From: Thiobacillus sp.
GTDB lineage: Bacteria; Pseudomonadota; Gammaproteobacteria; Burkholderiales; Thiobacillaceae
DNA length: 64,000 bases
Direction: 5' to 3'
Assembly: GCA_030692355.1 (NCBI GenBank)
Contig: JAUYCF010000043.1
Location: 1-64,000 of the forward strand
In this document: positions 1 to 64,000 of the stretch, piece by piece
Layout of the letters: each line of letters begins with the position of its first letter
Position numbering within the stretch: position 1 is the first letter of the stretch
The notes under the pieces: generated by a model
What the model was told of the DNA's origin: nothing
The model's database searches: none
What the model saw: only the letters and a program-made list of their open reading frames with translations
Made by a program: the position numbers and the translations under genes

Positions 1-319
1 ACCCGCGATTGACCCCCACAAAACCATCGCCGTCACCCCCTGTGGGAGCGGGCTTACCCGCGATTGACCCCCACAAAAACATCGCCGTCGCCCCTGTGGG
101 AGCGGGTTTACCCGCGATTGACCCCCACAAAACCATCACCGTCGCCCCCTGTGGGAGCGGGTTTACCCGCGATTGACCCCCACAAAAACATCGCCGTCGG
201 CCCCTATGGGAGCGGGTTTACCCGCGATTGACCCCCACAAAACCATCGCCGTCGGCCCCTGTGGGAGCGGGTTTACCCGCGATTGACGCACGTATCGCGG
301 GTAAACCCGCTCCCACAAG
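1..319. repeat. REP-like tandem array closed by an inverted copy
   Basis: Five direct copies of a 54-55 bp unit whose core reads TGTGGGAGCGGGTTTACCCG begin near 41, 95, 150, 205 and 260. One inverted copy at about 297-318 pairs with the last direct copy to form a large hairpin. The core resembles REP sequences of proteobacteria. The array fills the space downstream of the gspD stop codon, so it may end or stabilise the secretion operon transcript. It continues past the left edge of the window. No gene was seen in this stretch. Confidence 0.85.
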
Positions 320-354
320 CGGCGTCACCGCCGCGCTTTTCACACTGCGGGCGC

Positions 355-2517
355 TTATTCGGTGCTCCCGACAGCAGGTTTTGGTGGCAGCGCTACCGAT
401 TTGAGCAAGCGCTCGAGGCCTTTGATGCGGCTGCGGTATTCCTCGGTGATGGCGGCTGCGTCTTGCGTGTCGATGAGCACGCGCGGGGTGATGAGGATGA
501 TCAGTTCGGTGCGGTTGTCGCCCCAACTCTGGGTGCCGAACAGGCCGCCGATGAGGGGGATCTGCGCGAGGAGCGGCAAGCCTTCGGTGGCCTTGGTCTT
601 TTCTTCCTTGATCAGGCCGGCGAGGATGATGGTTTCGCCCGATTTGACGGTGACGGTGCTTTCCGCGGTACGTTTCTGGATGGTTGGGGAGTCGATGCCG
701 GAGGTGGTGGTGGGGGTGGCGTTGCTGACTTCCTGATTGATTTCCATGGTGACCTGTCCGCCGGCATTGACGCGCGGGGTAACCGAGAGCATGACGCCGG
801 TTTCGGTGTACTGGATGCTGCTGATGATGCCGGTGGCCGTGGTGGTGCTGGCGACTGTCTGGGTCTGGCTGATGGTGGGCACGCGGTCGCCAACCTGAAT
901 CTTGGCTTTCTGGTTGTCCGCCACGGTGATATGCGGAGAGGAAATGATCTTGAGCCGCGAATCGGTAGCGAGGGCATTAAGGACGGCACCGACGTCGGCC
1001 GCCTTGCTCACCCAGGAATAGGAAAAACCGGGTACGAGCGCAGCGATCCCCCCCAGGCCGGTATCGAGCTTGCCGTTGATGCGTGCACCATTGTTGAAAT
1101 ACCACTCCAGCCCGTATTTGAGTTCGTCCTTGAGGGTGATTTCGGCGATGGTGACTTCGATCAGAACCTGGCGCACCGCAACATCGAGCTTGCGGATGGC
1201 GGATTCGATGCTCTCGTAGTCGGCGGGGCTGGCCAGAATCAGCAGGGCATTATTGTCCTTGTCGGCGATGACGCGAACGTCCTGGGGCAAACCTACACTG
1301 CCTCCAGACCCGGCGGTCACGCTTGTCGCGGATGCAGCCGGCCGGACGTCCTTGCCGTTGGCCTGGGACGGCTCCACCGATTTGACTTCGGCAGGCACTG
1401 CACCGGGCGCCAGGCTGGGGGAAGACACTGCCTTGGTTTGCGTACCCTTTCCGGAAAAAGCATCGTTGAGCAGGCCGGCCAGATTTTCGGCCTTGCCGTT
1501 CTGGACCGGATACACGTAAAGCCGCTGGCCGCCCCCACCCGCGCCCGGACGATCGAGACGTTCGATCCAGGTGCGGGCCTGCTCCAGATATTTCGCCTGC
1601 GGGGTGACCACCAGCAGGGCGTTGAGCCGTTCGATGGGGACGACCCGGATGGCACCGGCGAGCGGGCCGAGGTTCTTGTCGCCAAACAGATTTTCCAGTT
1701 CGCCGGTGACCGTTTTCACGTCCACGCTTTGCAGGGTGAACAGGCCCACCGACATGCCGGAAATCCAGTCCACGTCGAACATGTCGACGGTCTCGAGCAT
1801 GTGCTTCAGTTGCAACTGGGTGCCGGACAGAATGAGCAGGTTGCGCAGCGGATCGATGCGCACGCTGGAAGGCTCGCCGGCGAGGGGCTCAAGGATCCTG
1901 GCCATGTCGGCCACACCGATGTGCTTGAGCGGGACAATCTGGATGCTGTAGCCGCCGGGCAGCGGCTTGCCGGTTTCGGCCAGTTGCGGCGTGGCATTGC
2001 CCTTGCCCGCAACCGCCGAGGGCACGATGCGAAACACGCCATCGCCCTCGCGGATCATGACCGCTCCGTTCATGCGCAGGACCTCCTCGAGCGTATGCAT
2101 GGCCGCGCTTTTCGGGATGGGCTTGGCGGTGCGCAAGGTGATGGTTCCCCCCACGCGCGGATCGACGATGTAATTTTCCTTGAGAATGTCGCCAAGGATG
2201 GTGCGTACCACCTCACGCAAATCGGCCCCTTCAAAATTCAGGGTCAGATTGCCGCCTGCGTCCGTGATCAAGGGCTGCGCCTCAGGTGGCTTGACCACTA
2301 CGCCGCTGCCATAAAAAAGCTTGTAACGCTCTTCGACATCGGCTTTCGCCTTGATTTCGCCGGCCGCACTGGCCTCGGACGATGACATGGCGAGCTTGCT
2401 TGCCGTTTCTGGCTGGTCAACCTTGGGCGTAGCCGCGCACCCTGCGATGAGGGTGGCCAGCAGAATGGGGACGGCAACTCGATTCGCTCGGCTTGTCTTC
2501 GGGTTATTGGTTTCCAT
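355..2517 (-). CDS. gspD: Type II secretion system secretin GspD
   Basis: Outer-membrane secretin that forms the exit pore for folded proteins in type II secretion. The 720-residue product starts with a lipoprotein-type signal whose lipobox LIAGC puts the lipidated cysteine near residue 27. The N domains follow, with repeated secretin-type segments such as GAIRVVPIERLNALLVV. A Gly/Ser-rich linker lies near residue 390 and the beta-rich secretin domain occupies the last 250 residues, with the typical VPTISQT and PLIGGLFG motifs. It is the last gene of the gsp operon, 79 bases after the GspC-like gene, and its start has no overlap. Because it is a probable lipoprotein, it may reach the outer membrane without a separate pilotin. 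That last point is inference. Confidence 0.95.
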   Translation of the reverse strand: METNNPKTSRANRVAVPILLATLIAGCAATPKVDQPETASKLAMSSSEASAAGEIKAKADVEERYKLFYGSGVVVKPPEAQPLITDAGGNLTLNFEGADLREVVRTILGDILKENYIVDPRVGGTITLRTAKPIPKSAAMHTLEEVLRMNGAVMIREGDGVFRIVPSAVAGKGNATPQLAETGKPLPGGYSIQIVPLKHIGVADMARILEPLAGEPSSVRIDPLRNLLILSGTQLQLKHMLETVDMFDVDWISGMSVGLFTLQSVDVKTVTGELENLFGDKNLGPLAGAIRVVPIERLNALLVVTPQAKYLEQARTWIERLDRPGAGGGGQRLYVYPVQNGKAENLAGLLNDAFSGKGTQTKAVSSPSLAPGAVPAEVKSVEPSQANGKDVRPAASATSVTAGSGGSVGLPQDVRVIADKDNNALLILASPADYESIESAIRKLDVAVRQVLIEVTIAEITLKDELKYGLEWYFNNGARINGKLDTGLGGIAALVPGFSYSWVSKAADVGAVLNALATDSRLKIISSPHITVADNQKAKIQVGDRVPTISQTQTVASTTTATGIISSIQYTETGVMLSVTPRVNAGGQVTMEINQEVSNATPTTTSGIDSPTIQKRTAESTVTVKSGETIILAGLIKEEKTKATEGLPLLAQIPLIGGLFGTQSWGDNRTELIILITPRVLIDTQDAAAITEEYRSRIKGLERLLKSVALPPKPAVGSTE

Positions 2518-2596
2518 GCTTAACTATCCCAGGGTTGGTTGCAGTAGCTGTGGGGTCCAGGACTTCTGGTTTCACTTAATACAGACTGCCTTTTCA

Positions 2597-3319
2597 TTAC
2601 TTGTAAAAATCTTTCAGCATCGGGTCACGCTTACGATCTTCCATCGTCTGCGGTGGGAGAGTGATGGGTGCGGGTCGCTCGATCTGCCCGGCTGAAACGC
2701 CCGTGCCTCTCGCCCATCCGGCCGGTTTGGTCGGGGTGGCCGTGGTAGACGGGGCGGCCTGCGGTATGGCGGGTTGTCCACCCTGAGGTGCGGAAACAGG
2801 CTTGGCAACAGGCTGGGAACTCCGCTGAATCTTGAGCCGTATCTCTTCCTGGTCTTCGTACTGGGTGAAAACGATGCGATCGGCCTCGACCATCCCGAGC
2901 TGGAGGCCATTGATGGTAAATCCCTGAACGATCTGGCGTTCCTTGCCGCTGGAGATTTCCTTGACGATCGCAATCCTCATCTCGTCCGTGATGATGGTCC
3001 CCAGCAATTGAAATTGCCCCTTTTGCATGGTTGGAGGGGGCGGCGGCGGCGGGGGTGGCGCCGGCGGCGCCTCACGGCGGCTGGGCACGAAGAGCGGCCG
3101 CTCCAGCGTCAGGGCATAGATTTTTTCCCGCGCCGGCAGGCGAAAATCCGGATAAAGCGCGACCTCGACCGGCGCGGACGAATGCACCACAGGCACGGGC
3201 ATGGGCGGGTGCAGCTTCTCGCCCCAGCCCAACTCCCTGCCAATCGCCAGCGCCAGCAAGGCATTGACGAGTACCCAGGCCAGCAGCGCCAGACTCTTGA
3301 TGTTGGTAAGGGCCATCAT
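2597..3319 (-). CDS. GspC-like inner membrane protein (type II secretion, sometimes named GspN)
   Basis: A 240-residue bitopic protein. One membrane helix lies at about residues 7-27, then a periplasmic region with a run of prolines near residue 90. A compact domain at about 100-165 carries the pattern seen in the GspC homology region (FQLLGTIITDE ... GFTINGLQLG ... DRIVF), which contacts the secretin N0 domain. The tail is Pro/Ala/Thr-rich with no PDZ domain, so the protein is shorter than classical GspC. It overlaps gspM by an ATGA and precedes gspD, where a component linking the inner-membrane platform to the secretin is expected. A second ATG lies one codon inside. The symbol gspC or gspN is not settled by sequence alone. 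Confidence 0.75.
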   Translation of the reverse strand: MMALTNIKSLALLAWVLVNALLALAIGRELGWGEKLHPPMPVPVVHSSAPVEVALYPDFRLPAREKIYALTLERPLFVPSRREAPPAPPPPPPPPPTMQKGQFQLLGTIITDEMRIAIVKEISSGKERQIVQGFTINGLQLGMVEADRIVFTQYEDQEEIRLKIQRSSQPVAKPVSAPQGGQPAIPQAAPSTTATPTKPAGWARGTGVSAGQIERPAPITLPPQTMEDRKRDPMLKDFYK

Positions 3320-3909
3320 GGCTTTTTCAGCGCCGGTTCGGCGAGCCGGGTGAAGGCGTACAGTTCGAACTGCACCAGGACGTCAGGCTCGACGCCCGGA
3401 ACAGGCTTGAACACTCTCGCCACGCTAGAGCGGACGACCAGATTGTCCACGTACAGATAAGGCAAGGCGGTTTCCAGCTCGTACAGGGCTTTCTGCAGCG
3501 CGGACAATTGCCCGCGCAGCTGGAAATCGACTGCGACCTTGCGGCGCGTGCCGTCATCCTTGTGCGCGGCGATCTGGGTACTCTCCACCTTGAGTTCATT
3601 GGCTTCGATGATGGCCTGCGCCATTTGCTGCACCTCGGCCGCGGCAAGGGCCGGAGAACTGGCCTTGAGGTAGTAGCGGCCGGCATCCCGTTTCGCGATG
3701 AATGCGATGTTCGCCTCGACGTTTTTGCGCTGGCCGGCGACGCGCAGATAACGGCTGGTCCGATCCAGCTGTTCCTCGATCGCCGTGTCGTAATGGAGAT
3801 GGGCGCGCTGCCAGGGCACGTAGACCAGCACGGCAAGCAGCGCAAGCAGGACAAGCAGCAGCGCAACGGCAAGCGCACGACTTTGCATGGGAGTGAGCGT
3901 CAGTTTCAT
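3316..3909 (-). CDS. gspM: Type II secretion system protein GspM (subtype b)
   Basis: Inner-membrane platform protein of 197 residues. A strongly hydrophobic helix occupies about residues 13-31, followed by a coiled helical stretch and a ferredoxin-like periplasmic domain. The end of that domain (ALPYLYVDNLVVRSS) resembles the T2SSM_b family. It pairs with GspL in the assembly platform. The gene overlaps gspL upstream and the GspC-like gene downstream, each through an ATGA, which indicates translational coupling. The family call rests on position, topology and length, because GspM sequences are poorly conserved. Confidence 0.85.
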   Translation of the reverse strand: MKLTLTPMQSRALAVALLLVLLALLAVLVYVPWQRAHLHYDTAIEEQLDRTSRYLRVAGQRKNVEANIAFIAKRDAGRYYLKASSPALAAAEVQQMAQAIIEANELKVESTQIAAHKDDGTRRKVAVDFQLRGQLSALQKALYELETALPYLYVDNLVVRSSVARVFKPVPGVEPDVLVQFELYAFTRLAEPALKKP

Positions 3910-5123
3910 GGCTTTGCGGGCTGCTTGCCGGCCTTGGCCGGTGGTTTGTTTTCATGCAACCCCCGCAGGGTTGCGAGCGCCCCGGCCGGATCGATGGCCT
4001 TGATCCCGGCTGCGAGCTGGAAACGCTCCTCGCCAGCTTGCGCCTGGTCGGCCTGGGCTCTGCCTGCTTGCACCTTGACCAGCGGCGATTTGAAATGGGC
4101 GTTTTCCAGCAAGGTGGACTTCTCGAACAGGCCAATCAGGCTGGCCGAGGAACCGGTATTGCCCTGCATGGAGATGTCCGCGCCGCGGATCTCCAGTTGC
4201 TGCAGCCAGGTGTTGTCGGGAAGGATGCGCGTCACTTCTTCGAGCAGGGCCACCTTGGCCGGCGTAGCCAGCTTGTGCTCGGTGGGGAAGTTGTATTCGG
4301 CCAGCAGCCGCTCCTGTTCCCGCTTGAGCGCATCCACGGCATCGGCTTGTTGCTGGGCCTGGGCCAGAAGCGGTTGCAGCGCGATCACGACCTCGCGCTT
4401 TTTCCAGAGCGGCGCCGCAAGCAGCACGGCAAACAGGAGCAACGTAACCCCCGCCATGGCCCCATAAAGCCAATACCCGGCGTGGCCCGGTTTGGGACGC
4501 AGCCTTGCCGGAAGCAGGTTCAGGCAGCTACCGGTACTTTCAAGTTCGTCGCTTACCACGACAGCCTGGGCCGTTACGCCCCAGGCTGTGAGACAGGCCA
4601 GGATTTCGTCGATGACGGTTTTGGGCGCAACGCCCAGCAGCACGTGCAAGCGATTGCCGCTGCGATCCTCGCGCAACACCCGCTGGTCGTAATAGGCCTG
4701 ATCGGCGGTATAGGGTGTCTGCCGCCCCAGCTCGAAGCCAAGTACCTGGGTCAGATTTTCTGCCGCGGCAAGGGGCAGGACGACTTGCTTGCGCAGCACC
4801 TGCGCAGCGGGCAGGCAGATGCCGACCGAACGGGCGCCGGCTTTGTTGAGCAGGGCATCGAAGGCGATCTTGTGCGCGGCCGCATCACCCGCGGCGAGGT
4901 TGACGCGCCCGATCTCGCTCCGCTTCTGCCCGGCCAGACGCCAGAGGACGAGCGCGCCTTGCTCCATCCCGGCCCACAGCATGCTGGGCGAGGGACGGTT
5001 TTTGGGGCGCAAAGCGGGGGGCACCATGGCCGCCAGTTCGCGGCCCCACCAGCGCAAAAAGCGCACCAGGACGGCACTGCGACTCTTTCGCTGCCTGCGT
5101 CGGGAGGATGTCATGCTCGCCAT
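3906..5123 (-). CDS. gspL: Type II secretion system protein GspL (PilN-type periplasmic domain)
   Basis: A 405-residue platform protein. The cytoplasmic part (about residues 50-200) is actin-like and in this family binds the GspE ATPase. One membrane helix lies near residues 230-250. A coiled segment follows, then a PilN-like periplasmic domain containing LPDNTWLQQLEIRGADI. The basic N terminus (RRRQRKSR) and Ala/Lys-rich C terminus are variable. There are two possible ATG starts at 5123 and 5114, and the upstream one is used here. It lies 19 bases after gspK and overlaps gspM by ATGA. Confidence 0.88.
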   Translation of the reverse strand: MASMTSSRRRQRKSRSAVLVRFLRWWGRELAAMVPPALRPKNRPSPSMLWAGMEQGALVLWRLAGQKRSEIGRVNLAAGDAAAHKIAFDALLNKAGARSVGICLPAAQVLRKQVVLPLAAAENLTQVLGFELGRQTPYTADQAYYDQRVLREDRSGNRLHVLLGVAPKTVIDEILACLTAWGVTAQAVVVSDELESTGSCLNLLPARLRPKPGHAGYWLYGAMAGVTLLLFAVLLAAPLWKKREVVIALQPLLAQAQQQADAVDALKREQERLLAEYNFPTEHKLATPAKVALLEEVTRILPDNTWLQQLEIRGADISMQGNTGSSASLIGLFEKSTLLENAHFKSPLVKVQAGRAQADQAQAGEERFQLAAGIKAIDPAGALATLRGLHENKPPAKAGKQPAKP

Positions 5124-5142
5124 TGATCCAAGTCTGAGCGGA

Positions 5143-6060
5143 TTAAGGCCGCCCCTCCTGCCAGAGCAAGAAGATAAACGGTCGTTTTGGGTCTGGTGCC
5201 AACTTTGCTACCGCCTCCCGGACGAACTGCGTGCCGTCCGACGCTTTCGCAATCGACCGAAGATTATACACTTGGCTTGCAGCACCGGATTCGAATCCGG
5301 CGGCCTGCGGGAACGGCAGTGGCACCTGCTCTGCGGCCAGCATCTCCTCGCGCTGGGCGAGATAGGCATCCACGTCCGCCTCGGTCACGTTGGGCAGGGC
5401 CAGCAGGACCTGGCGCGGCGCCAGCGTACTGTTGATGCCGGGCGATCGGGAAAATACGGTGAGCGCGCCCGCCAGTTTTCGATACAAGTCGGGGGTGACG
5501 CCGATGACCCGCTGGAGTTCGTCGACGGTCTGGAACGGGGCGTTGGTCGGAACATAGGGCAATCCCATGGCCTCGTAACGGTCCCGCTCCGCCCCCTGGG
5601 GGCGCGTAAGCTCATCGACGTCCCGCCAGTCCAGGATGGCATCGAGCAGTTGATTGGCCTGTTCTTCATCCAGCCCGGCGGACAGAAGCAGCCCCTTGAG
5701 CAAGGCGTCGCTGGCGGTATTGAGGTCGATTTTGGCGGATTCGTCGCGCATGACGAGGCGAATCTCGGCAGCATCCAGGCTGAATGCGTGTGTTCTGCCA
5801 TCGGCCTTCCATCTCTCCGCATCGGTCGCCGGCCTGGCCAGTTCGTAGAGGCCGCGATGGATGCCGGCATCGGCCAGGGCGCGCGCCTTGGCGAAGGAAA
5901 CCAGATTGCCGGCGACCAGGGCGGTGCTGCGCGCGCCATAGACAAAGCTGCCCGCAATGACGGCCAGCAGGGCGACGACCCAGAGCACGAGGATCAGCGC
6001 GATGCCGCGCTCGAACCGGTTTGGGCGGACCGACCGGGAGGATGCGTTGCGCATGCTCAT
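5143..6060 (-). CDS. gspK: Type II secretion minor pseudopilin GspK
   Basis: Minor pseudopilin that caps the pseudopilus tip. The product is 305 residues. The prepilin-like signal GIALILVLWVVALL near residues 19-32 lacks the glutamate at position +5 found in the other pseudopilins, as is usual for GspK. The large globular part contains helix-hairpin-helix-like stretches (KIDLNTASDALLKGLL and PNVTEADVDAYLAQR). The open frame extends upstream to 6165, but ATG at 6060 is chosen because it forms an ATGA with the gspJ stop, matching the other junctions in the operon. Confidence 0.93.
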   Translation of the reverse strand: MSMRNASSRSVRPNRFERGIALILVLWVVALLAVIAGSFVYGARSTALVAGNLVSFAKARALADAGIHRGLYELARPATDAERWKADGRTHAFSLDAAEIRLVMRDESAKIDLNTASDALLKGLLLSAGLDEEQANQLLDAILDWRDVDELTRPQGAERDRYEAMGLPYVPTNAPFQTVDELQRVIGVTPDLYRKLAGALTVFSRSPGINSTLAPRQVLLALPNVTEADVDAYLAQREEMLAAEQVPLPFPQAAGFESGAASQVYNLRSIAKASDGTQFVREAVAKLAPDPKRPFIFLLWQEGRP

Positions 6061-6677
6061 TCCGTCCTGGCCCGAGGCGCGGCAACGATATCCGGCCAGG
6101 TTTCGCCGTTTTCCATGGTCAGTTGCAGGCGGATCAACTCGGGGGGCGTTTTTTGATCCAGCCATTGATCGTGCCAGGCGGGGTCTTCCGTTTCCGACCG
6201 GGCTCCGAAGTAGGCCAATGCCATCTCCTTGACGGCTTTTATCAGCACCTTGGGTTCGGCTTGTTCGATGGGCCCGAAACCCGGCGCGCCGGGGTCGGGC
6301 AATTGCCAGCGCATCACCAGGTCGCGCCCGGTCTCGCCGCCGACCAGGTCGAGGGCGATGAGGTGGTTGCCGGATGCGCCGTCGTGCATCGCCACTGTCC
6401 CGACGAAGCGCAGGGACTCGGCTTCGCCGGCGAAGGCAAGCCGGTCCTCTTCGCCCACCCGCCAGCGCAAGGGGTAGGTTTGCTCGATGCCGCGCCGGAT
6501 GAAATCGACGACGACCGCCTGCCGCGAGGAGGTCACCATGCGCTGTTCGCCTGCCTCCCAGCTCCGCGTTCCGAGATTCAGTCCCGCGAACAGCAGGCTC
6601 AGGATGAAGCCCACCAGGGTCATGCCGATGAGCAATTCCAGGAGGGTGAAGCCTTGCGAGCGGCGCATGGGGTTCAT
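6057..6677 (-). CDS. gspJ: Type II secretion minor pseudopilin GspJ
   Basis: Minor pseudopilin of about 206 residues with the prepilin motif GFTLLELLIG just after the N terminus, followed by one hydrophobic helix. GspJ joins GspI and GspK in the complex that starts pseudopilus assembly. The open frame runs upstream to 7115 through gspI in another frame. The start at 6677 is chosen because the prepilin signal begins there and the ATG forms an ATGA with the gspI stop. The end overlaps gspK in the same way. Confidence 0.93.
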   Translation of the reverse strand: MNPMRRSQGFTLLELLIGMTLVGFILSLLFAGLNLGTRSWEAGEQRMVTSSRQAVVVDFIRRGIEQTYPLRWRVGEEDRLAFAGEAESLRFVGTVAMHDGASGNHLIALDLVGGETGRDLVMRWQLPDPGAPGFGPIEQAEPKVLIKAVKEMALAYFGARSETEDPAWHDQWLDQKTPPELIRLQLTMENGETWPDIVAAPRARTE

Positions 6678-7072
6678 GGCCGGGGCGCCGCGCGCAGGGT
6701 GACGAAACGAAGGACGCGCGGTTTCGTGGCGGTGTGGTCCCAGTTCACGGCGACTTCCACCTGGTACAGGTCGACCGGCGCGCCCGCGCCCTCCAGGGGC
6801 TGGGCGCCCGCGTCGTAACGCTGCACCGAGGTGCGCCACGTATAGCCAGGCTCCGCCCCGCCCGTGCTCTCGCCCTCGGCCAGGGGCGATTCGACGCCGA
6901 CGGCCGCCAGTTGCGATTCGGCGATGGCCACGGCCCGGCTGTAGTGCTCCGCCGTGCCGATATTGCCGAGCCCTCCGGAGAAGATGCGCATGAGCACCCC
7001 CAGCGCCAGGGCGAGGACGATGAAGGCGACCAGCACCTCCAGCAGGGAAAAGCCCCGGCAGGACCGCTTCAC
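6674..7072 (-). CDS. gspI: Type II secretion minor pseudopilin GspI
   Basis: A 132-residue minor pseudopilin with the cleavage motif GFSLLEVLVAF at about residues 7-17 and the GspI-type continuation IAESQLAAVGVES. It nucleates the pseudopilus tip complex together with GspJ and GspK. The gene overlaps gspH and gspJ by four bases on each side. The family call is firm from motif, size and operon position. Confidence 0.93.
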   Translation of the reverse strand: MKRSCRGFSLLEVLVAFIVLALALGVLMRIFSGGLGNIGTAEHYSRAVAIAESQLAAVGVESPLAEGESTGGAEPGYTWRTSVQRYDAGAQPLEGAGAPVDLYQVEVAVNWDHTATKPRVLRFVTLRAAPRP

Positions 7073-7518
7073 GGCGCATCCAGAATCTCGACCTGGCCGG
7101 TGAGCCAGTCGACATCGATGAGGAATTTGCGTTCGCCCATGGCCAGGGTCACCCGGCCACCGGTCGAACTGCCGTCGGGATAGAAACGGATAGCAGCGGT
7201 GCTGGCGTCGGTAACCTCGCCCTGGGCGGTGTAGACCCCGATTTCCGCCTGCTGCGGCAGCTTGCGGGACTTGCCGTCTCCGCTCAGCAAAAAACTGCGC
7301 GCCTCGACATCCAGGGTCAGGGTCGCCTCGCCCCGGCTGACGATCGCCTGGGAACGCGCTTTGCGCAGGCCGGCCGCCACCTGACGGGCACCCGCCTTGA
7401 GCTCGGCGGTCGAACCGCCGACGGCGAACATCGGCGGAATCAGGGCGTAGGTCAGCGCCAGCAGCGCCAGCACGACCAGCAGTTCCAGCAGGGTGAAGCC
7501 GGCTTGACGGGCTGTCAC
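7069..7518 (-). CDS. gspH: Type II secretion pseudopilin GspH
   Basis: A pseudopilin of about 149 residues with prepilin motif GFTLLELLVVLALLAL. Typical GspH features follow (GLRKARSQAIVSRGEATLTLD). A TTG at 7521 is also open, but the GTG at 7518 is preferred because it forms a GTGA overlap with the gspG stop, like the other coupled junctions in the operon. GspH is a minor subunit near the top of the pseudopilus. Confidence 0.92.
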   Translation of the reverse strand: MTARQAGFTLLELLVVLALLALTYALIPPMFAVGGSTAELKAGARQVAAGLRKARSQAIVSRGEATLTLDVEARSFLLSGDGKSRKLPQQAEIGVYTAQGEVTDASTAAIRFYPDGSSTGGRVTLAMGERKFLIDVDWLTGQVEILDAP

Positions 7519-7946
7519 CAACTCACAAGGTCCCGATCCTCGCCCTCGCCGCCCTCGCGCCCGTCGGCGCCGAGGCTGGAGAGATCGAAAGCGCCGTGCT
7601 GGCCCGGGGATGCATAGATGTAGTCAGCACCCCACGGGTCCTTGGGAACGGTTTTTTTCTTCAGATACGGGCCGTTCCAGTTGGCCGCCCCGCCAGGCGC
7701 CTCGACCAGTGCCTGCAGGCCTTCCTGGGTGTTGGGATGGCGCCCGACCTCAAGCTTGTACATGTCGAGCGCCGCCCCGAGTTCCTCGATCTGGAGCTGG
7801 GCCGTGTCGGACTTGGCGCTGGAGACGTATTTCATCACGCGCGGCCCCGCCAGCGCCGCGAGCATGCCGAGGATAACCAGAACCACCAGCAGTTCGAGCA
7901 GGGTGAAGCCGCGCTGCGCCCTTGCCAATTTGAATCGGACCGACAT
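7515..7946 (-). CDS. gspG: Type II secretion major pseudopilin GspG
   Basis: Main subunit of the pseudopilus, 143 residues. It has the basic leader MSVRFKLARAQR, the motif GFTLLELLVVLVILGMLAAL and the GspG signature PNTQEGLQALVEAP. The C-terminal block (DPWGADYIYASPGQHG ... DLSSLGADG) is the calcium-binding loop region of the family. About 213 bases containing a REP-type hairpin separate its start from gspF, so gspG may have its own transcript level or promoter. Confidence 0.96.
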   Translation of the reverse strand: MSVRFKLARAQRGFTLLELLVVLVILGMLAALAGPRVMKYVSSAKSDTAQLQIEELGAALDMYKLEVGRHPNTQEGLQALVEAPGGAANWNGPYLKKKTVPKDPWGADYIYASPGQHGAFDLSSLGADGREGGEGEDRDLVSW

Positions 7947-8041
7947 GTATAACTCCTTTGCAAAAATTTATCCTGATACCGGGGCTGCATCCGGCATCAA
8001 CGTCTGGCCGCTCGAAAAGCAGCCTGCAACCCATCGATTTC

Positions 8042-8126
8042 GTAGGGTGCGCCGTGCGCACCATTGAACGTACCCAAACAGTACCGTCCCTGCGGGGCAT
8101 CAATCGGTGCGCACGGCGCACCCTAC
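8042..8126. repeat. GTAGGGTGCGC palindromic repeat, full copy
   Basis: Inverted arms of 21 bases at 8042-8062 and 8106-8126 begin with GTAGGGTGCGC and end with its complement, separated by a 43-base spacer. The copy lies between gspF and gspG within the secretion operon. The same arm sequence occurs at 62792-62841, and partial copies occur at 33549-33569 and 40304-40314, so this is a dispersed family. Confidence 0.85.
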
Positions 8127-8159
8127 AGAGTTTCTTCGGCGCGAGAACCTGTCCACCGG

Positions 8160-9374
8160 TCATACCGCCAGTTCGTTGACGCTCAGGATAGCCACCAGAA
8201 TGGACATGATGATGGCGCCGATGAGCAGCCCCAGGCCCAGGATCAACGCGGGTTCGAGCAGGCCGAGGGTGCGTTTGACCGCGGTCTTCACTTCCCGGTC
8301 GAAAACGTCGGCGACCTGGATGAGCATTTCGGACAGCCGCCCGGTTTCCTCGCCGACCATGACCATGTGCACGCCCAGCCTTGGAAAAACCTCGGCTTCC
8401 ATGAGCGGCACGCCAAGGCCCTTGCCTTCGCGCAGCTTGGTCGCCACTTCGTCGAGGCGGTCGGCCATGACGCTGTTGGTCAGGGTTTCCTTGACGATGG
8501 ACAGCGCGGACAACAAAGACACGCCATTGTCGAGCAAGGTTCCCAGGGTGCGGGAAAAACGGGCCATTTCGATCTTGGCCACCAGGTCGCCGATCAGGGG
8601 CAGGGCGAGAAAGCGCTCGTCCCAGCGATAGCGGCTGTCCGGGTCGGCCATCTGGCGCTTGAACAGGGCAGACAAGACCAGGCTGCCACCGATCAGCGCC
8701 CACCACCAGGCCTGGAAGAACTCGCCAGCGCCGACGACGATCTGCGTCGCCAGGGGCAGGGCCTTGCCGGATTCCTCGAACATCTGGGTGAACTGCGGCA
8801 CGACGAAAATCAGCAGCACGACGACCGAAACCACCGCCACCATGACCAGGATGGCCGGGTAGATCAGCGCGGATTTGACGGTTTCCCTGAGATCCTTGGC
8901 TCGCTCCATGAACTCGGTCAGGCGGAGCATGACGACTTCCAGCGCGCCGCCCGCCTCGCCCGCGCGGATCATGTTGAGATAAAAACGGGAGAAGACACCC
9001 TGCTGGGCGTCCAGCGCGGCATACAGGGATGAGCCGCCGCGCACGTCCTGACGAACCTCGCCGAGGATTTCGGCGACCTCGTCGTTGGCCGAAAGATTGA
9101 CCACGATTTCCAGGGCACGGTCGAGCGGCAGGCCGGCACGCAGCAGCGTGGATATCTCGCGCGTCATCATGGCGATTTCGTCCTGGCTCACCCGCGCGCG
9201 TCCGAATCCGCCCAGCCAGCCCCCGCCACTGCCCGCAGTCGCCTCCTCAATCTGGATCGGCATGAAGCCCTGGGCCTGAAGGTGCTCGGCCACCGAATCC
9301 GGCGCGCGCGCCTCCATTTCACCTTCGAGGATGCTCCCCTGCGCGTCTGCCGCCTTGTACTGAAACAGGGGCAT
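8160..9374 (-). CDS. gspF: Type II secretion inner membrane platform protein GspF
   Basis: Polytopic core of the secretion platform, 404 residues. It shows two repeated T2SSF domains: the first cytoplasmic domain at about 70-190, a membrane segment near 170-195, a second domain at about 270-390, and a C-terminal hydrophobic helix. The N terminus MPLFQYKAADAQG and the segment ISTLLRAGLPLDRALEI are classic for GspF/PilC. The start is two bases after the gspE stop. Confidence 0.96.
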   Translation of the reverse strand: MPLFQYKAADAQGSILEGEMEARAPDSVAEHLQAQGFMPIQIEEATAGSGGGWLGGFGRARVSQDEIAMMTREISTLLRAGLPLDRALEIVVNLSANDEVAEILGEVRQDVRGGSSLYAALDAQQGVFSRFYLNMIRAGEAGGALEVVMLRLTEFMERAKDLRETVKSALIYPAILVMVAVVSVVVLLIFVVPQFTQMFEESGKALPLATQIVVGAGEFFQAWWWALIGGSLVLSALFKRQMADPDSRYRWDERFLALPLIGDLVAKIEMARFSRTLGTLLDNGVSLLSALSIVKETLTNSVMADRLDEVATKLREGKGLGVPLMEAEVFPRLGVHMVMVGEETGRLSEMLIQVADVFDREVKTAVKRTLGLLEPALILGLGLLIGAIIMSILVAILSVNELAV

Positions 9375-9376
9375 TC

Positions 9377-11086
9377 TCAGTCTTCCCGTGTCACGCGCAG
9401 CACTTCTTCGAGGGTGATGACCCCGGCAATGACTTTGCGCAGGCCATCCTCATACAGGGTCTGCATGCCCTCTTCGATGGCCTGCCGGCGGATCTCCCCG
9501 GATACGGCATGACGCATGATCAGACTGCGGATCGTATCGGTCATCGGCAGCATTTCCATGATGCCGAGCCGACCGCTGTATCCGGTACCGCCACAAGCCT
9601 CGCAGCCTACGGGCCGGTATAAAACGATAGGCGAATCGCCAGCGAACCGCTTGAGGTCGAACTCCTCCACGACTTCGGGCAGGGGTTCATACGGTTCGCG
9701 GCAGGCCTTGCAAAGCGAACGCACCAGGCGCTGGGCCAGGATGCCGTTCACGGTGGACGTCAGCAGGTAGTCCTCTACTCCCATGTCGAGCAGGCGGTTG
9801 ACCGTGCTGGAGGCATCGTTGGTGTGCAGCGTGGAGATCACCATGTGTCCGGTGAGCGCCGACTGCACCGCGATCTGGGCCGTCTCCAGGTCGCGGATCT
9901 CGCCGATCATGATGACGTCGGGGTCCTGGCGCACGATGGAGCGCAGTGCGTTGGCAAAGGTCAGGCCGATCTGCGGCTTGACCTGAATCTGGTTGATGCC
10001 CTCCATCTGGTATTCCACCGGGTCTTCCACGGTGAGTATCTTGACGTCCGGCTTGTTCAGCAGCTGGAGGGCGGTATAGAGCGTGGTGGTCTTGCCGCTG
10101 CCGGTGGGGCCGGTGACCAGCACGATGCCGTGCGGCTGGGTGAGCGCGTCGAGAAACAGCTTGAGCGTCGCCGGATCGAAACCCAGAGTATCGAAATTGA
10201 GCGGCACGCCGCCCTTGTCCAGCACCCGCATGACCACGCTTTCGCCGTGCATGGTCGGCACGGTGGACACGCGCAGATCGATTTCCTTGTTCTTTGCCCT
10301 CAGCTTGATGCGGCCGTCCTGAGGCAAGCGGCGCTCGGCGATGTCCAGATTGGCCATGATCTTGATGCGCGAGATGACTGCCGCAGACAGCCGGCGCGGC
10401 GGCGATTCCACCTCCTGCATCACGCCATCCACCCGGAAGCGCACGATCAGGCGGCTCTCGAACGGCTCGATATGGATGTCCGAGGCGCGCGCTTCGAGAG
10501 CGCGCTCCATGATCAGGCTGACCACGCGGATAACCGGCGCTTCGCTGGCCAGGTCTTTCAGATGCTGGACGTCGCTGCTCTCTTCCAGGTCGACCGGCCC
10601 TTCGGCCTCGCCGACGATCTGCCCGATGCTGCTGCGGCCCGCGACATAAAGCCGTTCAAAGGCAGCGTCGATCTCACCAGGCAGGCCGAGCAGAACGGTG
10701 ATCTCCCGCCCGGTAACCAAATGGAACGCATGGATGACATAGCGGTCGAGCGGGTCGGCCATCGCCAGCACCAAATGATCGGCATCCTCGCGCACGGGCA
10801 GGGCACGGGCTTCCTGGAGGAACCGGGTCGACACCCGCTCCTCGAAGACCGGCAAGGCCGGGTAGTCCCCGGCCGTGGCCAGGGGGATGCCAAGCTGGTC
10901 CGACAACGCCTGGTACAAAACCTTCTCGGCGACCCAGCCCTGTCTGGCCAGAATTGCGCCAAGCCGCTCCGAGCCACCCGCATCTTTCTGCAGCTTGAGC
11001 GCGGCCAGCAAGTTTGTCCGCTCCAGCGCCCCCCGCCCGATCAGGATTTCACCGATGAGTTTTTTTGACAAAACAGGTCGTCTCAC
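9377..11086 (-). CDS. gspE: Type II secretion ATPase GspE
   Basis: Cytoplasmic hexameric ATPase that powers pseudopilus assembly, 569 residues. The N1 domain lies at about 1-150 and the catalytic domain follows. Walker A is GPTGSGKT at about 326-333, the Walker B region is DPDVIMIGEIRD, the Asp-box region is RASDIHIEP, and the His box is GHMVISTLHTNDA. Two Cys pairs (CKAC and CEAC) form the zinc-binding module typical of GspE. The first codon is GTG and no clear Shine-Dalgarno sequence is visible, so the start is less certain. It is the first gene of the operon, divergent from the esterase gene at 11239. Confidence 0.96.
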   Translation of the reverse strand: MRRPVLSKKLIGEILIGRGALERTNLLAALKLQKDAGGSERLGAILARQGWVAEKVLYQALSDQLGIPLATAGDYPALPVFEERVSTRFLQEARALPVREDADHLVLAMADPLDRYVIHAFHLVTGREITVLLGLPGEIDAAFERLYVAGRSSIGQIVGEAEGPVDLEESSDVQHLKDLASEAPVIRVVSLIMERALEARASDIHIEPFESRLIVRFRVDGVMQEVESPPRRLSAAVISRIKIMANLDIAERRLPQDGRIKLRAKNKEIDLRVSTVPTMHGESVVMRVLDKGGVPLNFDTLGFDPATLKLFLDALTQPHGIVLVTGPTGSGKTTTLYTALQLLNKPDVKILTVEDPVEYQMEGINQIQVKPQIGLTFANALRSIVRQDPDVIMIGEIRDLETAQIAVQSALTGHMVISTLHTNDASSTVNRLLDMGVEDYLLTSTVNGILAQRLVRSLCKACREPYEPLPEVVEEFDLKRFAGDSPIVLYRPVGCEACGGTGYSGRLGIMEMLPMTDTIRSLIMRHAVSGEIRRQAIEEGMQTLYEDGLRKVIAGVITLEEVLRVTRED

Positions 11087-11238
11087 AACTAAAGGACATC
11101 ATTGTATTTCATCCGCCCAAAAATACGGCGGGCACCGGGCGGGGAGTCTTGACCGCTTGCCCCGTTCAGCGCCCCGAATGAAATCAATCGCAACAGCCAA
11201 ATTTCTGGAATCCCCCCTGCCCCCGGTAAAATTCCGGG

Positions 11239-11796
11239 ATGATTGTCTATCTCCACGGCTTTAATTCCTCCCCCGCGTCCGGCAAGGCCCGCCAGCTCGG
11301 CGAGCATATGGCCCGCATCGGCCGGCTGGCGGACTACTATTGCCCGACGCTGCCCAACAGCCCGCGCGACGCCATCGCACTCGCCGAGGCCGAACTGGAG
11401 CGACGACGCCCCGAATCGGTCACCCTGATCGGCAGTTCGCTGGGCGGCTTCTACGCCACCTATCTGGCGGAAAAGCACGGCTGGAAGGCGGTGCTGGTGA
11501 ACCCGGCGGCGCACGCCCATAAACTGCTGCGCACCGCGCTCGGCCCACAGACCAACTGGCACACCGGCGAGTCGTGGGTGCTCACCGAGGCGCATCTGAA
11601 CGAACTCGCGGCGCTGGATGTCGAAGCCATCACCCGCCCCGAACGCTATCTGCTGCTGGCGCAGACCGGCGACGAGGTGCTCGATTATCGCGATGCGGCG
11701 GCCTACTACGCGGGAGCCACGCAGATCATCGAAGAAGGCGGCGACCACGGCTTTTCCGGGTTCGAGCGCCACTACCAAACCATTCTGGATTTCTGA
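11239..11796 (+). CDS. YqiA/YcfP-type alpha/beta-fold esterase
   Basis: A small 185-residue alpha/beta hydrolase. It opens with the HGFNSSP oxyanion-side loop, has the nucleophile elbow GSSLGG at about 66-71, and ends with GGDHGFSGFE, which supplies the catalytic histidine. These features match the YqiA family of short-chain esterases. The physiological substrate is unknown. Its stop overlaps the next ATG by one base (TGATG), so it is translated together with the RNB exoribonuclease. Confidence 0.85.
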   Translation: MIVYLHGFNSSPASGKARQLGEHMARIGRLADYYCPTLPNSPRDAIALAEAELERRRPESVTLIGSSLGGFYATYLAEKHGWKAVLVNPAAHAHKLLRTALGPQTNWHTGESWVLTEAHLNELAALDVEAITRPERYLLLAQTGDEVLDYRDAAAYYAGATQIIEEGGDHGFSGFERHYQTILDF

Positions 11797-13661
11797 TGCA
11801 CCTTATTTTCGAAGAAGACGGCCATTTCAAGGCCGGTTCCATCCTGTCCGAAACCGATGCCACGGCGCAGGTGGAAACCGCCTCGGGCAAGCGCAGCAAG
11901 ATCAAGGCGGCCAATATCCTGCTGCGTTTCGCCGCGCCGGCGCCGACCGAGACGATGGGCGAAGCGGAAACGCTGGCGGCGGAGCTCGATGCCGACTTCC
12001 TGTGGGAGGCGGCGGGCGCCGACGAGTTCGGCTTCGAGCATCTGGCGCAGGAATATTACGGCCACGCGCCGACACCGCCGGAGTCGTTGGCGCTGCTGCT
12101 GAAGCTGCACGGCTCGCCGATCCATTTCCACAAAAGAGGCAAGGGCCGCTACCGTCCGGCGCCGGCCGAGACGCTGGCGGCGGCCAAGGCCGGGGTGGAG
12201 AAAAAGCGGCTGACGGCGGAGCGGCAGGCGCATCTGGCGGCGGAACTGGCGGCCTTCCGGCTGCCCGGGGAATACGCCTCGCTGATCCCGCGCATCCTCA
12301 TCGCGCCGGACAAGAACACGCTCGAATACAAGGCGCTGGAAGACGCGGCGGCGGCCACCGGGCTGTCGCCGCTGCGCCTGATCGAACGCTGCGGCGCGAT
12401 TCCGTCGACGCTCGACTTCCACCTGGCGAGCTTCCTGCTGGAATACTTTCCGCGCGGCACCGGCTTTGCCGAAGTCACCGAGCCCACCGACCCGCCCGAG
12501 CTGCCGAGAAGCGCGGTGCGCGCCTTCTCGATGGACGACGAGGCGACCACCGAGATCGACGATGCGCTGTCGGTCGAGTGGCGCGACGACGGCAGCATCC
12601 GCGTCGGCATCCATATCGCCGCGCCGGCGCTCGGCATCGCGCCGGGCTCCGAACTCGACAAGGTGGCGCGCGAGCGGCTGTCGACCGTGTACTACCCCGG
12701 CAGCAAGATCACCATGCTGCCGGAGGCGCTGATCCACCACTACACGCTGGGCGAAACCCACGACTGTCCGGCGCTGTCGCTGTATCTGGACGTGGCGCCC
12801 GACCTGCGCGTGCTCGGCACCGAATCCAGGCTCGAAATGGTGCACATCGCCGACAACCTGCGCCACGAGACGCTGGAAGCGCTGTTCAACGACGACACCC
12901 TGCGCAACCCGGCGGTTCCCGATTACCCCTACCGCCGCGAGCTCGAATGGCTCAGGGACTTCGCCGCCACCCTGGAAGCCGGGCGCGGCAAGACCGACAC
13001 GGTCGACCGCGTCGATTACAACTTCAAGGTCGACGGCGAGCGCATCCGCATCGTGCCGCGCAAGCGCGGCAGCCCGATCGACAAGGTGGTTTCCGAGCTG
13101 ATGATCTTTGCCAACGCGCATTGGGGCGGCTGGCTGGCGGAGAACCGCGTGCCCGGTATTTATCGCGCGCAGTCCAACGGCAAGACGCGCATGACCACCG
13201 CGCCCGACCCGCACGTCGGCCTCGGCGTCGATCAGTATGCGTGGTCGTCGTCGCCGCTGCGGCGCTACGTCGATCTGGTCAACCAGCGCCAGCTGATTTC
13301 ATTGGTGCAGGGCAGCGACCCGGTGTATCCGCCGCGCAGCGAGCAGCTGTTTTCGGTGGTGCGCGAATTCGAGCTGGCGTACGACGCCTACAACGAGTTC
13401 CAGCGGCGGCTGGAGCGCTACTGGATGTTGCGCTGGATGTTGCAGGAAAACATCCACGAGCTCACCGCCAGTGTCATCCGCGAAGACCTGGTGCGCTTCG
13501 ACAGCCTGCCGCTGGTGACGCGCGCGCCGTCGGTATTGGGTGCCGCGCCGGGCGCCAGGGTGCGGCTGGCGATTTCCAGCATCGATCTGCTCGACATCAA
13601 CTTTCACGCCGAGCTCATGGAAACGCTGACGCCGCCTGACAGCAGCGCCGCCCTTCCGTAA
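11796..13661 (+). CDS. RNB-domain 3'-5' exoribonuclease (RNase II/R family)
   Basis: A processive 3'-5' exoribonuclease homologue of about 621 residues. The RNB catalytic motif is at about 245-262 (SMDDEATTEIDDALSVE), with the clustered aspartates that bind magnesium. A second signature, SSPLRRYVDLVNQ, appears near residue 487. The protein is shorter than E. coli RNase R and shows no obvious long basic C-terminal tail, so it belongs to a compact RNase II-like branch. The frame is open upstream to 11574, but ATG 11796 is chosen because it begins the protein-like sequence and is coupled to the esterase stop. Confidence 0.9.
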   Translation: MHLIFEEDGHFKAGSILSETDATAQVETASGKRSKIKAANILLRFAAPAPTETMGEAETLAAELDADFLWEAAGADEFGFEHLAQEYYGHAPTPPESLALLLKLHGSPIHFHKRGKGRYRPAPAETLAAAKAGVEKKRLTAERQAHLAAELAAFRLPGEYASLIPRILIAPDKNTLEYKALEDAAAATGLSPLRLIERCGAIPSTLDFHLASFLLEYFPRGTGFAEVTEPTDPPELPRSAVRAFSMDDEATTEIDDALSVEWRDDGSIRVGIHIAAPALGIAPGSELDKVARERLSTVYYPGSKITMLPEALIHHYTLGETHDCPALSLYLDVAPDLRVLGTESRLEMVHIADNLRHETLEALFNDDTLRNPAVPDYPYRRELEWLRDFAATLEAGRGKTDTVDRVDYNFKVDGERIRIVPRKRGSPIDKVVSELMIFANAHWGGWLAENRVPGIYRAQSNGKTRMTTAPDPHVGLGVDQYAWSSSPLRRYVDLVNQRQLISLVQGSDPVYPPRSEQLFSVVREFELAYDAYNEFQRRLERYWMLRWMLQENIHELTASVIREDLVRFDSLPLVTRAPSVLGAAPGARVRLAISSIDLLDINFHAELMETLTPPDSSAALP

Positions 13662-13690
13662 AATCAGGCCTGCCCCAACTCCCGGTTTCC

Positions 13691-14581
13691 ATGGTGTCTG
13701 TCCAGACTCTTCCCCTCGCCGAGCCGTCCAAGCAAGGCACCCGCATGGCGCTGGCCCTGCTGGCGTCGGCGGCGGTGCACGGCATGATGCTGTCAACCCA
13801 GTTTGTGCAGGTCAACCCGCGCCTGTTCGAGGATCCCAACCTGCCGATGGAGGTGGTGCTGGTTAACGCCAAAACCGCGGAGGCGCCGCTCAATCCAGAC
13901 GCCCTGGCGCAGGTGAGTCTGGCCGGCGGCGGCAATACCGATGAAGACCGGCGACTGAAGAGCCCGCTGCCCGCCAGCAGCGAAACCCGGAGCGGCAGCG
14001 AGGAAACCGCCCTGCAGGCGCGGGTGGCCGAACTGGAACAGCAGGCCAAAACCCTGTTGACCCAGTTGCAGCCCAACGGCCAGCTGCAGGAGCGTCCGCA
14101 GGCCGCGCCGCCCGCGCCGGTTCAGCCCGCCATCGACGCCAGCCAGCTCAACCTGCAGGCGCGCGAAATGGCGCAGTTGCAGGCGCGCATCTCGCAGCAG
14201 TGGGACGCATACCAGAAGCGCCCCAAGCGCGCCTTTGTCGGAGCCAACGTCAAGGAATACGCATTTGCGCGCTACGTCGAGGACTGGGTCACCAAGGTCG
14301 AACGCGTCGGCAACGTCAACTACCCCGAAGCCGCGCGCCGCCAGGGCCTGTACGGCAGCCTCAGGTTGACCGTGTCGATCCACGCCGATGGCCGCATCGA
14401 AAAGGTCGATATCGATCGCTCGTCCGACTCCAAGATCCTGGACGCCGCGGCGATCCGGATCGTCGAACTCGCCGCGCCCTACGCGCGCTTCCCCGACGAC
14501 ATGCGGGAAAAGGCCGATATCCTGTCGATCACCCGTACCTGGACCTTCACCCGCTCGGATCAGCTCGTCGGCACTGATTGA
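13691..14581 (+). CDS. TonB family protein
   Basis: Energy-transducing TonB-like protein of 296 residues. One N-terminal membrane anchor lies at about 17-36. A Gln/Ala/Pro-rich periplasmic linker with a coiled segment (VAELEQQAKTLL) follows. A C-terminal TonB domain covers about 195-290, including NYPEAARRQGLYGSLRLTV. TonB normally couples the ExbB/ExbD proton channel to outer-membrane receptors, but neither partner is in the window. It could instead serve a dedicated envelope system. A terminator follows it. Confidence 0.85.
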   Translation: MVSVQTLPLAEPSKQGTRMALALLASAAVHGMMLSTQFVQVNPRLFEDPNLPMEVVLVNAKTAEAPLNPDALAQVSLAGGGNTDEDRRLKSPLPASSETRSGSEETALQARVAELEQQAKTLLTQLQPNGQLQERPQAAPPAPVQPAIDASQLNLQAREMAQLQARISQQWDAYQKRPKRAFVGANVKEYAFARYVEDWVTKVERVGNVNYPEAARRQGLYGSLRLTVSIHADGRIEKVDIDRSSDSKILDAAAIRIVELAAPYARFPDDMREKADILSITRTWTFTRSDQLVGTD

Positions 14582-14625
14582 TTCCGCCAGCCAGCGCCGT
14601 GGGTTATATGCCCGGCCACGCTGCT

Positions 14626-14648
14626 CCCGCCGCCAGCGGGTTTTTTTT
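14626..14648 (+). terminator. Rho-independent terminator after the TonB-like gene
   Basis: Stem CCCGC / GCGGG at 14626-14640 with a five-base loop, followed by eight T residues. It sits about 45 bases after the TonB-like stop codon and ahead of fbp. Confidence 0.85.
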
Positions 14649-14759
14649 GCCACCCCCTCATTGCCCGGCCGGTTCCGCAGAGAAATATTGTTTTCCCGGC
14701 GTGATAAAATACTCTATTGATGCCATATATTTTTTTAATCAAGCTCCTGGAGATTTGTC

Positions 14760-15773
14760 ATGCATACCGGCACCACCCTTACCCAGTTCATCATTGAAGA
14801 GCAGCGCCGCACCGCCGGCGCCACCGGCGATTTCACCTCGCTCCTGAACGACGTCGTCATCGCCTGCAAGGCGATTTCCAACGTCGTCAACAAGGGCGCG
14901 CTGCTGGGCGTGATGGGCTCGCTGGATTCCGAGAACGTGCAGGGCGAAACACAGAAGAAGCTCGACGTCATCACCAACGACATCATGATCCGCTCCAACG
15001 AGTGGGCGGGCCACCTGGCCGGCATGGCGTCCGAGGAAATGGATGACGTGTATTCGATCCCCGGCCGGTATCCGCTTGGCAAGTACCTGCTGGTGTTCGA
15101 TCCGCTCGACGGCTCGTCCAACGTCGATGTCAACATTTCGGTCGGCACCATTTTCTCGATCCTGAAGGCCCCGGTTGCCGGTCGCGCTGCCAAAACCGAG
15201 GACTTCCTGCAGCCCGGCACCAGGCAGGTGTGCGCCGGCTACGCGATCTACGGTTCCTCGACCATGCTGGTGCTGACCTTCGGCCACGGCACCAATGGCT
15301 TCACGCTCGACCGCGACGTCGGCGAATTCGTGCTGACCCACCCGAACATGACCATCCCCACTGAAACCCGCGAGTTCGCGATCAACGCGTCCAACATGCG
15401 TTTCTGGGAAAAACCGGTGCAACGCTACGTCGACGAATGCCTGGCCGGCAAGACTGGCCCGCGCGGCAAGGACTTCAACATGCGCTGGGTCGCCTCGATG
15501 GTCGCCGAGGTGCACCGCATCCTCACCCGCGGCGGCATCTTCATGTACCCCAAGGACACCAAGGATCCCACCAAGGCCGGCAAGCTGCGCCTGCTGTATG
15601 AAGCCAACCCGATGGCCTTCATCGTCGAACAGGCCGGCGGCGGCGCCACCACCGGGCGCGAACGCATTCTCGATCTGGTCCCCGAAGGCCTGCACCAGCG
15701 CGTGCCGGTGATTCTCGGCTCCAGGACCGAAGTGGACGCCGTGACGGGCTACCACCACGAAAAGGCCGCCTGA
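14760..15773 (+). CDS. fbp: Fructose-1,6-bisphosphatase class I
   Basis: Hydrolyses fructose 1,6-bisphosphate to fructose 6-phosphate, a step shared by gluconeogenesis and the Calvin cycle. The 337-residue protein carries the metal-binding motif [11 protein letters not shown] at about 113-123 and the substrate loop [10 protein letters not shown] clear Shine-Dalgarno GGAG lies eight bases before the ATG. The upstream 110 bases are AT-rich for this genome and probably hold the promoter. The gene stands alone between two terminators. Confidence 0.97.
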
Positions 15774-15800
15774 GCGGTTTCGGATTGAAATGACGAATTG

Positions 15801-15827
15801 AAAAAGCCGGGCATCGCCCGGCTTTTT
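15801..15827. terminator. Bidirectional terminator between fbp and the GGDEF-EAL gene
   Basis: AAAAAGCCGGGC, a short loop, then GCCCGGCTTTTT forms an 8 bp-plus stem with A/T tracts on both sides. It serves convergent fbp and the minus-strand gene ending at 15845. Confidence 0.9.
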
Positions 15828-15844
15828 CAATGGTTCAGACGGGG

Positions 15845-17959
15845 CTATGCAACCGCCCGGAGCAGGCCTTCGCGCATCAGCCTGATGCATTCGTCCGGCG
15901 GCAACGGACGGCTGAACAGATAGCCCTGGACCTGGTCGCAATGGTTGGCGCGCAGATACGCCAGCTGCGCCTCGGTTTCGACGCCTTCCGCCACCACGGT
16001 CAGGCCGAGGCTGCCGGCCAGCGCAATGATGGTGCGCACGATGGCGGTATCGTTGTCGTCGCCCGGAATGTCATTGATGAACGAGCGGTCGATTTTCAGG
16101 CAGTGAATGGAAAAGCTTTTCAGATAGCTCAAGGACGAATAGCCGGTGCCGAAGTCGTCCACCGCGATGCGGATGCCCAGTCGCTCCAGTTCCGCCAGCA
16201 CGGCAGTGGCGGAAACCAGATTGTCCATGATGGATGATTCGGTGATTTCCAGTTCGAGATTGCCCGGCGCAAGTCCGGTGTCGCGGAGCGCGATGCTGAT
16301 TTCCTCGACCAGATCGGTCTGCCGGAACTGCCGTGTCGACAGGTTGACCGCCATGCTGCCGGCCGCCAATCCTTGATCCTGCCACACGCGCATCTGGCGG
16401 CAGGCCTCGCGCAGCACCCAGTCGCCAATCGGCAGGATCAGCCCGCTCTGTTCGGCGACCGGGATGAATTCCTCCGGGCTGACCGCACCCAGTTCCGGCG
16501 ACTGCCAGCGCAGCAGCGCCTCCCAGCCCACCAGGCGGCCCGACCGGATCTCCAGCTTGGGCTGATAATGCAGCGCCAACTCCTTGCGCACCAGGGCATG
16601 CTTCAGACGCGCCTCCAGCAACACGCGGCGCTGGATTTCCTCGGACAGGTCCCGGCTGAATACCGTGAGGCAGTTGCGCCCGGCCGATTTTGCGCGGTGC
16701 AGGGCAAGGTCGACATAGCGCATCAGGACGCTGGCCGACTCGCCATCCGTCGGGTAGGCGACGATGCCGAGACTGGCGCTGATTCCCAGACGGTCGTTGC
16801 CGATGTCAAACTCCCGGGTCATGGTCTGCAGCAGATTCTGGCCCACCTGTTTTGCCTGTTCGATGGATGTATTTTCCAGCAGGATCACGAACTCGTCGCC
16901 GCTGAAGCGGGCCATGAACGCAGCCTCCGGCAGACTGGCACGGATGCGCCCGGCGACGGCGACCAGCAGCAGGTCGCCGTGCTCGTGGCCCAGCGTGTCG
17001 TTCACATTCTGGAAGTGGTCCAGGTCCAGCAGCAGCACGGCGCAGGGCGCCTCCGGCCGGGCGCGCGCCACCGCCAGGTTGAGCCTGTCGTTGAACGCCG
17101 CGCGGTTCGGCAGACCGGTCAGGTCATCGTGGCTGAGTATGTGCTGCATCTGGCGAAACGGCCGGCTCACTGCCTCGGCATAGATCGCGCGGTAGAGAAA
17201 ATAGTAGGCAAATACCTTGTACAAATGGCCCAGCAGGTTGGCCATGCTGGTGACGTCCACATACACGATGAAGAACAGTTCGCCCGCCGCCAGCAGCAGC
17301 AGGGCCAGCATCAGGCTCTCGATATCGCAGTTGGTGATCCGTTGACGGCGCAGGTACAACAGGGCGGCTATCGCCAGGTAAAAGCCGAACACCAGCCATT
17401 CAAGGGTGATTTTGAGCGGGGTCTGGCCTTGGCCGGTCACGTACATCGCCGGCACGCCGTGCGGTGACGCCAGAAGCCCGTAAGAAAGCGCCCCCGCCAC
17501 GAACAGAACCCCGATCCAGGCGTGGCGGCGAAGCGGGAAACGTGCGACAGGGGCTTCCGGCAGCAGCACATACGCCAGCAGGCCGATCCCGGCGGCGAAG
17601 CGGCCGCACAGCCAGAACAGGATCGACTTGTGGGGGCTGTTGGGGCTGATCAGGTCCGGCATCCCCAGGTAGGACAGGAAATGCAGGATGTCGAACAGTG
17701 CCACCGCCAGAAACGCGCAGCCCAGCACCATGGAGCGGACCGAGCGCACGGTTTCCTGCACGCCATGGCCGGTGAAGAAGATCAGCGCCGCAACGATGAT
17801 GGCGAATATTTCCATCATCGAATGCGCCGCCAGGAAAGTCGGGGCCGAAATCGCCAGCTGATTGGCCGTCACGGCCTGCCACAGCAACAACGGAATACTC
17901 GCGGCCAGCAAGAGTACCCCTGCGCGGCGGTGGGCTTTATATTCCTGCAGTCGAATCAA
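15845..17959 (-). CDS. MASE3-type membrane sensor with GGDEF and EAL domains
   Basis: A cyclic-di-GMP turnover protein of 704 residues. Seven or eight membrane helices at about 12-265 resemble the MASE3 sensor. The diguanylate cyclase domain (about 270-435) has the active-site variant SGDEF and no RxxD inhibition site in the usual position. The EAL phosphodiesterase domain (about 445-700) keeps the EAL core in [18 protein letters not shown] and LKIDRSF. Both activities are possible, and intact EAL motifs favour phosphodiesterase activity. It is transcribed alone. Confidence 0.9.
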
Positions 17960-18093
17960 GAAAACAGTCCTCGCCAGCGTGGCGGAGAGGTAATAACCAT
18001 ACTCCGCGTATATAAGTATACATACGTAGTATTTCGAGTTTGAGAGCCAAGGTCAACGGTTTTCAAGCGGGCTCGCCCACGCCAATGCCCGTG

Positions 18094-18441
18094 TCACCCG
18101 CCCGAAAAGAGGGCGAACAGCGAAACGCCGATGGCGAGAAGCGCCAGCGCAACGGCCACCCCGCACAGGACGGTCACGCGCCTGAAACGCGACTCTGCGA
18201 CTGCCGCGGCCTGCTCGAGCGCGGTCACCGTTTTCTGCAGCTGTTCGGCCAGTTCCTTGACGTGCAGCGCATTCTGCGAAGCCGCCGACTGCAGCTCGGT
18301 AATCTGCTTCTGCAACACGCCGGACTGGGCTGCAGCCGCCTCGTTGCTTTTGCGCGTGGTAAACACCGGCAACGCCGACGTCACGATGGGGGTAACGAAA
18401 GGCAGAATTGCCTTGACCGCGGGAATCAACCATGCCGCCAT
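18094..18441 (-). CDS. Small coiled-coil membrane protein of unknown function
   Basis: A 115-residue hypothetical protein. A hydrophobic N-terminal helix (about 4-30) is followed by a central coiled coil rich in Gln, Glu and Leu (about 38-82) and a C-terminal membrane helix (about 88-112). No enzyme motif was seen. It sits between the GGDEF-EAL gene and the photolyase on the same strand, but gaps of 134 and 39 bases do not prove an operon. An ATG preceded by AAGGAGG supports the start. Confidence 0.6.
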   Translation of the reverse strand: MAAWLIPAVKAILPFVTPIVTSALPVFTTRKSNEAAAAQSGVLQKQITELQSAASQNALHVKELAEQLQKTVTALEQAAAVAESRFRRVTVLCGVAVALALLAIGVSLFALFSGG

Positions 18442-18480
18442 GAAACCTCCTTGTCTGGATGCGGCATCACGCCGCGAACG

Positions 18481-19908
18481 CTACTTTAGCGCAGGCGCCG
18501 CCGCCTGCCTGAAAAGTGCCAGCGCCAGCACCCTCTGCACGGCGTGATCGACGACCGGAAACGGGTAATCGCGACCGATGACGCAACCCGCGCGCTGCTG
18601 CCCGGCGGCAGGCATCGTCCACGGGGCGTGAATGAATTTTTCCGGCACGCGGGCGAGTTCCGGCAGGTAGCGGCGAATGAATGCTCCCTGCGCGTCGAAG
18701 CGCCCGGATTGCGTCACCGGATTGAAGATGCGGAACCAGGGCTGGGCGTCGCAGCCGACCGAGGCCGCCCATTGCCAGCCGCCGCTGTTGGCGGCCAGGT
18801 CGAAGTCGATCAGTTTGTCGGCGAAATACTTTTCCCCCAGCCGCCAGTCGACCAGCAGATCCTTCGTGAGGAACGAGGCGGCGACCATGCGCAGGCGGTT
18901 GTGGAGGTAGCCGGTCTGGTTCAACTGGCGCATCGCGGCATCGACCAGCGGGTAGCCCGTGCGCGCCCCGCACCAGGCTTCGAAATGGCCGCGTGGATTC
19001 GGCCACGGCAGCGCATCGTACTGGCGCTTGAAAGCATGGCCGCTGGCGACGTCGGGACGATGCCAGAGAACCTGATGATAGAAATCACGCCAGATCAGTT
19101 CGGACAGCCAGGTCTGCGCGCCGCGCCCGCCCTGCTGCCAGGCCGCGGCGGCGAGCTGGCGAATGGAAACGGTGCCGAAGCGCAGGTGCGCCGACAGGCG
19201 CGACGGCCCCTCGCTGGCAGGGAAGTCGCGCGTTTCCTGATAGCGGTCGATGCGGCCCAGAAAATCCTCGAACAGCTGCGCGCCGCCCGCCATGCCGGTG
19301 GGCAGCGTGCGTTCGGCGGCGGCAAAGCCCATGTCCTGCAGGCTCGGTATGGCGCTCGACTGCGGTGCCAGCCGGTCTGCGCGGGCATCGGCCGGATAGG
19401 CCTGCAAGTCAAACGGCGTCAGCCTTTTCAGCCAGGCATTCCTGTAGGGGGTGAATACGCTGTAAGGCGTGCCGCCGGCGGTCAGCACTTCGTCACGTTC
19501 AAAGATTACCGTGTCCTTGCTGTGATGGACGGCGATACCGCGGGCGCGCAGCGCGGCTTCGACGGCGGCGTCGCGCGCCAGCGCGGCAGGGTCGTCGTCG
19601 TGATTGAAAAATACAGCGTCGATCTGCAGGCCGGCGGCCAGCCGCACGACCTCGTCGCGCGCGACGCCGTGCCTGACCACGAGGCCGCCGCCCCGTGCCG
19701 CGAGGGCCTGCTGCAATTCAGTGACGCTGGCGTGGATGAACGCGACGCGGCGGTCGGCCGGGTCGGGAAGCAGGTCGAGGATATCGCGGTCGAAAATGAA
19801 GGCGCAGACGACCTGCCGCGACCGTTTGAGCGCGTGGTAGAGCGCGGCATGGTCGAAGTCGCGCAGATCGCGGCGGAACCAGACCAGGGCGCGGGTGTAT
19901 TCAGGCAT
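18481..19908 (-). CDS. phrB: Deoxyribodipyrimidine photolyase
   Basis: Light-driven repair enzyme for cyclobutane pyrimidine dimers, 475 residues. The N-terminal Rossmann-type antenna domain (WFRRDLRDFDH) is followed by the FAD-binding helical domain. The signatures LSELIWRDFYHQVLW, TGYPLVDAAMRQLNQTGYLHNRLRM and FDLAANSGGWQWAA contain the flavin and tryptophan-chain residues of class I CPD photolyases. Cryptochrome-DASH is less likely from these motifs. Confidence 0.93.
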   Translation of the reverse strand: MPEYTRALVWFRRDLRDFDHAALYHALKRSRQVVCAFIFDRDILDLLPDPADRRVAFIHASVTELQQALAARGGGLVVRHGVARDEVVRLAAGLQIDAVFFNHDDDPAALARDAAVEAALRARGIAVHHSKDTVIFERDEVLTAGGTPYSVFTPYRNAWLKRLTPFDLQAYPADARADRLAPQSSAIPSLQDMGFAAAERTLPTGMAGGAQLFEDFLGRIDRYQETRDFPASEGPSRLSAHLRFGTVSIRQLAAAAWQQGGRGAQTWLSELIWRDFYHQVLWHRPDVASGHAFKRQYDALPWPNPRGHFEAWCGARTGYPLVDAAMRQLNQTGYLHNRLRMVAASFLTKDLLVDWRLGEKYFADKLIDFDLAANSGGWQWAASVGCDAQPWFRIFNPVTQSGRFDAQGAFIRRYLPELARVPEKFIHAPWTMPAAGQQRAGCVIGRDYPFPVVDHAVQRVLALALFRQAAAPALK

Positions 19909-19995
19909 CGGGGGTTGTGGTCGCTATAGTGTCAGGGACAGGGTGCAAAAAGGAATGCTTGCTTGAATTGAGCAGATTACAATGGGAGGGCAACC

Positions 19996-20553
19996 ATGGA
20001 TACCGTCAATCTCACCCACAATTTCCTGATCGCCATGCCGGGCATGGTCGATCCCAATTTCAATGGCACGCTGACCTATATCTGCGACCACAGCGAGCAA
20101 GGCGCGCTGGGGGTGGTGGTCAACCGGCCGATCGATCTGGATTTGTCGACGCTGTTCGAGCAGATCGGTCTGTCCCTGCCCGAGCGCCTGCACAAGAACA
20201 TGGTTTATTTTGGCGGCCCGGTGCAAACCGAACGCGGTTTTGTGCTGCACACGCCGCCGCAGACCTTCAGTTCCACCCTTACCGTCAACGACGTGATCAG
20301 CCTCACCACCTCGAAGGACGTGCTCGAAGCCGTGAGCCAGGGTGCGGGACCGGAAAAGTTCATGGTGTCGCTGGGTTACGCAGGCTGGGGTGCCGGCCAG
20401 CTGGAAGAGGAAATCAAACAGAACGCGTGGCTGTCGGTGGCCGCCGACCCGCTGGTGATTTTCGATCTGGCGCCCGAAGAACGCCTGCCGGCGGCGATGA
20501 AGCTGCTCGGCATCGACTTTGCCAGCCTGTCCGAAGAAGCCGGGCACGCTTGA
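19996..20553 (+). CDS. yqgE: YqgE/AlgH family protein (UPF0301)
   Basis: A 185-residue protein with the family signatures [18 protein letters not shown] and GGPV, and [13 protein letters not shown]. The biochemical role is not established, but it is a common neighbour of ruvX in proteobacteria, as here. The upstream sequence GGGAGGGCAACC gives a good ribosome site. The frame that begins at 19917 in another register is only a shadow. It ends one base before the ruvX start. Confidence 0.93.
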
Positions 20554-20554
20554 C

Positions 20555-20992
20555 TTGAGCCATGCGGACACCCACGGCACGGTGCTGGCCTTCGACCTCG
20601 GCCTCAAACGCACCGGCGTCGCCTCGGGCGATCTGTCGATCGGCGTCGCGCACCCGCTCAGCGTCATCCAGGCCGAGTCCACCGATGCGCGGCTCGCCGC
20701 CATCGCCAGACTGATCGCCGAATGGCAGCCGGTGCTTTTGGTGCTGGGCCTGCCCACCCACGCCGACGGCAGCGAACATGAAATGACACGGGTAGCCAAA
20801 AACTTCGCGCGCAAACTAGAATCGCGCTTCAATCTGCCGGTGTTTCTGGTGGATGAGCGCCACACCAGCACGGCGGCCGAATCCGAATTGCACGCGCGCG
20901 GCATCCACGGCAAGAAGAACAAGGCGCTGACCGACGCCGTCGCCGCCCAACTGATACTGCAAGGATTTTTTGATGCACGCCTCATTGCCTGA
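20555..20992 (+). CDS. ruvX: Putative pre-16S rRNA nuclease YqgF/RuvX
   Basis: RNase H-fold protein of about 145 residues with the motif VLAFDLGLKRTGVA near the start, the second acidic site in LVLGLPTHADGSEHE, and the C-terminal DERHTSTAAE plus DAVAAQLILQ. The family matures the 5' end of 16S rRNA. The most likely start is TTG at 20555, just after the yqgE stop; another TTG at 20519 is open but would overlap yqgE. The 3' end overlaps pyrR by 20 bases. Confidence 0.92.
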   Translation: MSHADTHGTVLAFDLGLKRTGVASGDLSIGVAHPLSVIQAESTDARLAAIARLIAEWQPVLLVLGLPTHADGSEHEMTRVAKNFARKLESRFNLPVFLVDERHTSTAAESELHARGIHGKKNKALTDAVAAQLILQGFFDARLIA

Positions 20993-21467
20993 CGTCGACC
21001 CCCTGATTGCGAAGCTTGCCGCCGCCATGGCGCCCACCCTCACGCCGGACACCGTCATCGTCGGCATCCACACCGGCGGGGTTTGGGTGGCCGGGCGGCT
21101 GCACGCGCTGCTCGGCTGCAAGCTGCCGCTCGGCACGCTCGACATCTCGTTCTACCGCGACGACTTTTCACGCATCGGCCTGCACCCGCAGGTGAAGCCG
21201 TCCAACCTGCCGTTCGACCTCGAAGGCCGCGACATCCTGCTGGTCGACGACGTGCTGCACAGCGGGCGCACGGTGCGCGCGGCGATGAACGAGCTGTTCG
21301 ATTACGGCCGTCCGGCCTCGATCCGGCTGGCGGTGCTGGTCGACCGCGGCGGCCGCGAACTGCCGATCCGCCCAGACTTTGCCGGCCTGACGCTTGCCGT
21401 GCCGGCCCACCAGAACGTCAATCTTTCGCGGCTGGACGACGGCCATCTGACCCTTTCCCTCGCGTGA
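20973..21467 (+). CDS. pyrR: Bifunctional pyr operon regulator / uracil phosphoribosyltransferase PyrR
   Basis: A 164-residue PRTase-fold protein with the PRPP loop ILLVDDVLHSGRT at about 89-101 and the PyrR-type LGTLDISFYRDDF. In Gram-positive bacteria PyrR attenuates the pyr operon by binding RNA. In proteobacteria its role is less clear, but the position ahead of pyrB fits pyrimidine control. An AAGGA sequence lies about 8 bases before ATG 20973, so this start is preferred over the TTG one codon earlier. Confidence 0.92.
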   Translation: MHASLPDVDPLIAKLAAAMAPTLTPDTVIVGIHTGGVWVAGRLHALLGCKLPLGTLDISFYRDDFSRIGLHPQVKPSNLPFDLEGRDILLVDDVLHSGRTVRAAMNELFDYGRPASIRLAVLVDRGGRELPIRPDFAGLTLAVPAHQNVNLSRLDDGHLTLSLA

Positions 21468-21512
21468 TCCTAAAAACCGCAGTTGACCGCTTATAACCTC
21501 AAGGAATCCCAC

Positions 21513-21758
21513 ATGGATATTGGCTTTTCTGCCTTCGATCATGTTCACCTTTCGGCTGGGTCCGCTACGCACCCGCTGGCACGTCTGGGCGGGCGCCCGC
21601 CTTTGTACCCGCAAGGGGTAGGCCGGATTCGTAAAGCCGCTAAAGCGGCAACGACTCCGCTCTCGCTCGTCGTTGCAGGCCCCGGCCTGCCGCCTCCTCG
21701 CTTCGCGGCATCCACCCGCCCAGACGCACCATCGAGCGCGTCCAACTGCGATTTCTAG
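21513..21758 (+). CDS. Possible leader reading frame in the pyrR-pyrB gap
   Basis: An open frame of 81 codons starts with ATG 21513 after AAGGA and ends one base before the pyrB ATG. The first 25 codons look ordinary, while the rest crosses an inverted-repeat element (21582-21726). It could be a leader for pyrB control or an accident of the repeat. No family is recognised. Without it, the 292-base gap holds only the repeat. Confidence 0.3.
21582..21726. repeat. Inverted-repeat-bounded element between pyrR and pyrB
   Basis: Perfect 12-base terminal arms CGTCTGGGCGGG (21582-21593) and CCCGCCCAGACG (21715-21726) enclose about 120 bases with further internal hairpins (GTACCCGCAAGGGGTA, AAGCCGCTAAAGCGGC). 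The piece TACCCCTTGCGGGT, preceded by CGTCTGG, also appears inside coaBC near 28380-28402, suggesting a mobile palindromic family. Confidence 0.65.
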
Positions 21759-21759
21759 G

Positions 21760-22713
21760 ATGAACCTACAACTCACCGAAGACGGCAGGCTGCGCCACCT
21801 GCTCACCCTCGACGGCCTGCCGCGCGCGATCCTGACGCAGATCCTCGACACCGCCGAATCCTTCATGGACGTCGGCGAGCGCGAGGTGAAAAAGGTCCCG
21901 CTCTTACGCGGCAAGTCGATCTTCAACCTGTTCTTCGAGCCGTCGACGCGCACCCGCACCACCTTCGAGATCGCCGCCAAGCGGCTGTCCGCCGACGTCG
22001 TCAACCTCAACATCGCCACCTCCAGCCAGACCAAGGGCGAGGCGATCCTCGACACCGTCGACAACCTCGCCGCGATGCACGCCGACATGTTCATCGTGCG
22101 CCACGGACAGTCGGGGGCGGCGCACTTCATCGCGCGCCACGTGGCGCCCCACATCTCTGTGATCAACGCCGGCGACGGCCGCCACGCGCATCCGACGCAG
22201 GGCCTGCTCGACATGTTCACCATCCGCCGCTTCAAGGGCGAGTTCCACAATCTCACCGTGGCCATCGTCGGCGACGTGCTGCACTCGCGGGTGGCACGTT
22301 CGCAGATCCACGCGCTGACCACGCTGGGCGTGCCGGAAGTGCGCGTGGTCGGCCCGAAGACGCTGCTCCCCACCGGGGTCGAGCAAATGGGCGTCAGGGT
22401 GTTCCACGACATGGAAGCGGGGCTTGCCGGCTGCGACGTGGTCATCATGCTGCGCCTGCAGAGCGAGCGCATGAAGGGCGCGCGGCTGCCTTCCGCGCAG
22501 GAATACTTCAAGTTCTTCGGCCTGACGCCGGAAAAGCTCGCGCTCGCCAAACCGGATGCCATCGTCATGCACCCCGGCCCGATGAACCGCGGCGTGGAAA
22601 TCGCCTCCGAAGTGGCAGACGGCCCGCAGTCGGTGATCCTGCCGCAGGTGACCTACGGTATCGCGGTGCGGATGGCGGTGATGGCCTTGCTGGCGGGGAC
22701 GGGGAACGCATGA
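21760..22713 (+). CDS. pyrB: Aspartate carbamoyltransferase catalytic subunit
   Basis: Second step of pyrimidine synthesis: carbamoyl phosphate plus aspartate give carbamoyl aspartate. The 317-residue protein has the carbamoyl-phosphate motif STRTRT at about 62-67 and the signature [12 protein letters not shown]. The frame is open upstream, but ATG 21760 begins the conserved protein; its ribosome site is weak (TAGG directly before ATG). It overlaps the pseudo-dihydroorotase gene by ATGA. No pyrI regulatory chain is next to it, so the enzyme probably assembles with the pyrC-like product. Confidence 0.95.
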
Positions 22714-23990
22714 AAATCCATATCAAGAACGGCCGCGTGATCGACCCGATGAACGCGCGCGACGAAATCGCCGACGTATTCGTGGCGGCGGGCAAGATCG
22801 TCGGCAACGGCCACGCGCCCGCCGATTTCCACGCCAACCGCACCCTCGACGCGACCGGACTCGTCGTCTGTCCCGGCCTGGTCGACCTGTCGGTGCGGCT
22901 GCGCGAACCCGGCTTCGAGTACCGCGCCACGCTGGAATCCGAAATGCTCGCCGCCGCTGCCGGCGGCATCACCTCGCTGGCCTGCCCGCCCGACACCGAC
23001 CCGCCGCTGGACGAGCCGGGTCTGGTGGAAATGCTGAAATTCCGTGCCAGAAACCTGCCCGGCCCGCGCGTCTACCCGATCGGCGCGATGACGCAGAAGC
23101 TCGAAGGCAAGATGCTGACCGAGATGGCCGAACTGACCGAGGCGGGCTGCCGCGCCTTCACCCAGGCCGATGCCCTGCCGACCGACAGCCAGGTGTTGCT
23201 GCGTGCGATGGAATACGCCTCCACCTTCGGCTTCAGCCTGTGGCTGCGGCCGCAGGATGCATCGCTGGCGCGCGGCGGCGTGGCGCACGACGGCGCCGTC
23301 GCCTCGCGCCTCGGTCTGCCCGGCATCCCGGCGCTGGCCGAGACGGTGGCGCTGGCGACCATCCTGCAACTGGCGCGCGAGACCGGCGCGCGCGTGCATG
23401 TGGCGCGCCTGTCGACCTACGAAGGCATTGCGATGGTGCGCGCCGCCAAGGCGCAGGGGCTGGCGGTCACCTGCGACGTCGCCGCCACCCACGTTCACCT
23501 GTCGGAAAACGACCTCGTGAGCTTTGACTCGCATCTGCATCTGATGCCGCCGCTGAGGAGCCTGCGCGACCGCGATGCCATCCGCGAGGCGCTGCGCGAT
23601 GGTTCCATCGACGCGCTGTGCTCCGACCACACCCCGGTCGACGATGACGTGAAACAAGTCCCCTTCGGCGAATCGGCACCCGGCGCCTCCGGGGTCGAAC
23701 TGCTGCTGCCGCTGACCCTGAAATGGGCGCGCGAGATGGGCGTGCCGCTGCTGCAGGCAATCGACCTGATTTCGTGGAAGCCGGCGCAGATCCTGGGCGT
23801 CCCCGGCGGCAACCTGTCGGTCGGCAGCAGCGCCGACCTGTGCATTTTCGACGAGAATGCCGAATGGGTCGTCACCTCCAAAACGCTGGCCAGCCAGGGC
23901 AACAACACGCCCTTCCTCAACCTGCCGATGCAGGGCCGGGTGCGCTACACGCTGATCGACGGCCACATCGACTTCGAAGCCCCGCATTGA
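22710..23990 (+). CDS. Dihydroorotase-like protein, probably inactive partner of PyrB
   Basis: An amidohydrolase-fold protein of 426 residues, closest in layout to PyrC of the PyrB-associated class. In active enzymes the first metal motif reads D-x-H-V-H-L-R-E-P-G. Here it reads [10 protein letters not shown], with Ser61 and Arg63 in place of both histidines, so zinc binding should fail. The later segment [11 protein letters not shown] is kept. In Pseudomonas a similar pseudo-dihydroorotase is needed for aspartate carbamoyltransferase assembly. ATGA coupling to pyrB fits the same structural role. A working dihydroorotase must be encoded elsewhere. Confidence 0.88.
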
Positions 23991-24007
23991 GCCCCGCATT
24001 GCCATCC

Positions 24008-25528
24008 ATGGCGGGCAAGCTGCCTGCCATGCGTTATCTGCCCGTTTCAATGCTGCCGATCAGCCTGGGCGCCGGCGCGCTGGCGGTCGCCGGCTTCGCC
24101 CCGTTCGATTTCTGGCCCTTGCCGATATTGAGCCTGGCGGTGCTGTTCACGCTGCTGGCGCGCACCACCTCGATGCGCGCCGGCTTTATCGTCGGCCTGA
24201 CCTGGGGACTCGGCTTCTTCATTACCGGGGTGAGCTGGGTGTATGTCAGCCTGTCGGTGCATGGCGGCATGGCAGCATGGCTGGCAGCGCTCGCGACCTT
24301 CCTGTTCTGCGCCGTGCTGGCGCTGTTTCCGGCCGCGGTCGGCGCGCTGCAGGTGCGCTGGCCGGTCTCGCCTGCATTGCGTCTGCTGCTGTTGATGCCG
24401 CTTGCGTGGGGGGTGACGGAGTGGGTGCGCGGCTGGCTTTTCACCGGCTTCCCGTGGCTGGTGGCGGGCTATTCGCAGGTGCCGGCGAGCCCGCTGGCCG
24501 GTTATGCGCCGCTGGTCGGCGTGTATGGCGTGTCGTTCCTGCTGGCGCTGATCGCAGCCCTGCTGGCATGGGTCGTGACGACGCGCGGCCGGCATGCGCC
24601 GCGCGCCTGGGCCGCGGTGGCGATCGTGGCGCTGGGGGTCGGCGGCCAGGCCCTGCGCGGCGTCGCCTGGACGACGCCGGACGGCGCGCCGACAACGGTC
24701 GCACTGCTGCAGGGCAACATCCCGCAAGACCTGAAGTGGCAGCCGGAAAAGGCCCAGGCCACGCTGGAAAGCTACGCACGGATGGCCACGGCCTCGCCCG
24801 CGCAACTGATCGTGCTGCCGGAAACCGCGCTGCCGCTGTTCGAATCCGATCTCCCCGATTCCTATCGCGCCGGCCTGGCGTCGCTCGGCCGGAAAAACGG
24901 CGGCGATGTGCTGACCGGGGTGCCGACCGGGTCGCTCGCGGGCGCCTACTACAACAGCGTCATCAGCCTCGGAGCTGCGCCCAGCCAGCGTTACCACAAG
25001 GTGCACCTGGTGCCGTTCGGCGAGTACATTCCGCTAAAGGCGGTGTGGGGCTGGGTGATCAAAGTGCTGCACATCCCGCTGTCGGATTTTGCGCGCGGCG
25101 CCGTCGACCAGCGCCCGCTCGCCATCGGCGGCCAGCGGGTGGCGGCCAATATCTGTTACGAGGATGCCTTCGGCGAGGAAATCATCCGCCAGCTGCCCGA
25201 GGCGAGCGTGCTGGTGAACGTCAGCAATCTGGCGTGGTTCGGCGATTCGTTCGCGCCCTGGCAGCACGCGCAGATGTCGCAGATGCGCGCACTGGAAACC
25301 GGGCGCATGATGCTGCGCGCCACCAACACCGGCGTCACCGCGATCATCGATGCGCGAGGCCATGTGCTGGCCAGCCTGCCGCCTTTCACCACGGGCAGCC
25401 TGTCCGGAGAAATCCAGGGCTATGCCGGCAGCACGCCCTATGTGCGCTGGGGCAATGCGCCGGTGCTGGCGCTGTGGGGGGTGCTCGGGATCGGACTCTT
25501 GATCGCCGGTTTCAGGCAGCGGCCCTGA
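24008..25528 (+). CDS. lnt: Apolipoprotein N-acyltransferase
   Basis: Inner-membrane enzyme that adds the third acyl chain to bacterial lipoproteins, 506 residues. Several N-terminal membrane helices (about 15-215) precede a nitrilase-type periplasmic domain. The catalytic triad is visible as Glu272 in LPETALP, Lys331 in YHKVHLVPFGEY and Cys383 in ICYEDAFGEE. A C-terminal helix closes the protein. ATG 24029 is an alternative start. The last 17 bases overlap the convergent diguanylate cyclase gene. Confidence 0.95.
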   Translation: MAGKLPAMRYLPVSMLPISLGAGALAVAGFAPFDFWPLPILSLAVLFTLLARTTSMRAGFIVGLTWGLGFFITGVSWVYVSLSVHGGMAAWLAALATFLFCAVLALFPAAVGALQVRWPVSPALRLLLLMPLAWGVTEWVRGWLFTGFPWLVAGYSQVPASPLAGYAPLVGVYGVSFLLALIAALLAWVVTTRGRHAPRAWAAVAIVALGVGGQALRGVAWTTPDGAPTTVALLQGNIPQDLKWQPEKAQATLESYARMATASPAQLIVLPETALPLFESDLPDSYRAGLASLGRKNGGDVLTGVPTGSLAGAYYNSVISLGAAPSQRYHKVHLVPFGEYIPLKAVWGWVIKVLHIPLSDFARGAVDQRPLAIGGQRVAANICYEDAFGEEIIRQLPEASVLVNVSNLAWFGDSFAPWQHAQMSQMRALETGRMMLRATNTGVTAIIDARGHVLASLPPFTTGSLSGEIQGYAGSTPYVRWGNAPVLALWGVLGIGLLIAGFRQRP

Positions 25529-26954
25529 CCCGCGTGGCGTTGCGGCCGCTGCGCTTGGCTTCCAGCAAGGCAGCATCGGCGCGCGCCAGCGCCTCGTTTT
25601 CCCCCTTGTCTTCGCGGCCGTATTCGGACAGCCCGCCACTCCACGACAGCTTCTGCGTCACGCCGGGAATCAGCTCCACACTTTCCGGCATGTTGGCACG
25701 CAGGCGCTCGGCGAGTTCCCGCGCACGTTCCAGCGGGGTGAAGGGGAACAGCACGCAGAACTCGTCGCCGCCCAGGCGGGCGATGAAGTCGCTGTTGCGC
25801 AGGCAGGCTTTCAGCGCATCGCCGAACTTGATGATGAGCTGGTCGCCCGCTTCGTGGCCGAAGGTATCGTTGACCTGCTTGAAGTTGTCGATGTCGAGAA
25901 TCAGCAGGCTGTGCGACCAGCCGTCCTTCAGGCTGGCGAACAGCTCCTTCTGCTTTTCGTCGAAACTGCGCCGGTTGTTGACCTGCGACAGGTGATCCAT
26001 CCGCGCCTGCGAGGTGGCTTCCTTCTGTCGCCCCATCATCACCCTGCCGAGTTTCAGCATGGTTTCAAGCGGCGACCTGAACTCGTCCAGGCTGACCGGA
26101 TAATCTGCGCGCAGCCGCTGCTGGCGCAGATCATTGGTGAGTTTCACCAGGATGCGCAGGCTGTCGGTCACCCGGTTGCGCACCGCCAGGATGGTCGCCA
26201 TGACCAGAATCGCGATCACCAGGCTCGCCACCAGCCAGCCCATCGCATAGGGCGCGATGTTCTCGATCGCGGGCTTGTCGTGGCGCCACACCGCGATCGT
26301 CCACGGCGTGCCCGCCAGCGCAATCAGGGTGGGATGGGCATTGCGCTTGATGGCCTGATTGCCGCGCCGCATCAACACGCTGACCGCGCTGTCGCCCCGG
26401 CTTTGCTGGAGCTCGGCGTAGGCGGCGGCATCCGGCAGAGGCAGGGTGTCGAACAGCGCCTGCAGCTGCGGCACGCTCTGCTCGACGATGACGAATCCCA
26501 GCCGCTGGCCTTCGGCACTCACCACCGGATGCGACAGCGACAAGCTGAAGGTGGCGGCCGCGCCTGCGCCATTCTGGCCGGTCCCGGCAATCAAGCGCCG
26601 CGTTTCCCCCGGCAGGAAGCCGGGCAGCAACTGATTCTGCCCATCGGCGACGAACAGCACGGTCGCGTCCTGATTCAAGGCGTGCAGATTGGCAGCCTGC
26701 GCCTGGCACACCTCCGGTGCGGCACTGGCGAAACATGACAGCGTCTGGGGGTGGGCGGCAATCTGCGCCGCGCTGCGGCGCAGGGCCTCGGCCAGGAATT
26801 CGATCTGCGTGGCCATCACCGGCTTGTCGAATTCTTCCGCCACAGGCTGCACCTGCGGCCGCGACAGGTAAAACGCAGCCGTGACGAGCCCCGCCAGCAG
26901 CACCAGGGCTGCGGCCAGGATCAGGCCAAACCGCAAAATCGATGTATGGGGCAT
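25512..26954 (-). CDS. Membrane-bound diguanylate cyclase
   Basis: A 480-residue cyclic-di-GMP synthase. A helix at about 8-30, a periplasmic sensor of about 210 residues with CHASE-like spacing, a second helix near 240-262 and a HAMP-like stretch lead to a GGDEF domain (about 320-478). The active site LGGDEFCVLF is intact, and RNSD sits five residues before it, the usual inhibitory I-site, so product feedback is likely. The signal sensed is unknown. The gene converges on lnt with a 17-base overlap, and no terminator is visible between them. Confidence 0.92.
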   Translation of the reverse strand: MPHTSILRFGLILAAALVLLAGLVTAAFYLSRPQVQPVAEEFDKPVMATQIEFLAEALRRSAAQIAAHPQTLSCFASAAPEVCQAQAANLHALNQDATVLFVADGQNQLLPGFLPGETRRLIAGTGQNGAGAAATFSLSLSHPVVSAEGQRLGFVIVEQSVPQLQALFDTLPLPDAAAYAELQQSRGDSAVSVLMRRGNQAIKRNAHPTLIALAGTPWTIAVWRHDKPAIENIAPYAMGWLVASLVIAILVMATILAVRNRVTDSLRILVKLTNDLRQQRLRADYPVSLDEFRSPLETMLKLGRVMMGRQKEATSQARMDHLSQVNNRRSFDEKQKELFASLKDGWSHSLLILDIDNFKQVNDTFGHEAGDQLIIKFGDALKACLRNSDFIARLGGDEFCVLFPFTPLERARELAERLRANMPESVELIPGVTQKLSWSGGLSEYGREDKGENEALARADAALLEAKRSGRNATRVRAAA

Positions 26955-26986
26955 GACGTATACGCCAGGAAGCTCTAGCCTCTTAT

Positions 26987-27096
26987 GGGTACTTCTATAA
27001 ATTCTGATTTCGTCATTCCGGCGAACGCCGGAATCCAGTCAAATCAAGCATCTGGATTCCGGGTCAAGCCCGGAATGACAATTTATAGAAGTGCCC
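26987..27096. repeat. 110-bp MITE-like palindromic element
   Basis: Near-perfect 17-base terminal inverted repeats, GGGTACTTCTATAAATT at 26987-27003 and its complement with one mismatch at 27080-27096, enclose two further hairpins built on GTCATTCCGG...CCGGAAT. No coding potential is convincing. The rest of the 303-base gap between the cyclase gene and dut shows nothing else clear apart from a GC-rich hairpin near 27200-27225. Confidence 0.8.
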
Positions 27097-27257
27097 TTAT
27101 GTTTATTGTCTCCGCAATGGCCGGCTCCCGATTCCATCCCGGAAAGCCCGCCGCATACGCTGTACTCACTCAGCAAATTCCATGCCCCAATGCGGCCGCA
27201 CCCGGCAGATTCAATCTGCCGGGTGCGGCGCTCATCCCTGTGTAAAGAAATCCGACA

Positions 27258-27704
27258 CTACTGGCGGCCGGTGCTGCCGAAGCCGCCCTCACCGCGCCGG
27301 CTTGCTTCAAAATCATCCACCACATTGAATTCGGCCTGCACCACCGGCACGATGACCAGCTGCGCCAGGCGCTCCATCGGTGCGAGTTCGAATGCCTGCT
27401 GGCCGCGGTTCCAGGCGGAAACCATGAGCTGGCCCTGGTAATCCGAATCGATCAGCCCGACCAGATTGCCCAGCACGATGCCGTGCTTGTGGCCGAGACC
27501 GGAGCGCGGCAGGATCAGCGCGGCGTAGCCGGGGTCGGCCAGATGGATGGCCAGCCCAGTCGGAATCAGCCGGGTTTCGCCCGACTCTAGCAGGATCGGA
27601 CCATCGATGCAGGCGCGCAAATCGAGTCCGGCGGAGCCCGTTGTGGCGTAGTGCGGCAGCTGATCGCGCAGGCGGGCGTCGAGAATCTTTACATCCATCT
27701 TCAT
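27258..27704 (-). CDS. dut: Deoxyuridine 5'-triphosphate nucleotidohydrolase
   Basis: Splits dUTP into dUMP and pyrophosphate, keeping uracil out of DNA and feeding dTMP synthesis. The 148-residue trimeric-type enzyme shows the motif series [30 protein letters not shown] and the C-terminal loop [10 protein letters not shown] that closes over the nucleotide. It follows coaBC with a 16-base gap, a common pairing in proteobacteria. Confidence 0.96.
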
Positions 27705-27720
27705 TTTCGTCGGAATCTCG

Positions 27721-28953
27721 TCAATTCAGCAGATTTACAAGGTGATTGATCAAATGGCGTGCCTGGACGAGTTTATCGGCGCGCGGCAGCCGGTGCCGGC
27801 CCCGGTCGTCGAACAGTACCAGCTCGGCCGTGTCCCGTCCCAGGGTGTCCTGCGCCAGGTTGCCGACCAGGAGCGGCAGCTTTTTGCGCAGGCGCTTGGC
27901 CTCGGCATGCTCGGCGAGTTGCTCGGTTTCCGCGGCAAAGCCCACGCAAAACGGCGCATCGGGCAAGGCCGCGACCTCGGCCAGGATGTCGGGGGTGGCG
28001 ACCAGTTGCAGCGTAAGCCCCGCGGCGCTTTTCTTGAGCTTCTGTGGCGCCGCGGCATCCACCCGGTAATCGGCCACCGCCGCCACCGCGATGAACACGT
28101 CGGCGGGCAACGCCGCCAGCACCGCGCGGCGCATGTCGGCCGCGCTTTGAACGTCGACGCGGCACACGCCCGCTGGCGTGACAAGACAAGTCGGACCCGA
28201 TACCAGGCACACCTCGGCGCCCGCTTCGGCCGCGGCCTGCGCCACCGCATAGCCCATCTTGCCGGAACTCAGGTTGGTCAGCCCGCGCACCGGGTCGATC
28301 GGCTCGAAGGTGGGGCCGGCGGTGATCACGACCCGCTTGCCCGACAGCGGACCTGCGCCAAGACCGCCCGCAGGGCGAGCGTCTGGCGGCGTACCCCTTG
28401 CGGGTGCGGCACCCAGCAGGCCCGGCAGCGCCGCCAGAATATCGGCCGGCTCCTGCATCCGCCCGAGGCCGGTTTCGCCGCATGCCTGCTCGCCTGCGGC
28501 CGGCCCCAGCACGCGCACGCCGTCCGCGTGCAGTTGTTCGAGATTGCGCCGGGTCGGCGCGGCCGCCCACATTTCGCGGTTCATCGCCGGCGCGACGGCG
28601 AGTGTGCAAGCGCGCGCGAGGCACAGGGTCGACAGCAGGTCGTCGGCCCGTCCGTGCGCAAGCCTGGCCAGAAAATCCGCCGAAGCCGGCGCCACCAGCA
28701 GCAGGTCGGCATCGCGCGAAAGATGGATATGTTCCATGCCGTCGCCGCTGGCGGCCTCCCATAAGGAGGTCGGCACCGGTTTGCCGGACAGAGCCTGAAA
28801 GGTCAGCGGGGCGACGAACTGCTGCGCCGCGGCGGTCATTACCACCCGCACGTCGGCGCCGGCCTTGATCAAGAGGCGGCACAATTCCGCCGCCTTGTAG
28901 GCGGCAATCCCGCCGGTCACGCCAAGGATGATTTTTTTGTTTGCAAGCGACAC
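27721..28953 (-). CDS. coaBC: Bifunctional phosphopantothenoylcysteine decarboxylase / synthetase
   Basis: Two steps of coenzyme A synthesis in one 410-residue protein. The N-terminal flavoprotein decarboxylase half (about 1-180) carries GGIAAYKA, the PAMNREMW motif and the catalytic cysteine in [10 protein letters not shown]. The C-terminal synthetase half (about 205-405) begins at [19 protein letters not shown]. The linker between them holds an unusual [15 protein letters not shown] stretch whose DNA resembles the repeat between pyrR and pyrB, so a small palindrome may have inserted in frame. Confidence 0.95.
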
Positions 28954-29011
28954 GGCTTCGGTTCCCGGCGCATTTCCATGAATAATGGCCGCATTCTACA
29001 GGGAGACAGGC

Positions 29012-29686
29012 ATGGCGATCCGCGACTGGCCGGAGGACACGCGTCCGCGCGAGAAACTGCTGAAGCAGGGCGCCGCCGTGCTGAGCGACGCCGAACTGGT
29101 GGCGGTCTTCCTGCGCACCGGCATGGTCGGCAAAAGTGCGGTGGACCTGGGACGCGAACTGATCGAGCGCTTCGGCGGCCTGGGCGGCCTGTGCCGTGCC
29201 GACAAAAAATCGGCCTGCGCGGCACCCGGCGTCGGCGAGGCCAAATTCGCGCTGTTGCAGGCGGTGATGGAAATGGCCCGGCGCACGCTGGCCGAGGACA
29301 TGCAGGCGGGCGATGCGCTGACTTCCCCCACCGCCGTGCGCGACTACCTGCGGCTGATTCTGCGCGGCAAGGAATACGAAGTGTTCTGCTGCGTGTTCCT
29401 CGATGCGCAAAACCGGGTGATCGCGGTGGAAGAACTGTTCCGCGGCACGCTGACGCAGACCAGCGTCTACCCGCGCGAGATCATCAAGCGCGCGCTGGCG
29501 CACAACGCGGCCGCGCTGATCCTGGCGCACAACCATCCGAGCGGGGTGGCGGAACCCAGCCAGGCCGACCGCACCCTCACCCGCCGGCTGGCGGATGCGC
29601 TGGCGCTGGTGGACGTGCGCGTGCTCGACCATTTCATCGTCGCAGGCGCGTCCTCACTGTCGTTCATGGAGTCCGGCCAACTCTGA
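29012..29686 (+). CDS. radC: RadC family JAB-domain protein
   Basis: A 224-residue protein with an N-terminal helix-hairpin-helix region and a C-terminal JAB/MPN metalloprotease-like domain. The metal site is complete: H173 and H175 in HNHPSG, S177 and D186. The function is unsettled; older links to DNA repair are doubtful. ATG 29012 is chosen because AGGGAG lies six bases upstream; an earlier ATG at 28985 has no such site. It is divergent from coaBC. Confidence 0.92.
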
Positions 29687-29808
29687 ATTGCCGCCAAACT
29701 TGCCTCACGCTTGCAGCCTGTGGTATAAATCGCGGTTCTCGGGTTGGGCCCCATTGTTCACCCGGCAAGATAACCCGCATTGTTAACCCTCAATTTTGGA
29801 GCAGCGTC

Positions 29809-30045
29809 ATGGCTCGCGTATGTGTCGTTACGGGCAAGAAGCCCATGGTCGGAAACAACGTTTCCCACGCCAACAATAGAACCAAGCGTCGTTTTCTGCC
29901 CAACCTGCAATATCGCCGGTTCTGGGTCGAGAGCGAGAACCGCTGGATCCGTCTGCGTTTGTCCACGTCTGCGCTGCGCACCATCGACAAGAACGGCATC
30001 GACGCCATTCTGGTTGACCTGCGCGCCCGTGGCGTCGCTGTTTAA
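29809..30045 (+). CDS. rpmB: 50S ribosomal protein L28
   Basis: A 78-residue ribosomal protein starting [20 protein letters not shown] and matching the usual length for proteobacterial L28. TTTTGGAGCAGCGTC ahead of the ATG gives a ribosome site. It is paired with rpmG 11 bases downstream, the standard arrangement. Confidence 0.98.
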
Positions 30046-30056
30046 GGAGATCCATC

Positions 30057-30224
30057 ATGGCTAAAGGCGGACGCGAAAAGATCAAGCTGGAGTCCACTGC
30101 GGGCACCGGCCACTTCTACACCACCACCAAGAACAAAAAGACCATGCCCGAGAAGATGGAGATCAGCAAGTTCGATCCCAAGGCTCGCAAGCATGTGATG
30201 TACAAGGAAACCAAGCTGAAATAA
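30057..30224 (+). CDS. rpmG: 50S ribosomal protein L33
   Basis: A 55-residue ribosomal protein starting [18 protein letters not shown] and ending in [11 protein letters not shown]. It lacks the two CxxC pairs, so this is the zinc-independent form. AAGGAG lies seven bases before the ATG. A strong terminator follows. Confidence 0.97.
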
Positions 30225-30239
30225 GCGGGCTTTCCCAAT

Positions 30240-30271
30240 AAAAAACCCGCCGAATCGGCGGGTTTTTTATT
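30240..30271 (+). terminator. Rho-independent terminator after rpmBG
   Basis: AAAAAACCCGCCG, loop AAT, CGGCGGGTTTTTT: a long GC stem with A and T tracts on both sides, about 15 bases after rpmG. It could also work in the other direction for the fadL-like gene. Confidence 0.93.
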
Positions 30272-30442
30272 GGGCGCAAGCCGCCTGTCAAACCATCATG
30301 CATCTCTGCGCGGGCACACCGAAAATTCCTGCGGCGGCGGGTAGTGAAACGGGGCCGGATGGCGGCCGGTTCCTGGCGCAACCAGTGGGGCCGATTAAAA
30401 ATCGGGGGGGCCGCGCGCGAGCGGACGGAGCGGCGCTCCGGA

Positions 30443-31648
30443 TCAAAAATCCAGGGTCAGCTGGGCGGAAAGAATGTCGACCGAAGCCCCATAGCTGCCG
30501 GCCAGCGTGACCCCGTTCTCCGCCTTGTCGATTGCGGCATCCCTGATGAAAAGATGCGCATACCCGACATCAATCGCACTTTTCCGGGACAGCCGGTACT
30601 GCGCGCCGAACGCGACCCAGGTGCGGTCTTCGTCCGGAATGCGCGCGGTGCGAAAGGCATCGGACACCGGGGTTTCGTCGAATGCCAAGCCGCCGCGCAG
30701 GGTCAGCTTGTCGTTGGGATGATAGTTTGCGCCCAGCGAATACCGGTAGCTGTCGCTCCAGTTTTCCTCGGTGGGCGTCCCCAGCACATCGCCGTTGGTG
30801 CGCACGATGCGCAGTTCCCTGAAGTCGCTCCAACCGGTCCAGGTGATGTCGGCAAGCAGATCCCAGCGCGAGTCGAGCTTGTGGAACAGCGAAAGCGAAG
30901 CCGAATCCGGCAGGGTGACGGCGGCGGTCACCGGGCCGTTGAGCGTGGCCGCTGTGCTGAAGCCGACATCGCCGGCCAGCGTCTGCTCGACCTCGGAACG
31001 ATAGGCGAGGCCGACGCGGGTGGCCTCGCTCACCTGCCACAACGCGCCCAGATTGAAGCCCCAGCCGTAATCGTCGCCCTTGACGGCGGCCACGCCCGCG
31101 CCGCCGGCCGAGCTGGTGAGCGTCGCCTCGGCATACTGGATGCTCACCCCCGCACCGAGCGAGAGCGACTCGCTGGCCTTCCAGGCAATCGAGGGGTTGA
31201 GGTTGACCGTCTTCACTTCGGACTTGATCGCCTGGGTACGGCCTTTCCAGTCGGGGTCGTATTCGGTCTTGAGGCCGAATGGCGCATTGAGGCCCACGCC
31301 CAGATATACGTCTGGCGTCAGGCGATACACAAGGTAGGCATTCGGGACCAGGGCGAGATCGCCCGCGTCACCGCCATTGCCGCCCGCGAGCGGAGATGTC
31401 CCGGTGAATTCGGCTTGCGGCCGGATCAGGTGGCCGGCCACCACGACCTGAAGGTCGGGCAGGCAGGTCATCCCGGCGGGGTTGAAGAAGATCGTGCTGG
31501 CGTCTGTCGCAGCCGCCGCCTGGCCCGCATACGCGTTGCCCAGACCGCTGGCGTTCTGCTCGATCAGCGCGAAGCCGGCGGCGTGCGCCAGATTGGCGCA
31601 GCCAGCCAGGGCCAGGCTCGCGGCCAGGCGATTAAATCGATGCGACAT
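30443..31648 (-). CDS. FadL/OmpP1-type outer membrane transporter
   Basis: Predicted outer-membrane beta-barrel of 401 residues for long-chain fatty acids or other hydrophobic compounds. The signal peptide ends at about AHAAG. The mature N terminus GFALIEQNASGLGNAYAG and the NPAG motif (IFFNPAGMT) are hallmarks of FadL. The last residue is Phe in an alternating-hydrophobic strand, as expected for barrel insertion. ATG 31648 is chosen because the signal peptide begins there. It follows the acyl-CoA ligase gene by 25 bases, so uptake and activation are probably co-transcribed. Confidence 0.92.
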   Translation of the reverse strand: MSHRFNRLAASLALAGCANLAHAAGFALIEQNASGLGNAYAGQAAAATDASTIFFNPAGMTCLPDLQVVVAGHLIRPQAEFTGTSPLAGGNGGDAGDLALVPNAYLVYRLTPDVYLGVGLNAPFGLKTEYDPDWKGRTQAIKSEVKTVNLNPSIAWKASESLSLGAGVSIQYAEATLTSSAGGAGVAAVKGDDYGWGFNLGALWQVSEATRVGLAYRSEVEQTLAGDVGFSTAATLNGPVTAAVTLPDSASLSLFHKLDSRWDLLADITWTGWSDFRELRIVRTNGDVLGTPTEENWSDSYRYSLGANYHPNDKLTLRGGLAFDETPVSDAFRTARIPDEDRTWVAFGAQYRLSRKSAIDVGYAHLFIRDAAIDKAENGVTLAGSYGASVDILSAQLTLDF

Positions 31649-31673
31649 GAAGGCTACCCCTTGAGGACTAGAA

Positions 31674-33491
31674 TTATGAGCGCGCGAAATCCGCATACAT
31701 CGCGTCGATCTCCGTGTGGTAACGATCGAGCACCTGCCGGCGTTTGACCTTGAGCGTGGGTGTCAGCAGGCCGTCGTCCACCGTCCACGGCTTGAGTTCG
31801 GGATGCAGGCGGCGGATCTGGGCATAGCCCGGAAAGTGCTTGAGATGATCGGCCACGCGCCGGGTCAGCGCCTTCACCACCCTGGGGTCGCGCAATGCCG
31901 CGGAATGCACGGGGTCGACATCGAGGCTGGCGGCAAAGGCCGGCCAGTGTTCCTCGTTCAACACGGTCAGCGCGGCCAGGTAGGGCCTGCCTTCGCCGAC
32001 GACCATCACCTGCTCGAACAGGGAATCGAGCAGGATGGCGGATTCCATGTCGGTGGGCGACACTTTCTCGCCGTTGTTCAGCACGATGATGTCCTTGATG
32101 CGTCCGACGATCGCGTAATGACCGCTGGTGTCCCGGCGCGCCTTGTCGCCGCTGTGCAGCCAGCCCTCGCTGTCGATCATGGCGCGGGTGGCCGCCTCGT
32201 CTTTCCAGTAGCCGCGCATCACGCAGCGGCTGCGGGTGAGCAGTTCGTCGTGGTCGCCGATCTTCACCTCGACGCCGGGCAGCGGCAGGCCGATGCCGGC
32301 GGGCACGTTGGAATCGGGCCGGTTGACGCAGACCACCGGGCTGGTTTCGGTGAGGCCGTAGCCCTGATAGATCGGCACGCCGAGGCCGATGAACACGCGT
32401 GCGATCTCGGGCGACAGCGCGGCGCCGCCGGAAATCGCCAGGCGCAGCCGGCCGCCCAGCTTTTCCGTGACCTTGCCCGCCACCAGCGTGTCGAGCAGCG
32501 GCCACAGCAGCAGTTCGGGGTGCCAGCTCGCCCGCCCCTGGCTACGCTCGAAGCGCCGCCAGCCGACCCGCACCGCCAGCCTGAACAGCATGCCGGCGAG
32601 CGGGCTTTTTTTTGCCAGGCCGTCCAGGATGCGCCCGTACACCCGCTCGTAGATGCGCGGCACCGAGATCATTACGGCGGGGCGGATGGCCTGCAGATCC
32701 TGCGCCAGCTGGGCGATCGAGCGCGCATAGGCGACTTCGGCGCCGAGCAGCATCGGCAGGTAATAGCCGGCGGTGCGCTCCAGCGTGTGCGACAACGGCA
32801 GAAAGGACAGGAACACCGCGTGCGGCCCGAAGTCGGCGCATTGCGAGGCGTAGAACGCGTTCCACAAGAGGTTCTCGTGGGTCAGCATCACGCCCTTGGG
32901 CCGCCCGGTGGTGCCCGAGGTGTAGACGATGCTGGCCAGCAGGTCGGCCGAGAGGTGGCGCTCCGGGGCCGGCGTGCCGGCCGCGGCCGCCAGCCAGTCG
33001 GCCGCCACGGCGAAACGCGGGCTCCAGTCCGCCAGTCCGTTTTCCGGCGCGACCAGGCTGACGATGCGCTGCAGGCCGGGGGCCGAGCCGGCGATTTCCG
33101 CCAGGTTCCGGTGCTGGAACCTGCCTTCGACCAGCAGCAGTTTGGCGTCCGCGTGATCGAGGATGTAGGCCGCGCTGTCCGGGCGGTCGTCCAGATACAG
33201 CGGAACCGTGACCAGTCCCAGCGCCAGCGCGGCCTGGTCGAAGATCACCCATTCGACGCAGTTCTTCAGCATCACCGCCACGCGGTCGCCGGGAACCAGG
33301 CCTTCCTTCGCCAGCGCGGCCTGCCAGCGCGCCACCTCGGCCGCCACCTCGGCCCAGGTGAAACCCACCCAGGCGTCGCGCGTCTCGTCGAACTGGCGGT
33401 AGGCAAGCTGGTCCGGCGTCGCCGCGACGCGTGCGCGGAACAGGCCGCACAGCGTGCCCAGGGCATCGGGGTGGAGGGGCGTAGCGGTCAT
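31674..33491 (-). CDS. Long-chain acyl-CoA synthetase (AMP-forming)
   Basis: A 605-residue adenylate-forming enzyme that activates fatty acids with ATP and coenzyme A. The AMP-binding P-loop YTSGTTGRPKGVML lies near 195-208. The A5 motif YQGYGLTETSP and the A8 hinge region GRIKDIIVLNNGEKVSP follow. The overall layout is that of FAA1/FadD15-like synthetases rather than E. coli FadD. It is co-directional with the FadL-type transporter just downstream, which suggests exogenous fatty-acid use or recycling. Confidence 0.92.
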   Translation of the reverse strand: MTATPLHPDALGTLCGLFRARVAATPDQLAYRQFDETRDAWVGFTWAEVAAEVARWQAALAKEGLVPGDRVAVMLKNCVEWVIFDQAALALGLVTVPLYLDDRPDSAAYILDHADAKLLLVEGRFQHRNLAEIAGSAPGLQRIVSLVAPENGLADWSPRFAVAADWLAAAAGTPAPERHLSADLLASIVYTSGTTGRPKGVMLTHENLLWNAFYASQCADFGPHAVFLSFLPLSHTLERTAGYYLPMLLGAEVAYARSIAQLAQDLQAIRPAVMISVPRIYERVYGRILDGLAKKSPLAGMLFRLAVRVGWRRFERSQGRASWHPELLLWPLLDTLVAGKVTEKLGGRLRLAISGGAALSPEIARVFIGLGVPIYQGYGLTETSPVVCVNRPDSNVPAGIGLPLPGVEVKIGDHDELLTRSRCVMRGYWKDEAATRAMIDSEGWLHSGDKARRDTSGHYAIVGRIKDIIVLNNGEKVSPTDMESAILLDSLFEQVMVVGEGRPYLAALTVLNEEHWPAFAASLDVDPVHSAALRDPRVVKALTRRVADHLKHFPGYAQIRRLHPELKPWTVDDGLLTPTLKVKRRQVLDRYHTEIDAMYADFARS

Positions 33492-33511
33492 GTCAGGTCA
33501 TCGAGCACCGT

Positions 33512-33625
33512 ATTGAACCCAGATTGTTCATTAGGCGATTTGTAATAAGTAGGGTGCACTCTGTGCACCGATTGACGCCCAAAGGTGCATGTATCTCGCG
33601 CCCGAATGAACAATCCCGGTTGAAC
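33512..33625. repeat. MITE-like element, copy 1
   Basis: Terminal inverted repeats at 33512-33532 and 33605-33625 share the core AACCCAGATTGTTCATT and its imperfect complement. Inside is a partial GTAGGGTGCGC-family arm at 33549-33569. A related, shorter element is at 40272-40350. The element lies between the acyl-CoA ligase and the RsmB-like gene. Confidence 0.7.
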
Positions 33626-33634
33626 ATGACGCCT

Positions 33635-34894
33635 TTATTCAAGCGGCGCCAGCGCCAGCTTCACCAGGACGGCGGCGAAAAAGCCGTCGGTGCCATGCAC
33701 GGCGGGCGACAGCCTGAGCATGGCGCCGGTATCGAGGTCGATCTTGTTCTGCGCCAGCAGTTCGTTGACCGGCAGCAGGGTGAAGCCGCCTTCGGCCAGC
33801 AGCGCCTCGACGATGGCTTCGTTCTCTTCCGGCAGCAGGCTGCAGGTGGCATACACCAGCCGGCCGCCGGGCTTCAGCAGTTTCGCGGCGGCGCGCAGGA
33901 TCGATGCCTGTTTCTGCGTCAGCACCGCCACGCTCTCCGGCGACTGGCGGAATTTCAGGTCGGGGTTGCGGCGCAAGGTGCCGAGTCCGGAACACGGCGC
34001 ATCGACCAGCACGCGGTCGAGCTTGCCGGCGAGCCGCTTCACCCGGGTGTCGTTTTCGGAAGCGATCAGTTGCGGCATCACGTTGGACAGGCCCGAGCGC
34101 GCCAGCCGCGGCTTCAGCTTGGCGAGCCGTTTTTCCGCCACGTCGAACGCGTACAGGCGCCCGCTCGACGCCATCATCGCGCCGATGGCGAGCGTCTTGC
34201 CGCCCGCGCCGGCGCAGAAGTCGCACACCATTTCGCCGCGGCGCGCGCCCAGCAGCAGCGCCAGCAGCTGGCTGCCGTCGTCCTGCACTTCCAGGCTGCC
34301 ATCGAGAAACAGCGGATGGCGGTTGATCGCCGGATGCTCCTTGAAGCGGATGCCCCACGGCGAATACGGCGTCGGCTCGACCGCCAGCCCTTCCTCGCGC
34401 AACCGCGCCAGCACGGTGTCGCGGTCCGCCTTGTACGCGTTCACCCGCACGTCCATCGGCGCGGGGAGCTGCAGGGCGCGGCCGAGCACGAGGATGTCGG
34501 CGTCGCTCATCACCGGCTGCAGTTTCTCGATCACCCATTCGGGCAGTTCGGCCGCCACGGGCAGCGGCAGGTCGTCCGTCCTGGCGTCGCGGATGTGCTG
34601 CACGAGTTCGGGCTTGGCGAACTGCTCCAGCGTCGCGCCGCTCATGCCGCGCGACTTGATCAGCCAGGCGATGATCAGCGTGCGCGGATTGGCCGCCGGC
34701 ACCACCACCGACAGGTAGCGGTAGCGGCGCAGCACGCCGAACACGGCTTCGGCCACAAATGAACGCTCGCGCGGGCCGAGTTTTTTATGGTCGCGAAAAA
34801 AAGCCGACAGCTCGGAGTCGGCGGGACGCTTGAAGTCGAGCACCCGATCGAGTGCCTGGGTGGCAAGTTGCAATAGGGGCGGGGTCAGTTCCAT
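33635..34894 (-). CDS. RsmB-like rRNA (cytosine-5)-methyltransferase
   Basis: A 419-residue NOL1/NOP2/Sun family enzyme. An N-terminal NusB-like helical region (about 1-120) precedes the SAM-dependent domain with the SAM motif CDFCAGAGGKTL. Two cysteines are visible: C301 in DAPCSGLG and C351 in YATCSLLPEEN. These are the release and catalytic nucleophile residues of the family. Substrate position (16S rRNA C967 for RsmB) is inferred and not proven by sequence. Confidence 0.87.
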   Translation of the reverse strand: MELTPPLLQLATQALDRVLDFKRPADSELSAFFRDHKKLGPRERSFVAEAVFGVLRRYRYLSVVVPAANPRTLIIAWLIKSRGMSGATLEQFAKPELVQHIRDARTDDLPLPVAAELPEWVIEKLQPVMSDADILVLGRALQLPAPMDVRVNAYKADRDTVLARLREEGLAVEPTPYSPWGIRFKEHPAINRHPLFLDGSLEVQDDGSQLLALLLGARRGEMVCDFCAGAGGKTLAIGAMMASSGRLYAFDVAEKRLAKLKPRLARSGLSNVMPQLIASENDTRVKRLAGKLDRVLVDAPCSGLGTLRRNPDLKFRQSPESVAVLTQKQASILRAAAKLLKPGGRLVYATCSLLPEENEAIVEALLAEGGFTLLPVNELLAQNKIDLDTGAMLRLSPAVHGTDGFFAAVLVKLALAPLE

Positions 34895-34945
34895 CGGCGG
34901 GGGCTGGCAGGTTGGCGGGCGGCAGGAATCGTCCTGCCGGAAAGG

Positions 34946-35248
34946 TCATTCGTCTTCGCCGAGCTCGGGATCCCAGCCCTTTTCGCGCGCGCGGTCCACC
35001 GCCATCTTGTACAGGGCGGTGTGGCGCTCGCGCAGCTCGGGCGGCAGGCGGCTGGGCAGGTTGCCGTATTTATCCCACTCGGCTTCGATCTTGTCGGTCA
35101 GCGCCTGCATCTGTCCCAGCTGCCAGCCGGCGCAATCCTCGGACTCGGGGATGAAACCGAACAGCCAGCCGTCGAGAACGACGCGCGCCAGCATGGTGAC
35201 GCCGTGCTTGTCCTGATAAAAACCGGGATAGGTCATTGTGTTCTTCAT
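34946..35248 (-). CDS. Hypothetical protein, 100 residues
   Basis: Family not recognised. The product is acidic, with an N-terminal beta-like part (YPGFYQDKHGVTMLARVVLDGWLFGF) and a helical rest containing paired charged residues. Good coding bias and tight packing between the methyltransferase (51-base gap) and psiE (4-base ATGA overlap) support a real gene. No signal peptide or membrane segment is visible, so it is probably cytoplasmic. Confidence 0.7.
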   Translation of the reverse strand: MKNTMTYPGFYQDKHGVTMLARVVLDGWLFGFIPESEDCAGWQLGQMQALTDKIEAEWDKYGNLPSRLPPELRERHTALYKMAVDRAREKGWDPELGEDE

Positions 35249-35673
35249 GGCAGCGAGTCTCGGTCTTGCGGGGTTTCGTTGTAGGGGTAACGTGTGTGGC
35301 CATAGCGGATTACCAGCACCGCGACGGCCAGCAACAGCATCGAAGCGGTTACGCCCAGCATGCGCCAGTCGTCGAGGCTTTTCATGTCGAGCACCAGATA
35401 GCGGGCCAACGCCACAATGGCGATGTAGATGGGGAAACGCACCGGCAACTGTCCGGAGCGGAAGTACACCCCCACCATGGCAAGGATTTCAAGGTAGAGG
35501 AACAGCAGCAACAGGTCGGCCAGCGTCACCGTCCCGGCATCGACCATGACCTTCACTTCAATCACGCTGGCCACCAGGGTGGCCAGCGTGATGACAACGA
35601 GGCCGACGGCTTCGAATACGCCCAGCACATTGAGTGCCAGACGCGAGAGTTTGCGGTCTTTGGCGGGGTTCAT
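35245..35673 (-). CDS. psiE: PsiE family membrane protein
   Basis: A 142-residue membrane protein with four predicted helices, resembling phosphate-starvation-inducible protein PsiE in size, topology and the segments VFEAVGLVVITLATLV and FLYLEILAMVGVYF. The function is unknown. ATG 35673 is chosen over a GTG at 35715. The upstream frame would run into another small open frame and shows no membrane-type sequence. It overlaps the following hypothetical gene by ATGA. Confidence 0.8.
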   Translation of the reverse strand: MNPAKDRKLSRLALNVLGVFEAVGLVVITLATLVASVIEVKVMVDAGTVTLADLLLLFLYLEILAMVGVYFRSGQLPVRFPIYIAIVALARYLVLDMKSLDDWRMLGVTASMLLLAVAVLVIRYGHTRYPYNETPQDRDSLP

Positions 35674-35707
35674 GGCAGCATCGAACAAGTGACGCGCAAG
35701 GATACCA

Positions 35708-35869
35708 TCAAGCACTGACGACGGGCCGACGAATCATGGTATCGATCCACCCGCGCGCGCCATAAAACAGGCCCAGCGCTGCTCCCGTTTCGCCGCGTAC
35801 CAACAGGCTCAGCGACAGCCCGATCCACACCGCCGGACCGACGAAGGGAGTCGGCGACACGAACGGCAT
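35708..35869 (-). CDS. Possible 53-residue membrane peptide
   Basis: A short frame beginning MPFVSPTPFVGPAVWIGLSL contains one hydrophobic stretch (about 10-24) followed by a charged tail ending RRPVVSA. It lies directly upstream of psiE. No known family or good ribosome site was seen, so it may be a gene fragment or spurious. Confidence 0.35.
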   Translation of the reverse strand: MPFVSPTPFVGPAVWIGLSLSLLVRGETGAALGLFYGARGWIDTMIRRPVVSA

Positions 35870-35905
35870 GCGGCAAGCTTATCGGGCATACATCCGCTTC
35901 CCGGA

Positions 35906-36985
35906 TCAGCCACCGCGCAGCATTGCCATGATCTGGGCGGCGTCGAGGGTGCTCGCCTGCTGCTGGATCTGAGGCAGATATTGCGTCTGCATCTGCTTGG
36001 CCGGGCCGAGCAGGTTTTGGAACGTGTCTTTAAGCACCACTGTATTCATCACCCGGCCGCCGGCGTAATAGCGTTTGGCGAGCTGCCCCAGCGCGTAGGT
36101 GGTGGCGAAGGAGAAGGCCATGCCGGTGGCCGCGCCGCCGATAGTGCCGAAGGCCTTGCCTGCGGCCTTTCCGAGCAGCCCGCCCAGGAGCTTGCGGCCG
36201 AACTGTTCGAGGTATTGCGAGGTGAGGCCGACCCCGGCGGCAGCGATGAATTCCTTGATGTGGCCCTGGTCGAGGCTGACCCCGTGGGCACGGCCGATGC
36301 CGTACACCATCTTGATCTGCAGCGGGATGATGGCCATGGACGCCCACGACTGCGGCAACAGTTCCAGCGCGCCATTCATCAGGGCGTAGTTGAGGATGGA
36401 CTTGTCCAGCTCCGCCTCGGACACGTTCGGCTGCGCCGCCGCCACCGCACCCGCAAGGAGCACGCCGGATTCGTAAGGCGGCCTGGCCGCCAACGACTCC
36501 GCTGGGCCGGGCGCGGCAACGGCGGCGGGCGCCGCGGCCTCGGACAGTTCGACGATGGCGTCGGCCTCGCGCTCGAAGGCGGCGGCCTGTTCGGCATCCA
36601 GCTTCAGCAGGACCTTCAGCTCATCCAGAAAGCGCTGCTCGGCCTCGCTCTGGCGGCCGTCGGCGTCGCACACGCACACCGCCATTTCATACGCCAGCTG
36701 GCGCTCGCCGGGGTCTTGCAACGCGGCGGTGGCGGCCTCCAGGCTGATGCGCTTGAGCAATACGTCCTGATAGAGACGCGCGAGATCGGGCGCACCTGGT
36801 TCCGGGGGGATGAATCCCCCCGCCGCGCCGGGCGAAGCCCTGCGCGCGGCTCCCCCCTCTGGTTCGCCCCCGAGGGACTCGGCGATGCGACGGATTTCCT
36901 CGCGCTCGCGGTCATGCTTGGCGCCGTCGGCGAAGGCGGCAAACAGGGCGATGGCAAGGATGGATTTCTGCTGTTCGGGGTTCAT
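35906..36985 (-). CDS. TerB-like / DUF697-like membrane protein
   Basis: A 359-residue protein. The N-terminal part (about 1-150) looks like a TerB helical domain with an acidic metal-site pattern (AFADGAKHDREREEI and CVCDADGRQSEAEQRF). The C-terminal part (about 205-330) resembles DUF697, with QIKMVYGIGRAHG and a Gly/Ala-rich membrane stretch. Between the two TerB halves, an extra Gly/Pro/Arg-rich insert (about 40-65) is encoded by a palindromic GC-rich DNA segment (36804-36870), probably a captured repeat. ATG 36985 is preferred: GGGAG lies upstream and the start forms an ATGA with the amphi-Trp gene. TerC next door fits a tellurite/metal-stress theme, but the function is unproven. Confidence 0.75.
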   Translation of the reverse strand: MNPEQQKSILAIALFAAFADGAKHDREREEIRRIAESLGGEPEGGAARRASPGAAGGFIPPEPGAPDLARLYQDVLLKRISLEAATAALQDPGERQLAYEMAVCVCDADGRQSEAEQRFLDELKVLLKLDAEQAAAFEREADAIVELSEAAAPAAVAAPGPAESLAARPPYESGVLLAGAVAAAQPNVSEAELDKSILNYALMNGALELLPQSWASMAIIPLQIKMVYGIGRAHGVSLDQGHIKEFIAAAGVGLTSQYLEQFGRKLLGGLLGKAAGKAFGTIGGAATGMAFSFATTYALGQLAKRYYAGGRVMNTVVLKDTFQNLLGPAKQMQTQYLPQIQQQASTLDAAQIMAMLRGG

Positions 36986-37209
36986 TGCGGGTTCTCCCAT
37001 TTAATCTGGAACTCAATTTCTTCCGACTCGCCTTCGCGTTCGTGCTCGATGTTGCAGACCGCCCGCACGGGCACCGAGATTTTCTCGCCCGCGATCTGGA
37101 TTTCAAAGCGTTCACCCTGTTCGAGCGCATCGGCCAGGCGCCGCAGCTTCGCAATGAAGTCGGGCATGGGGTAGGTTTTTTCCGCATCGCGTTCAGGTTT
37201 GCTGTTCAT
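36982..37209 (-). CDS. Amphi-Trp domain protein
   Basis: A 75-residue protein matching the amphi-Trp pattern: MPDFIAKLRRLADALEQGE, a central IQIAGEKISVPVRA strand pair and the C-terminal EEIEFQIKW. The domain's function is unknown. The start at 37209 has GGAG six bases upstream. It is translationally coupled by ATGA to the TerB/DUF697 gene, so the two products probably work together. Confidence 0.8.
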   Translation of the reverse strand: MNSKPERDAEKTYPMPDFIAKLRRLADALEQGERFEIQIAGEKISVPVRAVCNIEHEREGESEEIEFQIKWENPQ

Positions 37210-37273
37210 GCCTGCTCCTTTCATTCGGTTAAACGAGGACACGGCAAGGCCCCAAAAAGGCGACGCGGCATCA

Positions 37274-38236
37274 TCATTTCGCCACCTTCCGCGTGGCGAT
37301 CAGACTGGCGACCACGCTCGACCCGATCAACACCGCGACGATGGCCAGCGAAGCGCCCACCGGCACGTGATACCACGGCATGATGAGCATCTTGGTGCCG
37401 ATGAAGGTGAGCACCATGGCCAGGCCGTACTTCAGCAGATGGAAACGGTCCGCCACGTCGGCCAGCAGGAAATACAGCGCGCGCAGGCCCATGATGGCGA
37501 AGATGTTCGAGGTGAAGACGATGAAGGGGTCGGTGGTGATGGCGAAGATGGCCGGAATCGAATCCACCGCGAACACCAGATCGGTGACCTCGATCAGGAT
37601 CAGCACCAGGAACAGCGGCGTGAAATAGCGCACGCCGTCCTTCATCACGCTAAATTTCTCGCCGTGATCGCCCTCGGCGATGCGCAGATGCCGGCGCGCG
37701 AATTTCAGCACCGGGTTTTTTTCCAGATCGGGCGTCTTTTCCGCCATCACCAGCATGCGCATGCCGGTGACGACCAGAAAGGCGCCGAAGAGATAGAGCA
37801 CCCAGGAATACTCGCGCACCACCCAGGCACCGGCCAGGATCATGATGGCGCGCATGACGATGGCGCCCAGCACGCCGTAGATCAGCACCCGGCGCTGGAA
37901 TTCCGGGGCAACGTGGAAGGCGGTGAAGATCAGCAGGAAAACGAACACGTTGTCCACCGACAGCGACTTCTCGATGAGATAGCCGGTGAGGAATTCCAGC
38001 GCCTTGCGGTCGGCGATCTCCGGCCCCACCGTGCCGTTCAGGTACCACCACATACCGGCGTTGAACGCGAGCGCCAGGCTCACCCACACCAGCGACCAGG
38101 CGGCCGCCTCCTTGACGCTTACTTTGTGCGCTTTGTTGCCGCCGAATACGAACAGGTCCAGCACCAGCATAACCAGAACGAAGACGATGAACGCTGCCCA
38201 CATCCATGGCTCGCCGATCGAGATTGCGCTATTCAT
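37274..38236 (-). CDS. TerC/Alx family integral membrane protein
   Basis: A 320-residue protein with about eight or nine helices. It carries the family motifs EKSLSVDNVFVF and EVTDLVFAVDSIPA, whose paired aspartates are thought to bind metal. Family members such as Alx export manganese or help load metal into secreted proteins. The substrate here is unknown. The start MNSAIS at 38236 is used; an earlier ATG four codons upstream is possible. I did not find a convincing manganese riboswitch upstream. Confidence 0.9.
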   Translation of the reverse strand: MNSAISIGEPWMWAAFIVFVLVMLVLDLFVFGGNKAHKVSVKEAAAWSLVWVSLALAFNAGMWWYLNGTVGPEIADRKALEFLTGYLIEKSLSVDNVFVFLLIFTAFHVAPEFQRRVLIYGVLGAIVMRAIMILAGAWVVREYSWVLYLFGAFLVVTGMRMLVMAEKTPDLEKNPVLKFARRHLRIAEGDHGEKFSVMKDGVRYFTPLFLVLILIEVTDLVFAVDSIPAIFAITTDPFIVFTSNIFAIMGLRALYFLLADVADRFHLLKYGLAMVLTFIGTKMLIMPWYHVPVGASLAIVAVLIGSSVVASLIATRKVAK

Positions 38237-38340
38237 GAGGCATTCCAACAGGTAACGGCGTGGAACGGGAACATTCCCGCCAGGCGCAGCCCACCACCAC
38301 GATCAAATCGTGCGGTAGGCCGACGAGAAGATAGACGGCT

Positions 38341-39216
38341 TTACTGCCGCGCGCGCAGCGCCGCGATGCGCTCTTCCAGCGGCGGGTGCGTCATGAACAG
38401 GCGCTTCAGGCCATGGGCGCCGCCGCCGGCGATGCCGAACGCCGCCATCTTGTCGGGCAGCGGCTGCGGATGCAGGCTGCCCAGGCGCTCCAGCGCGGCG
38501 ATCATGTTGGGGCCGCCGGCCAGGCTGGCGCCGCCACGGTCGGCGCGGAATTCGCGCTGGCGCGAGAACCACATGACGATGATCGAGGCCAGGATGCCCA
38601 GCACCATCTGGGCAACGATGGTGGTCACCCAGAACGCCGGGCCGTGGCCGCGCTCGTTCTTGAACACGACACGGTCGACGGTGTGGCCGATGACTCGCGA
38701 CAGGAAGATCACGAAGGTGTTCACCACGCCCTGGATCAGGGTCAGCGTGACCATGTCGCCGTTGGCGATATGGGCGATTTCATGCCCCAGCACCGCCTCG
38801 GCCTCGTTGCGCTTCATCTGCTGCAAAAGTCCGGAGGACACGGCGACCAGCGACTTGTTGCGGGTCATGCCGGTGGCGAACGCGTTGACGTCGGGGGCGT
38901 CGTAGACGCCGACCTCCGGCATCCCGATTCCCGCGTCCGCCGCGTATTTGCGGATGGTGTCGACCAGCCAGAATTCGGTCGAGTTCGACGGCGTCTCGAT
39001 CACCCGCACGCCCATCGATTTCTTCGCCATCCACTTCGAGATGGCGAGCGAAATGAACGAACCGCCGAAGCCCATCACCGCGGCCATGACCAGCAGCGAA
39101 GTCAGATTCAGCCCGGTCTCGGTGAGATAGGGCTCAAGGCCCAGCACGCGCATGGCGATCGACAGAACCAGCAAAATGGCCACGTTGGTGGCGAGGAACA
39201 AGGCAATCCGTTTCAT
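38341..39216 (-). CDS. htpX: Membrane zinc protease HtpX
   Basis: Stress-linked inner-membrane metalloprotease of 291 residues that degrades damaged membrane proteins. Two N-terminal helices (about 5-25 and 38-58), the zinc motif HEIAH at 145-149 and two later helices give the standard topology. The downstream glutamate lies in the FRADRGGA region. AAGGAGAAACC precedes the ATG. It is divergent from the nhaR-like gene with a 138-base AT-rich spacer. Confidence 0.96.
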
Positions 39217-39354
39217 GGTTTCTCCTTCAAAGCGCGGGTCGTGTGCGGGCCTGCGGCCCTTTCACGGATAGACAAAGGATACAGACCGCCCACACACAAT
39301 AAAATTCGATTTTCATACTGCTATTGTTCGGTTTTATCGAACCGATTCCACATC

Positions 39355-40260
39355 ATGCTCAATTACAGGCACCTGCACTACTTCCGTACCGTCGCCAAGG
39401 CCGGCGCCATCAACAAGGCGGCCGAAAAGCTGCATCTGACGCCGCAGACGCTGTCCGGGCAGATCAGCATACTGGAAGACCGCCTGGGGGTCGCGCTGTT
39501 CCGCCGTAGCGGACGCCGGCTGGAACTGACCGATGCCGGGCATACCGCGCTGACCTATGCCGACGAGATTTTCGCCGTTGGCGCCGAACTTGAGGAAGCC
39601 TTGCTGAACCGGCCCGGCGCGCGCGTGTATCCGTTCCGCGTCGGCATCGCGGATGTGGTGCCGAAGACGATCGCCTACCAGTTGCTGGCGCCCGCGCTCA
39701 CCCTGACCGAGCCGGTCAAATTGATCTGCAAGGAAGACCGGCTGGAACAGCTGGCCGCCGAGCTCGCCATCCACCGGCTCGACATGGTGCTGGCCGACCG
39801 GCCGCTACCTTCCAGCATGGACATCAAGGGCTACAGCCATCCGCTGGGCGAATGCGGCATCGCCTTTTTGGCCACGCGCGCCCTTGCTGGCGAACTGGCA
39901 GCGAATTTTCCTGCCTGCCTGCACGGCGCGCCCCTGCTGATTCCGGGCGAGGACAGCGCCCTGCGCGCGCCGCTGTTGCGCTGGCTCGAACGCCGCGGTA
40001 TCCAGCCCACCATCGTCGGCGAATTCAACGATAGCGCGCTGATGAGCGCCTTCGGCCAGGCGGGCGCGGGGGTGTTCCCGGTGCCGCTGACCACGGCGCA
40101 GGAGGCGATGCGGCAGCACGAGGTGGTCGAAGTGGGGCAGACGCTTGAGGTGCGTGAGCGTTTTTTTGCCATTTCAGTCGAGCGGCGGCTGAGCCACCCC
40201 GCGGTGCTGGCGGTCAGCGAAGCGGCGCAGCGACGATATCAGCCGCAGGATCCGGGCTGA
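39355..40260 (+). CDS. nhaR: LysR-type regulator of the NhaR group
   Basis: A 301-residue transcription factor. The N-terminal winged helix-turn-helix (NYRHLHYFRTVAKAGAINKA ... LTPQTLSGQISILEDRLG) and the ligand domain segments IGECGIAF-like, LLIPGEDSALR and GEFNDSALMSAFGQAG closely follow E. coli NhaR, the sodium-responsive activator of nhaA. No nhaA is present in the window. Its target may be the divergent htpX or genes elsewhere, including osmotic or stress functions. ATG 39355 starts the DNA-binding domain. Confidence 0.88.
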   Translation: MLNYRHLHYFRTVAKAGAINKAAEKLHLTPQTLSGQISILEDRLGVALFRRSGRRLELTDAGHTALTYADEIFAVGAELEEALLNRPGARVYPFRVGIADVVPKTIAYQLLAPALTLTEPVKLICKEDRLEQLAAELAIHRLDMVLADRPLPSSMDIKGYSHPLGECGIAFLATRALAGELAANFPACLHGAPLLIPGEDSALRAPLLRWLERRGIQPTIVGEFNDSALMSAFGQAGAGVFPVPLTTAQEAMRQHEVVEVGQTLEVRERFFAISVERRLSHPAVLAVSEAAQRRYQPQDPG

Positions 40261-40271
40261 TGCGCCGATCT

Positions 40272-40350
40272 ATTCAACCCAGATTGTCCATTTGACTTGT
40301 GAGGCGCACCCTACAAGCTTTAAATCGGCAATGGATAATCCGGATTCAAA
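40272..40350. repeat. MITE-like element, copy 2 (short)
   Basis: Imperfect terminal repeats at 40272-40292 (core AACCCAGATTGTCCATT) and 40330-40350 (ATGGATAATCCGGATT) flank a half copy of the GTAGGGTGCGC family at 40304-40314. Related to the element at 33512-33625. Its right end reaches the last codon of the PIN gene. Confidence 0.65.
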
Positions 40351-40783
40351 CAAACATCCCGTTCAGCCAGCGCACCGCCTCGTCCGGGCGCATGATGAGG
40401 AACTGCGACGCGCATCGACGGCGCAGCTTGAGCACCGCGCGATCCTTGCTGACCAGGCCCTGCGCGCCGACGGCGGCGGCCAGTTCGATAAATTTCTGGT
40501 CGTCGGGGTCGCTGCAGCGTGGCAGGCCGGCGCACCCTTCGACCGTCCGGGCCGCTTCCGACAAGGCACGATAGCGCGCGAAGAGCCCCGCCTGCCGTAC
40601 CTCGTCCAGAACAAATTCCGGATATGCCAGCACGCGCTGCAACTCGTCCAGCGTGGCGGCCGACGCCACGCAGCGCACTCGCCCGGCTTCCAGCGCGAGC
40701 CGCAGGGGGCGCGCAACCGCATCGTCGAAATGCAGCAGATCGAGCACCACGTTGGTGTCGATCACCAATAAGGGCCTATTCAA
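40346..40783 (-). CDS. PIN-domain putative ribonuclease
   Basis: A protein of about 145 residues with the PIN-domain acidic sites: IDTNVVLDLL near the N terminus, DELQRVL in the middle, SDPDDQKFIELA and LVSKDRAVL near the end. The family is the putative toxin PIN superfamily seen in VapC-like nucleases. No antitoxin-like partner lies next to it, so it may be a solitary nuclease. The start is uncertain: TTG at 40783 is chosen, overlapping the thioredoxin stop by 8 bases; GTG at 40771 is possible. Confidence 0.75.
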   Translation of the reverse strand: MNRPLLVIDTNVVLDLLHFDDAVARPLRLALEAGRVRCVASAATLDELQRVLAYPEFVLDEVRQAGLFARYRALSEAARTVEGCAGLPRCSDPDDQKFIELAAAVGAQGLVSKDRAVLKLRRRCASQFLIMRPDEAVRWLNGMFV

Positions 40784-41147
40784 TACCGGCGTGCCCGGCG
40801 ATGAACTCGCGTACCCAGTGCTCCGGCCTGGCGCTGGCGAAGCGCCCGACGATTTCGCCGTTGACGAACAGCAGCACGGTGGGGAAGCCGCGCAGTTCAT
40901 AGCGCCCGGCAAGCTTCATGTTGGCACCCTCGTCGACCTCGACCTTGGCCATGCGGATCTTGCCGGCGTAATGCGCGATCACGCGCTCCAGCACCGGCGT
41001 CAACGCCTTGCAGGGCGGACACCAGTCGGCCCAGAAGTCGACCAGGATGGGCAACGCGTGCGAGGCCTCGATCACATCACGGTCGAAATGTTCCAGGTGG
41101 GTGTCGAAAATCAGGCCGGGGGCGGGTATGGCATGTAAAGGGGTCAT
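40776..41147 (-). CDS. Thioredoxin-domain protein
   Basis: A 123-residue thioredoxin-like disulfide reductase. The active site is DFWADWCPPCKAL, with the pair C43/C46 in a CPPC motif instead of the classic CGPC, which usually shifts redox potential. The cis-proline loop is GFPTVLLFVNGE. A short N-terminal extension of about 20 residues lacks a signal peptide, so it is probably cytoplasmic. The start ATG 41147 has no strong ribosome site. Confidence 0.87.
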   Translation of the reverse strand: MTPLHAIPAPGLIFDTHLEHFDRDVIEASHALPILVDFWADWCPPCKALTPVLERVIAHYAGKIRMAKVEVDEGANMKLAGRYELRGFPTVLLFVNGEIVGRFASARPEHWVREFIAGHAGIE

Positions 41148-41300
41148 GGCGTGGAACTGGTCGGGGCGTCGCAGTGAAGTCAATACGCGCCTATTTTGCC
41201 TCAAGGGCCGGCCTTTTACTGCCTGCGCCGACCGCGCCAACCAAACATCCGCGTAAAGAACTGCTTCGCCAAGCAGGTGAAGGGCTGCTATTTTTACCCT

Positions 41301-41711
41301 ATGGAAGAACGTTTCTATCGCGAACAGGAAATCGCCCGGCTGCCGGCCTTTCTTCCGGCCGCCACCTACAACCTTGCGCACACCCTGCTGGCGCGTGCCG
41401 GCACATGCCTGTTCGTGCCGATCCGCAGCCTGCAGTACATGGCGGTGCTGGATACCGAAGAATTCATTTTCATCGACAGCCAGAACAAGGCCTGGGTCGA
41501 GCTGGCCTGGCAGCATTTCCGCCCGCAGGCGCGCAGCGCGCTCAACGAACGCGTGCCGTTCGAGGTGGTGCATTACGCGCCGCAGGCCGAGCAAACCATG
41601 AAGCGCCTGCCGGGCGAATTTCTCAAGGCACTCCAGGCGCTCGCCGAGCGCGACTTGCCACAGCAGGATGCAAACGTGCTGCCGCTGGTGCGCCCGCCCC
41701 ATCCGAAGTAA
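41301..41711 (+). CDS. Hypothetical protein, 136 residues
   Basis: Family not recognised. The sequence begins MEERFYREQEIARLPAFLP and contains a beta-rich centre (CLFVPIRSLQYMAVLDTEEF) and a helical end with the pair NERVPFEVVHYAPQAEQ. No membrane helix or signal peptide is visible. Codon use looks native. It lies between the divergent thioredoxin and the response regulator, and may be conserved only among related betaproteobacteria. Confidence 0.6.
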   Translation: MEERFYREQEIARLPAFLPAATYNLAHTLLARAGTCLFVPIRSLQYMAVLDTEEFIFIDSQNKAWVELAWQHFRPQARSALNERVPFEVVHYAPQAEQTMKRLPGEFLKALQALAERDLPQQDANVLPLVRPPHPK

Positions 41712-41808
41712 GGGACAGGCTGCGCGGGACAATACGCGTCGACTGGACGCCGAAGCCACCGGAGTGTTAAAACCCCTGCATGCGCCTCCCCCCTCCCAAT
41801 AACCTGCC

Positions 41809-42516
41809 ATGAGCGACCGCACCGTCTTTTCCATTCTGGTCGTGGAAGACAACGCAGATCTGGCGGCGAACATCGCCGACTTTCTGGAAGGCCATGGCCA
41901 TCAGGTGGATGTGGCACAAGACGGCGTAACCGGCCTGCACCTGGCGGTCACCCAGCCGCATGACGTCATCGTGCTCGACCTGATGCTGCCAGGCATCGAC
42001 GGCCTCACCCTGTGCCGCCGCCTGCGCCAGGACGCGCAATCGCAGACGCCGGTGCTGATGCTGACCGCGCGCGCCACGCTGGACGACAAAGTCGCCGGTT
42101 TCGGCGAAGGTGCCGATGACTATCTGACCAAACCGTTTGAACTGCGTGAACTGGAACTGCGCCTCGCCGCCTTGGTGCGGCGTGCCAAAAGTGGCGAGCG
42201 CCTGAACCGGCTGCAAGTGGCCGACCTGGCGTTCGACCTCGGCACCCGCGTCGTGCAGCGCGCTGGCCGCACCCTCACCCTGCCCATGCTGCCGATGCGC
42301 ATCCTGGAGCTGCTGATGAAGCGCTCGCCCAACGTGGTGTGGCGGCGCGAAATCGAACAGGCGGCCTGGGGCGATTCGCCGCCCGATTCCGATTCCCTGC
42401 GCGTGCACATGCATACCCTGCGCGCAGCCATCGACCCGCCCGACCTGCCGCCGCTACTGCATACCGTGCGCGGCGTGGGCTATCAACTGAAGGCACCGGA
42501 TGTTCCGCCTGCATAG
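41809..42516 (+). CDS. OmpR/PhoB-type response regulator
   Basis: A 235-residue regulator. The receiver domain (about 7-120) has the acidic pair VVEDN, phospho-acceptor D57 in VIVLDLMLPG, and K in DYLTKPF. The winged-helix DNA-binding domain (about 130-230) ends with LLHTVRGVGYQLK. It overlaps the kinase gene by 17 bases, so the pair is translated together. The downstream sulfatase is the likely target or partner. Confidence 0.93.
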   Translation: MSDRTVFSILVVEDNADLAANIADFLEGHGHQVDVAQDGVTGLHLAVTQPHDVIVLDLMLPGIDGLTLCRRLRQDAQSQTPVLMLTARATLDDKVAGFGEGADDYLTKPFELRELELRLAALVRRAKSGERLNRLQVADLAFDLGTRVVQRAGRTLTLPMLPMRILELLMKRSPNVVWRREIEQAAWGDSPPDSDSLRVHMHTLRAAIDPPDLPPLLHTVRGVGYQLKAPDVPPA

Positions 42517-43759
42517 CCTGCGCGCGCGCATCGCCCTCTACTTCGCGGCATTCGGCGCACTGCTCGCCCTGGTCATGGCGGTGATGATGTATCAGTCCGC
42601 GCACGACCTCAGCGTGCGCCTGGTGGACGAAACCCTGACCGCCGAACTCGACGACTACATCGCCCGCCGCGGGCGCAACCCCCGCTCCCTGCCGCCTTCC
42701 ACCGTCATCCTGCAGGGCTACGTGCGGGAAGCGGGCGAGACGGACGGCGTGCCGGACTACCTCGCCAAGCTGCCGCCCGGACGTCACGAAGTCCGCGTCG
42801 GCGACCTGTTCTACCGGGCAGCCGTGCTGGACCGGGAAGACGTCCGTTACTACCTGCTCCACGACATCACGCTCAAGCTCAAGCGCGAGCGGCGCTTTGC
42901 CCAGCAGCTCAGCATCGTTGCCGTTGCCATGACCCTGCTTTCCGCCTTGCTCGGCATTTTCCTGTCCGGCGTAGCGGTGGCGCCGGTGCGTGACCTGGCC
43001 GCGCGGGTACGCCACCGCCGGCCGGAAGACTGGAGCGACCCGCTGGTCGAACATTTCCACGACCGCGAGATCGAGGAACTGGCCGGCGTGTTCGACCGCC
43101 AGTTGAGCCGCATGCGCGCCTTCATGGAACGCGAGCGCGCCTTCGGTGCCGACATGAGCCACGAACTGCGCACCGCGCTCGCCGTCATTCTCAGCGCCAC
43201 CGAAGTGCTGCTGGACGACGGCGCCCTGAGCGAAAAGCAGAAAGCGCGCATCCAGCGCATCGATCGCGCCGCCCACGACATGGCCGAACTCGGCACCGCC
43301 CTGCTGCTGATGGCGCGCGAAGACCACGCCCAGCCCGGCGGCGGCTGCCAGGTCGCCGCCGTGCTCGAGGAAGCGGTGGAAAAGCAGCGCCACATCCTGG
43401 CAAGCAAACCGGTTGCCGTGGACGTGCAGACCGACCCCACCCTCGTCGTCGCTGGCGATTGCGGACTGGTCGACATCCTGGTCAGCAACCTGGTGCGCAA
43501 CGCCTTTTCCTACACCGATGCCGGCAGCGTCACCATCCACCAGGACGGCCGCAGCCTCGTCATCTCCGACACCGGCCGCGGCATCCCCGGCGACGCCATC
43601 GACCAGGCCTTCCTGCGCCACTTCCGCGACATGGCCAGCACCGGCGCTGGCATCGGCCTGTCCCTGGTCAAACAGATTTGCGACCGCTATGGCTGGCAGG
43701 TCCGGCTGGAAAGCGGGGAGCAGCAGGGCACTACGGTGACGGTGGTGTTCGCGCGCTAA
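42500..43759 (+). CDS. Sensor histidine kinase
   Basis: A 419-residue membrane kinase paired with the preceding regulator. Helices lie at about 10-32 and 137-160, with a periplasmic sensor of about 100 residues between them. A HAMP linker follows. The H box FGADMSHELRTALAV has H221; the residue after RT is Ala where Pro is usual. The ATPase domain has N (NLVRNAFSY), G1 (DTGRGIPG) and G2 (GAGIGLSLVK) boxes. A decayed copy of the last 60 codons lies on the opposite strand at 46675-46905. Confidence 0.93.
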   Translation: MFRLHSLRARIALYFAAFGALLALVMAVMMYQSAHDLSVRLVDETLTAELDDYIARRGRNPRSLPPSTVILQGYVREAGETDGVPDYLAKLPPGRHEVRVGDLFYRAAVLDREDVRYYLLHDITLKLKRERRFAQQLSIVAVAMTLLSALLGIFLSGVAVAPVRDLAARVRHRRPEDWSDPLVEHFHDREIEELAGVFDRQLSRMRAFMERERAFGADMSHELRTALAVILSATEVLLDDGALSEKQKARIQRIDRAAHDMAELGTALLLMAREDHAQPGGGCQVAAVLEEAVEKQRHILASKPVAVDVQTDPTLVVAGDCGLVDILVSNLVRNAFSYTDAGSVTIHQDGRSLVISDTGRGIPGDAIDQAFLRHFRDMASTGAGIGLSLVKQICDRYGWQVRLESGEQQGTTVTVVFAR

Positions 43760-43836
43760 GCAGACAGGCGGCTCGACCAATATGGGTCCGTGGTCGACTG
43801 GGCTGATTCTGACCTTCACCTTATAATATATCCCGC

Positions 43837-45777
43837 ATGAAATTTCTCTCGTCCCGTTTCGCCAGCCTGCCTTTTCTGCCTTACGCCATCTTGTTTCTGG
43901 CCATCGCCAGCCTGACGCGTCTGGCGCTGACCTTGCAAACCGGCCTCGACAAGACCCCGCTTTTGCTCTGGCCCGGCCTGTTGCTGCGCGGCATCGGGTT
44001 CGACCTCGCGGTGCTGGCCTGGCTGCTTGCGCCCATGCTGCTGTGGGCTGCGCTGTGGCCGACGCGCTGGCGCAACACGCGCTGGCGGGGCGGGCTGCGC
44101 CTGGCGATCTTCTTCGTGATGGCGGCGCTCCTGCTGTTCGGTGCGCTGGCGGAATGGGTTTTCTGGGAAGAGTTCGCCACCCGCTTCAACTTCATCGCCG
44201 TCGATTACCTGGTCTATACGCATGAAGTGATTGGCAACATCGTCGAGTCGTATCCGGTGGCGCCCCTGCTCGCCGGCGTGGCGGCGCTGGCGGCCTTGCC
44301 GACCTGGCTGTTCCGCTCGCGCATCCGCGCCGCGGGCATTCCCGCGACGCGGGCAGGCTGGCGCGTGGCGTACGCGGCGCTGGCGTTCGCGCTGCCCTGG
44401 GGCGCCATGCATCTGGCCGATGTCGACCAGATGCAGTTTTCCGGCAACGCCTACGCCAACGAGCTGGCCGGCAACGGCCTGATGACCTTCTTCGCCGCCT
44501 TCCGGCGCAACGAACTGGATTACGAACGCTTCTACGCGACCTTGCCTGCAGCCCAGGCGGATCGCATCCTCGCCGAACTCGGCGTCGAGCGGAAGCCGCT
44601 TACCCAGGCGCTGCACCCCGGAGCGGACGAGGGCGAGACCTTCGATCCGCAGCGCGTGCCGTTCACGCGCCCGCCGCGCAACATCGTGCTGATTTCGGTG
44701 GAAAGCCTGTCCGCCAAGTTCCTCGGCAGCTTCGGCAATCCGGCCGGTCTGTCGCCGCGGCTGGATGCGCTGGCCCGGGACGGCCTGCTGTTCACCCGTC
44801 TGTACGCCACCGGCACGCGCACGGTGCGCGGACTCGAGGCCCTATCACTCGGCACGCCGCCGATCCCCGGCCAGGCGATCGTGCGCCGGCCCGGCAACGA
44901 GCATCTGGCAACAATCGGCGAAATTCTGCGCCGCCAGGGCTACGAGACGCTGTTCCTGTACGGCGGCTACGGCTATTTCGACAACATGAACGGCTATTTC
45001 GCCGGCAACGACTATCGCGTTGTCGACCGCACCGATTTCCCGAAGGCCTCCGTCGGCTTCGCGAACGTCTGGGGCGTGGCCGACGAGTTTCTCTACGACA
45101 ACAGCCTGGTGCAGCTCGACCGTGCCCATGCCGCCGGCAAGCCCTTCCTGGCGCAGATCATGACCACCTCCAACCACCGGCCCTTTACCTACCCGGATGG
45201 ACGCATTGACATCCCCTCACCGGGCAAACGCGAGGGCGCGGTGAAATACACCGATTACGCGATCGGCCACTTCATCGACCAGGCGCGCAGCAAGCCCTGG
45301 TTCGACGAAACCCTGTTCGTCATCGTCGCCGACCATTGCGCCTCCGCCGCCGGCAGGACCAAGCTGCCGGTGGCGGGCTATCACATTCCGATGATTTTCT
45401 ACGCGCCGGCATTGCTAAAGTCCGGGCAAGACGACCGCTTGGCCAGCCAGATCGATATTCCGCCGACCCTGCTGGATGCGATAGGCCTGCCCGGCGACGA
45501 CCATTTCTTCGGCCAGTCGCTGTTCGAGCAGCGCCAGGAAAACCGCCGCGCCTTCATCAGCAATTACCAGGAACTCGGTTACCTGAAGGCGGGCAAGCTG
45601 GTCGTGCTCGGCCCCAAGCAGCGGATCGACACCTTCCGCATCGACGCCAACGGCGACGCCACCCCGACGACGCCGGATCCGCGCCTGCGCGACGAGGCCG
45701 TGGCCTACTACCAGACCGCATTCAAGGCATTCAAGGGGGGGGCGCTGAAAATGGGGGCGGCGGACAAGGCACGATAA
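43837..45777 (+). CDS. LTA synthase family sulfatase / phospho-headgroup transferase
   Basis: A 646-residue inner-membrane enzyme of the alkaline-phosphatase superfamily. Five N-terminal helices (about 12-205) lead to a periplasmic sulfatase domain (about 285-600). The nucleophile threonine is probably in [12 protein letters not shown], and metal ligands are visible in [10 protein letters not shown] and [11 protein letters not shown]. Family members transfer phosphoglycerol or phosphoethanolamine to glycans or lipid A. Which substrate is used here cannot be told. A TATAAT box lies only about 10 bases before the ATG. A fragment of its 3' end is repeated at 46921-46978. Confidence 0.87.
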
Positions 45778-46086
45778 TCCTATCGCGCCAAAGCCGCGGA
45801 TCACCTCGACCCCGGCGATGCGCCCCTATGCCGGATCTGCGTCGCAGCGTTCCGTGCAAGTATTGGACTTGACAATATTGGCCGCCTTACCGGCCACACC
45901 GCCTCTATCCGCATCCTGCTCGTCAGGCCAGCACTTTGCCCGCGGCTTCCTTCAATCTCCGCCTTGCGACAGATACCCTTGTCGTTCAGCCAACACTTCC
46001 TCTTGCCGGATGTGTAGAGGACTTTCGCCTCCAGGTCGCTCTATAATATAATTTAATACATCCATAAAGAAATATCGAGACAGATT
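45778..46086. promoter_or_regulatory. Gap ahead of the first gamma-carbonic anhydrase gene with likely promoter
   Basis: A 309-base gap without a supported gene. The last 50 bases are strikingly AT-rich for this genome and contain a perfect TATAAT at 46042-46047, about 40 bases before the carbonic anhydrase ATG. No good -35 hexamer is visible at the right distance, and no GTTGC-N5-GCAAC palindrome was seen. Confidence 0.4.
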
Positions 46087-46647
46087 ATGATTCGCCGCAA
46101 CCCCAACGGAGACACCCCACGGGTGCATGAGACCGCTTTCGTCGATCCCACCGCCATCCTTTGCGGCAAGATCATTGTCGAAGCCAATGTATTCATCGGG
46201 CCGTATGCCGTGATCCGTGCCGACGAGGTCGACGGCGACGGCGACATGGAGCCCATCATCATCGGCGCCGACTCCAACATCCAGGACGGGGTGGTGATTC
46301 ACTGCATGGCAGGCAGCGGCGTCACCATAGGGCGCGGCAGTTCGATCGCCCACCGCTCCATCGTGCATGGCCCGTGCACGGTGGGCGACGGCGTATTCGT
46401 CGGCTTCAACTCGGTGCTGTTCAACTGTTCGGTCGGCGAAGGATCGGTCGTCCGCCACAACTCCGTGGTCGAAGGCTGCGACGTGCCGCCGGGCTTCTAC
46501 ATCCCATCCACCGCCAACATCCGATCCAACCGGGACCTGGAGACCATCGATCGTGTGACGCCCGATGTCAGCAGCTTCTCGGAAAGCGTGGCACAGGCCA
46601 ACCACGAACTGGTTAAAGGCTACAAGCAGATGCGCAACGAGTTCTGA
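46087..46647 (+). CDS. Gamma-class carbonic anhydrase, copy 1 (CcmM/CamH-like)
   Basis: Predicted to interconvert CO2 and bicarbonate. The 186-residue left-handed beta-helix protein has all three zinc ligands of the gamma class: H72 in NIQDGVVIH, and H89 and H94 in AHRSIVHG. The continuation GFNSVLFNCSVGEGSVV and DVPPGFYIPS resembles the N-terminal domain of carboxysomal CcmM more than the general YrdA-type proteins. No signal peptide is present, so it acts in the cytoplasm. Its DNA is nearly identical over long stretches to copy 3 at 52414. It is followed by gene debris instead of a co-transcribed gene. Confidence 0.9.
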   Translation: MIRRNPNGDTPRVHETAFVDPTAILCGKIIVEANVFIGPYAVIRADEVDGDGDMEPIIIGADSNIQDGVVIHCMAGSGVTIGRGSSIAHRSIVHGPCTVGDGVFVGFNSVLFNCSVGEGSVVRHNSVVEGCDVPPGFYIPSTANIRSNRDLETIDRVTPDVSSFSESVAQANHELVKGYKQMRNEF

Positions 46648-46674
46648 CGGGCTGAAATCCACCCGGACGGGCAC

Positions 46675-46905
46675 TCAGAAGAAACTGACTTTGACCGTCG
46701 TTCCCTGTTGCTCGCTGCTTTCCAGCCGCACCTGCCAGCCGTAGCGGTCGCAGATACGCTTGACCAGGGGAGAGGCCGATGCCGGCGCCTTCGCTCGCCA
46801 TGTCGCGGAAGTGGCGATGAAGACCTGGTCGATAGCGTAGCCAGTTACTTTCGCCCGTAATTGCTCACGACCACGGTGCCGGCGCCGCCAGGATTTCCAC
46901 CAGCC
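46675..46905 (-). pseudogene. Decayed 3' fragment of a histidine kinase gene
   Basis: Read on the minus strand, the segment matches the last 60 or so codons of the kinase at 42500-43759: the AIDQ region, GAGIGL, a CDRYGWQVRLES stretch and EQQGTTV before a TGA. One base is missing before the DMAS-equivalent and one C is extra after GIGL, and an in-frame stop sits further upstream. It is therefore a remnant of a paralogous kinase. Confidence 0.8.
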
Positions 46906-46920
46906 GGCATCGGCCGACAG

Positions 46921-46978
46921 GAGTTCCGGCGACGAGGCCGTGGCCTACTACCCCCGCATTCAAGGCGCATTTAAATGG
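46921..46978 (+). pseudogene. Fragment of the sulfatase 3' end
   Basis: The bases GACGAGGCCGTGGCCTACTA followed by a CCGCATTCAAGGC-like stretch repeat the end of the sulfatase gene near 45700-45738, with a short deletion. Together with the adjacent kinase fragment this fills the gap between copy 1 of the carbonic anhydrase and the first sulP. The rest of that 475-base gap (46980-47122) holds only candidate operators. Confidence 0.7.
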
Positions 46979-47056
46979 ACACGTGACGATGATCTGATTT
47001 TCCGGGCCGCTTTGGTTTTGTAGTCACAGACCACTTAATCTTCTCTTACCCCTCGC

Positions 47057-47112
47057 TTAACCCTGGGTTAACACCCTCATCGCTACGATCCGATCAATAT
47101 CTTTAATCGGAT
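47057..47112. promoter_or_regulatory. Two inverted repeats ahead of the first sulP
   Basis: TTAACCCTGGGTTAA at 47057-47071 is a palindrome with 7-base arms and fits the T-N11-A box of LysR-type regulators such as CbbR. A second inverted repeat, ATCCGAT at 47088-47094 and ATCGGAT at 47106-47112, lies just before the start codon at 47123. Both are operator candidates and neither is proven. Confidence 0.45.
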
Positions 47113-47122
47113 TTTTCCCGCG

Positions 47123-48949
47123 ATGCTTACTCCTCTTGCCCGTTTCGGCGTTCCTCCCCTCCGTCTCGACTGGCCGCGCCTGCTACCGTTTCTGCTCTGG
47201 CGCAATCGCGTCAACAAGCAGAGTCTGCGCGACGACCTGATGGCCGGCCTGACCGGGGCGCTGGTGGCGCTGCCGCAGGGGGTGGCGTTTGCCACCATCG
47301 CCGGCATGCCGCCGGAATACGGGCTGTATGCGGGGATGATCCCGGCCATCATCGCGGCGTTGTTCGGTTCTTCCTGGCATCTGGTGTCGGGGCCGACCAC
47401 GGCGGCCTCGATCGTGCTGTTCTCGGTGCTGTCGCCGCACGCCGAGCCGGGCACGGCGCAGTACGTGAGCCTGGCGCTGACGCTGACGTTTCTGGTCGGG
47501 CTGATCCAACTGGTGATGGGGCTGGCGCGCATGGGCACGCTGGTCAACTTCATCTCGCATTCGGTGGTGACCGGGTTCACCGCCGGCGCGGCGATCCTCA
47601 TCGCCACCAACCAGGTGAAGCATTTCTTCGGCCTGGAGATTGCGCGCGGGGCGTCGTTCAGCGACACCTGGAGCACCCTGTTCAGCCAGTTCGACCAGGT
47701 GCAGCCGGGCGTGATGGCGGTGGCCATGTTGACGCTGGCGCTGGGCATCGCAGTGAAGCAGTTTCTGCCAAAGTGGCCCTACATGATCGTGGCGATGCTG
47801 GGCGGGTCGGCCGCGGCGGCCGCGCTAAGCTATTGGCAGGGCCTGCAGATGGCCACGGTGGGCGCGCTGCCGGCAAGTCTGCCGCCGCTGTCGGCGCCGG
47901 CGCTGGACGCCGAGAGCATCCGCGCGGTGGCGTCCGGCGTGGTGGCGGTGACGCTCTTGGCGCTGACCGAGGCGGTGTCGATCGCGCGCGCACTGGCGGC
48001 GCGCTCCGGCCAGAACGTCGACGGCAACCAGGAATTCATCGGCCAGGGCATGTCGAACCTCGCCGGCGCGTTCTTCTCGGGTTATGTCGCCACCGGCTCG
48101 TTCAACCGCAGCGGCGTCAACTACGCCGCCGGGGCCAAGACGCCGCTGGCGGCAATGATGGCGGGCTTCTTCCTGCTGCTGGTGGTGCTGCTGGTGGCGC
48201 CGTGGGCGCGTTTCCTGCCCAACGCCGCCATGGCCGGCATCCTGTTCCTGGTGGCCTGGGGTCTGATCGACTTCAAGGAAATCATCCATACGGTGAAGAC
48301 CAACCGCTCCGAACTGGCCATCATGGCCGCCACCTTCGCCGCCACGCTGTTCCTGACGCTGGAAGAGGCCATCATCATCGGTGTGCTGATGTCGCTGTCG
48401 CTGTATCTGGCACGTACCTCCAAGCCGCAGGTGCGCGAGCGCGCGCCCAACCCGCACAGCAGGAAGCGCAAGTTCACCGACGCCGACCACGCGCCGCAGT
48501 GCCCGCAACTGCGCTTCGTGCGCATCGACGGCTCGCTGTTCTTCGGCGCCACCGCGCACGTGCGTGAAAAGCTGGCCGCCCAGGACCAGGCCAAGCCCGA
48601 GCAGAAACACGTGGCGATCATTGCGCACGGCATCAACTTCATCGACATGGCCGGCGCCGAGGCGCTCGCCGACGAGGCACGGCGACGTCGCGCGGCGGGC
48701 GGCGGGCTTTACCTCATGGGCGTCAAGGACACGGTGCAGGAACAGCTGGCCGAAAGCGGCGCCCTGAAAACGATCGGCGGCGCCAACCTGTTCGATTCCA
48801 AGACCGAGGCCATCGCCGAAATCTACCGCCGCCTCGACCGCGACGTCTGCCGCAATTGCAGTGCGCACATTTTCCGCGAATGCGCACCCGTGCGCAGCGA
48901 ACCGTCCGCCTCGCCACAGCCCCTTGTCCACGCTGGAGCCCACTCATGA
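47123..48949 (+). CDS. SulP family anion transporter with STAS domain, copy 1
   Basis: A 608-residue SLC26/SulP transporter, likely importing bicarbonate or sulfate. Membrane helices span about 35-430, with the SulP signature region GLYAGMIPAIIAALFGSSWHL and the second-half motif ATGSFNRSGVNYAAGAKT. The cytoplasmic STAS domain covers about 455-560. The extreme C terminus is unusual: CRNCSAHIFREC at about 576-587 has three cysteines and might bind metal. It lacks the coiled-coil insert of copies 2 and 3, so it belongs to a different SulP branch. It is coupled by ATGA to the UspA-like gene. Bicarbonate as substrate is inferred from the carbonic anhydrase neighbours. Confidence 0.9.
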   Translation: MLTPLARFGVPPLRLDWPRLLPFLLWRNRVNKQSLRDDLMAGLTGALVALPQGVAFATIAGMPPEYGLYAGMIPAIIAALFGSSWHLVSGPTTAASIVLFSVLSPHAEPGTAQYVSLALTLTFLVGLIQLVMGLARMGTLVNFISHSVVTGFTAGAAILIATNQVKHFFGLEIARGASFSDTWSTLFSQFDQVQPGVMAVAMLTLALGIAVKQFLPKWPYMIVAMLGGSAAAAALSYWQGLQMATVGALPASLPPLSAPALDAESIRAVASGVVAVTLLALTEAVSIARALAARSGQNVDGNQEFIGQGMSNLAGAFFSGYVATGSFNRSGVNYAAGAKTPLAAMMAGFFLLLVVLLVAPWARFLPNAAMAGILFLVAWGLIDFKEIIHTVKTNRSELAIMAATFAATLFLTLEEAIIIGVLMSLSLYLARTSKPQVRERAPNPHSRKRKFTDADHAPQCPQLRFVRIDGSLFFGATAHVREKLAAQDQAKPEQKHVAIIAHGINFIDMAGAEALADEARRRRAAGGGLYLMGVKDTVQEQLAESGALKTIGGANLFDSKTEAIAEIYRRLDRDVCRNCSAHIFRECAPVRSEPSASPQPLVHAGAHS

Positions 48950-49410
48950 AAACCCGTCAACGCATCCTGATCCCCTTCACGCATGGCCATAGCGGTTCGG
49001 CCCTGCTTCGCCGCGCCGGCGAGATCGCCGCCTCACAAGAGGTCGAGCTTCTGGTGGTGAGCGTGCTCGACACCCGCTCCAGTTTCGATTCGGACGGCCC
49101 CGCCGGCTCGCTGCCCGGCGAGCGTGCCGCCCGCCTCGCGCCGCCCGAGCAGAAACGGCTTGAGCACGACCTGAAGCGGCACGGCTTGAATCAGGCGAAT
49201 GCCACGGTGATCTGGGGCGAGCCGCGTAGCACCCTGGCAGCCCTGATCCGCAGCTGGTGCCCCGATCTGGTCTTGTGCGACGGACGGACGCGCCGCCTGC
49301 TGCCGGCGCGCTCCGACCGCGAAGGCCCGACGCTGATGACGATCGGGCGCGACGGCGCTTTCGCGCGTCTGGCCGGGTTGTTCTTTCCGCACGCGCAGGA
49401 GCATGCCTGA
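48946..49410 (+). CDS. UspA-like universal stress domain protein
   Basis: A 154-residue single-domain protein with a Usp-type start (RQRILIPFTHGHSGSALLRRAGEIA), the middle strand ATVIWGEPRSTLAALIRSWCPDLVL and the end LMTIGRDG. The ATP-binding loop G-2x-G-9x-G(S/T) is not clearly present, so it may bind AMP/ATP weakly or not at all. Starts inside the sulP stop (ATGA), so it is made with the transporter and may regulate it. A second small protein of the same kind precedes sulP copy 3. Confidence 0.75.
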   Translation: MKTRQRILIPFTHGHSGSALLRRAGEIAASQEVELLVVSVLDTRSSFDSDGPAGSLPGERAARLAPPEQKRLEHDLKRHGLNQANATVIWGEPRSTLAALIRSWCPDLVLCDGRTRRLLPARSDREGPTLMTIGRDGAFARLAGLFFPHAQEHA

Positions 49411-49501
49411 CCGCTCCGTGCGCCCGCGCGCCGGTTGATCGGAGGGCGCACCAGGCCGGCGGCCACCTGTTTTTTCATCCCGCAACCACAAGGAATACAC
49501 C

Positions 49502-50062
49502 ATGATTCGCCGCAACCCGCGAGGCGACCTGCCGGTCGTCCACGAGACCGCGTTTGTCGATCCCACCGCCATCCTCTGTGGCCACATCATCATTGGCGAG
49601 AACGTCTTCATCGGCCCCTACGCGGTGATACGCGCGGACGAGGTCGATGACGCCGGCAACATGGAGCCGATCGTCATTGGCGCGCACTCGAACATCCAGG
49701 ACGGCGTGGTCATCCACTCCAAGGCCGGCGGGCGGGTCGAAATCGGCGAATACACGTCGATCGCCCACCGCTCGATCGTGCACGGCCCCTGCAAGGTGGG
49801 AAACCGCGTGTTCATCGGCTTCAATTCGGTGCTGTTCAACTGCGTGGTGGGCGAGGGATCGGTGGTGCGCCACAACTCGGTGGTCGAAGGCTGCAGCGTG
49901 CCCGACGGCTTCTACATTCCCTCCACCTGCAACATCCACTCGGACGAGGAACTGGCCCGCATCGAACCCGTCACCCCCGACGTCACCGGATTCTCCGAAA
50001 GCGTGGCGCAGGCCAACCACGAGCTGGTCAGGGGCTACAAACGCATCCGCAATGAGTTTTAA
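49502..50062 (+). CDS. Gamma-class carbonic anhydrase, copy 2 (CcmM/CamH-like)
   Basis: A 186-residue protein equal in length to copy 1, with zinc ligands H72, H89 and H94 conserved. It differs more at the DNA level and in residues such as IGEYTS and DEELARIEPV, so it is an older paralogue. AAGGA lies nine bases before the ATG. It is the third gene of the sulP-usp-carbonic anhydrase set and ends at a strong terminator, which makes a direct functional link between transporter and enzyme plausible. Confidence 0.92.
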   Translation: MIRRNPRGDLPVVHETAFVDPTAILCGHIIIGENVFIGPYAVIRADEVDDAGNMEPIVIGAHSNIQDGVVIHSKAGGRVEIGEYTSIAHRSIVHGPCKVGNRVFIGFNSVLFNCVVGEGSVVRHNSVVEGCSVPDGFYIPSTCNIHSDEELARIEPVTPDVTGFSESVAQANHELVRGYKRIRNEF

Positions 50063-50065
50063 CCC

Positions 50066-50097
50066 ACAAAAAACCCCGCATCTGCGGGGTTTTTTGT
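50066..50097. terminator. Bidirectional terminator
   Basis: AAAAAACCCCGCA, loop TC, TGCGGGGTTTTTT. It lies between the convergent carbonic anhydrase copy 2 and sulP copy 2 and has A and T tracts suited to both strands. Confidence 0.93.
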
Positions 50098-50113
50098 TGG
50101 GCAAAGCTCGCTG

Positions 50114-52246
50114 TCAGGCCGGCTGCGGCTTGCTAACCATGCAGAACAGGTCATCCTTGCCATCCTCGCCCAGCCATTCGTAAATGGCCGTCAGCGCCTG
50201 GTCCTCGTTGGCGAAAATGTATCCCTGGCCAATTTTGTCAAACAGTCCGGTGTTGCGCATCACGTCCAGCACCTGCTTCTTGAGGCCGGAGAACACCAGC
50301 GTGATGCCGCTTTCACGCAGGCGTTCATGCAGGTGCATGATGACTTCCTCGCCGGTGGCATCCAGGTTATTGATGCCATCACCCACCACCAGCACATATT
50401 TGGCCTTGGGTTTGCCCGCGACGGCGCCGAGGATGGTGTCCTCGAAATAGGCGACGTTGGCGAAGTACAGCTCGCCGTCGAAGCGCATGGCGACGACATG
50501 CTCGCTGGTGGGCAGATCCGGGTTCACCTTGACGTCGCGCAGGGTGCCGTCGGCGTAGCGTCCGAGCTGGGCGACGCGCGGCTTCATGGTGCGGTATAGG
50601 AACAGCGCCAGTGCCAGCGCCGCGCCGATCAGGATGCCCTTGTCCAGATGCGGGGCCGCGATGAGCGTGACGAAGAAGGTGGTGATTGCCACCACGCCGT
50701 CCATCTTGCTGGCCTTCCAGGCGTGCTTGATGGCGCCGGGGGTGAGCAGGCCCGCCACCGCCAGCAGGATGATGACGCCCAGGGTTGCCTTCGGCAGGTG
50801 ATAGAGAAAGGGCGTCAGGAACAGCAGCGTGACCGCCACGAACAGGCCGTTGAACACCATGCCGAAGCCGGTTTTCGCGCCCGCCTGAAGGTTGATCACC
50901 GAGCCGGTGAACGAACCGGTCGCCGGGTAGGCCTGGAAGAACGAGCCCCCCATGTTGGCGATGCCCTGGCCGATCAGCTCCTGGTTGGGGTCGAGGCGCT
51001 GCTTGGTTTTCGCCGCCAGCGCCTTGGCCATGGAAATGCTTTCCATGAAGGCGACCAGCGCGATGATCAGCGCCGCGGCAAACAGCTGCATGAAGGCGTC
51101 GAGGGACAGCGCGGGGATGCGGAAGGACGGCAATCCGGCCGGGATGTTGCCGACGACGTCGCCACCGCCGGTCAGGTTCATCACTTCGCCGTCGACTTTC
51201 TTGATGTGCCACTGGTGGCCGTCGGTTTTCACGCCGTCAGGAACGCCGCCTTTCAGATAGAGCGTGGCCGCCTGGTCCGGGGGGGTATCGGCGCGTTCAA
51301 AGCTCAGCTTGCGCATATATTCCAGGCGTTCCTTGTTCTGCTGTTCGAAACCGAATGCCTCCAGATTCAGCAGGTCGATCTTGTAGTTGAGATCCGCCGC
51401 GGCACGTGCGTCACGCGCTTTTTCCAGCGTGCGGAGCTCCGCTGCCTTCGCCGTGACATCCGCCTTGATTGCGTCGATGCGAAGCTGCGCCTGAGAATAT
51501 TTCACGACCAGTTCGCGCACCACGGGGTCGGCAATCGTATCCGGCGCACTGGTGGCCTTGTGCGCGAAACCAGTCGCATAGCTGACCAGCGTGGTGATCA
51601 CCACGGCAATCAGCACGCTGGGTTTGGACAAGGCCGGGATTTTCTTCAGCCCCAGCATCAGTACCAGCGCAAAAACCGACATGGCCAGCGTGGGCCAATG
51701 GGTGAGCGGCAGATAGACGGACATTCCCCAGATGTCAGCCAGGAAGGAGTCGCTGCGCCCCTTGGGGATGCCCAGCAACATGTCGAGCTGCGACAGCGCG
51801 ATGATGATGGCCGCTGCGTTCATGAAGCCCAGAATCACCGGGTGCGACACGAAATTGACAATAGTGCCCAGCTTGAGCACGCCGAGGCTGAGCTGGATGA
51901 TGCCGACCATCAGGGTGAGCAACAGCGCGAGGCCGATGTAATCCTCGGAAAGCGGAATCGCCAGCGGTGCCAGCGCGGCGGCCGTCATCAGCGAAACAAT
52001 CGCAACCGGCCCCGTCGCCAGCTGCCGGGAAGACCCCCACAACGCCCCGAGAATCGCGGGGATGAACGCCGTATACAGCCCGAAATACACCGGCAGCCCC
52101 GCCAGTTGCGCATACGCCATCGCTTTCGGCACCAGCACCAGCGCGCCGGTAATGCCGGCCATCACGTCGGCGCGCAGGAATACTGAATTGATGGGAAACC
52201 AGGCCAGAAAGGGGAAAAAACGCACAAGCCATTTGTTGTCGTACAT
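50114..52246 (-). CDS. SulP family anion transporter with coiled-coil insert, copy 2
   Basis: A 710-residue SulP protein. The first membrane half covers about 25-228. An insert of about 130 residues (about 230-360) follows, rich in Lys, Glu, Ala and Leu and predicted as a coiled coil (KADVTAKAAELRTLEKARDA). The second membrane half begins after the VVGNIPAGLP motif and runs to about 560, and a STAS domain ends the protein (TLVFSGLKKQVLDVM). By topology the insert joins the two seven-helix halves and probably lies in the periplasm. Copy 3 has the same design. A GTTGC-N5-GCAAC palindrome lies 25 bases upstream. Likely substrate bicarbonate; sulfate is possible. Confidence 0.9.
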   Translation of the reverse strand: MYDNKWLVRFFPFLAWFPINSVFLRADVMAGITGALVLVPKAMAYAQLAGLPVYFGLYTAFIPAILGALWGSSRQLATGPVAIVSLMTAAALAPLAIPLSEDYIGLALLLTLMVGIIQLSLGVLKLGTIVNFVSHPVILGFMNAAAIIIALSQLDMLLGIPKGRSDSFLADIWGMSVYLPLTHWPTLAMSVFALVLMLGLKKIPALSKPSVLIAVVITTLVSYATGFAHKATSAPDTIADPVVRELVVKYSQAQLRIDAIKADVTAKAAELRTLEKARDARAAADLNYKIDLLNLEAFGFEQQNKERLEYMRKLSFERADTPPDQAATLYLKGGVPDGVKTDGHQWHIKKVDGEVMNLTGGGDVVGNIPAGLPSFRIPALSLDAFMQLFAAALIIALVAFMESISMAKALAAKTKQRLDPNQELIGQGIANMGGSFFQAYPATGSFTGSVINLQAGAKTGFGMVFNGLFVAVTLLFLTPFLYHLPKATLGVIILLAVAGLLTPGAIKHAWKASKMDGVVAITTFFVTLIAAPHLDKGILIGAALALALFLYRTMKPRVAQLGRYADGTLRDVKVNPDLPTSEHVVAMRFDGELYFANVAYFEDTILGAVAGKPKAKYVLVVGDGINNLDATGEEVIMHLHERLRESGITLVFSGLKKQVLDVMRNTGLFDKIGQGYIFANEDQALTAIYEWLGEDGKDDLFCMVSKPQPA

Positions 52247-52270
52247 GAGGGCCGCCCTGAAACCTGTCGA

Positions 52271-52285
52271 GTTGCTTACCGCAAC
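52271..52285. promoter_or_regulatory. GTTGC-N5-GCAAC palindrome upstream of sulP copy 2
   Basis: GTTGCTTACCGCAAC. The same pattern, with different centre, occurs at 57048-57062 ahead of the sigma-54 promoter and nearly so at 56926-56940. It is a candidate binding site for the NtrC-family regulator encoded nearby and lies in the divergent sulP/carbonic anhydrase copy 3 gap. Confidence 0.55.
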
Positions 52286-52296
52286 AGCATTGTTGA

Positions 52297-52319
52297 AAAA
52301 TGTAATATTCTAACATTTT
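52297..52319. promoter_or_regulatory. AT-rich inverted repeat in the divergent gap
   Basis: AAAATGT and ACATTTT separated by nine bases. It lies 12 bases from the GTTGC palindrome and is strongly AT-rich in a GC-rich genome, consistent with an operator or overlapping promoters. No sigma-54 -24/-12 element was clear here; TGGCGC-N5-AAGCC at 52324-52339 is a weak candidate. Confidence 0.4.
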
Positions 52320-52413
52320 GACATGGCGCTCCGGAAGCCGCTGCCGCCCGCCACGATGGTCCGCGGTGTTCGAACGCAAACTGCTGTCCAGCGCTTTATC
52401 AATCGAGACAACC

Positions 52414-52975
52414 ATGATCCGCCGCAACCCCGACGGAGACACCCCACGGGTGCATGAGACCGCTTTCGTCGATCCCACCGCCATCCTTTGCGGCAAGATC
52501 ATTGTCGAAGCCAACGTATTCATCGGGCCGTACGCCGTGATCCGTGCCGACGAGGTCAACGGCGAGAGCGAGATGGAGCCCATCGTCATCGGCGCCGATT
52601 CCAACATCCAGGACGGGGTGGTGATTCACTGCAAGTCTGGCGGCGGCGTCACCATCGGGTGCGGCAGCTCGATCGCGCACCGCTCCATCGTGCATGGCCC
52701 GTGTGTGGTCGGCGACCATGTCTTCGTCGGCTTCAATTCAGTGCTGTTCAACTGCTCGGTCGGCGACGGCTCGGTGGTGCGCCACAACTCGGTGATCGAG
52801 GGCTGCGACGTGCCCCCGGGTTTCTACATCCCCTCCACCGCCAACATCCGGTCCAACCAGGACCTGGAGACCATCGAGCGCGTGACGCCCGATAATCAGC
52901 AGCTTCTCGGAAAGCGTGGCGCAGGCCAACCACGAGCTGGTGAAGGGTTACAAGCGGATGCGCAACGAGTTTTGA
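52414..52975 (+). CDS. Gamma-class carbonic anhydrase, copy 3, frameshifted near the end
   Basis: The first 160 codons match copy 1 almost base for base, including zinc ligands H72, H89 and H94. At 52891-52900 the sequence GATAATCAGC replaces the GATGTCAGC of copy 1, adding one base. The expected tail (SFSESVAQANHELVKGY, then RNEF) is still present in the shifted frame and ends at TGA 52973-52975, eight bases before a terminator. In the unshifted frame translation runs on to 53085 through that terminator. The enzyme core may still fold, with an altered tail. A sequencing error cannot be excluded. Confidence 0.8.
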
Positions 52976-52982
52976 CGGATGG

Positions 52983-53018
52983 GCAGCGCCCTATAGATTG
53001 CCCCATGGCGCTGCTTTT
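52983..53018 (+). terminator. Terminator after carbonic anhydrase copy 3
   Basis: GCAGCGCC at 52983-52990 pairs with GGCGCTGC at 53007-53014, followed by four T residues. It directly follows the ancestral stop codon of copy 3, supporting that stop as the original gene end. Confidence 0.8.
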
Positions 53019-53098
53019 ACGCACTGATATGAAAAACCGGCCGCCCGGATCTGGCAGTCCAGCATCCCCAATCGCGACGGCCTGAGTCCTGAGCGTCG

Positions 53099-54067
53099 CT
53101 ACCAGTCGGCGCGGAATTGCAGGCCCCATACCGGCACCGCGCTGCGCGGGTAACCCGACGGGCTCCCGGAAGCGTGATCCATCCCGTCGGCAAGTAACGG
53201 GGTTTGCATGCCGATGGGCTGCCACCGCAACATCGTTTCCACCCCCAGCCAGCGGTCAGTTTGCGCACTGATCACGCCAAGGGGATCGGTGACGAACAGA
53301 AGGGTCTTGTCCGACCAGTCGAGCTTGCCGGGTTTGGCGCGGATGCGTGCCCGCAACGGCGTAAACAGGTATTCGCCGACGAGGAAGCCCACCACCGGCG
53401 TCACCACCAGATCCTGCGCCGAAACGGGCTCGGCCAGGGCTTCCGCGCCGTACTCGAAGAGCGTCGACAACAACGCCGAATACCAGAATGCCTGGGCCCG
53501 GTCCAAACCGCGCTCCCGCGCCTGAATGTAATACGCGCCGCCCCAGTAAGGGTGCGTGATGTAATTGACCCACCAGGCGTCCCCGTCCCACACCGGCTTG
53601 CTGACATTGTTGCGCCACTTGCTGAAGCTGTAGTTCCGCTTTTGCTCGCGATCCCAGCCCGAGATGCTTTCGGGGGCGACATACAGCACGGCAATGGCGG
53701 CAAACTGGTAACCGAGGAAATAGCTCACATCACGACGTACGCCCCGCCAGTCCGGCTGATCGACCGAAGCCCCCCGCCAGTTGTATCCGGGTGATTCCCC
53801 GGCAGCCGCGTCATCCAGCGCCGAGCCTTGGAGAAGGAAAAACGCATTCCCTGCCTGTGGCGAGGATTGGCGCCAGACGACATCGGACATCACAGCAGAA
53901 TCGGCCGCGATGGCCGGAAGGGGGTGGAACCCACCCCCAGCGATGCCGATAGCCATGCAGCAGCATGCGCAGGCCAAGCGAAAAAAATCCGGGCGCTGCA
54001 AGCACGCCCGTCGATGCCGGCGATCGCGCAGTTTATTCACACCGAACGGCAAGGCATGGTCAGTCAT
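53099..54067 (-). CDS. DUF3943 domain envelope protein
   Basis: A 322-residue protein matching the DUF3943 pattern: WWVNYITHPYWGGAYYIQAR, then FWYSALLSTLFEYGAEAL and PVSAQDLVVTPVVG. A hydrophobic segment near residues 29-50 after a basic stretch may be a signal sequence, and the C-terminal part looks beta-rich, so an outer-membrane or periplasmic location is likely. The function is unknown. It starts six bases after the NtrC-family regulator stop, so it is the third gene of the kinase-regulator operon. Confidence 0.78.
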   Translation of the reverse strand: MTDHALPFGVNKLRDRRHRRACLQRPDFFRLACACCCMAIGIAGGGFHPLPAIAADSAVMSDVVWRQSSPQAGNAFFLLQGSALDDAAAGESPGYNWRGASVDQPDWRGVRRDVSYFLGYQFAAIAVLYVAPESISGWDREQKRNYSFSKWRNNVSKPVWDGDAWWVNYITHPYWGGAYYIQARERGLDRAQAFWYSALLSTLFEYGAEALAEPVSAQDLVVTPVVGFLVGEYLFTPLRARIRAKPGKLDWSDKTLLFVTDPLGVISAQTDRWLGVETMLRWQPIGMQTPLLADGMDHASGSPSGYPRSAVPVWGLQFRADW

Positions 54068-54073
54068 TGCACC

Positions 54074-55428
54074 CTATCCTTTCTCCAGCTCGTAGCGCTT
54101 CAGCTTGCGCCATAACGACACCCGATCGATGCCGAGCATCTGCGCGGCCAGCGTCTGGTTGCCGCCGGCTTCCTGCAGCACCCAGGTGATGTAGTCCTGT
54201 TCCTGCTCTTCCAGGGTGGGGATGCGCCCGGCTTTTTTGCGAAAGGTGCGGATCGACAGTTCGCGCAAATCGTCGGGCAGCTGGGCGGGGTCGATGCCGT
54301 GGCCGGTGGCCAGTGCGACGCCGCGCTCGATGATGTTTTCGAGTTCGCGCACGTTGCCGGGGAAGTCGTAGGCGCGCAGCAGGTCGAGGGTGTCGGTGGC
54401 CAGTTCGGTGACCTCCTTGCCCATCAGCGCGGCGTGCTTCGCCAGGAAGTGGTGGGCGAGCAGCGGCACGTCCTCCTTGCGCGCGCTCAAGGCGGGAATG
54501 TGCAGGTTGACGACGTTGAGGCGGAAATAGAGGTCCTGGCGAAAACCACCCTGCTTCACCATGTCCAGCACGTCCCGATTGGTGGCGGCGATGAAGCGCA
54601 CGTCGATTTTCACCGGCACGGTGGCGCCCAGCGGCAGCACCTCTTTTTCCTGGATCACGCGCAAGAGCTTGACCTGCATGGCGGGCGGCATTTCGGTGAT
54701 TTCGTCGAGAAACAGGGTGCCGCCGCTGGCCGCTTCCAGCAGGCCCTTCTTGTCGGCGTGGGCGCCGGTGAAGGCGCCCTTGCCGTGGCCGAACAGTTCG
54801 TTGGCCAGCAAGTCCTCGTTGAAGGCGCCGCAGTTGACCGCGACGAAGGGCCCGGATTCGCGCCGGCTGTGATGATGCAGATAGCGCGCGAAGAGCTCCT
54901 TGCCGGTACCCGATTCGCCGGTGATGAGGATGTTGCAGTCGGTCGGCGCGACCTGCCGCGCCATCTCGAGCAGGTGCTGCATGTGGCTGTCCTGGGTGAG
55001 GATGCGCACCCTGCCCTGGTAGCTTTCCACCTGTTCGCGCAGGCTGCGGTTTTCGCGCTTGAGGCGGGTCTTTTCCAGCGCCTCGGCCACCACCTTGCGC
55101 ACCTCGTCCAGCCGGTAGGGCTTGGCGATGTAGAAGAAGGCGCCGTGCTTCATCGCCTCGACGGCGGATTCCAGCGTGGCAAAGCCGGTGATCAGGATGA
55201 CTTCGGTATCGGGGTGGTTCTCGCGGCAGCGCTTGAGGATCTGCATGCCGTCCACCTTCTCCATGCGCAGGTCGGTGAGCACCACGTCGAAGGCCTGCTT
55301 CTCCAGCAGGGCCAGCGCGTTGCCGCCGCTCTGGGTCGCGGTGACCGCGTAGCCCTCCTTCTTCATCACGTGTTCGAGGTTTTTCATGGCGACCTTTTCG
55401 TCGTCCACGATCAGTACTTTGCCGCTGC

Positions 55429-55432
<4 letters not shown>
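54074..55432 (-). CDS. NtrC-family sigma-54 response regulator
   Basis: A 452-residue activator. Receiver domain with D54 in VVLTDLRM. The AAA+ domain has Walker A GESGTGKE at 173-180, the sigma-54 contact loop GAFTGA at 220-225 and Walker B TLFLDE near 240. A Fis-type helix-turn-helix (NQTLAAQMLGIDRVSLWRKL) ends the protein. The regulator should activate -24/-12 promoters. The best nearby candidate is at 57140-57155. AAGGA lies upstream of ATG 55432, which overlaps the kinase stop (ATGA). Confidence 0.95.
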
Positions 55433-56904
<1,472 letters not shown>

Positions 56905-56925
56905 GGCGCCAGCATGCCTGCGATT

Positions 56926-57062
56926 GTTGCTGTTTGCAATATGTGCCTGACGATTGCAACACAATGGGGCAGATATCACTTAACCCATATTTAACAAAGC
57001 GATAATGACCGCCATGAACAAACGGCCGGCGTGAAAAAAATAAGAAAGTTGCGTAACGCAAC
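56926..57062. promoter_or_regulatory. Palindromes in the kinase/usp divergent gap
   Basis: GTTGCTGTTTGCAAT (56926-56940) and GTTGCGTAACGCAAC (57048-57062) share TTGC-N5-GCAA. The second is centred about 110 bases before the expected sigma-54 transcription start, a normal enhancer distance. Between them TTAACCCATATTTAA (56980-56994) resembles the palindrome before sulP copy 1 and fits T-N11-A. Confidence 0.55.
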
Positions 57063-57139
57063 AACCAGGATTGTTGTCCGTGCGGCCGCTCTTTGCAAGT
57101 TTCCTATCATTTCAATGTATTGCATGATTTTCCCAGGGC

Positions 57140-57155
57140 TGGCACGCTTGCTGCA
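57140..57155 (+). promoter_or_regulatory. Sigma-54 promoter of the usp-sulP-hyf operon
   Basis: TGGCAC-GCTTG-CTGCA matches the -24/-12 consensus TGGCAC-N5-TTGCA with one mismatch and correct GG-to-GC spacing. It lies about 38 bases before the usp ATG, downstream of the enhancer-like palindrome and next to the genes for a sigma-54 activator. Confidence 0.8.
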
Positions 57156-57192
57156 TAGTAGAGGGACCTTAATAAATAGGAAGCTTCCTGGA

Positions 57193-57588
57193 ATGACCCA
57201 CCCCGGCAAACAACGAACCGTACTGCTCGCCGTCCGCGAAGGGCATGTGGATCCGCGTCTGCTGACCTCGGCGCTGTCGCTTTGCCGCCGTCTCGAGGCC
57301 GACCTGGAGATTCAGGTCATCGCCGCTGGCGAAACGCCGCCGGCCGAGATGGCCGATTTTCTCGATTCGCTGCGCGAGGCGGGCCTGCCCTTCAGCCTGG
57401 ACGTAAAACCCAGCCTGCGCCGGCGCGACCTGGTCGACTACGCCAATGCCCGCGAGCACATCGCGGCGGTGGTGATCGACTCGCGCGAAGGCTGGGAAGC
57501 GCTGGCCCAGGACCGCAGCAGCGACCCGTGGAAGCATCTCGCCTGCCCGCTGGTGACTGCGGCGTCGCACGACAAGAAACCCGCCTGA
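57193..57588 (+). CDS. Small UspA-like protein, first gene of the operon
   Basis: A 131-residue protein with a Usp-like opening strand (QRTVLLAVREGHVDPRLLTSA), a helix with Cys and Glu, and the pattern LVDYANAREHIAAVVIDSRE. The nucleotide loop is not complete. It resembles the UspA-like protein beside sulP copy 1 in size and position. ATG 57193 follows the promoter and AGGAAG; the frame is open upstream to 57031 but that part contains promoter elements. The next gene starts 35 bases later. Confidence 0.7.
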   Translation: MTHPGKQRTVLLAVREGHVDPRLLTSALSLCRRLEADLEIQVIAAGETPPAEMADFLDSLREAGLPFSLDVKPSLRRRDLVDYANAREHIAAVVIDSREGWEALAQDRSSDPWKHLACPLVTAASHDKKPA

Positions 57589-57623
57589 TCCGTACGCAAC
57601 AACCGACCAAAAAATATACGAAC

Positions 57624-59744
57624 ATGCCCGCCTTCCTGATCAAATTCCTGCCCTTCCTGCGCTGGTTCCCCATGAAGGGGGACATGCTGAAGGCCGACTT
57701 CATGGCGGGCCTGACCGTGGCCCTGGTGCTGATTCCGCAGTCGATGGCCTACGCGCAACTGGCCGGGCTGCCGGCGTACTACGGGCTGTACGCGGCCTTC
57801 CTGCCGGTGGCGGTGGCGGCCCTGTGGGGCAGCTCGAGCCAGCTCGGCACCGGCCCGGTGGCGGTGGTGTCGCTGCTGACGGCCTCGTCGCTGGCGGTAC
57901 TGGCGGCGCCGGGCTCCGACCAGTTCATCGCGCTGGCCATCATGCTGTCGCTGGTGGTGGGCGTCATTCAGCTGCTGCTCGGCGTGTTCAAGCTGGGGGT
58001 GATCGTCAACTTCCTGTCGCATCCGGTGATCGTCGGCTTCACCAACGCGGCGGCCATCATCATCGGCCTGTCGCAGGTGTCCAAGCTGTTCGGCGTGCCG
58101 ATGGGGCGCAGCGAGCATTTCATCAACGACATCGTCGGCGTGTTGAAGCAGATCGGCGACACCCACCTGCCGACGCTGGCGATGGGCGTGCTGGCCATCG
58201 CGCTGATGTGGGGCATCAGGAAATACGCCCCCAAGCTGCCCGGGGTGCTGATCGCGGTGGTGGTGACGACGCTGCTGTCATGGTCGATCGGCTTCGAACG
58301 CAACGCCAACGGCTCGCTCGATCAGATCGCCGACCCGCAGCTGCAGGCCGTGGTGCAGCAGAACATGGCTGCGGCGAGGCAGGTGGACGACCTGAATACG
58401 CAGATCGCCGGCAAATCGGCCGCGTTGAAAGCCGCCGAGAAAGCCGGCGAAAACAACGTCGGCGCCGTGCAAATGGAGGCCGAACTGGCACTGTTGCGGA
58501 TCGCGCTGCGCGATGCGGAAGCGGCTTTCGCCAAGGAAAAGGCGGCACTGCGCTATCTGCAGGTGGTGCGCAGCACGGACGCGGACGGCGCAACCCTGGC
58601 GATTTATTCGGCCGAGCGGGCGCCGCAGGGCGTGACGCTGGACGAGACCCGCTACCGCCTGCGCAAGCTCAACGCCGAAGGCTTCAAGCTGGTGGGCGGC
58701 GGCGAGGTGGTGGGCGCCATCCCGGAAGGCCTGCCCAGCATCCAGATGCCCAGCCTCAGCCTGGATGCGCTGGGTTCGCTGCTGTCCGCCGCCCTGGTGA
58801 TTTCGCTGGTGGGCTTCATGGAAGCCATCTCCATCGCCAAGGCCGTTGCGGCCAGAACCAAGGAGCGCATCGACCCCAACCAGGAACTGATCGGCCAGGG
58901 CCTTGCCAACGTGGTCGGCAGCTTCTCCCAGGCATTCCCGGTCTCGGGTTCGTTCTCGCGCACGGCCGTCAACATGAATGCCGGCGCCAAAACCGGCATG
59001 AGCTCGGTGATCACCGCGCTGATCGTGCTGGTCGCGCTGCTCTTCCTCACCCCGCTGCTGTACCACCTGCCGCAGGCCGTGCTGGCCGCCATCATCATCA
59101 TGGCGGTGATCGGCCTGGTGAACTTCAAGGCGGTGAAGCATGCCTGGCAGGCCAGCCGCCACGACGGCATCGCCGCGGGCGTCACCTTCGTTTCCACGCT
59201 GGCCTTCGCCCCGCATCTGGACAAGGGCATCATGGTCGGTGCGGGCCTCGCGCTCGGCCTCTACCTGTATCGCACCATGTCGCCGCGCGTCGCCATTCTC
59301 GGCCGCTACAAGGACGGCACGCTGCGCGACCTCAAGGTGAACCCGGATCTGCCCACCAGCAAGCACGTGGTGGCGATCCGCTTCGACGGCTCGCTGTACT
59401 TCGCCAACGTCCCCTACTTCGAGGACGCAATGCTGGAGGCCATTTCCAAGAATCCCGAAGCCAAATACGTCCTGGTGGTGGGCGATGCGATCAACGAGCT
59501 GGACGCGTCGGGCGAGGAGGTCATTCATCACCTGGTCGAACGCCTGCACGCCGCGGGGATCACCCTGGTATTCAGCGGCCTGAAAAAACAGGTGCTGGAT
59601 GTGATGCGCGCCACCGGGCTGTTCGAGGCGATCGGGCAGGACAAGCTGTTCGCCACGGTGGACCAGGCGATTGCCGCGATCTACGAGCAACTGGGCGAAG
59701 AAGCGGCAGACGACCTGTTCTGTGCGATCAAGCCGGCTGCATGA
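57624..59744 (+). CDS. SulP family anion transporter with coiled-coil insert, copy 3
   Basis: A 706-residue SulP protein closely related to copy 2. Membrane halves are at about 25-222 and 365-560, with an insert of about 135 residues (about 225-358) predicted as a coiled coil (VDDLNTQIAGKSAALKAAEK), and a C-terminal STAS domain. The motif GAIPEGLPSIQMPSLSLDALG marks the start of the second half. No good ribosome site precedes ATG 57624. It is controlled by the sigma-54 promoter and followed after 73 bases, with no terminator, by hyfB. Likely bicarbonate importer, by context. Confidence 0.9.
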   Translation: MPAFLIKFLPFLRWFPMKGDMLKADFMAGLTVALVLIPQSMAYAQLAGLPAYYGLYAAFLPVAVAALWGSSSQLGTGPVAVVSLLTASSLAVLAAPGSDQFIALAIMLSLVVGVIQLLLGVFKLGVIVNFLSHPVIVGFTNAAAIIIGLSQVSKLFGVPMGRSEHFINDIVGVLKQIGDTHLPTLAMGVLAIALMWGIRKYAPKLPGVLIAVVVTTLLSWSIGFERNANGSLDQIADPQLQAVVQQNMAAARQVDDLNTQIAGKSAALKAAEKAGENNVGAVQMEAELALLRIALRDAEAAFAKEKAALRYLQVVRSTDADGATLAIYSAERAPQGVTLDETRYRLRKLNAEGFKLVGGGEVVGAIPEGLPSIQMPSLSLDALGSLLSAALVISLVGFMEAISIAKAVAARTKERIDPNQELIGQGLANVVGSFSQAFPVSGSFSRTAVNMNAGAKTGMSSVITALIVLVALLFLTPLLYHLPQAVLAAIIIMAVIGLVNFKAVKHAWQASRHDGIAAGVTFVSTLAFAPHLDKGIMVGAGLALGLYLYRTMSPRVAILGRYKDGTLRDLKVNPDLPTSKHVVAIRFDGSLYFANVPYFEDAMLEAISKNPEAKYVLVVGDAINELDASGEEVIHHLVERLHAAGITLVFSGLKKQVLDVMRATGLFEAIGQDKLFATVDQAIAAIYEQLGEEAADDLFCAIKPAA

Positions 59745-59817
59745 TTCAACAACATTCCGTTTCTGGACCGCACGTGCTGCGTGTCGATAACCTGGGCACG
59801 ACAGGCTTACAACCAAC

Positions 59818-61836
59818 ATGATGGAAACATTTTCCCTGCTTCCCCTCGAACCGGTCCAATGGGCGTGGGGCGTCGTGCTGTTCTGGCTGGCACTGGGCTT
59901 CGCGGCCCTGCTGCTGCAGCGAGTGCCGCAGCTGCTGAGCCGGCTGGTGTTTCCGCTGGGTGCGCTGGGCGCGCTCTTCATCGCCGGCGTCGGCGTTGCC
60001 GGCCTGCTGCTGCCGGCCTCCACCATCGTCCTGCCGATCGGGTTGCCCGACCTGCCTTTCCACCTGCGGCTGGACGCCCTGTCCGCCTTCTTCATGGTGC
60101 TGCTGGGCGGCGCGGCGTTCGGCATCACGGTGTATGCGTCCGGCTATTTCAAGAGCATGGCCGGCGGCCCGCTGGCGCTGCTGGCGCTGTGGTACCACCT
60201 GTTCCTGGGCGGCATGGTCACCGTGCTGCTGGCCAACGACGCCTATGCCTTCATGGTGGCGTGGGAAGTGATGGCGCTGTCGTCCTACTTCCTCGTCACC
60301 ACCGACCACAAGGTTCCCGAAATCCGCCGTGCCGGCTTTCTCTATCTGTTGATCGCGCACGTCGGCGCGATCTCGCTGCTGCTCACCTTCGGGGTGCTGC
60401 AGGGCGGCCAGGGCGACTACACCTTCGACACCATGCGACTGGCCGAGATGACGCCGTTCTGGGCCTCGGTCGCCTACCTGCTGGCGCTGTTCGGTTTCGG
60501 CGCCAAGGCGGGCATGGTGCCCCTGCACGTGTGGCTGCCTGAAGCCCACCCGGCCGCGCCATCGCCGGTTTCCGCGCTGATGTCGGGGGTGATGCTGAAG
60601 ACCGCCATCTATGGCCTGCTGCGGGTGACCTTCGATCTGCTCAACATCCAGATCGGCTGGTGGGGGACGCTGGCGCTGGCGCTCGGTTTGATTACTGCGC
60701 TGTACGGCGTGATCTTCGCCGCCGTGCAGTCGGACATGAAGCGCCTGCTGGCCTGGTCGTCGATCGAAAACATCGGCATCCTGCTCGCCGCCTTCGGCCT
60801 CACACTGATCTTCTACACCGACGGCAAGGGCGCGCTGGCCGCGCTGACGCTCACCGCGCTGCTCTACCATGCGCTCAACCACGCCTTCTTCAAGGGCCTC
60901 TTGTTCGTCGGCACCGGTTCGGTTCTGCATGCCACCGGCGTGCGCCACATGGGCCACCTGGGCGGGCTGATGCGATTCATGCCGTGGACCGCCTGGCTGA
61001 CCCTGATCGGCGCGCTGGCGATCGCCGGCCTGCCGCCCTTGAACGGTTTCGTCTCGGAATGGCTGCTGCTGCAGGCCTTTCTGCAGACGCCCGGCCTGAC
61101 CCAGCCCTACCTCAACATGGTGATCCCGGTGGCCGCCGCCACCCTCGCGCTGGCTGCGGCGCTGGCCGCCTATGTGATGGTGAAGTTCTTCGGCGTGGTC
61201 TTTCTTGGCCAGCCGCGCGACCCGGCGCTGCACGAGGCGCACGAGGCCGGCTGGCCGGAGCGCCTGGGGATGCTGTGGCTGGCGGCGGGCTGCGTGCTGC
61301 TGGGCCTGTTTCCCGCCCAGGTCATCGGCTGGCTGGCGCCGGTGGTGTCCCTGCTGACCGACCAGACGCTGGTGAACGACGGCAACTGGCTGATGCTGGC
61401 GCCCATCTCGGCGGAGCGCGCCAGCTACGCGCCGCTGATCTTCTTCGCCGTGGTGGCGGCGGTGCTGCTGCTCACCTTCGTCTGGGTGCGCCGCGTCTAT
61501 CACGGCCGGGTGCGCCGCAGCGACCCGTGGGATTGCGGCTATCCGGAACAGGACGCGCGCATGCAGGACAGCGCCGAAGGCTTCGGCCAGCCGATCCGGC
61601 AGATTTTCGAGGTGTTCATGAAGGTGGAGCGGGAAACCCCCGATCCCTTCTCGCGTTCCCCGCACTACCACGGCGCGTCGCTGGACAAGGCCTGGTTCAT
61701 TTTCTACGTACCCATCGCGCGCGTGACGAACTGGCTGTCGGAGCAGGCCGGGCGGCTGCAGCACGGCCGCATCCAGTGGTACCTGATCTACAGCTTCGCC
61801 ACCCTGATCTTCCTTCTGGTCTTTACAACACGATGA
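59818..61836 (+). CDS. hyfB: Hydrogenase-4 subunit B-like proton-translocating protein
   Basis: A 672-residue NuoL/MrpA-superfamily membrane protein with about 16 helices. Residues thought to carry protons are present: E150 in AWEVMALSSY, K230 in FGAKAGMVPLHVWLPEAHPA and K261 in SGVMLKTAIYG. The HyfB-type C terminus DPWDCGYPEQDARMQ sets it apart from NuoL and MrpA. DabB of the known CO2-trapping pair belongs to the same superfamily, which makes a role in energised inorganic carbon uptake conceivable. It overlaps hyfC by ATGA. Confidence 0.9.
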   Translation: MMETFSLLPLEPVQWAWGVVLFWLALGFAALLLQRVPQLLSRLVFPLGALGALFIAGVGVAGLLLPASTIVLPIGLPDLPFHLRLDALSAFFMVLLGGAAFGITVYASGYFKSMAGGPLALLALWYHLFLGGMVTVLLANDAYAFMVAWEVMALSSYFLVTTDHKVPEIRRAGFLYLLIAHVGAISLLLTFGVLQGGQGDYTFDTMRLAEMTPFWASVAYLLALFGFGAKAGMVPLHVWLPEAHPAAPSPVSALMSGVMLKTAIYGLLRVTFDLLNIQIGWWGTLALALGLITALYGVIFAAVQSDMKRLLAWSSIENIGILLAAFGLTLIFYTDGKGALAALTLTALLYHALNHAFFKGLLFVGTGSVLHATGVRHMGHLGGLMRFMPWTAWLTLIGALAIAGLPPLNGFVSEWLLLQAFLQTPGLTQPYLNMVIPVAAATLALAAALAAYVMVKFFGVVFLGQPRDPALHEAHEAGWPERLGMLWLAAGCVLLGLFPAQVIGWLAPVVSLLTDQTLVNDGNWLMLAPISAERASYAPLIFFAVVAAVLLLTFVWVRRVYHGRVRRSDPWDCGYPEQDARMQDSAEGFGQPIRQIFEVFMKVERETPDPFSRSPHYHGASLDKAWFIFYVPIARVTNWLSEQAGRLQHGRIQWYLIYSFATLIFLLVFTTR

Positions 61837-62777
61837 GTACCGGCATCCTTCTGCAACTCGCCCAGACCCTGCTGGCGATCCTGCTGGCACCCCTGCTGAT
61901 GGGCTGGGTCAACCAGTGCCGCGCCTGGCTGCAGGGCCGCAGCGCGCCCCCCATCACCCAGCCCTACCGCACGCTGAAGAAACTGTTCCACAAGGACGCG
62001 GTGATCGCGCACAACGCCAGCCCGCTGTTCCGCTTCGCGCCCTACATGATCTTTGCCTGCATGGCGCTGGCGGCAGGCATCGTGCCGACCATCGTGAACG
62101 ACCTGCCGTTCTCGCCCGCCGCCGACGTTATCGCGCTGGTCGGCATCTTCGCCCTGGCGCGGGTGTTCCTGGCGCTGGCCGCGATGGACATCGGCACCTC
62201 GTTCGGCACCCTCGGCGCGCGCCGCGAGATGCTGGTGTCCTTCCTCGCCGAGCCGGCGCTGCTGATGGTGTTCTTCACCGCCAGCCTGATCTCGCAGTCG
62301 ACCGAGTTGCCGGTGATCGTCGAGACCCTGGCGCACCAGGAATTCGCCATCTACCCCAGCCTGGCGTTTGCGGCGGTGGCGTTCTGGATGATCTCGGTGG
62401 CGGAGAATGCGCGCATCCCGGTGGACAACCCGAGCACCCACCTCGAACTGACGATGATCCACGAGGCCATGATCCTGGAGTACTCGGCCCGCCACCTGGC
62501 GCTGATCGAGTGGGCGGTGGCGCTCAAGCTGTTCACCTATTCCGCGCTCGGCATCGCGCTGTTCCTGCCATGGGGCATTGCGGTGCAGGGCGATCTCGCG
62601 GCACTGCCGCTGGCGCTGGTGGCGATGGTCGCGAAACTTCTGCTCGGCGGTGCCGTGCTGGCCTTCATCGAAACGATTTCGGCCAAGGTGCGGCTGTTCC
62701 GCGCACCCGAGTTTCTCGGCACCGCATTTTTGCTGGCGGTGCTGGGCATGCTGATTCATTTCCTGCTGGAGGTTTGA
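61833..62777 (+). CDS. hyfC: Hydrogenase-4 subunit C-like membrane protein (NuoH family)
   Basis: A 314-residue, eight-helix protein of the NuoH/HyfC family. The conserved cytoplasmic loops PYRTLKKLFHKDAV and ENARIPVDNPSTHLELTMIH, with several acidic residues, normally bind the hydrophilic catalytic arm and guide protons. The frame is open far upstream, but ATG 61833 is coupled to the hyfB stop. Its presence implies that hydrophilic subunits exist, probably just beyond the window. Confidence 0.92.
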   Translation: MSTGILLQLAQTLLAILLAPLLMGWVNQCRAWLQGRSAPPITQPYRTLKKLFHKDAVIAHNASPLFRFAPYMIFACMALAAGIVPTIVNDLPFSPAADVIALVGIFALARVFLALAAMDIGTSFGTLGARREMLVSFLAEPALLMVFFTASLISQSTELPVIVETLAHQEFAIYPSLAFAAVAFWMISVAENARIPVDNPSTHLELTMIHEAMILEYSARHLALIEWAVALKLFTYSALGIALFLPWGIAVQGDLAALPLALVAMVAKLLLGGAVLAFIETISAKVRLFRAPEFLGTAFLLAVLGMLIHFLLEV

Positions 62778-62791
62778 CGTGATCGCAAGAT

Positions 62792-62841
62792 GTAGGGTGC
62801 GCCATGCGCACCATGTGAACGGTGCGCATGGCGCACCCTAC
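62792..62841. repeat. GTAGGGTGCGC palindromic repeat inside the hyf operon
   Basis: Arms at 62792-62812 and 62821-62841 are perfect complements with an 8-base loop. The hairpin lies between hyfC and hyfE. It lacks a T tract and may protect or separate mRNA segments. Same family as 8042-8126. Confidence 0.85.
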
Positions 62842-62852
62842 GGGAAATCATC

Positions 62853-63515
62853 ATGAGCCTGACCTACCACCTGCAGATCGTCAACCTGCTGGCCGCCCTG
62901 CTGCTGCTGATTTCCTTCGCCATGCTGTCGCAGCGCCGCATCGCCGGGCTGATCACGCTATTTGCCTGGCAGGGCGCGGCGCTGACGGCATCCACCGCGC
63001 TGGTGGCCTGGTCCACCGGCCAGCATCACCTGTATTACACGGCGGCGCTCACCCTGGTGCTCAAGGTGATCGCCATGCCCTGGTACTTCTTCCGCATCGT
63101 CAAAAAGCTCGACGTCGACCGCGACGTGGAACCGATGATCAACATCCCGACCACCATGCTGATCGGTATCGTGCTGGTGATCTTCGCCTTCAACCTGGCG
63201 CTGCCCATCTCGGAGCTGTCGGGCACGGTGACGCGCTCGACCCTGGGCATCGCCCTGGCCACCGTGCTGCTCGCCTTTTTGATGATGATCACGCGCAGCA
63301 AGGCGATCCCCCAGGTGATCGGCTTTCTGGCGATGGAGAACGGCCTGTTCTTCGCCGCCACCAGCGCCACCTACGGCATGCCGCTGGTGGTTGAACTGGG
63401 CGTGGCACTTGACGTGATGGTGGGCGTGTTCGTGCTCTCCATCTTCTTCTTCCAGATTCGCGAGACCTTCGATTCGCTGGATCTGAAGCACATGGAAAAA
63501 CTGAAAGAACGCTGA
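62853..63515 (+). CDS. hyfE: Hydrogenase-4 subunit E-like membrane protein
   Basis: A 220-residue protein with about seven helices. Its C-terminal part resembles NuoK/MrpC (TSATYGMPLVVELGVALDVMVGVFVLSIFFFQI), and an acidic residue in GFLAMENGLFFAATSA is typical. It ends with a charged tail (LKHMEKLKER). It begins 11 bases after the REP hairpin and is followed one base later by hyfF. Confidence 0.9.
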   Translation: MSLTYHLQIVNLLAALLLLISFAMLSQRRIAGLITLFAWQGAALTASTALVAWSTGQHHLYYTAALTLVLKVIAMPWYFFRIVKKLDVDRDVEPMINIPTTMLIGIVLVIFAFNLALPISELSGTVTRSTLGIALATVLLAFLMMITRSKAIPQVIGFLAMENGLFFAATSATYGMPLVVELGVALDVMVGVFVLSIFFFQIRETFDSLDLKHMEKLKER

Positions 63516-63516
63516 G

Positions 63517-64000
63517 ATGGAAATTTACTGGCTACTCGGCATTCCGCTGACCGGCGGCATCTTCCTGGCGCTGTGGGGCTGCCGGAAACATTCGCCGGAG
63601 ATCAACGCGCTGTTCAGCTTGCTGACGCTGCTGGCGGCCGCGCTGCTGACGCACCGCATCATCGAAAACGGCCCGATGACCGTCGGCGGCGGCTGGTTCT
63701 TCATCGACTCGTTCAACGTCTTCCTGGTCGCGCTGACCGCTTTCGTCGCCTTCACCACCGCCCTCTTCTCACGCCCCTACATGCGTATCGAGGCGGAGCA
63801 CGGCAAGCTCAACGACAAGCGGCTGCGCCTGTACCACAGCAGCTACCAGATCTTCATCGCCGCCATGCTGCTGGCACTGACCACCAACAACATGGGCATC
63901 CTGTGGGTGGCGATGGAAGCGGCGACGCTCGCCACCGTGCTGCTGGTGTCGCTGTACCGCACCCCGGCCTCGCTGGAAGCGGCGTGGAAGTATTTCATCC
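63517..64000 (+). CDS. hyfF: Hydrogenase-4 subunit F-like protein, cut by the window end
   Basis: The first 161 codons of a NuoL/M/N-type membrane protein: MEIYWLLGIPLTGGIFLALW, then GGGWFFIDSFNVFLVALTAF and NNMGILWVAMEAATLATVLLVSLY, the last containing the conserved glutamate of the first proton channel. HyfF is the normal neighbour of HyfE. The remaining two thirds lie outside the window. Confidence 0.88.
   Translation, partial: MEIYWLLGIPLTGGIFLALWGCRKHSPEINALFSLLTLLAAALLTHRIIENGPMTVGGGWFFIDSFNVFLVALTAFVAFTTALFSRPYMRIEAEHGKLNDKRLRLYHSSYQIFIAAMLLALTTNNMGILWVAMEAATLATVLLVSLYRTPASLEAAWKYFI

What the first reader, a model, noticed from the sequence alone, without database searches (positions are those of the whole stretch)
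46087..64000. Candidate inorganic-carbon accumulation island: three SulP transporters, three gamma-carbonic anhydrases and a Hyf-type membrane arm
Seen: gamma-CA, sulP-usp-gamma-CA, sulP, gamma-CA, sigma-54 kinase/regulator, and usp-sulP-hyfBCEF within 18 kb. Known: SulP proteins can import bicarbonate, gamma-CA interconverts CO2 and bicarbonate, and the NuoL-type protein DabB energises CO2 trapping with DabA. Inferred: the island forms an energised bicarbonate/CO2 uptake system distinct from the described DAB and BicA systems.
Basis: partly seen in the sequence, partly recalled or inferred. Interest (0 to 1): 0.85.

Follow-up and report, generated by a model that had tools for sequence, protein, structure and literature searches.

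The report
CO2-supply gene island beside Rubisco
A sulfur-oxidising Thiobacillus carries, next to its CO2-fixing enzyme and carboxysome genes, a set of bicarbonate-type transporters, carbonic anhydrases and a complex-I-like membrane machine that probably helps load the cell with inorganic carbon, although what that machine does has not been tested.

Summary
The gene content is as described: three SulP, three gamma-CA, a sigma-54 two-component pair and usp-sulP-hyfBCEF. The genome is a Thiobacillus. Past the window edge the contig carries hyfGI, a CsoSCA-like carbonic anhydrase, cbbOQSL, cbbR, parA, a ferritin-like gene and carboxysome shell genes, so an inorganic-carbon role for the island is well supported. 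Downstream of the same cbbLSQO operon in 26 Thiobacillus genomes, 24 hold SulP, CA, Hyf, DabA or Mrp-like genes; Hyf is in 12, each time with SulP or a CA. Across 300 genomes of the order, 55 of 75 Hyf genomes have RuBisCO against 58 of 225 others. usp2-sulP3-hyfBCEFGI looks like one operon with a conserved sigma-54 promoter. Hyf is not a hydrogenase: 0 of 60 HyfG have the NiFe CxxC. That Hyf energises carbon accumulation is plausible but unproven: SulP was seen near only 15 of 80 named Hyf loci, and reverse electron flow is a live rival. DAB and BicA membership are not met.

The parts
46087..46647 (+). gamma-carbonic anhydrase 1 (CcmM/Cam-like, 186 aa)
   Evidence: H72, H89, H94 and R44, D46, E47, Q66, N172, Y179 invariant in 10/10 aligned (roles recalled from Cam)
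47123..48949 (+). SulP1, 608 aa, PF00916+STAS, no insert
48946..49410 (+). Usp1, universal stress protein, overlaps the end of sulP1
49502..50062 (+). gamma-carbonic anhydrase 2
50114..52246 (-). SulP2, 710 aa, with insert between the two halves of PF00916
52271..52285 (.). palindrome GTTGCTTACCGCAAC between sulP2 and gamma-CA3, candidate regulator site; no sigma-54 site within 2 mismatches near it
52414..53085 (+). gamma-carbonic anhydrase 3, C-terminus frameshifted
53099..54067 (-). DUF3943 protein, role unknown
54074..55435 (-). NtrC-type sigma-54 response regulator
55429..56979 (-). HAMP histidine kinase
57048..57062 (.). palindrome GTTGCGTAACGCAAC, candidate enhancer of the regulator
57140..57155 (+). 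sigma-54 promoter-like site TGGCACGCTTGCTGCA, just before usp2
57193..57588 (+). Usp2, small usp-like gene (no Pfam match)
   Evidence: recurs before SulP3 or the kinase in relatives
57624..59744 (+). SulP3, 706 aa from this ATG, with insert (helical hairpin plus strands in the model)
59818..61836 (+). hyfB (NuoL-like)
   Evidence: PRK06521, 887 bits over cut-off 667
61833..62777 (+). hyfC (NuoH-like)
   Evidence: PF00146
62853..63515 (+). hyfE (NuoK-like)
   Evidence: PRK11492, 91 bits, cut-off 136
63517..64000 (+). hyfF (NuoN/M-like), runs on to contig position 64968. Beyond the window on the same contig (same numbering): hyfG 65040-66590, hyfI 66678-67211 (+); CsoSCA-like CA 67476-68531, cbbO 68671-71013, cbbQ, cbbS, cbbL 72555-73976 (-), cbbR 74127-75143 (+), parA, ferritin-like gene and two BMC shell genes up to 77.7 kb (-)
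   Evidence: hyfF: (PRK06458, 860 bits over cut-off 543); the rest:

Best explanation
The island is an inorganic-carbon supply module in a larger CO2-fixation supercluster (carboxysome shell genes, cbbR, cbbLSQO, CsoSCA-like CA, Hyf, SulP, gamma-CA). SulP proteins import bicarbonate; gamma-CA and the CsoSCA-like CA interconvert CO2 and bicarbonate in the cytoplasm; and the Hyf complex, a complex-I-like machine that has lost the NiFe site, drives net accumulation, either by coupling electron transfer or proton flow to CO2 hydration by an attached CA (as NDH-1MS and DAB do) or by building the ion gradient that SulP spends. A two-component system switches on usp2-sulP3-hyf through a sigma-54 promoter. 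Shown: gene content, linkage to RuBisCO and carboxysome genes, a conserved promoter-like site, absence of NiFe ligands, recurrence in other genera. Inferred: SulP substrate, any CA-Hyf contact, direction of coupling, regulator binding. I put the inorganic-carbon role of the island at about 0.85; the figure below is for the whole statement including Hyf. It was 0.52 before the final recount and is 0.50 now, because only 1 DabA and 1 Mrp-like case, not 2 and 3, lie behind the same cbbLSQO operon.
For: Adjacent cbbLSQO and BMC genes. Slot survey behind the same cbbLSQO operon type (CbbO at least 80% identical): 24 of 26 loci hold SulP (22), gamma-CA (17), Hyf (12), CsoSCA-like CA (3), DabA (1) or Mrp-like genes (1); all 12 Hyf cases also hold SulP or a CA. 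In 4 genomes (G015, G060, G066, G079) HyfB, cbbO, DabA and BMC genes lie on one contig within about 35 kb. gamma-CA lies just upstream of hyfB, no recognised gene between, in L046, L088, L217, L219, L220, L222, L223, L228 and L250, and between cbbQ and cbbO in L045. The same partners in other genera: Sulfuricella T08 SulP-HyfBCEFGI-eCA (L099), a Rhodocyclaceae MAG (L147), and in a different gene arrangement Sulfuriferula HyfBCEFGI-gammaCA-SulP (L120). Order-wide: RuBisCO in 55 of 75 Hyf genomes against 58 of 225 others, p = 3e-13; by family 22 of 28 against 7 of about 22, p = 0.001-0.002. One operon with gaps of at most 87 bp; sigma-54 site within 2 mismatches in 10 of 16 distinct upstream regions, palindrome conserved in those 10. 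SulP-CS of T. pelophila rescued a CA-less E. coli (PMC12628692, passages).
Against: SulP was seen near Hyf in only 15 of 80 named loci, though many of those contigs are short; elsewhere recurrent Hyf neighbours include housekeeping genes such as dnaE and metG. 20 of 75 Hyf genomes lack bona fide RuBisCO. Hyf and DabA are not significantly exclusive in the genus (both in 6 of 56, p = 0.26). Ten of 20 Hyf genomes lack carboxysome shell genes, where bicarbonate accumulation plus cytoplasmic CA would leak. SulP substrate not testable here; solved relatives carry sulfate, chloride, phosphate or bicarbonate. In T. pelophila the SulP outside the carboxysome locus did not rescue a CA-less E. coli (PMC12628692, passages). 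Over the whole window the sigma-54 and one-mismatch palindrome counts equal chance; the palindrome at 52271 and several in other loci have no sigma-54 site within 2 mismatches near them.
Confidence: 0.5

Rival explanations
1. Hyf is an energy-converting complex for reverse electron flow: it spends proton-motive force to push electrons from quinol or a cytochrome to ferredoxin or NAD(P)+, feeding the Calvin cycle. It sits beside RuBisCO because both serve autotrophy; SulP and CA form a separate inorganic-carbon module.
For: The RuBisCO association is genome-wide, not only where Hyf adjoins SulP or CA; HyfI keeps its cluster cysteines and HyfG belongs to the complex-I/FHL families, so electron transfer is likely; sulfur and iron oxidisers (Thiobacillus, Gallionella, Sulfuricella) need uphill electron transport (established knowledge; organisms).
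Against: Does not explain sulP3 inside the same operon or gamma-CA directly before hyfB. Pseudogulbenkiania subflava (L125) and Aromatoleum tolulyticum (L118) carry Hyf without a RuBisCO match.
Confidence: 0.28
2. The SulP proteins carry sulfate or another anion of a sulfur oxidiser, and the CA genes are unrelated neighbours.
For: PF00916 covers many anions; closest solved chains are a plant sulfate transporter and prestin; the genus is known for sulfur oxidation (recalled; genus).
Against: Three SulP with three gamma-CA, and SulP (22) and gamma-CA (17) recurring in 26 slots behind cbbLSQO.
Confidence: 0.08
3. Hyf is a hydrogenase-4/formate hydrogenlyase that makes or uses H2 or formate.
For: Annotated as hydrogenase 4 by family models; formate suggested for At. 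ferrooxidans Hyf (PMC7735108, passage).
Against: 0 of 60 HyfG relatives have the first NiFe CxxC; no formate dehydrogenase among the genes scanned between 42.5 and 77.4 kb (not every small ORF was scanned).
Confidence: 0.03
4. A general autotrophy island in which Hyf mainly manages pH or ion balance when bicarbonate is turned into CO2 (proton consumption), not uptake itself.
For: An Mrp-like cluster with a Na+/Ca2+ exchanger lies behind cbbO in 3 relatives, one of them behind the same cbbLSQO operon; Hyf is frequent in shell-less Thiobacillus (6 of 7 genomes at least 90% complete).
Against: No direct data.
Confidence: 0.11

Closest known systems
DAB/DAC (DabA-DabB) CO2 pump
   Same: NuoL-like membrane subunit, near RuBisCO and carboxysome genes in the same genus; pmf-driven vectorial CA (PMC13144422, passages)
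   Different: No DabA match in this genome; Hyf has six complex-I-like subunits including NuoCD and NuoB homologues; CA subunits would be gamma-CA or CsoSCA-like
Cyanobacterial NDH-1MS CO2-hydrating complexes
   Same: Complex-I-like machine thought to drive CO2 hydration (works-like only; recalled, and named in PMC13144422)
   Different: CupA/CupB not searched here; no NdhI/NuoI-type gene among the six hyf genes
BicA and other SulP bicarbonate transporters, SulP-CA pairs
   Same: SulP+STAS with a CA gene beside it; can2 beside sulP in At. ferrooxidans falls with rising CO2 (PMC6458275, passages)
   Different: Below the BicA cut-off (120-176 of 880 bits); gamma- not beta-class CA; SulP2/3 carry an insert
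Hydrogenase-4-like HyfBCEFGI of Cupriavidus and Acidithiobacillus (Ehr-type, name recalled)
   Same: Same six gene names; the At. ferrooxidans set is classed as non-hydrogenase (PMC7735108, passage; PMC2864759, passages)
   Different: The passages seen do not link it to inorganic carbon; here it shares an apparent operon with SulP beside RuBisCO
Plant and algal complex I with attached gamma-CA
   Same: gamma-CA next to a complex-I-like membrane arm (recalled; CAG1 appears among gamma-CA structure hits)
   Different: No physical contact shown here

Membership tests
DAB/DAC | DabA (PF10070) partner | tested here: not met
   G000 has no PF10070 match while 23 of 56 genus genomes do
DAB/DAC | NuoL-like proton-conducting subunit PF00361 | tested here: met
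   HyfB
BicA | Score above NF050096 cut-off (880 bits) | tested here: not met
   SulP1 176.4, SulP2 120.3, SulP3 142.9 bits
SulP/SLC26 | PF00916 plus STAS, SLC26 fold | tested here: met
   SulP3 model matches SLC26 structures
Bicarbonate-transporting SulP | Bicarbonate transport activity | not testable with these tools
   needs rescue of a CA-less host or uptake assay
gamma-carbonic anhydrase | Three Zn histidines and catalytic Arg/Asp/Gln (residue roles recalled from Cam) | tested here: met
   Invariant in 10 of 10 aligned; gamma-CA3 was left out of that alignment; alignment to Cam
CsoSCA (carboxysomal CA) | CsoSCA_cat domain over Pfam cut-off | tested here: met
   28.7 against 21.5 bits, partial match, positions 74-150 of 236
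CsoSCA (carboxysomal CA) | Over NCBIfam CsoSCA cut-off | tested here: not met
   39.5 against 241 bits; structure model too poor to judge (pLDDT 46.6)
Hydrogenase-4 (group 4 NiFe) | NiFe-ligand cysteine pairs in HyfG | tested here: not met
   0 of 60 have CxxC at the first site; last site NLSYSG in 49 of 60, close variants without Cys in 7, not covered in 4
Hyf-like non-hydrogenase complexes (Ehr) | hyfBCEFGI gene set without NiFe ligands | tested here: met
   family name recalled
NDH-1MS | CupA/CupB subunits | not tested
   no search made

The most novel reading that the evidence does not exclude
HyfBCEFGI is a third, independently recruited class of complex-I-derived inorganic-carbon pump: a redox-active, hydrogenase-descended complex that drives CO2 hydration by a docked gamma-CA or CsoSCA-like CA and is co-transcribed with SulP, used especially by autotrophs with non-carboxysomal form I RubisCO, where DAB is absent (DabA in 23 of 38 carboxysome-bearing and 0 of 18 shell-less Thiobacillus genomes; Hyf in 10 of 38 and 10 of 18).
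Probability: 0.2. Interest if true: 0.9.

Novelty: new variant of a known kind. Interest (0 to 1): 0.65.

Why it matters
HyfBCEFGI-type complexes are common in the order (HyfB in 75 of 300 genomes), and the papers I saw give them no tested function; in Cupriavidus they were judged very unlikely to matter for lithotrophic growth (PMC2864759, passage). Tying the complex to RuBisCO, SulP and carbonic anhydrase gives it a testable role, and would add a third complex-I-derived route to CO2 concentration after NDH-1MS and DAB, possibly one that works without carboxysomes. The conserved sigma-54 site and palindrome offer a direct handle on how the system is switched on.

Tried and rejected
Hydrogenase reading: rejected on missing NiFe ligands. 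DAB membership: rejected, no DabA. Strict replacement of DAB by Hyf: not supported; both occur in 6 of 56 genomes, p = 0.26. In the 35-locus slot survey Hyf never shares a slot with DabA or the Mrp-like cluster (0 of 35), but by my own arithmetic 12 and 5 of 35 would miss each other by chance about one time in ten. A recount showed that 9 of those 35 loci sit behind a divergent cbbO (55-59% identical, no CbbS found), not behind the cbbLSQO operon of the window; they hold SulP (9), Mrp-like (2) and DabA (1) and no Hyf or CA. Recurrent 1170-aa and 717-aa neighbours of Hyf, which I suspected of being DabA-like, turned out to be dnaE and metG. Fold of the CsoSCA-like CA: model too poor, not searched further. 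Literature: nine searches listed no paper that I could see linking Hyf to inorganic carbon uptake; only listings, openings of abstracts and passages of six papers were seen, and subscription papers are mostly not held. Recalled, not looked up: Ehr naming, Cam residue roles, SLC26 topology (which would put the SulP insert on the periplasmic side). RuBisCO counts: 24 of 137 matches with E above 1e-100 were set aside as form IV-like or partial; in the named set 3 of 57 were set aside, one of them possibly a fragment of a true gene. In one search at most three candidates per genome were scored, so some Hyf may have been missed. The slot survey dropped 7 of 42 loci with under 4.5 kb downstream of cbbO. 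Of 16 distinct upstream regions scanned for sigma-54 sites, 6 with divergent Usp2 had none within 2 mismatches, and one of those (L087) does precede sulP3-hyf. The palindrome is exact in 7 of the 10 aligned regions and one mismatch off in 3.


Full report
OBSERVATION. Two details differ. gamma-CA3 is frameshifted near its C-terminus. SulP2 and SulP3 have a ~130-residue insert between the two halves of the sulfate-transporter domain; in the SulP3 model (mean pLDDT 78) it forms a long helical hairpin and a few strands, while the model matches SLC26 structures. Three of the four SulP genes of this 3.27-Mb genome are in the island.

WHAT LIES BEYOND THE WINDOW. The contig runs to 77,737. After hyfF come hyfG and hyfI, then on the other strand a 351-aa protein with a CsoSCA catalytic domain over the Pfam cut-off (28.7 against 21.5 bits; far below the NCBIfam CsoSCA cut-off), CbbO, CbbQ, CbbS and CbbL of form I type, then CbbR, a ParA, a ferritin-like protein and two BMC shell proteins at the contig end (CbbO named from its VWA domain and place). 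The island therefore sits in a carbon-fixation supercluster. A second RubisCO locus, of form II type by its 31% identity, with CbbQ and CbbO, is on contig C67.

ORGANISM AND RELATIVES. The best named match is a Thiobacillus MAG with 98% identical HyfB, followed by T. denitrificans RG and other Thiobacillus.

THE PLACE DOWNSTREAM OF cbbO. I mapped 42 Thiobacillus cbbO loci (own contig included); 35 have at least 4.5 kb downstream. A recount splits them. In 26 the CbbO is 84-100% identical, so the same cbbLSQO operon type: 22 hold SulP, 17 gamma-CA, 12 Hyf, 3 the CsoSCA-like CA, 1 an Mrp-like cluster (PF00361 proteins with MbhD/E and MnhG domains), 1 DabA, and 2 hold none of these. In 9 the CbbO is 55-59% identical and no CbbS was found: SulP in 9, Mrp-like in 2, DabA in 1, no Hyf. 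All 12 Hyf cases also hold SulP or a CA. In four genomes (G015, G060, G066, G079) HyfB, cbbO, DabA and BMC genes follow each other on one contig within about 35 kb, so Hyf and DAB can coexist in one supercluster. gamma-CA is immediately upstream of hyfB in several species and, in one, between cbbQ and cbbO (L045). Other genera show the same partners: Sulfuricella T08 (L099), a Rhodocyclaceae MAG (L147), Parasulfuritortus (L089), a Gallionella MAG (L100) and, in a different gene arrangement, Sulfuriferula multivorans (L120).

WIDER DISTRIBUTION. In 300 genomes drawn evenly from the order, 75 have HyfB at E of 1e-130 or better and 137 a RuBisCO-like match, 113 of them at E of 1e-100 or better. 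55 of 75 Hyf genomes have such a RuBisCO, against 58 of 225 without Hyf (p = 3e-13); collapsed to about 50 families, 22 of 28 against 7 of about 22 (p = 0.001, or 0.002 if one family was not drawn). Against over-reading: in the 80 closest named Hyf loci only 15 have SulP within the fetched flank, 14 of these 15 in RuBisCO genomes against 40 of 65 of the rest (p = 0.03; many contigs are short), and recurrent neighbours elsewhere include housekeeping genes. Of 93 plasmid records matching the sulP3-hyf stretch I viewed three, from Variovorax, Burkholderia and Azospirillum; none has SulP or CA annotated beside Hyf, in an incomplete gene table.

HYF IS NOT A HYDROGENASE. HyfG aligns to formate hydrogenlyase subunit 5 and to complex I NuoCD, but the first ligand motif reads RVSGDS instead of RVCGIC and the last NLSYSG; none of 60 relatives has the first CxxC. 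HyfI keeps the CNGC, GDC and GCPP cysteines. At. ferrooxidans Hyf was likewise classed as non-hydrogenase (PMC7735108, passage), and the CH34 authors thought Hyf very unlikely to serve lithotrophic growth (PMC2864759, passage).

REGULATION. usp2-sulP3-hyfBCEFGI reads as one operon with gaps up to 87 bp. A sigma-54-type site, TGGCACGCTTGCTGCA at 57140-57155, lies about 38 bp before usp2. It recurs within 2 mismatches in 10 of 16 distinct upstream regions, and in the alignment of those 10 it stands out from a poorly conserved background, together with a palindrome GTTGC-N5-GCAAC about 77 bp further up (exact in 7, one mismatch in 3). Sulfuricella T08 and two Thiobacillus genomes with another SulP beside a related kinase-regulator pair (G011, G020) also show palindrome plus sigma-54 site. 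The exact palindrome occurs at 6 places in the genome (reversed control pattern: 1), two of them in this island: before usp2-sulP3-hyf and between sulP2 and gamma-CA3; the second has no sigma-54 site within 2 mismatches nearby, nor have several palindromes in other loci. Over the window the looser counts equal chance, so the evidence is conservation and position, not number. Binding by the neighbouring regulator is inferred, and joint control of sulP2 and gamma-CA3 is only suggested.

CARBOXYSOMES. Among 56 Thiobacillus genomes 38 have BMC matches. DabA is in 23 of the 38 and 0 of the 18 without (p = 6e-6); Hyf in 10 of 38 and 10 of 18 (p = 0.04); among 32 genomes at least 90% complete, 6 of the 7 without shell genes have Hyf (p = 0.006). 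Counts are not corrected for phylogeny and some genomes are incomplete. DAB thus follows carboxysomes in this genus, Hyf does not need them.

MECHANISM. Best reading: SulP imports bicarbonate; gamma-CA (Cam-type ligands present) and the CsoSCA-like CA set CO2/bicarbonate exchange near RuBisCO; Hyf supplies the driving force, either as a CA-coupled pump in the manner of DAB, whose pmf-coupled vectorial CA mechanism is described in PMC13144422 (passages), or as an ion pump for SulP, as the Mrp-like cluster in some relatives suggests. The main rival is reverse electron flow for the Calvin cycle. Neither can be settled from sequence.

NOVELTY. SulP-CA pairs and inorganic-carbon genes next to RuBisCO are known (PMC10880623, outline and passages; PMC6458275, passages). 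The Hyf partnership and its sigma-54 control did not appear in the listings and passages I saw. I file it as a new variant of a known kind.

Noticed in passing
window 45808-45973 (-): Group II intron D1-D4-3 match (64.7 bits) in the gap before gamma-CA1; the coding-score gene list shows no gene in that gap, so probably an intron remnant.
   Followed up: no
L067:13153-18920 and L068:1167-1829; L242, L243: In three Thiobacillus genomes a Na+/Ca2+ exchanger plus an Mrp/Mbh-like antiporter cluster lies behind cbbO next to SulP and, in one, gamma-CA.
   Followed up: partly
L045:2136-2693: A gamma-CA gene between cbbQ and cbbO inside a RuBisCO operon.
   Followed up: partly
DabA loci: DabA is found only in Thiobacillus genomes with carboxysome shell genes, 23 of 23.
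   Followed up: yes
window 50114-52246 and 57624-59744: SulP proteins with a ~130-aa insert between the two transmembrane repeats; 30 such sequences align, several beside form I or form II RuBisCO; no Pfam domain in the insert.
   Followed up: partly
L080:1091-8375 and L143:2600-9900: Second, more divergent Hyf-like clusters next to the first in Variovorax PBL-E5 and a Rhodoferax MAG.
   Followed up: no
window 355-11086: Type II secretion genes (secretin, T2SSE ATPase) at the start of the window.
   Followed up: no
window 53099-54067 (-): DUF3943 protein directly after the response-regulator gene; kept in L040/L083, role unknown.
   Followed up: no
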